A stretch of 21,242 nucleotides of DNA from a virus. Positions 1-21,242 of the stretch are shown one piece after another (position 1 is the stretch's first letter; the number at the start of each line of letters is the position of its first letter). The stretch is from the IMG/VR virus record IMGVR_UViG_3300044225_005156, positions 1-21,242 of that record; one strand, written 5' to 3'. The notes beneath the pieces were generated by a model. It did no database searches. It was not told the DNA's origin and saw only the letters and a program-made list of their open reading frames with translations. Both the position numbers and the translations under genes were made by a program.

Positions 1-1
1 G

Positions 2-307
2 AAAACACTAATGATGATAGGCGGAGAAGCCGAAGCAAAAGCATGTGAAAATGGAGAAGGTATTTGTATAGGAGTAATTAGTACAAAACCAGCTTATTTA
101 ATGAATTCAGAGGCTGAAGGTCAAGCAGTAGCTTTAGTCGGAAGAGTGCCAGTAAGAATTACAGGTCCGGTAAATAAAGGGGAAGCTGTATTTGTTGCTG
201 ATAACGGAACAGCAAGTGTTGATGGAAACGGAAACATGATTGGTGTAGCTTTAGAAAGCAACGACAGGCATGAAGAAACTTTAGTGGAGTGTATTTTAAA
301 GTTATAA
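2..307 (+). CDS. Phage structural protein, C-terminal fragment (5' end outside window)
   Basis: The reading frame is already open at base 2, ahead of the first ATG at 11, so this is the 3' end of a longer gene. The visible 102 residues include the pattern STKPAYLMNSEAEGQ followed by ALVGRVPVRITGPV, then a KGE..FVADNGTA turn and a closing IGVALES segment. From memory, this resembles the conserved C-terminal domain of large tail-fibre or neck-type virion proteins of marine T4-like phages (peptidase G2-like, possibly self-cleaving). Cleavage is not shown here, and no catalytic residue can be assigned from the fragment. It is followed after 16 nt by another virion gene with a good ribosome binding site. 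The structural call is fairly safe; the exact protein is not. Confidence 0.6.
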   Translation, partial: KTLMMIGGEAEAKACENGEGICIGVISTKPAYLMNSEAEGQAVALVGRVPVRITGPVNKGEAVFVADNGTASVDGNGNMIGVALESNDRHEETLVECILKL

Positions 308-323
308 AATATAAGGAAGTAAA

Positions 324-1238
324 ATGGCAGTAGGCGATACAATCACCGCGGCAAGGTATAATAATATTAGAGCAAGGGTAGCGGCAGTTTTAGGACTAGG
401 AGCAGGAGACGAAGGATACGGACAATCAGTAACTAGTCAGACTGTTGTGGTAGGTAATACAGTTACAGCTCAAGATATGGTTAACCTTGACACGGATCTA
501 ACAAAAATAAGAGTTCACCAGACAGGAAGTTTACCTGCGGAAATTGCTCCTCCATCGGTTGGAGATACGATCGAAGATAGCAATAATTCTACAAAAGAAG
601 GATACGCTCAGTACGAATCATTAAGTATTACAGCACAATCTTCAAGATTAAGTGTAGCTCCTAGCCAATTAGGTTTGGAATCAGGAATTACAAGCTCAAG
701 AACAGCATCTTGGTCAACTGATATTGATCATTACTTCACAGTAACATTTGGCGGATACTCTGTTACTAACGGAGACGGAAGTCAAACTACAATTAGTGGT
801 GTAGATCATATGAGAGTATATTTTAACGCTGGCGGAACAATCAACATAAGCGGTTTAATCGGATCAGGCAACACTCCTATCAACAATGACTGGAGAAGTT
901 TGATGTCTTCAGTAGGTACTGTTGTGTTTGGAAGAAGCACTACAAGCAACGGTTCAATTGGAACTAGTTATGGTTACAGTAATTTACCTGGATCTTATGT
1001 AACAATATTTAATAAGGCGGCTAGTGCGTATAGTGCCAACGATTATTTGATAGAAGCATACAAAAGTGGAGCTGTATTATATTTCAAAGTTACTTTTAAT
1101 GAAGATAAAGGTCCAAATCCAAATTTTGATGAAGCTGTTACTGCTACAACGTCAAGCACAGCTCAACAAAATAGACCAAATAACACAAATAGCGTCAATG
1201 TACCGGCGCCAACTTTCAATACCACCAACGCTTTGTAA
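324..1238 (+). CDS. Tail-fibre-like virion structural protein
   Basis: This 304-residue protein is rich in Ser, Thr, Asn and Gly, with no signal peptide or membrane segment. The N-terminal part (about 1-75) begins MAVGDTITAARYNNIR and reads like a short attachment region. The middle (about 130-260) is a low-complexity beta-rich body containing YFNAGGTI, GTVVFGR and ANDYLIEAY stretches, ending in a YFKVTF strand. The last 35 residues form a Thr/Asn/Pro-rich tail. I recognise this architecture from marine T4-like phage virion proteins thought to form fibres or surface decorations; no enzyme motif is visible. AAGGAAG lies just before the ATG, so the start is well supported. It could alternatively be a capsid decoration protein rather than a fibre. 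Confidence 0.6.
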   Translation: MAVGDTITAARYNNIRARVAAVLGLGAGDEGYGQSVTSQTVVVGNTVTAQDMVNLDTDLTKIRVHQTGSLPAEIAPPSVGDTIEDSNNSTKEGYAQYESLSITAQSSRLSVAPSQLGLESGITSSRTASWSTDIDHYFTVTFGGYSVTNGDGSQTTISGVDHMRVYFNAGGTINISGLIGSGNTPINNDWRSLMSSVGTVVFGRSTTSNGSIGTSYGYSNLPGSYVTIFNKAASAYSANDYLIEAYKSGAVLYFKVTFNEDKGPNPNFDEAVTATTSSTAQQNRPNNTNSVNVPAPTFNTTNAL

Positions 1239-1245
1239 GATTAAA

Positions 1246-1274
1246 TAGTTATACATTATATAGGAGTATAACTA
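1246..1274 (+). promoter_or_regulatory. Inverted repeat enclosing a ribosome binding site
   Basis: TAGTTATAC at 1246-1254 is the exact reverse complement of GTATAACTA at 1266-1274. The 11-nt loop (1255-1265) holds most of the TAGGAG ribosome binding site of the next gene, and the right arm ends on the A of its ATG at 1274. The RNA could form a 9-bp stem presenting the Shine-Dalgarno sequence in its loop. There is no U-tract after it, so it does not look like an intrinsic terminator. A role in translation control is inferred. Confidence 0.45.
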
Positions 1275-1618
1275 TGGAAGAATCTCTTGAAAAAGCATTA
1301 GAATTTTCAAATTATTCTGCTACTCTGAATAACCAAAAGAGGATTCTATATGAAAAGTATCAAGAAAACTTAATTACGTACTATCTTGGTGGCACATTTA
1401 CAGCTAATAGAGAGCTTATTAATTTTTGTACAATGCTTTTATCTAAAACATCATCTACTTTAATTATTGATGACAACAAAACTCCTATCGAAATAGATGA
1501 TTTGGAAGACTTCACAGAATCACTACTACACAAATATACAGAAGCTACAAATCAGTATCATGAGGAGTACAAAACTCTCAGCACTAAACGTAGTGTAGAA
1601 GGTTTAGTAGATGTCTAA
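1274..1618 (+). CDS. Small conserved phage protein beside the fibre gene
   Basis: This is a 114-residue soluble, acidic and probably mainly helical protein. It has a central segment (about 45-80) with a GGTFTANRELINF turn and a strand-like SSTLIIDD run followed by PIEIDDLEDF. The C-terminal half (about 80-105) looks like a charged helix with YTEATNQYHEEY. From memory, similar proteins of about this length accompany tail-fibre genes in cyanophages, but I know no assigned function; a structural or assembly role is an inference from position. The start is supported by TAGGAG seven bases upstream. The stop overlaps the next gene by 8 nt (ATGTCTAA), suggesting translational coupling to the glycosyltransferases downstream. 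Confidence 0.6.
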   Translation: MEESLEKALEFSNYSATLNNQKRILYEKYQENLITYYLGGTFTANRELINFCTMLLSKTSSTLIIDDNKTPIEIDDLEDFTESLLHKYTEATNQYHEEYKTLSTKRSVEGLVDV

Positions 1619-2441
1619 TGGAATCTTATGCTTTGCTAATAATAATGGTTCTATTAATTATATAAAACAAGCAGTAGAACTTGCTTCCCGTTCAAAAAAA
1701 TATTTAAATTTACCTGTTTCAATTGTAACATCTACATTTGACAAACTTGATATTCAATATCATGATGTTTTTGATAAGATTATTCAAATTGATGATTCGC
1801 AACACAATGAAAAAAGATATTATGATGGACAACAACGTAAGACAACACTGAATTTTAAAAACAATGAAAGACATAATGCTTTTAATTTAAGTCCTTATGA
1901 TAAAACTTTAGTATTAGATACGGATTATATAATATGTAATGATAAATTTAAACACTCCTTTCAAACAAATGATAATTTTCAAATTTATAGACATGGAGTA
2001 GATTTATGTTCCTGGAGAAATTACAAAGAGTTTGATTACATCAATGACAAGGGTATTCCTTTTTATTGGGCAACATGTTTTTATTTTACAAAAAGTCAAG
2101 AAAGTAAAATATTTTTTGATCTATTAAGACATTTGTATGATAATTGGGACCATTACAGTGACGTATATGATTTGGCAAGTAGAAATTTTAGGAATGATCA
2201 TCTTTTCAGCATGGGTATACACATTATGAACGGATTTCAAGAAGGAGATTGGGCTAAAAATTTACCTGGAAAAATGTATTATACACTAGATAGGGATATT
2301 TTGTGTAAAATAAAAGACGACAGTCTAACATTTCTCATACAAAAAGAAAAATTATTTAATGAATATATTCTTTCTACAGTCAAGGGTATGAATATACATG
2401 TAATGAACAAGTTTAGTTTGGAGAGAAGTTTAAATGTCTAA
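1611..2441 (+). CDS. Glycosyltransferase-like protein (GT-A, DTD motif), copy 1
   Basis: This 276-residue protein has the layout of a small GT-A fold enzyme. A first strand and helix (GILCFANNNGSINYIKQAVELA, residues 4-25) is followed by a second strand (VSIVTSTFD), and hydrophobic TLVLDTDYI carries D103-T-D105. A DxD motif in that setting normally binds the metal and nucleotide-sugar diphosphate. It lacks membrane segments. The next gene has the same layout (D88-T-D90), and the two are probably tandem duplicates. The start overlaps the upstream stop by 8 nt. Family assignment rests on motif and fold order, as in GT8-like phage enzymes; donor and acceptor sugars are unknown. Its position beside fibre genes suggests virion or host-surface glycan transfer. 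Confidence 0.6.
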   Translation: MSNGILCFANNNGSINYIKQAVELASRSKKYLNLPVSIVTSTFDKLDIQYHDVFDKIIQIDDSQHNEKRYYDGQQRKTTLNFKNNERHNAFNLSPYDKTLVLDTDYIICNDKFKHSFQTNDNFQIYRHGVDLCSWRNYKEFDYINDKGIPFYWATCFYFTKSQESKIFFDLLRHLYDNWDHYSDVYDLASRNFRNDHLFSMGIHIMNGFQEGDWAKNLPGKMYYTLDRDILCKIKDDSLTFLIQKEKLFNEYILSTVKGMNIHVMNKFSLERSLNV

Positions 2442-3231
2442 AGGTTATATTATGATAGCTACTGGAGAAGAGCATATTCAACAAGCCTATCTATGTGCTA
2501 AGAGTATAAAACAAACACAAAATATCAAAAACGTTTCTTTGCTTACCGGTGATCAAGTTTCTGATCAATACAAGCATGTGTTCGATCATGTAATTGCTAT
2601 TCCTACATCAGATAGAAACACACAAAACTTCTACAGAACAGATATTAGATGGAAAGCGTATCATGAAACTCCATATCAAGAAACGGTATTACTGGATACT
2701 GATATGCTTTTTTTAGATGACATAAGTTATTGGTGGTCGTACTTTAAAAATTATGATTTATGTTTTACAAGTAATGTGAGAACATATAAAAATAATCCTG
2801 TTACTAGTCATTACTATAGAAAAGCGTTTATTCAAAATAATATTCCTAATATATACTGTGCGTTTCATTATTTTAAACAAAATGATACAGCTTTAAGATA
2901 TTATTTAAAACTTAAACAAGTTTGTAGAAATTATAAGGAATATTATAAAATATATGTTCCTAAATTTACACCCAAAGTAAGTAGTATGGATTTAAATCAT
3001 GCTATTACTTTATTAGATGAAGATATCAAGAATTATATTTTTAAACCAGCAAGTTTTGTTCATATGAAATCTCATGTCCAAGATTGGGAAACTACACAAG
3101 AAGATTGGACAGAAACAATTCCGTTTTATTTCAACGCAGAAAAACAACTAAAAATTGGAAATTACTTACAACATGGCATAATACATTATACCAAGAATAA
3201 TTTTTGTGAAAGGATATTAAATGAATATTAG
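2434..3231 (+). CDS. Glycosyltransferase-like protein (GT-A, DTD motif), copy 2
   Basis: At 265 residues this protein repeats the plan of the preceding gene: a first strand GYIMIATGEEHIQQAYLCA, a second strand with VSLLTGDQ, then TVLLDTDMLFLDD with D88-T-D90 followed by aromatic residues. The DTD run is a candidate metal and nucleotide-sugar site. A late FVHMKSH (about 208-214) could supply the C-terminal histidine many GT-A enzymes use for metal binding. The start overlaps the previous stop by 8 nt using the same ATGTCTAA junction as the copy before it. It is probably a diverged duplicate with a different acceptor or donor. No signal peptide is seen, so it should act in the host cytoplasm. 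It could be a fold relative without transferase activity. Confidence 0.6.
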   Translation: MSKGYIMIATGEEHIQQAYLCAKSIKQTQNIKNVSLLTGDQVSDQYKHVFDHVIAIPTSDRNTQNFYRTDIRWKAYHETPYQETVLLDTDMLFLDDISYWWSYFKNYDLCFTSNVRTYKNNPVTSHYYRKAFIQNNIPNIYCAFHYFKQNDTALRYYLKLKQVCRNYKEYYKIYVPKFTPKVSSMDLNHAITLLDEDIKNYIFKPASFVHMKSHVQDWETTQEDWTETIPFYFNAEKQLKIGNYLQHGIIHYTKNNFCERILNEY

Positions 3232-3739
3232 AACCAAACAATACGTATCTTTTGATAAAAACACAGGTGAAATTTTTGGTATAGGACCAAGCATTAACGA
3301 GTCATACAATCATATTGAGGTTACAAACGAGCAAGTTGAGCCTTTTCAAACACTTAAAGAAAATTTTATTAATTGGAAAGTAATTTACAACAAAAGAGAT
3401 AAAAATTTTCAGTTAAAGAAAAATGATGATGAAGCGCCACAAGAATTTTTGCTTAATGAATTAACTGCCCCCAAAGATAATTTCCATGAAATAGAATTTG
3501 TAGTGGACAAGAGTAAAGGTGAATGTTATTTAAACACAATAGATACACCAAAAAACTTAAATGAAGTTAGTTTTTATGTAACCAAAAAAGGAGATCCTCA
3601 TTTCTTATTAAATACTTTTACTTTTAAAATAGGATCAAAGGAATCATTTCCTTTTAAAAACATGGAATCTTACAGCGTATACACGAAAAATATATTTGCT
3701 GATTGCGTAACAAGGGAAACAGATGAAAATTATTTGTAA
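3221..3739 (+). CDS. Unrecognised phage protein, 172 aa
   Basis: I do not recognise a functional family. The N-terminus (about 6-45) has a QYVSFDKNTGEIFGIGPSIN pattern followed by a strand-like SYNHIEVTNEQV. This resembles the start of small beta-rich proteins seen near fibre and chaperone genes in marine T4-like phages. The rest alternates charged loops and strands (EIEFVVDKSKGECYLN, EVSFYVTKKGDPHFL) and looks like a beta-sandwich. There is no signal peptide, membrane helix or catalytic motif. The start overlaps the glycosyltransferase stop by 11 nt, with AAAGGA nearby, so the gene is probably translated with it. A structural or fibre-associated role is only an inference from location. Confidence 0.45.
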   Translation: MNIRTKQYVSFDKNTGEIFGIGPSINESYNHIEVTNEQVEPFQTLKENFINWKVIYNKRDKNFQLKKNDDEAPQEFLLNELTAPKDNFHEIEFVVDKSKGECYLNTIDTPKNLNEVSFYVTKKGDPHFLLNTFTFKIGSKESFPFKNMESYSVYTKNIFADCVTRETDENYL

Positions 3740-3899
3740 ACATCTTGGACCGTATTATGGTATCCAAAAAGCATTTCCTTGTAGGGCTTTTACAAACGAA
3801 TTTGTAGGAGAAATGTGGATTGAAATAGACGAAAAATATGAAACACTAATATACTTGATGTTTGGAGACAGCGTGATTAGGAGTGATTATGAAAATTAA
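3723..3899 (+). CDS. Small ORF, 58 aa, unknown
   Basis: An ATG at 3723 overlaps the end of the preceding gene by 17 nt and opens a 58-residue frame. It ends in TAA at 3897-3899, overlapping the next gene's start by 11 nt. It fills the only real gap in this block, which favours it being a gene. The product starts MKIICKHLGPYYGIQKAFPC, has two cysteines (5 and 20), a W-I-E-I-D-E strand and an acidic tail. I recognise no family. The preceding bases (GGAAACAG) give only a modest ribosome binding site. The packing is as tight as for the larger genes, but its reality rests on spacing alone. Confidence 0.4.
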   Translation: MKIICKHLGPYYGIQKAFPCRAFTNEFVGEMWIEIDEKYETLIYLMFGDSVIRSDYEN

Positions 3900-4794
3900 A
3901 ATAGCAGAACTAGATATTATTTTTTTAAGTTATGACGAACCTAATGCTGAAAAAAATTGGGCTGATTTGAAAAACAAAGTTCCATGGGCAAAACGTGTTC
4001 ATGGGATACTAGGTTCAGATGCCGCACATAAAGAGTGTGCTAGAATAAGTGAAACAGACAGATTTGTGACAGTTGACGGTGATAACACAATAAAACAGGA
4101 ATTTTTAGATCAAGTCTTAGACTTTGACACCCATGCTAATTTAGAAAAAAGTGTTATAAGTTGGTGTGGACAAAATATTATTAACGGCCTAATGTATGGA
4201 AACGGTGGATTGAAATGCTGGCCAAGAGAATATGTTTTAAATATGAAAACACATGAGAATGCTGATCCATACAATGTTCAAGCCAAGGTAGACTTTTGTT
4301 GGGACGCACAATACATACAGCAGAATAGTTGTTTTAGTTTGACTCATAATAATTTTACTCCTAAACAAGCCTGGCGAGCAGGTTTTAGAGAAGGTGTTAA
4401 ATTATCTCTTAATAGAGGAGAAAGGGTAGCACATTCTGAGTTTTTAAAAGGACATCCTAAAAATTTAAACATGTTGTATATTTGGACAATGGTTGGTAGT
4501 GATGTGAAAAATGGCGACTGGGCTATTTACGGAGCAAGAGAAGGTTTAGAAATGACAATGCTTTCGGATTGGGATTACGTTAATGTAAGAGACTTTACAC
4601 ATTTAGACGAGCTATGGGCAAATAGAGACGAATTACCAGAGGATATTTTACATAATGAGATATGGAATATAGGTAACAACTTAATTAATCAATTACAATT
4701 ACCTATTTCTACTCAACCGCTGAGCCAAGAACAAAGTATTTTTTTTAAAACTGTTAATCAAAACTATGGCAGGGTAATTAATAAAGATGCATGA
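3889..4794 (+). CDS. DGD-motif glycosyltransferase-like protein, copy 1
   Basis: This 301-residue protein begins with a strand, DIIFLSYDEPNAEKNW (9-24), followed by a KRVHGI segment. The hydrophobic RFVTVDGDNTI has D63-G-D65 in the position of a GT-A DxD metal site. I recall this LSYDEPNAE...VDGDN pattern in marine phage proteins annotated as putative glycosyltransferases, but the family is poorly characterised. A GTG at 3883 opens the frame two codons earlier; ATG at 3889 is preferred because AGGAG at 3878-3882 then sits six bases upstream instead of touching the start. The C-terminal half has Trp-rich and Asn-rich stretches of unknown role. It overlaps its paralogue downstream by 8 nt. Sugar specificity cannot be read. 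Confidence 0.55.
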   Translation: MKIKIAELDIIFLSYDEPNAEKNWADLKNKVPWAKRVHGILGSDAAHKECARISETDRFVTVDGDNTIKQEFLDQVLDFDTHANLEKSVISWCGQNIINGLMYGNGGLKCWPREYVLNMKTHENADPYNVQAKVDFCWDAQYIQQNSCFSLTHNNFTPKQAWRAGFREGVKLSLNRGERVAHSEFLKGHPKNLNMLYIWTMVGSDVKNGDWAIYGAREGLEMTMLSDWDYVNVRDFTHLDELWANRDELPEDILHNEIWNIGNNLINQLQLPISTQPLSQEQSIFFKTVNQNYGRVINKDA

Positions 4795-5476
4795 TATAGT
4801 TTTTATAAGTTATGGAGAACCAAACGCAGATGAAAATTATAATGATCTTTTCAAAAGATTTAACGTAAAAGGAGTTTTTGGAGATAGAGTCAAAAGGATA
4901 GACGGAGTAAAAGGAATACACCAAGCACATATTGAAGCGGCAAAAAAGGCAAGCACTCGATATTTTTATGTAGTAGACGGTGATGCTGTCATTACAAAAG
5001 AATTTAATTTTGATTACTTTGTTACTTCACAAAATGAAAATATTGTTCATGTTTATAAAAGCATGAATCCTGTAAATAATCTAACTTATGGTTATGGTGG
5101 AGTGAAATTACTACCAAGAAAATTAACTAAGAATATGAATGTAAACAGTTTTGATATGACAACCAGCATTTCAGATAATTTTATTGTGTTTGACAAAGTA
5201 AGTAATGTAACAGCTTTTGATACTGACTCATTCAACACATGGAAAAGTGCTTTTAGAGAATGTGCTAAATTAAGTAGTAAAGTGATAGATAGACAACAAG
5301 AAGGAGAAACAAATGAAAGACTTAAAATATGGACCACTACAGCTAATGGAAGATTTCGTGAAGATGCGATTCGAGGTGCTAATGCTGGTATGGAGTTTGG
5401 CTTTTCTAGGGGGTCTGATCTTCGGTTGATAAATGATTTTGATTGGTTAAAATCTAAGTTCGATGATTGCCAATAA
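4787..5476 (+). CDS. DGD-motif glycosyltransferase-like protein, copy 2
   Basis: This is a shorter (229-residue) relative of the preceding protein. Both share I-V/I-F-I/L-S-Y-x-EPNA-x-x-N at the N-terminus, an HGI/DGVKGIHQAH-type segment and FYVVDGDAVI with D64-G-D66. Both also share a later W-K/R-A-x-FRE motif and a near-terminal ANAGMEFG/AREGLEM motif, so the pair is probably a tandem duplication followed by loss of about 70 residues here. The start overlaps the upstream stop by 8 nt (ATGCATGA), suggesting coupled translation. The 3' end overlaps the convergent methyltransferase-like gene by 23 nt. It is presumably cytoplasmic and acts in surface-glycan assembly; this is inferred from motif and neighbours only. 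Confidence 0.55.
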   Translation: MHDIVFISYGEPNADENYNDLFKRFNVKGVFGDRVKRIDGVKGIHQAHIEAAKKASTRYFYVVDGDAVITKEFNFDYFVTSQNENIVHVYKSMNPVNNLTYGYGGVKLLPRKLTKNMNVNSFDMTTSISDNFIVFDKVSNVTAFDTDSFNTWKSAFRECAKLSSKVIDRQQEGETNERLKIWTTTANGRFREDAIRGANAGMEFGFSRGSDLRLINDFDWLKSKFDDCQ

Positions 5477-6098
5477 CAGTATATCTTTCATATCCGTTTG
5501 ACATTTTATAAGTGTCAGCAAACCATATCTTAGTAAGTCCAGTCTTTTTTATAAATTCATCTAAATTATTTGAACAATTAATATGTTGATCTTTTACATG
5601 AAACATATTATTACTTTGTAAAGCAAATACACAGTTAGGCGTGTAATCTTTATTTGCTATTAAATCAGGCAGATCTGCCATGTGTTCACTTGATGTATTA
5701 ATTACCAATCTTACGTCTTTGTCTTTATAGTATGATGTTTCTATTTTATCTTTAACATCTCTATGTTTGAAAAAAACTTTGTGTTCAAGTTCTAATGCCT
5801 GTGTATATTTCCTGGATAAATCTAATGCTTTTTCGTCCATGTCAATATTTGTAATGTGTTCTATGTTTAAAAACTTGGTCAATAAAAGATTAATTAAAGG
5901 ATAGCCATACCAGCCACCGTACAAATGTATTTTTAAATCATTGAATTTTTTCATTTCATCTAAAGGAATACAATCAACAAGATGTATTTTTGATTCCATT
6001 TGATCAGGACCTACGCTATAAAGTATGTCTTTTATTTCATGACCATGTTGTATAGCTTCCCACCATACTTTCCAATAATTTTTATTAATTACTTCCAT
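5454..6098 (-). CDS. SAM-methyltransferase-like Rossmann protein
   Basis: This is a 214-residue protein. Its central DLKIHLYGGWYGYPLINLLL (54-73) sits where a class I methyltransferase has its SAM-binding glycine loop, followed by strand EHITNIDMDEKAL with acidic D86 and D88 at the ribose-binding position. The loop GGWYGYP is not a standard GxGxG, so activity is uncertain. Later a VINTSSEHM stretch (about 131-139) fits the motif IV region. TAGGAG lies about ten bases before the ATG. It is the last gene of the minus-strand block and starts 10 nt before the carbamoyltransferase stop, so it is probably co-transcribed with that gene. It could methylate the carbamoylated sugar; a non-enzymatic Rossmann protein is the alternative. 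Confidence 0.5.
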   Translation of the reverse strand: MEVINKNYWKVWWEAIQHGHEIKDILYSVGPDQMESKIHLVDCIPLDEMKKFNDLKIHLYGGWYGYPLINLLLTKFLNIEHITNIDMDEKALDLSRKYTQALELEHKVFFKHRDVKDKIETSYYKDKDVRLVINTSSEHMADLPDLIANKDYTPNCVFALQSNNMFHVKDQHINCSNNLDEFIKKTGLTKIWFADTYKMSNGYERYTVIGNHRT

Positions 6099-7600
6099 AT
6101 CAAATAATCTCCTAACACTAATAAATCTAATCCGCTATTGTTAAAAGTTTTCAAAGCGTCTTGTGGAGTTTCTACAATAGGTTCCTGGCAGTTGAAACTG
6201 GTATTTAATAACATTGGTATTCCAGTGTGTTTATAGAAAGCATTAATCAAATCATAATATCTTTCATTGAATTGTCTATTAACAGTTTGTATTCTAGCAG
6301 TTCCGTCTACATGAGTTATACCTGGTACTGTATCTACCTTTACAGGCATAATTCTTGACATATATGGGCTAGGTTGGTTAGTATCAAAAAAATCTTGATA
6401 GTGTTCTTCTAACACACTAGGCGCAAATGGTCTAAAATCTTCACGTTTTTTAATTCTATTGTTTATGATATCTTTTATATTTGGATTTCTTGGATCAGCA
6501 AGAATGCTTCTATTGCCTAATGCCCTATTTCCGCTTTCTGATTTTCCTTGATACCATCCTACTATTTTTCCATTTGCTATTTCTTCTGCTACTTTTGTGA
6601 TTAATTTTTCAAAAGGCCATTTTTCAAAATTCATTCCTGTGAATAAATCTGCATCTATTTTTTGTTCTTTGCCAGCAAATACGCTTGGCTTGTGTATATT
6701 ATCATTTAAATAATAATCGGCGTGCATATATGTACCTAATGCTTGTCCTTCATCTCCCACAGCGGGAGGAACGTGTACATTTTTGTAATGTTTTGTTAAT
6801 TCTTCATTCATGTAACCATTGTATGCTACTCCTCCTGCTACACAAATGTTGTCGCAAGTTTTAAGTGGATACACATAATTTTTTATAAGTTCAATAGTTT
6901 TAAATTGTAATGTATATGCTATATCTTCCCTTTTGTTATTTTTAATTACTTCAGGAGCAAAGCTGGGTAGCGTGTGATTAGGGTTCATTAAATAAGTTTC
7001 TATCATAGCATCAGTTTGATAATTGTATTTTCCATATCCAGCTAATCCCATTACTTTGCCTGCGTCAAGATATCTAAATCCTATATCTTGTGCTAATCTA
7101 TTCCACAGTCCTCCAATTGGGATCTTCTTAGAGAGATCTTTAATTATACCATCTTTACCAATAAAAATACAATTAAACTGCCAACCTCTTCCATCTATAG
7201 CTAATATGTCAGATTCTGTGAAGCCACTAGTAAGAAAGGCATAGGTAGCATGTGATTGATGATGATCAATGTAATACACACATCCTCTATGAAACGGTTC
7301 CCATAAACTTTTTGGTTTAAATTTTAAAAAATCATTATTATAAAAATTTTCGTTGATCAAATCTATAACAAACTCTTGTCCTAAATTTGACACAGTAAAT
7401 GCAAATATATTATTTTCATCTCTACTTTTATATTTGTCTAACACAAATTCATTAAAGAATTTTTTACTAGGATTAGGGTCATGTGACCATTCATAATTAA
7501 GATTATGCTTTATTCTATTATGACGTTCAATTTGGTTATGGAAAGTACCGTCATATGTGTTATGGTCATGAATATTTAATGCTACTGAGTAGATGTTCAT
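6089..7600 (-). CDS. Carbamoyltransferase, NodU/CmcH (TobZ) family
   Basis: At 503 residues this is close to full length for O-carbamoyltransferases that transfer the carbamoyl group of carbamoyl phosphate, via a carbamoyl-adenylate, to a hydroxyl on a sugar or antibiotic. The N-terminal half is the Kae1-like domain, with metal-type DHHQSHA at 112-118, ILAIDGRGW at 132-140, AGGVAYN at 255-261 and VGDEGQALGT at 281-290. The C-terminal half is the YrdC-unlike domain, with GKSESGNRALGNRSILADPR (352-371) and REDFRPFAPSV (386-396). It ends with MLLNTSFNCQEPIVE. All these blocks are intact, so the enzyme should be active. It overlaps the upstream radical SAM gene by ATGA. The acceptor is unknown; neighbouring glycosyltransferases suggest a sugar. 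Confidence 0.9.
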   Translation of the reverse strand: MNIYSVALNIHDHNTYDGTFHNQIERHNRIKHNLNYEWSHDPNPSKKFFNEFVLDKYKSRDENNIFAFTVSNLGQEFVIDLINENFYNNDFLKFKPKSLWEPFHRGCVYYIDHHQSHATYAFLTSGFTESDILAIDGRGWQFNCIFIGKDGIIKDLSKKIPIGGLWNRLAQDIGFRYLDAGKVMGLAGYGKYNYQTDAMIETYLMNPNHTLPSFAPEVIKNNKREDIAYTLQFKTIELIKNYVYPLKTCDNICVAGGVAYNGYMNEELTKHYKNVHVPPAVGDEGQALGTYMHADYYLNDNIHKPSVFAGKEQKIDADLFTGMNFEKWPFEKLITKVAEEIANGKIVGWYQGKSESGNRALGNRSILADPRNPNIKDIINNRIKKREDFRPFAPSVLEEHYQDFFDTNQPSPYMSRIMPVKVDTVPGITHVDGTARIQTVNRQFNERYYDLINAFYKHTGIPMLLNTSFNCQEPIVETPQDALKTFNNSGLDLLVLGDYLIWK

Positions 7601-8442
7601 ACTGTTGTTTTTTCCAATGCTAGTTTTTCTAAAATTTCTAACCTCCTAGCTTCTGGTCTAGGAGGAATAATATCCATACAAGTTGTACAATATTTTTCAA
7701 AGTCAAATAATTTGTATTCCATCATTTTTTGTATATTCTCTACAGTTATATCAAATTCTCTAGAACCGTTGATTGCTTTTCTGCTACAATGTCTAATCTT
7801 TTGTATTTCAAAATCAAATACAGGAACCTGTGGAAACTTGGCACATATTCTACGCTCTATTTCTGGTGCTTGTATTATATCATGGTCACTATGAAAATCT
7901 GGTGATCTAGAATTGTATTCTTTAAATTCAGTGTTTTCGTGATCTATCTCTGTAAGATCAAACCTATCTCTGTATTTAAAATAGCCAGGCGTTTCTATTA
8001 TTAAGTTATAATTATTTTTGTCATTTAAAGGTAAGAAAGGCCAATTGCCTAATTTTTCAATTCTATCTTCATAAAAATCTAAAACTAAATGTTCGATGTA
8101 TATTATTTCAGGATCTTCAAGAATATGAGGATAAAACTTTCTTACCAAACTATTTGATAAGACTTGTGGAATTAAGTTATCATGCTTTTTTATTTCTGCT
8201 ATGATTTCATCTAAATTTTTTATCAATCCAGGTTCACCTCCTAGTAAACATATCCTTGTCTTGTAGGGTGATAATCCTTTCAATATGGTTCGCACTAAAT
8301 CCATGTCAGTGTGTAGATATCTCATTTCAAGTGTCCAAGCAGTACAGTAGTGGCAGGACTTATTACAGGATTTTGATAGATAAAAATCCACTGTTCTGTA
8401 TTCTGAACCTTTTAATTCTTTTAATGATATTGGTTTTCTCAT
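7597..8442 (-). CDS. Radical SAM protein with extra C-terminal cysteines
   Basis: From ATG at 8442 the protein has 281 residues. CNKSCHYC gives C26, C30 and C33, the CxxxCxxC ligand set for the 4Fe-4S cluster that cleaves SAM, and LLGGEPGL (66-73) supplies the GGEP SAM-contact motif. Four further cysteines (200, 219, 252, 255) lie toward the C-terminus and could hold an auxiliary cluster, as in SPASM or twitch-domain enzymes; that is inference. The frame extends to a TTG at 8460. The ATG is preferred because an AATAAATA promoter-like box abuts the TTG and would place transcription start near it. It is the first gene of a three-gene block with a carbamoyltransferase. The reaction is unknown; sugar or peptide modification is possible. 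Confidence 0.8.
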   Translation of the reverse strand: MRKPISLKELKGSEYRTVDFYLSKSCNKSCHYCTAWTLEMRYLHTDMDLVRTILKGLSPYKTRICLLGGEPGLIKNLDEIIAEIKKHDNLIPQVLSNSLVRKFYPHILEDPEIIYIEHLVLDFYEDRIEKLGNWPFLPLNDKNNYNLIIETPGYFKYRDRFDLTEIDHENTEFKEYNSRSPDFHSDHDIIQAPEIERRICAKFPQVPVFDFEIQKIRHCSRKAINGSREFDITVENIQKMMEYKLFDFEKYCTTCMDIIPPRPEARRLEILEKLALEKTTV

Positions 8443-8460
8443 ATACAACTCTAGCTTCAA

Positions 8461-8468
8461 TATTTATT
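8461..8468 (-). promoter_or_regulatory. T4-type late promoter box (AATAAATA)
   Basis: On the minus strand this reads AATAAATA, one mismatch from the T4 late consensus TATAAATA, followed by TTGAAGC. It lies in the divergent gap between the radical SAM gene and the hydrolase gene. A start site about 6-7 nt downstream would leave a short leader before ATG 8442. The short, A+T-rich motif alone is weak; its position makes it credible. Confidence 0.45.
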
Positions 8469-8513
8469 TTCCGTAAAATTTAATCTGTTAAAGCCTGGCA
8501 GGTAAATATAAGC

Positions 8514-9209
8514 ATGGACAGATTAGTCGCATTTGGTTGTAGTAATACTTACGGAGAAGGACTTCCTGATTGCTGGGTTGATAAAAATGGAGATCCAAGT
8601 CGTACCAAGGACGGATACCATGGCCCAAAACCTAGTAAACTTGCTTGGCCAAGATTAATTGCTAATAACATGAAGCGTAAATGTGTAAATTTTGCTGTGC
8701 CTGGCGCTTCTAATAAACACATTCTAGATATAATCCTACACACCAAATTTGTAAAAGGTGATATTGTTGTTATTATGTGGAGTTATTTTGATAGGTATTG
8801 TATATTTTTAGACAAAGATCGCAAGGACTGGATGGGCGGAAATATAAAAAGATTTTTGCCTACGGATTTACAAAAAATAGGAACAAAGAAAAAGCCACCA
8901 CCTGGATCAGTATTAGAAGATAGTCTATTGTATTATGAAAGATTTCATACCGAAATAGATACTGTGTATGATTCACTTATGAGAATGAATATGGCAAAAT
9001 ATCATTTGGATAATATAGGAATCAAAAATTATCATGTTACCTGTGAACACTATTACAAAGATTTTTACTATCCTTGGAATAAAGTCAATGTACATGTTGT
9101 GAAGTCTAAATCTTTTTTTATTGACAGGGCTAGAGATGACTTACATCCAGGACGTGGTTCACACATGGTAGCCGCAATAGATATTCAAGACTTTATGCGG
9201 AAAAATTAG
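8514..9209 (+). CDS. SGNH/GDSL-type hydrolase
   Basis: The 231-residue product opens LVAFGCSNTYGEG, with S10 in the block I position (GDS-like, here GCS). It continues with NFAVPGASNKHILD (58-71), matching block II with its Gly-x-x-Asn, then a strand DIVVIMWSYFDRY in the block III region. It closes with DDLHPG, where D209 and H211 fit the block V catalytic Asp-x-x-His or Asp-x-His pair. These enzymes typically remove acetyl or other ester groups from sugars, lipids or peptidoglycan. It stands alone on the plus strand between two minus-strand biosynthetic blocks, and its 3' end overlaps the convergent aminotransferase by 17 nt. No signal peptide is present, so it should act in the cytoplasm. 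Trimming or transferring glycan O-acyl groups is inferred. Confidence 0.75.
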   Translation: MDRLVAFGCSNTYGEGLPDCWVDKNGDPSRTKDGYHGPKPSKLAWPRLIANNMKRKCVNFAVPGASNKHILDIILHTKFVKGDIVVIMWSYFDRYCIFLDKDRKDWMGGNIKRFLPTDLQKIGTKKKPPPGSVLEDSLLYYERFHTEIDTVYDSLMRMNMAKYHLDNIGIKNYHVTCEHYYKDFYYPWNKVNVHVVKSKSFFIDRARDDLHPGRGSHMVAAIDIQDFMRKN

Positions 9210-10272
9210 TTTTTACTGTATCGATAATCTTATTAATTTCTTCTTCCTTTAACCAAGCATGTATAGGAAGTGATACTATTGTATCTGCCACTAGTTTAGC
9301 ATTTTTACAATCATCTTTTCTGTATTTTAAATGTTCATACATTGAATTTTCGGATAGTGGCCGTTCGTAATGTATTGACAAACCTAAAGCATTTTTAACT
9401 TTTTTTCTAATATCTTTGTTTTCAAATCTTACTGTGTACTTGTGGAAATTATGATCTAGTATAGGACTAGGCTTCTGTGTAATCACGGGAAGGTCTTTAA
9501 ATGCTTCGTTGTATTTTTGTGCTATTTCCTGCCTTGTTTTTTGTGTTTCAACAATATTTTTCATTCTTTGTTTTATTATCATCGAATTTAAAACATACAT
9601 TCTAGAATTGTAACCTATCATTTCAAAGTCTTTATCTTTACCGTGTCGTCTTAATTTCTTTACTATGTTAGCAATATCTTCATTGTCGGTCATAAAAACA
9701 CCACCGCCATTTATACCTGCTATTACTTTGTTTGTATTGAAACTGAAAGAACTACAATGTCCAATGCTTCCTGCTTTTACTTTATTATAACTTGAACCAA
9801 GAGACTGTGCGGCATCTTCAATAAAAAATATTTTATTTTCTTTACAAAATTCTATTATTTCTGTTACATCGACCATGTTTCCAAACAGGTGTGTATATAT
9901 TATTGCTTTTGTCCTTGGACTTACCATACGCTTGATGCTATCTAAACTTATATGATATGAATCTAAATCTATGTCACAAAAGACAGGTGTTGCTCCGGTC
10001 ATGCTTATACAAGATGAACTAGATATCCAGCTGAAGTCAGTAACTAATACTTCTGCTCCAGGACCTATACCGTGACTCATTAAAGAAAATCCTAAGGCAT
10101 CAGTAGCACAAGCAACACTGACAACATGTTTTCTACCTACGTATTCTGCTATTTGTTTTTCAAAGTCTTCAGCGTTTTCATAATTAAGTTGTTTCATAAA
10201 AATATCAAATATTTCTATGTAAGCATCTTTGTTTTCAGCATATTCCCTATCCCAACCGTCATATGATATCAT
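9193..10272 (-). CDS. DegT/DnrJ/EryC1-type PLP aminotransferase
   Basis: This 359-residue protein has the standard order for sugar aminotransferases. ACATDALGFSLM (54-65) forms the phosphate-binding turn, TDFSWISSSS follows, and AIIYTHLFGNMVD leads to FIEDAAQSLGSSY (150-162), where D153 should contact the PLP ring nitrogen. SFSFNTNK puts the Schiff-base lysine at K182, followed by the expected Gly-rich GINGGGVFMTD. Such enzymes aminate keto-sugar nucleotides, usually with glutamate, to give amino sugars for O-antigen, capsule or antibiotics. It is the last gene of a three-gene minus-strand block and overlaps the GT-B-like gene by ATGA. Length is slightly under the usual 370-400. Which NDP-keto sugar it uses is not visible, and no dehydratase lies in this window. 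Confidence 0.9.
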   Translation of the reverse strand: MISYDGWDREYAENKDAYIEIFDIFMKQLNYENAEDFEKQIAEYVGRKHVVSVACATDALGFSLMSHGIGPGAEVLVTDFSWISSSSCISMTGATPVFCDIDLDSYHISLDSIKRMVSPRTKAIIYTHLFGNMVDVTEIIEFCKENKIFFIEDAAQSLGSSYNKVKAGSIGHCSSFSFNTNKVIAGINGGGVFMTDNEDIANIVKKLRRHGKDKDFEMIGYNSRMYVLNSMIIKQRMKNIVETQKTRQEIAQKYNEAFKDLPVITQKPSPILDHNFHKYTVRFENKDIRKKVKNALGLSIHYERPLSENSMYEHLKYRKDDCKNAKLVADTIVSLPIHAWLKEEEINKIIDTVKTNFSA

Positions 10273-11141
10273 TTAGTCACTCCTTGTTTGTGAAGTTCTT
10301 GTATAGCCCTTATTATTGGTTTGACATCTGGCTCAGTTAATCCTCTTTCCCAATACACACTTCCTCCATCTTTTATTGTTTTATCTCTTTGATAAATTAT
10401 TTCCTTTCCAAAATATCTACATTCTTGAAATATTCTTGGAGCAGGATCAAATGTATCTTTAGTATATACATAAGTTTCAAACATACCCATTAAGTTCTTG
10501 ACAGGAGCAAATATATTATTATTATTTGGATCTATATAATCCTCATTGTAAGTAATTATACCATGGTCTGGATAATCCTTTATTATTGATTGCACTGTAG
10601 AGTAATATAAATTATTTGTGCCTAAAAATAAATGATTAAATTGTACATCATTTTTTAAATCTTTATAAATGCTAAAGTTGATGTGTTTTTCAAAATGAAA
10701 ATCTGTTGGTCCGTCAGGATATACATCTGTGTCACATAGATCAATTATTCGTCTTGGATTGAAAAATGATAATGCTTGATGATATCGTGTAGGATGATTT
10801 TCTGAATATACAGCAATCAAGTCACCTTTGAATACTTTTTTTAATGTGTGTTGCTGTTGTTCATTATAGTCTTTAAAATCTTGATAGCCCAAAGTCATCA
10901 TACTTCTTCCAAGTATCAAAGTTTTATCATTTTCGTCTGGATCAAAATCATTGAAAATAATATCATCACAATGAATGTACTTTTCTGTAATACTATCTAC
11001 GTAGTCTTGTTCTTTAAACTTTCTATGACTAATTACAATTAATTTTACAGTCATGCCTATACTTTTAAGTATAGACATATATTCATAACTATAGTAAAAC
11101 AAACCATCACATGGTTTGCTAGTGACTACAATATTGATCAT
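10269..11141 (-). CDS. Putative GT-B-like glycosyltransferase
   Basis: At 290 residues this is short for a GT-B enzyme. The N-terminus has a strand and loop, MINIVVTSKPCDGLFYYSYEYMSILKSIG, then VKLIVISHR, resembling the acceptor-domain opening. Near the C-terminus (about 232-255) DPAPRIFQECRYFGKEIIYQ is reminiscent of the E-x7-E-like donor-site helix of GT1/GT4 proteins, where a helix begins P-R-x-x-x-E followed by a glycine. The last part (GLTEPDVKPIIRAIQEL) is helical. No membrane segment is visible. It overlaps both neighbours by ATGA, so it is translated with a nitroreductase-like and an aminotransferase gene, which fits transfer of an amino sugar. The family call is from motif placement only; it may be a non-catalytic relative. 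Confidence 0.5.
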   Translation of the reverse strand: MINIVVTSKPCDGLFYYSYEYMSILKSIGMTVKLIVISHRKFKEQDYVDSITEKYIHCDDIIFNDFDPDENDKTLILGRSMMTLGYQDFKDYNEQQQHTLKKVFKGDLIAVYSENHPTRYHQALSFFNPRRIIDLCDTDVYPDGPTDFHFEKHINFSIYKDLKNDVQFNHLFLGTNNLYYSTVQSIIKDYPDHGIITYNEDYIDPNNNNIFAPVKNLMGMFETYVYTKDTFDPAPRIFQECRYFGKEIIYQRDKTIKDGGSVYWERGLTEPDVKPIIRAIQELHKQGVTK

Positions 11142-12016
11142 TTAATTTCTATTACCTTTATTTTGCGTATTTTTTGTGTGTTAATTTTTATATCACTTGT
11201 AAGAGGTATTTGATGTAAATTGCCATAAGGGTCAACTGCTTCTGGATTATTTTTTATATCAACAATTTTTATTTTTCTTACAGATTTGCCGGTCACCAAA
11301 TGAGTGTCTACCCAATTAGGATCTTTTTCTGTCAGTGTAGTAAGTGTATCGCCATTACCAGCACCGATTGCTAATTCTGTTTCGTCAGTTTGCCATCTTT
11401 CTTTATCTTCCTGTGGGTAACCTATACCTATGCCATAAGCAATTTTCTTTTTACCTGCTTTAACGTCATCTAAAATTCCTAATTTATTTTCCCAAAACAT
11501 ATCACCATTTATATCACCGTGGCTTTTATTACAGCCTGTCACCATATCTAATTTATGTGCCGCATGCATTACTAGGCCCATTGCTATTCCAATGCTTACA
11601 TAAGCATTTTCCCATCTAGAATTTTTTGTGTTAGATTTTAATGTGCCATCAGGATTACAATTTTCTTGTGTTTCTGGTTCTTTGGCAACAAACAACATAT
11701 ACATATTAGCATTGCTTTGAGCATTTCTCCATGTGCTAGGAGGATTTCTGCTATGCGTACACCCCCAAGTATATCTAGATATTTCTTGTATTACTTTTCT
11801 ATCTGCACTCCAGTAAACATCATAATACGCTTCCCATTGTTTGGAAGGACTGTTTTCAGCTATCCATAGTAAATATTCAACTATTTCGTCCCATATTTTT
11901 TTGGAGTAGTCCCAATTTCTTTGACACTTTTGCATATTACGTATTATGTCCATGTTTTTACTACGGTCATAATTCATAAACTTTATTTGATTTTCAAGTT
12001 GAGTTTGTCTATTCAT
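11138..12016 (-). CDS. Nitroreductase-family flavoprotein (FMN)
   Basis: This is a 292-residue protein. An N-terminal RNWDYSKKIWDEIVEYLLWIAENSPS (33-58) fits the first helical and phosphate-contact region of nitroreductases. NAYVSIGIAMGLVMHAAHKLDMVTGC (137-162) matches the family's long central helix followed by a glycine turn. KIAYGIGIGYPQ (191-202) corresponds to the strand with conserved G-Y-P. These blocks are typical of FMN-dependent NAD(P)H oxidoreductases, but the substrate could be a flavin, quinone or sugar intermediate. It is about 70 residues longer than usual, with a charged tail ending in repeated K-I-R-K-I-K type segments. It is the first gene of its block, behind an exact TATAAATA box and a GCATAAGAAGG leader. 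A redox step during synthesis is inferred. Confidence 0.7.
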   Translation of the reverse strand: MNRQTQLENQIKFMNYDRSKNMDIIRNMQKCQRNWDYSKKIWDEIVEYLLWIAENSPSKQWEAYYDVYWSADRKVIQEISRYTWGCTHSRNPPSTWRNAQSNANMYMLFVAKEPETQENCNPDGTLKSNTKNSRWENAYVSIGIAMGLVMHAAHKLDMVTGCNKSHGDINGDMFWENKLGILDDVKAGKKKIAYGIGIGYPQEDKERWQTDETELAIGAGNGDTLTTLTEKDPNWVDTHLVTGKSVRKIKIVDIKNNPEAVDPYGNLHQIPLTSDIKINTQKIRKIKVIEIK

Positions 12017-12042
12017 ATTGGCTAAAACCTTCTTATGCGTTC
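12017..12042 (-). promoter_or_regulatory. Leader shared with the 18201 gene
   Basis: Read on the minus strand, the leader before ATG 12016 is GCATAAGAAGGTTTTAGCCAAT. The leader before the minus gene at 18201 is GCATAATAGGTTTCCAAT. They match apart from a few bases and a small gap, and both end directly in ATG. AAGG or AGG could serve as a ribosome binding site. The reuse suggests a copied expression cassette or a shared control site. Confidence 0.5.
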
Positions 12043-12056
12043 AATAAATATTTATA
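12043..12056. promoter_or_regulatory. Palindromic bidirectional late promoter
   Basis: The 14-nt stretch AATAAATATTTATA contains AATAAATA on the plus strand (12043-12050, one mismatch from TATAAATA) and an exact TATAAATA on the minus strand (12056-12049). The two boxes overlap by two bases and point in opposite directions. It lies in the gap between the minus gene at 12016 and the plus gene at 12079, and so could drive both multi-gene blocks. T4 late promoters consist essentially of this octamer; use here is inferred. Confidence 0.6.
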
Positions 12057-12068
12057 TGAATAGAATTT

Positions 12069-12073
12069 GGAGG
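12069..12073 (+). promoter_or_regulatory. Ribosome binding site fixing a TTG start
   Basis: GGAGG at 12069-12073 is the strongest Shine-Dalgarno sequence in the window. It lies five bases before a TTG at 12079. Another in-frame TTG at 12067 would place this sequence inside the coding region, so 12079 is the likely start. Confidence 0.65.
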
Positions 12074-12078
12074 ATATC

Positions 12079-12696
12079 TTGTCTGGCCTTTATCAAACTA
12101 TAACACAATATGGGGATTTTATTAGGCTAGGTTTTAATTTTGATAGCAAAACCTACATAAAATGGACAGAAGAAAATTTTGATTATGTCAAATACAATCC
12201 AAGAAAACCAATCGCTAGATACGGATTAAGCCTTACAAGTTTGGATGGCGGATTGTCTGGTGTACCTGATCTAGATAGTTTACACGAATACAATCAAGAA
12301 AATAAAACAAATTATGAAGAAAAAGATTTTAATGTATATACAGATGCTTACATAAAAAATGAAAATATTAAAAAGTTTTTGTATCCATTTGAAGGTAATT
12401 TTTTTAGAACACACATTTTAAAATTAGCACCAGGCGGATATTTTCCTACACATAGAGATTTTAGGCATCTTAATTTAGATAGTTGTAGATTAATATGTCC
12501 AATGGAAAACCCTTGTACATTTATATTAGAAGATAAAGTATTAAATTGGCGTGTAGGACATTTATACTTTTTGAATACAGCAAAGGTCCATCAATTATTC
12601 AATAGCACAAATAATGATAGTTATTGGTTAGTTGTAAATCTTGAACTTAATAAAAATACAGCAGAAACAATAGTTACAAATTTAATGCCACTATGA
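12079..12696 (+). CDS. 2OG-Fe(II) oxygenase-like protein (AspH-type), TTG start
   Basis: From TTG at 12079 the protein has 205 residues. FFRTHILKLAPGGYFPTHRDF leads to H125-R-D127, the HxD part of the iron facial triad, and VGHLYFLNTAKVHQLFN supplies the distal histidine H171. This spacing and the PGG...HRD run resemble aspartyl/asparaginyl beta-hydroxylase-like enzymes, which hydroxylate using oxygen and 2-oxoglutarate. The arginine that usually binds 2-oxoglutarate about ten residues after the distal histidine is not seen; the sequence there is DSYWLVVNLE, so co-substrate binding may differ. It leads a seven- to eight-gene plus-strand block behind the palindromic promoter and overlaps the next gene by ATGA. 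The substrate, protein residue or small molecule, is unknown. Confidence 0.7.
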   Translation: MSGLYQTITQYGDFIRLGFNFDSKTYIKWTEENFDYVKYNPRKPIARYGLSLTSLDGGLSGVPDLDSLHEYNQENKTNYEEKDFNVYTDAYIKNENIKKFLYPFEGNFFRTHILKLAPGGYFPTHRDFRHLNLDSCRLICPMENPCTFILEDKVLNWRVGHLYFLNTAKVHQLFNSTNNDSYWLVVNLELNKNTAETIVTNLMPL

Positions 12697-13253
12697 TTGA
12701 AGTAAAAGTAATAACGGATGATCTCATTCCTGACTTAGAAAACTTTTGTAAAAAAGCAAAAGAATTAGGTTATGTAAACAATAGTAGTTTGAAAGAAATG
12801 AGGTTTGAAAAAACAAAGGAATGGGGTGAATATTTTTGTGCTATTGAAAATAAAAATATCATAGCAGTTGCCGGATGTCATCCTTTACCAGAGGTAAGCA
12901 ATGATGCTTGGAGAATACTATTTAGAGGTTGCGAACTTCCGCATAATAATAATTTTAAGGGATTAGGAAAAGGTGATTGGAATAGTGTTACACAAAGAGA
13001 ATTTATACCTCGCTTTATAGACTACTGTCCTACAGATAAGCTATATATTACTACAAACATTTACCGAGAGCATTCAAACGGTAAAGCGGCTCGCAATCAC
13101 AGATTAATGGGCCTTTTAGCAAAGCAAGGTATACTAGAAAAATATTGTGATATGGAATTATATAACTGTGAGCAAACTGTTTGGCGTTTAGATATTAATG
13201 AATATAATAGACGTAGAAGTTTGCTGAAAGGAAATTATGTGGTACAATCCTAA
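12693..13253 (+). CDS. GNAT-like acyltransferase (putative)
   Basis: The 186-residue product has a GNAT-like order of elements. A first strand and long helix (IEVKVITDDLIPDLENFCKKA) is followed by antiparallel strands (YFCAIENKNIIAVAGCHPLP and WRILFRGCEL). FKGLGKGDWNS (about 89-99) then stands where the acetyl-CoA pyrophosphate loop is expected. A strand KLYITTN and helix KAARNHRLMGLLAKQG follow near the C-terminus, as in GNAT proteins. The canonical Q/RxxGxG/A loop is only approximated, so this is a fold-level guess. Acylation of an amino sugar or amino acid would fit its neighbours, including two aminotransferases. It overlaps the upstream gene by ATGA and the downstream one by 17 nt. It could be a phage protein of unrelated function. 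Confidence 0.4.
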   Translation: MIEVKVITDDLIPDLENFCKKAKELGYVNNSSLKEMRFEKTKEWGEYFCAIENKNIIAVAGCHPLPEVSNDAWRILFRGCELPHNNNFKGLGKGDWNSVTQREFIPRFIDYCPTDKLYITTNIYREHSNGKAARNHRLMGLLAKQGILEKYCDMELYNCEQTVWRLDINEYNRRRSLLKGNYVVQS

Positions 13254-13494
13254 ACATTTAAAAGAAGCAAAAGCAAAGGCAGGTAGAGAAGATGCGGGGT
13301 ATTGGTGGCATTTTAGATTAGCAATGGCTGAATTCTTTTTTCTACTAGGAGTAACAATAGGAAGTCTTATTCACGCAATTTTTCCTTGGGTTTTAGATTT
13401 TAAATTATTAGAATGGCGTATTAATAGATTAAAAGAACTTAAGAAAAAATTGCCTGATGATCCGCAACTAAAGAAGGTAAAATTTGATGAGTAA
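13237..13494 (+). CDS. Small membrane protein (DUF6356-like)
   Basis: This is an 85-residue protein with one hydrophobic segment at about 29-53 (AMAEFFFLLGVTIGSLIHAIFPW), preceded by a basic stretch with HLKEAKAKAGR and an aromatic GYWWHFRLA. A charged, Lys-rich helix follows (about 58-82). The pattern H-x6-G-x3-GYWWHFRLAM...LIHAIFPW resembles, from memory, the DUF6356 family of short membrane proteins often seen beside biosynthetic genes; no function is assigned. The start overlaps the preceding gene by 17 nt and lies just after GAAAGGAA. It probably sits in the host inner membrane, where it might hold or localise the pathway enzymes; that is an inference from position. Confidence 0.55.
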   Translation: MWYNPKHLKEAKAKAGREDAGYWWHFRLAMAEFFFLLGVTIGSLIHAIFPWVLDFKLLEWRINRLKELKKKLPDDPQLKKVKFDE

Positions 13495-14323
13495 CGTATT
13501 AGAACTAACAGCATATAAGAACGGTGAATATATGCCTTTGAAAGATATAGGACCAAGTATTTTAGATTTTGGATTTATACATTGTGATGCGACATATGAT
13601 GTGATGCCAGTATACAATGGTAATGCCTTTTGTTTTGCTCGACATGAAAATAGATTTAGAAATAGTGCTGAAAGATATGGACTTAAAATACCAGATGTAG
13701 ATTTATTAAAAATTTGTAAAACACTAAAAAGCAAAAATGAAATTAAAGATGCTTTTGTTTGGTTTATTCTATGGAGAGGATTTCCTCCTAGCGGTAATCC
13801 AAGAGATCTAGAAAACTGTCCTGTAAATTTTGCTATGTATATGAAACCTAGTTATCCTATAGCGTCCACACCGATGGTAAAACTTTACTTGGACAAACAA
13901 GTCAAAAGGGTTCATGATGCTTACTATGGACAAACTTTTAAAAACATGGCCTGGATAGAACTAACTATGAGCCAAATACAACGTCCTAAAGATTTTGATA
14001 CTACAGTTCTTGTTGATACTTCAGGAAACGTAACCGAAGGACCTGGATTCAATGTTGGAATAGTAAAAGATAAAAAAATAATGACAGCTAGTGCCAACGT
14101 ACTACGAGGAGTCACAATGACTGTAGTTGAGGATATAGCACAAGAATGTAATTTAGAATTTAATAGAACACCTATTTCTATTGAACTATTTGAATCTGCT
14201 GATGAGGTATTCATTACAAGTTCTAGTGGTGGGGTTACACCAACTACAAAAACAGGATCAATAACAGATTTATTAATAGATAAGTATGAACTTAAAAAAG
14301 AACAATATGCTACAAAGTTATGA
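13487..14323 (+). CDS. Class IV PLP aminotransferase (IlvE/Dat-like)
   Basis: At 278 residues this is a typical length for fold-type IV aminotransferases such as branched-chain or D-amino-acid transaminases. FARHENRFRNSAERYGL (50-66) matches the conserved H/R helix region. QTFKNMAWIEL contains K152, the expected PLP lysine. VLVDTSGNVTEGPGFNVGIVKD contains the TEG-x-G-x-N signature, and VLRGVTMTVVEDIA is the phosphate-binding R-G-V/I-T turn. It should exchange an amino group between an amino acid and a keto acid; aminodeoxychorismate lyase is an alternative. ATG at 13487 is chosen over the adjacent TTG at 13484, with AAGG nine bases upstream. It overlaps its neighbours by 8 nt upstream and 38 nt downstream. 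It may supply an unusual amino acid for the ligase or radical enzymes nearby. Confidence 0.85.
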   Translation: MSNVLELTAYKNGEYMPLKDIGPSILDFGFIHCDATYDVMPVYNGNAFCFARHENRFRNSAERYGLKIPDVDLLKICKTLKSKNEIKDAFVWFILWRGFPPSGNPRDLENCPVNFAMYMKPSYPIASTPMVKLYLDKQVKRVHDAYYGQTFKNMAWIELTMSQIQRPKDFDTTVLVDTSGNVTEGPGFNVGIVKDKKIMTASANVLRGVTMTVVEDIAQECNLEFNRTPISIELFESADEVFITSSSGGVTPTTKTGSITDLLIDKYELKKEQYATKL

Positions 14324-14828
14324 TCCTTATTATAGAGTTGTACCTAACATTCTTAGTGAAAGCACTAAGAAAGAACTTTTAGAAATAGCATTGAAGCCTA
14401 ATGCTTTCGTAGATATAAGTTATAAAATAAGTTTTTTTAAACTACCTAGCACAATACAAAAATTTAACAACACAGGTTTAAATTGTGTATGCCAGCTCTT
14501 GAAGGTAAACGAATCAGGAAGTAAAATTCATAAGGATAAAAATCGCCATAACGAGTTTGAAGGGACATACATACCACGACAAACAGTAATCAGCTTTCCT
14601 TTAACGCAAAATTGTGGTGAGACTTGGTTCTATGATGAGTCACTAAATAAAGTAGCCAGTATCAATTATGAAGGATACGGGGCAATATTAAATACTGGTG
14701 GACATTATCATAATGTGTACTTCACAGAGGACAACGATACAAGAATAGTGTTTCAGTTGTGTTTTGAAGAAACATACGAAGATGTTTGCCAAATATTTGA
14801 AGATAAATTGAAAGGTAAAACATTATGA
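14286..14828 (+). CDS. 2OG-Fe(II) oxygenase-like protein
   Basis: The 180-residue product carries KIHKDKNR with H82-K-D84 as the proximal iron ligands. GGHYHNVYF supplies H140 or H142 as the distal histidine, and DTRIVFQLCF has R153, the expected 2-oxoglutarate arginine about 11 residues on. This is the complete jelly-roll dioxygenase pattern. A second in-frame ATG at 14307 (residue 8) would cut the overlap with the upstream aminotransferase from 38 to 17 nt; neither start has a strong ribosome binding site, so the exact start is open. The stop overlaps the next oxygenase by ATGA. The two share the general fold but little obvious sequence, so they are probably not recent duplicates. Likely role: hydroxylation or desaturation of a pathway intermediate or virion residue. 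Confidence 0.7.
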   Translation: MNLKKNNMLQSYDPYYRVVPNILSESTKKELLEIALKPNAFVDISYKISFFKLPSTIQKFNNTGLNCVCQLLKVNESGSKIHKDKNRHNEFEGTYIPRQTVISFPLTQNCGETWFYDESLNKVASINYEGYGAILNTGGHYHNVYFTEDNDTRIVFQLCFEETYEDVCQIFEDKLKGKTL

Positions 14829-15394
14829 AAGAACCATATTTAACAGAGCTACCTGGATTCATAGATTTAGATTATATGAAAGGCATAGCAGATAATATGC
14901 TTACTGATGAATGGAAAAGTTTATCAGATGTTGAAGCACTAGCAATATATACAGATGTGAAGGTTGTTGATGTAGAAGCAGATGATTATCTAAAGGGTAT
15001 AAGAGACAAGTATCCTAAATTAAAGAATCATATTAAATTAATGAAATGTAGTAAAGGATCTTGGCCAATACATATTGATGCTCATAGGAGTTCCGCAATA
15101 AGCATACCTGTTACTAACTGTGACAATACTAAGACCACAAAGTTTTTTACTGGTGGAGAGATAGCAGAAGAAATTTATGACCAATTCGGGGATAAAAAAG
15201 GCATATGGCAATCCAACGAATGGTTGACTTATGTTGAAAATGCTGAACTTGCTTGTGAACATGCTACAGTTATGCCTACTTTAATAAACACTAAAGTACC
15301 CCATCAAATAGTTAACAGTACTGATTCTATAAGAGTAATTTTTAGTTGGGCATACGAGGCGCCGTACGCAGAGGCAGTTGCGGATCTTACCTAA
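14825..15394 (+). CDS. 2OG-Fe(II) oxygenase-like protein
   Basis: This 189-residue protein has PIHIDAHRSSAISIPVTNCD giving H83-I-D85 as the first two iron ligands. PTLINTKVPHQIVNSTDSIRVIFSW supplies H160 and R170, so the His-Asp-His triad and the 2-oxoglutarate arginine are all present with normal spacing. The N-terminus (LTELPGFIDLDYM) is a typical lead-in of these phage oxygenases. It overlaps the upstream oxygenase by ATGA and its TAA shares one base with the next gene's ATG, so the run is tightly coupled. Substrates of such enzymes range from protein side chains to sugars and amino acids. Context favours a tailoring step on whatever the nearby aminotransferase and radical SAM genes make. 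Confidence 0.75.
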   Translation: MKEPYLTELPGFIDLDYMKGIADNMLTDEWKSLSDVEALAIYTDVKVVDVEADDYLKGIRDKYPKLKNHIKLMKCSKGSWPIHIDAHRSSAISIPVTNCDNTKTTKFFTGGEIAEEIYDQFGDKKGIWQSNEWLTYVENAELACEHATVMPTLINTKVPHQIVNSTDSIRVIFSWAYEAPYAEAVADLT

Positions 15395-16017
15395 TGCCAA
15401 CACAATATCCGGTCAATAAAAATCTCACAGATTATGAGATTAGGTTACCTAATTTTTGGAATAAAATTTATCACGAAGGAAATCCTGCTTGGGGTAAAGC
15501 ACCGGCTAATGTATTAGAAAAGTTTATAAATTTTTTTCCTAAAGGAGGAAAAATTTTAGATGTAGGTTGCGGTGAAGGCAGGAACAGTATTCCTTTAAGT
15601 AAAAAAGGCTTTACAGTACACGGTATAGATATTTCAAGAACAGCAATTAAAATTGCTGAAGAAAAGAAAAGTGATTGTACATTTGATTGTATAGATATAT
15701 TTAAAATTGACACAAATGAAAAATATAATGTCATCATAGACTTTGGTTTATATCATTTTGTACCTCACGAATTAAGGCAAAAGTATGCTGATATTATTTA
15801 CAAAATGTTAGATCAAGAAGGAATATATTGTAATCAATCCGGTAGGTTAGAAAATAAATTAGGTAGCGTGGATTATACTCCTCCACAGCTAGAAGAACAA
15901 GATATGTTAGATACATTTAAAAATTTTGATATTTTATTATTAGAAAAGGAGACTTTACCTTCTTTTAGTGATTATTGGGCATATCCTTGTTGGAATATGG
16001 TGGCAAAAATAAAATGA
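15394..16017 (+). CDS. Class I SAM-dependent methyltransferase (TehB/thiopurine type)
   Basis: The 207-residue product begins with an FWNKIYHEGNPAWGKAP stretch (21-37) typical of the small-molecule methyltransferase group around TehB. GGKILDVGCGEGRNSIPL (51-68) is a textbook SAM-binding motif I. VHGIDIS puts the ribose-binding acid at D79, and IDFGLYHFV follows as motif IV. The set of motifs is intact. The open frame extends back to 15346, but ATG at 15394 is used because it overlaps the preceding TAA by one base, consistent with the packing of the block. It overlaps the next gene by ATGA. It probably methylates a small molecule; the TehB resemblance does not mean tellurite resistance. Confidence 0.8.
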   Translation: MPTQYPVNKNLTDYEIRLPNFWNKIYHEGNPAWGKAPANVLEKFINFFPKGGKILDVGCGEGRNSIPLSKKGFTVHGIDISRTAIKIAEEKKSDCTFDCIDIFKIDTNEKYNVIIDFGLYHFVPHELRQKYADIIYKMLDQEGIYCNQSGRLENKLGSVDYTPPQLEEQDMLDTFKNFDILLLEKETLPSFSDYWAYPCWNMVAKIK

Positions 16018-17510
16018 ATTACGCAGTAATTTTTAATGAAAGTGGAGACGATATCATTAGACGTACTATGGGTGCGTATAAAATTGCTGATATGATGCGT
16101 TCGCAATCATGGACTGTTGAGGTAATAGATTGGTTATCTAGGTGGACAGATAAGGAAGTGAAACAATTTGTAGATTCTTTACCTTATAAAGTTGATTTAT
16201 TTGCTTTTGGTAATCTATGGATGAACGACGAAATGGTCCTAAATAAAATTAATTTTTTAAAAAAAGAATATCCAGGTGCTAAAATATTGATGGGAGGACC
16301 CAAACCTTATCAAATGGATTATGGAGCAGACTGTATGGTATTCGGTTATAGTGAACATGCCATTACTCCTGTGTTAGAATGGATGTTTAGAGGCGGACCA
16401 GAGCCAATAGGAAAATATCCTGATTGGGCACCTAATAGCTTATTAATAGATGCCAATCATCATTATAAAGGTTTAGTAATAGACAAGTATGATTGTAATT
16501 ATCACCCTAATGATTTCATAGAACCACACGAAGCCCTTACTTTAGAATGTACTAGGGGTTGTAGATTTAAATGTAAGTATTGTAATTACGCTTTCCTAGC
16601 TGTTAAAGAAGATTACAGCAGAAGCTCTGATGATTTGTATAACGAATTAATGACAAACTATGAAAAATGGGGAACTACTAATTATATTATCGGTGATGAT
16701 ACTTTTAATGACAGAGATAATAAAATAGAGAAATTAGCAAAAGCAGTAGAAGTTTTACCTTTCAAGGCTAATTTTACTTCTTTTATTAGAGCTGATTTAT
16801 TGATATCAAGACCACAGCAAATAGAATTACTTTGTAGAGCAAGGGTATGGGGACATTTTTATGGTATAGAAACATTTCATCCATTGGCCGCTAAATGTAT
16901 TGGAAAAGGAATGGATCCAAAAAGAGTAAAAGAAGGGTTACTATGGATTAGAGATCAATTCAATAATAGGCTTGGATTGTATAGAGGTACTATTGGTATG
17001 ATAGCAGGGTTGCCATATGAACCGGTTAGTCATTGGTACGAAAGCATTGATTGGCTCAATAAGAATTGGGATAGCTATTGGTATTGGGGATTACATATAA
17101 GCAAAGATAAGGATAACACCACACAAAGTGATTTTAGCGTAGACGCAGAAAAGTACGGTTACGTCGAAACAAAAAACAAAGAATTATTAGATTGGGCATA
17201 TAGCAAAGGATATAATAATCCTGATTCAAAAGGAAGGCTGAATAATAAATTAGATAATAGACCGTTAGTATGGGAAAGCGAATGGAGTAACTTTAGAGAA
17301 GCTACAGAATTCAGCGAAATGTTTATGGAAAAATATTTTTTTAAACAAAAACTATCTAATTTTGATATGACAGAATACATAGCAAAATTGCCTTTGGACG
17401 AACTGCTAGGCATGACACTAGATGAAATGTATATAAAAAGAGGATACAGTAAAATAAATAGGCAAAGAATCGAAGAATATAAACAAAAAAAATTAAATTT
17501 ATTTAAATAA
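16014..17510 (+). CDS. B12-binding-domain-type radical SAM protein
   Basis: Starting at ATG 16014, which overlaps the methyltransferase stop by ATGA, the protein has 498 residues. The N-terminal 120 residues look like a Rossmann-type cobalamin-binding-like domain: NYAVIFNESGDDII, VDLFAFGNLWM, AKILMGGPKPYQ, then CMVFGYSEHAI. The B12 histidine motif DxHxxG is not obvious, so cobalamin binding is uncertain. LECTRGCRFKCKYCNY follows, with C183, C187 and C190 as the CxxxCxxC iron-sulphur ligands and an extra C179. A TIM-barrel-like region with IIGDDTFND and FYGIETFHP runs to about 330. The charged C-terminus ends KQKKLNLFK. Relatives methylate unactivated carbons or rearrange carbon skeletons. The substrate is not visible here. 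Confidence 0.8.
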   Translation: MNYAVIFNESGDDIIRRTMGAYKIADMMRSQSWTVEVIDWLSRWTDKEVKQFVDSLPYKVDLFAFGNLWMNDEMVLNKINFLKKEYPGAKILMGGPKPYQMDYGADCMVFGYSEHAITPVLEWMFRGGPEPIGKYPDWAPNSLLIDANHHYKGLVIDKYDCNYHPNDFIEPHEALTLECTRGCRFKCKYCNYAFLAVKEDYSRSSDDLYNELMTNYEKWGTTNYIIGDDTFNDRDNKIEKLAKAVEVLPFKANFTSFIRADLLISRPQQIELLCRARVWGHFYGIETFHPLAAKCIGKGMDPKRVKEGLLWIRDQFNNRLGLYRGTIGMIAGLPYEPVSHWYESIDWLNKNWDSYWYWGLHISKDKDNTTQSDFSVDAEKYGYVETKNKELLDWAYSKGYNNPDSKGRLNNKLDNRPLVWESEWSNFREATEFSEMFMEKYFFKQKLSNFDMTEYIAKLPLDELLGMTLDEMYIKRGYSKINRQRIEEYKQKKLNLFK

Positions 17511-18201
17511 TTTGTTTTTCTATTTGCTCGTCAATGTGTAAATCTAATTTTGGTGCTAAATTAATATTCAAAACAAATCTATCAACTTCGTTATGTTGAT
17601 TGACAGCACCGTGAGGTTTGCCTACATCTAAATATCTTAATTTTTCCGATCTCTCGAAATGATAATCTTCCCCTAAAACCCGCCACACGTAATCAACTCC
17701 AGGAGTGATACATAAATGTAATCTTATGCCTCTATACCAAGGATAGTCTAAATGACTGGTTTGCTCTCTACTTAAAAGATTATGTCCTGCTTCTAGTTTT
17801 ATTAATCTTATTTGTGTGACATTGCCTCTAAATTTACTGACCACCTCATCTAAGTAATCAAACCAAGCAGGAGTTTTTTCAGTGTATTCTAAATCTATTT
17901 GTTCATTCTTATTACTGTGGGTGTGTACATTACTAGATAGGCCTTCTGATAACGGCTCTGTACTAGCCTTTTTACATTTAAAACATAAACCGTAATAACC
18001 AGGAACTTTTATAACGCCTGCCCTACCAGCATCAACAGTATAGGGTATCATTTGAAAATTTTGTAAAGTATTTTTAATGCCTTCATCTAATTTGTTTAAA
18101 TCTATGTTGTATTTGTCAGGTAGATCGGTAACGTTAAACTTGCTTATTTGATAATCAGTGTGGGGTTGATATAATTCTTGCCATTTGTTTACATCATACA
18201 T
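17503..18201 (-). CDS. 2OG-Fe(II) oxygenase-like protein (AspH-type)
   Basis: This 232-residue protein has RLIKLEAGHNLLSREQTSHLDYPWY with H150-L-D152. Later YLDVGKPHGAVNQHNEVDRFVLNINL gives H197 as the distal ligand and R208 as the 2-oxoglutarate arginine, so the active-site set is complete. The G-x-H-x-L/D layout and R-L-H-L-C-I resemble aspartyl beta-hydroxylase-like oxygenases. It is the only minus-strand gene between two plus-strand blocks, with its own promoter-like box and leader; its 3' end overlaps the convergent radical SAM gene by 8 nt. Two cysteines in GLCFKCKK (72-79) might form an extra metal or disulphide site. Its separate promoter could allow different timing from the plus-strand oxygenases. 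Confidence 0.75.
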   Translation of the reverse strand: MYDVNKWQELYQPHTDYQISKFNVTDLPDKYNIDLNKLDEGIKNTLQNFQMIPYTVDAGRAGVIKVPGYYGLCFKCKKASTEPLSEGLSSNVHTHSNKNEQIDLEYTEKTPAWFDYLDEVVSKFRGNVTQIRLIKLEAGHNLLSREQTSHLDYPWYRGIRLHLCITPGVDYVWRVLGEDYHFERSEKLRYLDVGKPHGAVNQHNEVDRFVLNINLAPKLDLHIDEQIEKQII

Positions 18202-18235
18202 ATTGGAAACCTATTATGCTTTTCATTATATTTAG
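18202..18235 (-). promoter_or_regulatory. Late-promoter-like box and shared leader
   Basis: On the minus strand CTAAATAT (18235-18228) is followed by AATGAAAA and then GCATAATAGGTTTCCAAT directly before ATG 18201. The box matches TATAAATA only in its TAAATA part, but the leader closely repeats that of the 12016 gene, which has an exact box at the same relative place. Together they suggest a working promoter. Confidence 0.4.
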
Positions 18236-18239
18236 TGTT

Positions 18240-18247
18240 TATAAATA
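18240..18247 (+). promoter_or_regulatory. T4-type late promoter (exact TATAAATA)
   Basis: TATAAATA at 18240-18247 equals the T4 late-promoter consensus. It lies in the divergent gap, 15 bases before the ATG at 18263, so the transcript leader would be about 10 nt. It would drive the radical SAM, GMP reductase and ligase genes. The ATG at 18250 leads only to an immediate stop (TAA), so translation from it is not expected. Confidence 0.6.
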
Positions 18248-18262
18248 CTATGAGATTCATAC

Positions 18263-19195
18263 ATGATTAATGATTTTGATATATCCAAACTAAATTACTA
18301 CGAACAAGAAGCAGAAGACTGTACATTTTTTGACGTGGTAGCTGACATTACGCACAGGTGTAACATGACCTGTAAAAATTGTTATCTACCTAACAGAACC
18401 TTTCCTGACATGGAGTTCGAAAAATTTAAGGCTTTTATAAAAAGGTTAAAGCGTCCAGTAATGATTAGACTGGTTGGTGCTGAGCCAACTCTACATCCAC
18501 AATTATTAGACTTTATTAATACAACGTTCGAGCATGGACATAATGCTATTCTAGTAACGAACGGTTTAAGATTGTCTAGTGCTAACTTTGTAAAAAAAAT
18601 AAAAGATACAGGACTAAAACATTTATATATTAGTCTAAATGGCATAGACAATGACGATTGGTATCAAGAAATTGACGAGATGCGTTGTGCTGATAAAAAA
18701 ATAAAAGCAGTAAAGAATACAAAAAATGATTTCAATCTAAACTTTGGAATCATAATTGTAAAAGGAATAAATGAGGAAGTACCTTCTAGAGCACATGATT
18801 TAATTAAAAGAGAAGCTATTCCTGATGTAACTTTACGTTTTAAAAACGTTGGTCAGCTAGGTAGATATCAAAAAGAAAAAGACGAAAATTTAAAAATGAA
18901 AGACATGGTAAAACTAATAGGATCACAATTAGGTTATACTGAAGATTATATTTGGAGCCATTATGGTAAGCCACATAGATATAGTAAAGTAGTAGAACCT
19001 GGCACTATTGAATTTCCTTTGGATCCTAATAACAAAGATAGATACAAAGGGCAATGGGTAAAGATCACTGATTGGGATACAGACAACGAACAAGGTATTC
19101 CAGATCCTGGAAGCATCAGACGAGGAAGAATTACACAAGAATGGAAAGTAGCACCGTTCTATGAACATGCTAAAATAAACGAAAATGGATATTAA
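18263..19195 (+). CDS. Radical SAM protein (MoaA/PqqE-like core)
   Basis: This is a 310-residue protein. DITHRCNMTCKNCYLP gives C33, C37 and C40 of the CxxxCxxC iron-sulphur motif. IRLVGAEPTLHPQLLDFI carries the GAEP SAM-contact variant, and ILVTNGLRLS and LYISLNGIDNDDW follow as the next barrel strands. The layout resembles the short MoaA-like radical SAM core without a cysteine-rich C-terminal domain: I see only one further cysteine (MRCADKK) and no SPASM motif. The reaction is unassigned. It starts the rightmost plus-strand block behind an exact TATAAATA, and its stop overlaps the GMP reductase start by 11 nt. The other two radical SAM proteins here have different lengths and extra domains, so all three likely catalyse different steps. 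Confidence 0.8.
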   Translation: MINDFDISKLNYYEQEAEDCTFFDVVADITHRCNMTCKNCYLPNRTFPDMEFEKFKAFIKRLKRPVMIRLVGAEPTLHPQLLDFINTTFEHGHNAILVTNGLRLSSANFVKKIKDTGLKHLYISLNGIDNDDWYQEIDEMRCADKKIKAVKNTKNDFNLNFGIIIVKGINEEVPSRAHDLIKREAIPDVTLRFKNVGQLGRYQKEKDENLKMKDMVKLIGSQLGYTEDYIWSHYGKPHRYSKVVEPGTIEFPLDPNNKDRYKGQWVKITDWDTDNEQGIPDPGSIRRGRITQEWKVAPFYEHAKINENGY

Positions 19196-20225
19196 AGTTA
19201 AAGAAGTCACTAAATTAGATTTTAAAGATGTCTTGATAGAACCACGTGAAGCATCTAAATCACTCACACGTAAAGATATAAACATAGAGATTGACTGGTT
19301 AGATACTACAGTACATCCTATAGCTATTGCTAATATGACAAGCACTGGCACATATAAGATAGCAAACATACTAACACCAATGCGTTTTTTCACTTTTATA
19401 CACAAAGAATATACGTTAGAAGAACATTTAAACAACCTTCAAGAAATAAAGGATAGAAGATATATTGCCATTACAAGCGGTGTACGTCCCAAGGACAGAG
19501 AAAAGACTATAAAAATTATATCTCATTTTCCAGACGTAGGGATTATTAATATTGATATTGCTAATGTGTATGCTAATGTTGAAGGAATGGTAGAAACAAT
19601 AAAACAATTTAGAAAAGAATTTCCACACATAAAAATTTGTGCTGGAAACATAGCAACTCCGTCAGTAATTAAAAAACTAGCAATGGCAGGAGCAAATTTA
19701 ATAAAGGTAGGTGTAGGCAGTGGAGCGGCTTGTAAAACGAGATCAGAAGTCGGAGTCGGTGTACCACAATTGAGTGCTATAATGGATTGTTATCCTGAAG
19801 CAACAAAATTTGGTTTGGATATTGTTTCTGATGGAGGTTGTGTGACTCCGGGTGATGTTGCGAAAGCAATAGGAGCAGGAGCCAAAATTGTTATGATAGC
19901 GGGTATGGTAAGTGGTAGTGATGAGTGTGATAACCAGGTAGAAATAGATGGAAAACACTATGTAAATTTATATGGATTGGGCAGTACCAAAATGTACAAT
20001 AAAACAAATCCAGACGAAATGGATTACAAACCCAACGAAGGTAGAGACTTGTTAATACCCTGTAAAGGGCCTATTAAACGCATTTTAAAGCAGTTACAAG
20101 GGGGTTTAAGGAGTACATGTACGTATGTAGGCGCAGAACACATAAACCGCTTATATGAGCTTTGCACGTTCGTTAAAGTGAATAATCAAATCAATAATAG
20201 TTTGGAAAGATATGAAAATGATTGA
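19185..20225 (+). CDS. guaC: GMP reductase (IMPDH/GMPR family)
   Basis: At 346 residues this matches the usual GMP reductase length and lacks the CBS insert typical of IMP dehydrogenase. GVGSGAACKTR holds the catalytic cysteine C183 with T185 in the position conserved in GMP reductases, and VGVGVPQLSAI follows as expected. SDGGCVTPGDVAKAIGAGA with MIAGMVSG is the phosphate-binding region. NEGRDLLIPCKGP and GGLRSTCTYVGA match the C-terminal family signature. The enzyme converts GMP to IMP using NADPH, with loss of ammonia. The normal second residue of the C-T-T loop is Lys here. It overlaps its neighbours by 11 and 14 nt. It might return guanine nucleotides freed by glycosyl transfer or host breakdown to the purine pool; that role is inference. 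Confidence 0.85.
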   Translation: MDIKVKEVTKLDFKDVLIEPREASKSLTRKDINIEIDWLDTTVHPIAIANMTSTGTYKIANILTPMRFFTFIHKEYTLEEHLNNLQEIKDRRYIAITSGVRPKDREKTIKIISHFPDVGIINIDIANVYANVEGMVETIKQFRKEFPHIKICAGNIATPSVIKKLAMAGANLIKVGVGSGAACKTRSEVGVGVPQLSAIMDCYPEATKFGLDIVSDGGCVTPGDVAKAIGAGAKIVMIAGMVSGSDECDNQVEIDGKHYVNLYGLGSTKMYNKTNPDEMDYKPNEGRDLLIPCKGPIKRILKQLQGGLRSTCTYVGAEHINRLYELCTFVKVNNQINNSLERYEND

Positions 20226-20922
20226 TTTTGGAAAGATTTTGGAAGAGGGTGTAACCATTTCTAGTAGTGGCACAACAGGTCCATCCAAAGAAATTTTTAG
20301 GTCTCCTGAAAACCTAAAGGCGGCAAATAAGGTAGCCGTAGAAGCCCAAAAGATATCTGTGTCAAGTAAAATTTTGACTGTTACAAGAATGACCCATGCT
20401 GGTGGCTTGTTAGCACAAAGTTTACCTGCTTTCAGTGTAAACGCAGAAGTGACAGTTCTTAATAAATTTAATCCTTTTACTTTTTTAAAAAATTTCCAAC
20501 ACTATACTCATACGTTTTTAGCACCTGCTCAGATGACAGCTTTGATGAACACAAAAGGATTTACAGATTGTGATCTATCTGGAAAAAGAATATTAGGTGG
20601 TAGTGATCCTGTATCTTGGGAAATGATAGAGGCGTTTGTTAAAAGAGGAGCAATAGTACAACCTAATTGGGGAATGAGTGAAATAGGACCTATTACTATA
20701 AACATAGAATTCGATAACTTAGAATATGTAGAATATGTAAAACAAAGATGTTTTGAAGGATATACAATTTTAGGAAACAAATTTTACTGTGATTGGAAAA
20801 TAGTTGACCATGAACTTTATGTAAAAGGAGATACTTGTATATACGATGATTGGTTTGCCACCGGTGACATAGTTGCTTTAGACATGGGCAACAGAATGTA
20901 TTATTTAGGTAGGAGAGATTAA
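20212..20922 (+). CDS. Minimal ANL-type AMP-forming ligase (short)
   Basis: This protein has 236 residues against about 450-600 for ordinary acyl-CoA synthetases or adenylation domains. It nevertheless carries the core motifs in order: the ATP loop SSSGTTGPSK (17-26), a THAGGLL region, PNWGMSEIGP (151-160, motif A5), FATGDIVAL with T217-G-D219 (A7), and GRRD (233-236, A8) as the last residues. The usual 150 or so N-terminal residues and the whole C-terminal domain with its catalytic lysine are absent. The ends are clean start and stop codons within a tight overlap, so it does not look like a broken gene. It may activate a carboxylate as an acyl-AMP for a partner carrier or transferase. GGAAAG precedes the ATG; a second ATG lies two codons in. 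Confidence 0.75.
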   Translation: MKMIDFGKILEEGVTISSSGTTGPSKEIFRSPENLKAANKVAVEAQKISVSSKILTVTRMTHAGGLLAQSLPAFSVNAEVTVLNKFNPFTFLKNFQHYTHTFLAPAQMTALMNTKGFTDCDLSGKRILGGSDPVSWEMIEAFVKRGAIVQPNWGMSEIGPITINIEFDNLEYVEYVKQRCFEGYTILGNKFYCDWKIVDHELYVKGDTCIYDDWFATGDIVALDMGNRMYYLGRRD

Positions 20923-20923
20923 A

Positions 20924-21242
20924 ATGGAAGACTGTATATTTAAATTTTCAATGGAACATGATAAAGAAAAATTATTAGAGGAATCTAAAGTATTTAGATA
21001 TCAACCTATTAATAAGGAAACTCTTACATGGATATATAACGAAGGAATAGAATACAATGATGATCTATCATTTATTGACAAAGACGACAAATGGTGGACA
21101 GAGCAAGAATCATGGACAGCATCAAGAGAACCAAAAGTAACAGATTTTGATCTGACAGAAAGTAGACGTCTTAAAGCATTATTTCAAAAAGTTTGTGATA
21201 CTGATGATATAAAAGCTAGTTTTCTTACACAAAAACAAGTCT
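20924..21242 (+). CDS. Unrecognised protein, 5' part only (runs off window)
   Basis: ATG at 20924 opens a frame with no stop through base 21242, giving 106 residues of an incomplete protein. AGGAGAG (20911-20917) lies seven bases upstream, a good ribosome binding site, and the upstream stop ends two bases before this ATG. The visible part is acidic and Trp-rich (TWIYNEG, DKWWTEQESW), with no membrane segment or catalytic motif. The KASFLTQKQV near the edge faintly resembles the strand before the HxD motif in the neighbouring oxygenases. A fifth 2OG oxygenase is therefore possible, but the defining residues would lie outside the window. Confidence 0.5.
   Translation, partial: MEDCIFKFSMEHDKEKLLEESKVFRYQPINKETLTWIYNEGIEYNDDLSFIDKDDKWWTEQESWTASREPKVTDFDLTESRRLKALFQKVCDTDDIKASFLTQKQV

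Follow-up and report, generated by a model that had tools for sequence, protein, structure and literature searches.

Separable blocks of enzyme genes beside the tail-fibre genes of a viral genome fragment

A long run of enzyme genes lying directly beside phage tail-fibre genes raises the question of whether it forms one biosynthetic pathway, several independent units or a collection of unrelated cargo, and what its products might do. We analyzed such a run in IMG/VR record IMGVR_UViG_3300044225_005156. The window is the whole contig, 21,242 bases, and represents a fragment of a genome. Its first genes encode the end of a tail-fibre protein (2-307, + strand) and a further structural protein on the fibre side (324-1238, +), which together match PF11962 below cut-off (3.6e-5) and phrog families that include tail fiber. 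Genes of this part adjoin fibre proteins in relatives too, and there the enzyme-rich part lies between the fibre genes and an Mtd_N-type gene. Between 1611 and the window edge, which interrupts g28 (20924-21242, +), are 26 tightly packed open reading frames (ORFs), and only 1.7% of the window falls outside called ORFs; the run of enzyme genes from 1611 to 21242 that a preliminary description had reported is thus present and almost free of gaps. No tRNA and no Rfam match was found in the window, and two short weak repeats were seen.

The enzyme names given in that description are supported to different degrees. Pfam matches are firm for the carbamoyltransferase, the DegT and class-IV aminotransferases, the IMPDH/GMP reductase and the AMP-binding (ANL) protein, and all three radical SAM proteins have a CxxxCxxC motif together with a PF04055 match over cut-off. 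Among the five proteins called glycosyltransferase-like, predicted structures support a GT-B fold at 10269-11141 and, in the N-terminal half of 3883-4794, a GT-A fold, while the first two are named from DxD motifs. One of the four proposed 2OG oxygenases (12067-12696) passes its Pfam cut-off narrowly and the other three do not pass; one of the two methyltransferases (15394-16017) is firm and the other (5454-6098) falls below cut-off, as do the matches seen for the SGNH hydrolase and the nitroreductase. Two further proteins escaped the description, one of them GNAT-like (12693-13253) and the other a membrane protein of the DUF6356 family (13237-13494). Its statement that the chemistry is wider than that of a gtr-type O-antigen locus agrees with what we find, a dense, conserved group of genes for biosynthesis and tailoring that the phage carries next to its fibre genes.

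The same description took the run for a single pathway of about 20 genes. When gene content and order were compared across related phages, we found fixed-order co-occurrence in divergent phages and not scattered, unconserved single acquisitions, but the run is made up of three blocks that can occur separately, A, B and C, with B and C mostly apart. In each of the three, the frame is fixed and a slot takes exchangeable genes. For this comparison we defined ORFs with a longest-ORF rule and grouped them by single-linkage clustering (thresholds E 1e-8, half coverage and 50 bits), as a result of which different methyltransferase subtypes share one cluster; G002, which nearly duplicates the close relative G001, was omitted. 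Block-B counts come from 80 of 289 loci and gtA (block A) counts from 80 of at least 593; the locus counts are not independent, since samples overlap, some phages are near-identical and many loci stop at a contig edge.

Block A lies on the fibre side. A small protein between the fibre and glycosyltransferase genes (g02, 1274-1618, +) is found in 75 of the 80 gtA loci, and the family of the gtB pair (1611-3231, +), two glycosyltransferases with DTD motifs, in 78. The pair has no Pfam match, and 2434-3231 matches phrog_1903, annotated as of unknown function, at 2e-7; our own reading of both proteins is that they are putatively GT8-like. They are followed by g05 (3221-3739, +; 65 of 80 loci) and two gtA genes (3883-4794 and 4787-5476, both +). 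The first gtA has a DGD motif and a predicted structure (pLDDT 84.6) whose best fold match (Z 10.1) spans residues 8-156 and so covers only the N-terminal half. In the window no gene fills the slot separating the two gtA genes; of the 57 loci having two gtA genes, 47 carry a twitch radical SAM protein between the first two, and in 77 of 80 such a protein occurs somewhere in the locus. Block A occurs with TAIL in 69 of 80 loci and with fibre genes in 62 of 80. It travels together with the fibre genes and carries soluble GT-A enzymes.

Block B is encoded on the minus strand. Its first core gene (10269-11141) has a predicted structure (pLDDT 87.1) that aligns with PimA over 247 residues (Z 14.7, rmsd 4.3), and the model's two Rossmann-type domains match GT-B enzymes along the chain, which points to a GT4-like glycosyltransferase; GT-B-fold UDP-GlcNAc 2-epimerases appear on the same match list (Z up to 12.6), so the fold alone leaves the reaction unfixed. 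Next is a DegT/DnrJ aminotransferase (9193-10272; PF01041 7.9e-87), whose best PDB match, 7b0d (3.6e-62), is named glutamine--scyllo-inositol transaminase. The radical SAM protein (7597-8460; PF04055 5e-10) has CxxxCxxC and a conserved C-terminal cysteine, with cysteines invariant across 14 homologues. Its match to BtrN is weak (E 0.0035) and covers 66 profile positions, part of the core only, and viperin and peptide-modifying enzymes match almost as well. NodU/TobZ carbamoyltransferases combine an N-terminal Kae1-like and a C-terminal YrdC-like domain. The protein at 6089-7600 has both family models over cut-off (PF02543 2.6e-18, PF16861 1e-67), matches phrog_1601 (8.5e-114) and PDB entries 7xb6, GdmN and TobZ, is related to the novobiocin enzyme too and has the His motif aligned, all of which predicts O-carbamoyltransferase activity. 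The last gene, methyltransferase-like (5454-6098), is present in 66 of the 80 block-B loci; its matches to Methyltransf_31 (1.9e-4) and Spermine_synth (1.5e-4) are both below cut-off. In the 34 block-B loci with full flanks, the carbamoyltransferase and DegT genes are present in all 34 and gene order is kept in 32, with variable inserts. The window has an SGNH/GDSL-like hydrolase inserted (8514-9209, +; PF00657 0.007, with FGCS and DDLH motifs) and, ahead of the block, a nitroreductase-like protein (11138-12016, -; PF00881 0.027), whose PSKQ motif is common to the cluster 12 insert family. That family (nitroreductase-like) and cluster 37 (PP-loop-like) were named from motifs and an annotation of the phage Mosig, the scanned member of each having no Pfam match.

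Block C points the other way. At its head is a 2OG oxygenase of the Asp/Asn-beta-hydroxylase family (12067-12696, +; PF05118 6.8e-5, 23.2 bits against a cut-off of 22.6), present in 27 of 53 loci with the class-IV aminotransferase AT4. Its frame comprises a GNAT-like acyltransferase (12693-13253, +; 46 of 53), a small DUF6356 protein (13237-13494, +; PF19883 1.3e-4, narrowly below cut-off; 53 of 53) with the single clear membrane segment seen by hydropathy in the window, AT4 itself (13484-14323, +; PF01063 6.2e-34), a GMP reductase homologue (19185-20225, +; PF00478 4.5e-60; 27 of 53) that keeps the GMPR signature cysteine when aligned to PDB 2a7r (GMP reductase 2), and a short ANL adenylating enzyme of 236 residues (20212-20922, +; PF00501 4.4e-13; 41 of 53). 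The sole PDB match of the GNAT-like protein is a GNAT (E 0.0021), and PF00583 is found in 8 of 14 family members, at best 0.028, and is absent from the window's own protein. The slot holds five genes from 14286 to 18201: two 2OG oxygenase-like proteins (14286-14828 and 14825-15394), a methyltransferase with strong Pfam support (15394-16017), a B12 radical SAM protein (16008-17510) with PF04055 over cut-off and a B12-binding match below its own, and a further 2OG-like protein (17503-18201, -). The second and third 2OG-like proteins are named from an HxD motif; the first has H82, D84, H142 and R153 invariant in ten homologues, and for it there was no Pfam match and a profile search of the PDB met no 2OG enzyme. 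A radical SAM protein with a MoaA/TrsS-like core (18263-19195, +; PF04055 7.7e-15, NCBIfam matches below cut-off) also belongs to the slot. Of 41 loci, 14 have nothing in the slot, 15 have a B12 radical SAM there and 5, the window's not among them, have a halogenase-like flavoprotein. In a tree of flanking genes, block C carriers are dispersed and their tree neighbours hold other cargo.

The blocks separate in the counts. In the 53 AT4 loci, the block-B GT-B gene occurs in 11 and the carbamoyltransferase in 7; for the 24 loci with 9 kb on both sides the carbamoyltransferase figure is 4, and for the 39 with 9 kb upstream it is 7. The block-B radical SAM is found anywhere in the record for 1 of 18 C-bearing and 0 of 24 A-bearing records, both sets having been picked for flanks without carbamoyltransferase, and the carbamoyltransferase accompanies 7 of the 80 block A loci (of at least 593). 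Mosig has block B and lacks block A. We therefore reject a single 20-gene pathway, although 11 of the 53 C loci have B and C together. The divergent junction, with the 2OG and GNAT-like genes facing away from B, is seen again in L239-L241 and L259, a second group whose frame genes are at 49-65% protein identity, which favours some link between B and C where both meet.

Named phages gave no near DNA match to the window and no match for the B12 radical SAM, gtA or GNAT-like proteins; Mosig alone matches the block-B radical SAM and GT-B, and AT4 matches reach only 24%. Within the searches made, the block-B radical SAM and GT-B were found in phage DNA only. Profiles of both, run against 385 alphaproteobacterial genomes, matched a single Rhodobiaceae MAG (L133), and this match, the sole one for the radical SAM in bacterial collections, is a mis-binned Mosig-like phage contig. 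Recent capture of block B from a bacterium is accordingly not supported. The B12 radical SAM and GNAT-like protein had no match in the same 385 genomes, a search run without a positive control; in either search distant cellular relatives may escape. A portal search gave matches in 2 of 13 records. The window itself contains no marker gene; the gp23 of G001 is 70-76% identical to those of Phosso, Vibrio 2.275.O and PA5oct-type phages, and 37-38% identical to two gp23 proteins of another lineage, one of them nearest S-SKS1, Melnitz and HTVC008M. An early guess from Mosig that the carrier is a pelagimyophage was dropped, as G001's gp23 is nearest the large phages Phosso and PA5oct. We tentatively regard the window as the enzyme-rich part of a host-interaction island in a T4-like (gp23-bearing) marine myophage.

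The preliminary description had also reported late-type promoters. The T4-late-promoter-like motif TATAAATA shows no excess, with 2 copies in the window against 6 expected; its placement does favour the claim. Both copies are directly upstream of same-strand genes (12049-12056, -, 33 bases ahead of 11138-12016; 18240-18247, +, 16 bases ahead of 18263-19195), as are 70 of 97 copies in 24 records, some near-identical, compared with 6.4% of random positions. The 26 genes compared look to be under purifying selection, their dN/dS not exceeding 0.36 in the comparison with G021 or 0.17 in that with G001; values reach 0.50 against G003, which is more distant and has dS near saturation.

These late-promoter-like motifs and the linkage to fibre genes suggest that the products decorate tail proteins made at the same time. 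Our main reading, to which we give a probability of about 0.4, is that late-made enzymes build a putative variable group, aminated, carbamoylated and acylated, and attach it, probably to the virion. Judging from the enzyme families, the block-B radical SAM would oxidise or otherwise activate a position on a sugar or cyclitol, DegT would aminate that position, GT-B would transfer or extend the product, and the carbamoyltransferase and methyltransferase would cap it. Block B would depend on precursors from the host, as we recognised no gene for NDP-sugar synthesis in the window. In block C, AT4 may yield an amino or keto acid, to which slot enzymes would add methyl or hydroxyl groups or perhaps, in other phages, a halogen, before the short ANL enzyme activated the acid and the GNAT-like enzyme loaded it onto an amine. 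The products would then decorate the virion tail proteins made with them, and a swap of slot genes would alter the decoration while the frame stayed, as in O-antigen tailoring loci. It is also conceivable, though we hold this with somewhat less conviction, that the two frames, so far seen in viral DNA only, and their slots amount to combinatorial chemistry evolved by large marine myophages; with the slot receiving methylation, oxidation, halogenation or nothing, each phage might on this still tentative idea make a decoration or metabolite in a version of its own, so that the virus and not the host would set this chemical serotype.

Several other explanations bear on the same genes. The enzymes could instead remodel a surface glycan or lipid of the infected host and so block superinfection by rival phages, a change of the kind proposed for glycosyltransferases in host recognition clusters (PMC7029224) and for gene clusters of cyanophages (PMC7824862). 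Surface loci typically hold polymorphic cargo, and sister islands carry genes of the FA-desaturase family. The Asp/Asn-hydroxylase family, too, includes lipid hydroxylases. We nevertheless consider host remodelling rather unlikely, because no flippase, polymerase, initiating transferase or membrane glycosyltransferase was recognised in the window (Pfam, hydropathy) and late promoters would leave little time for it. Diffusible, natural-product-like small molecules made by blocks B and C and aimed at competitors or the host would account for the secondary-metabolism enzyme types (the TobZ/GdmN-type carbamoyltransferase, ANL) and for the halogenase-like proteins and KedN5-like B12 radical SAM (below that model's cut-off) of sister islands, and Iyer et al. 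put the same idea forward for S-SSM6a (PMC7824862). Some related islands also hold transporters (TctA, an ABC permease and binding protein), which fit host metabolism better than fibre decoration. Since no carrier protein, thioesterase or exporter was recognised by Pfam in the window, and a diffusible product made late would be of little benefit to a lytic phage, we think this distinctly unlikely.

If, on the other hand, the slot enzymes (radical SAM, 2OG, nitroreductase-like) modified phage proteins directly, with block A glycosylating the fibres and no sugar pathway involved, one would understand why SPASM/twitch radical SAM paralogues number up to 10 within one 40-kb stretch, why a small Cys-rich family adjoins one radical SAM family in 23 of 24 cases, and why 12067-12696 belongs to the Asp/Asn beta-hydroxylase family; DegT, the carbamoyltransferase, AT4, GMP reductase and ANL normally work on small molecules, which makes the idea improbable. 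The wide variation in gene content between structural flanks from island to island might even suggest a hypervariable region that gathers unrelated host genes, with no coordinated function. The co-occurrence counts largely refute this: two frames keep their order across diverged phages, selection appears purifying and the block-B genes were not met in bacteria, so that we give it almost no credence. A role in DNA modification was set aside, no base-hypermodification enzyme having been recognised in the window.

The LPS-like genes of known phage islands are usually taken as borrowed from hosts. Here two enzyme frames are kept across diverged phages, the middle genes are exchanged as units, and block B, the frame tested widely, was not met in bacterial genomes. 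Related viruses hold separate conserved sets with interchangeable middle parts, which suggests that they use them to make a chemical decoration or small molecule and to vary it. Regions seen as hypervariable cargo or as mimicry of the host can then be tested as modular biosynthesis that belongs to the phage. A complete O-antigen or capsule locus has NDP-sugar synthesis, an initiating transferase, a flippase and a polymerase; Pfam matched none of these in the window, which is a fragment with one membrane protein. Aminoglycoside pathways, which use the radical SAM dehydrogenase BtrN, a DOI aminotransferase and TobZ, are defined by a cyclitol synthase with a DOI-type aminotransferase. They offer family-level parallels for DegT and the carbamoyltransferase and, weakly, the radical SAM protein, but no cyclitol synthase was matched by Pfam in the window and the best PDB match of DegT is a scyllo-inositol-type transaminase.

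Among phage systems, the pelagimyophage host recognition cluster, between VrlC and gp14, genes that lie outside the window (Zaragoza-Solas et al. 2020, PMC7029224), is likewise a hypervariable island of the structural region, described with tail fibres, GT8-type and other glycosyltransferases and radical-SAM cassettes, and the window has the tail fibres and several glycosyltransferases in such an island. Unlike that cluster, the carrier, judged by G001's gp23, is nearest large phages and not pelagimyophages; the passages of that paper used here describe no fixed frames with slots, and the word 'aminotransferase' is absent from its main text. The 10-gene cluster of S-SSM6a in jumbo cyanophages, for which a secondary metabolite or a decoration of the capsule has been predicted (Iyer et al. 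2021, PMC7824862), shares phage-borne carbamoyltransferases and 2OG oxygenases with the window and also has a halogenase. Its best carbamoyltransferase match is only 33% identical to the window's, neither 'radical SAM' nor 'aminotransferase' occurs in the main text of that paper, and of its set of carbamoyltransferase, halogenase and HemK-like methylase, no Pfam match to the latter two was found in the window. The third is Mosig (EXVC030M; MT647606, PMC7892664), a Pelagibacter phage isolated on Ca. Pelagibacter ubique, in which we found no match for the window's gtA, AT4 or GNAT-like protein. An isolate thus already carries block B: its GT-B, DegT, radical SAM, carbamoyltransferase and methyltransferase genes stand in the window's order, the first four products being 53-58% identical, and in Mosig they bear the names of molybdenum-cofactor, UDP-Ara4N and carbamoyltransferase enzymes.

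The contig is a fragment, and its 21,242 bases make up the complete IMG/VR entry. The left end carries the last part of a tail-fibre gene and a further structural gene; beyond them, position 1611 opens a dense run of 26 open reading frames that reaches the right edge. Pfam matches back a carbamoyltransferase, DegT and class-IV aminotransferases, three radical SAM proteins, one methyltransferase, a GMP reductase homologue and a short AMP-binding enzyme; the remaining enzyme assignments are weaker than these. In structure predictions, 10269-11141 adopts a GT-B fold (PimA, Z 14.7, 247 aligned), and 3883-4794 contains a GT-A domain (best Z 10.1, 136 aligned). The only clear membrane segment in the window is in 13237-13494.

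We tracked 29 window proteins by tblastn in 82 loci and clustered the open reading frames of 24 records, and we describe the genes as three blocks. Block B was scanned with its radical SAM protein as seed, retaining the best 80 of 289 relatives. Among these 80 loci, 79 have the carbamoyltransferase, 74 the DegT aminotransferase, 66 the methyltransferase and 61 the GT-B gene; for the 34 whose flanks reach at least 9 kb upstream and 5 kb downstream, the counts are 34 for both DegT and carbamoyltransferase, 33 for methyltransferase and 30 for GT-B. Within these 34, the block-B genes present keep the same order in 32 and a single strand in 32, and all five stand in order in 29. In the same best 80, the radical SAM and carbamoyltransferase genes are 799-860 bases apart, start to start, in 73 of 79 loci, whereas the spacing from GT-B to DegT runs from 541 to 4,168 bases and from DegT to radical SAM from 971 to 8,010, which indicates two places where inserts enter; DegT is on the far side in four loci. 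The inserts include extra radical SAM genes, families read as nitroreductase-like and PP-loop-like, and a small Cys-rich family that in 23 of 24 instances is a direct neighbour of one radical SAM family. Two records (G004, at L090-L091, and G009, at L100-L101) each hold 10 radical SAM genes within 40 kb of phage DNA. Sister islands carry other cargo: ABC permease, solute-binding protein, ATP-grasp and PP-loop genes in L095 and L099 (records G006 and G008), and a TctA transporter and a tryptophan halogenase elsewhere.

Block A, on the fibre side, was scanned with the GT-A gene (gtA), keeping the best 80 of at least 593 loci. The gtB genes, read as GT8-like, occur in 78 of these, a twitch radical SAM gene in 77, the g02 family in 75, TAIL in 69, g05 in 65, fibre in 62 and a methyltransferase in 48, while block-B genes are rare (carbamoyltransferase 7, DegT 4). 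Even where at least 9 kb of sequence follows the first gtA, the carbamoyltransferase is found in 6 of 55 of these best-80 loci. Where such a locus has two or more gtA genes, the twitch radical SAM gene, one scanned member of which scores above the NF033640 cut-off, lies between the first two in 47 of 57; 10 have none there. In the window this slot, at the junction of 3883-4794 and 4787-5476 (4780-4800), is empty, as it is in the near-identical records, although G021, with 92-100% identity over the compared proteins, has a twitch radical SAM gene there.

Seeding with the class-IV aminotransferase gave 53 loci for block C. Its frame is represented there by DUF6356 in 53, a GNAT-like gene in 46, ANL in 41 and GMP reductase in 27; the B12 radical SAM gene is present in 17, and block-B genes are fewer (GT-B 11, DegT 7, carbamoyltransferase 7). 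An ANL gene follows downstream in 41 loci; of these, 14 have nothing in the slot (gap -7 to 80 bases) and 15 have the B12 radical SAM gene there, accompanied in 11 of those 15 by the MT22 methyltransferase. Five of the 41 have in it a flavoprotein with 24-25% identity to a family whose scanned member matches PF04820 tryptophan halogenase (2.7e-60); its GGGSAxW-like start and WMWEVP stretch are similar to flavin-halogenase motifs. In L234, one of the loci with an 'empty' slot, a halogenase homologue of higher identity (73%) sits between the GNAT-like gene and DUF6356. Five loci (L250-L253 and L258) show a bare pair of DUF6356 and class-IV aminotransferase with no other frame genes recognised, perhaps a minimal form of the block. 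The window's ANL (20212-20922) has just 236 residues: it starts near the P-loop motif and lacks the customary N-terminal portion. Even so, 41 of the 53 loci have an ANL homologue.

Do these blocks belong together? Over the stretches examined, block B is missing from G004, which has A, and from G022, which has C. The block-B radical SAM gene was found in none of 24 A-bearing records, picked for a flank without carbamoyltransferase, and two controls gave the expected signal. It was likewise absent from 17 of 18 C-bearing records picked in the same way, with both control records detected; the remaining record has it elsewhere, its frame broken by one stop. That copy, in G440 (the record of L241), is at 42031-42861 and has one in-frame TAA. 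B and C co-occur in the window group, G003, L239-L241 and L259, and the divergent B/C junction of L239-L241 and L259 is the same as the window's. This recurring junction is the best evidence that the two blocks may be functionally linked in some phages, and it speaks against their full independence.

In a tree built on six flanking proteins of 14 records (supports 0.96-1.00 for three pairings and the G022 group), the C carriers G001, G003, G022 and G023 are dispersed, each grouped with phages holding other cargo. Protein identities inside C roughly track those of the flanks, ANL excepted (82% for G003-G022 against 73% for G001-G003); ancient inheritance with recurrent replacement is therefore just as possible as transfer.

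The genes appear constrained by dN/dS, at 0-0.36 over 26 genes against G021 and, for the 24 genes whose dS is unsaturated, 0.015-0.17 against G001; against the more distant G003, where dS is near saturation, values reach 0.50 (methyltransferase, 5454-6098). Of 97 copies of the motif TATAAATA, which we take to be the T4 late promoter, 70 stand directly ahead of a gene on the same strand, against 6.4% of random positions; both window copies do so.

The gene families suggest that B could make a carbamoylated, aminated sugar or cyclitol, that C might tailor an acid, activate it by ANL and place it by the GNAT-like enzyme, and that A would contribute soluble glycosyltransferases beside the fibres. 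The best solved match of DegT is named glutamine--scyllo-inositol transaminase (E 3.6e-62); the block-B radical SAM protein has weak, partial similarity to BtrN. Gene position and promoter motifs suggest virion proteins as the substrates, with the host surface as target and a small molecule as product both live rivals. Published work describes a host recognition cluster that is hypervariable and includes glycosyltransferases and radical SAM cassettes (Zaragoza-Solas et al. 2020, PMC7029224), and predicts a halogenated sugar/amino-acid metabolite from the carbamoyltransferase-bearing S-SSM6a cluster (Iyer et al. 2021, PMC7824862). Genes for carbamoyltransferase, halogenase and 2OG enzymes are listed for cyanophages (Sullivan et al. 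2010, PMC3037559), and core glycosyltransferases are reported from another aquatic jumbo lineage (Perez-Hernandez et al. 2025, PMC12619734). The parts of the literature searched held no description of the frame-and-slot organisation, which may nonetheless have been published.

A profile of the block-B radical SAM protein (two peptide patterns) found one locus in a bacterial and archaeal collection of 84,980 species, a phage contig in a MAG. That locus, L133 (PAHC01000009.1), is a complete block B on a phage contig resembling Mosig (Pelagibacter phage EXVC030M, MT647606), likely mis-binned within a Rhodobiaceae-labelled MAG; among 385 alphaproteobacterial genomes, the radical SAM and GT-B genes of B matched in that MAG only. 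The bacterial search for block C covered the same 385 genomes only, without a positive control, and gave no match there for the B12 radical SAM or the GNAT-like protein. G001 (145,741 bases), whose island has 71-98% protein identity to the window, encodes a T4 gp23 that shares 70-76% identity with its counterparts in large phages, among them Sinorhizobium phage Phosso and Pseudomonas PA5oct. G424 and G425, which have all or part of the C frame, carry another gp23 type, with 37-38% identity to that of G001; the nearest named phages for G424 are S-SKS1, Melnitz and HTVC008M. Because C carriers have two gp23 types, and B is carried by L133 and by Mosig, a published pelagimyophage, the two blocks must be spread over no fewer than two T4-like lineages. 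Adjoining the fibre genes of G001 (L085-L131) is an open reading frame of 4,986 residues, probably a giant structural protein.
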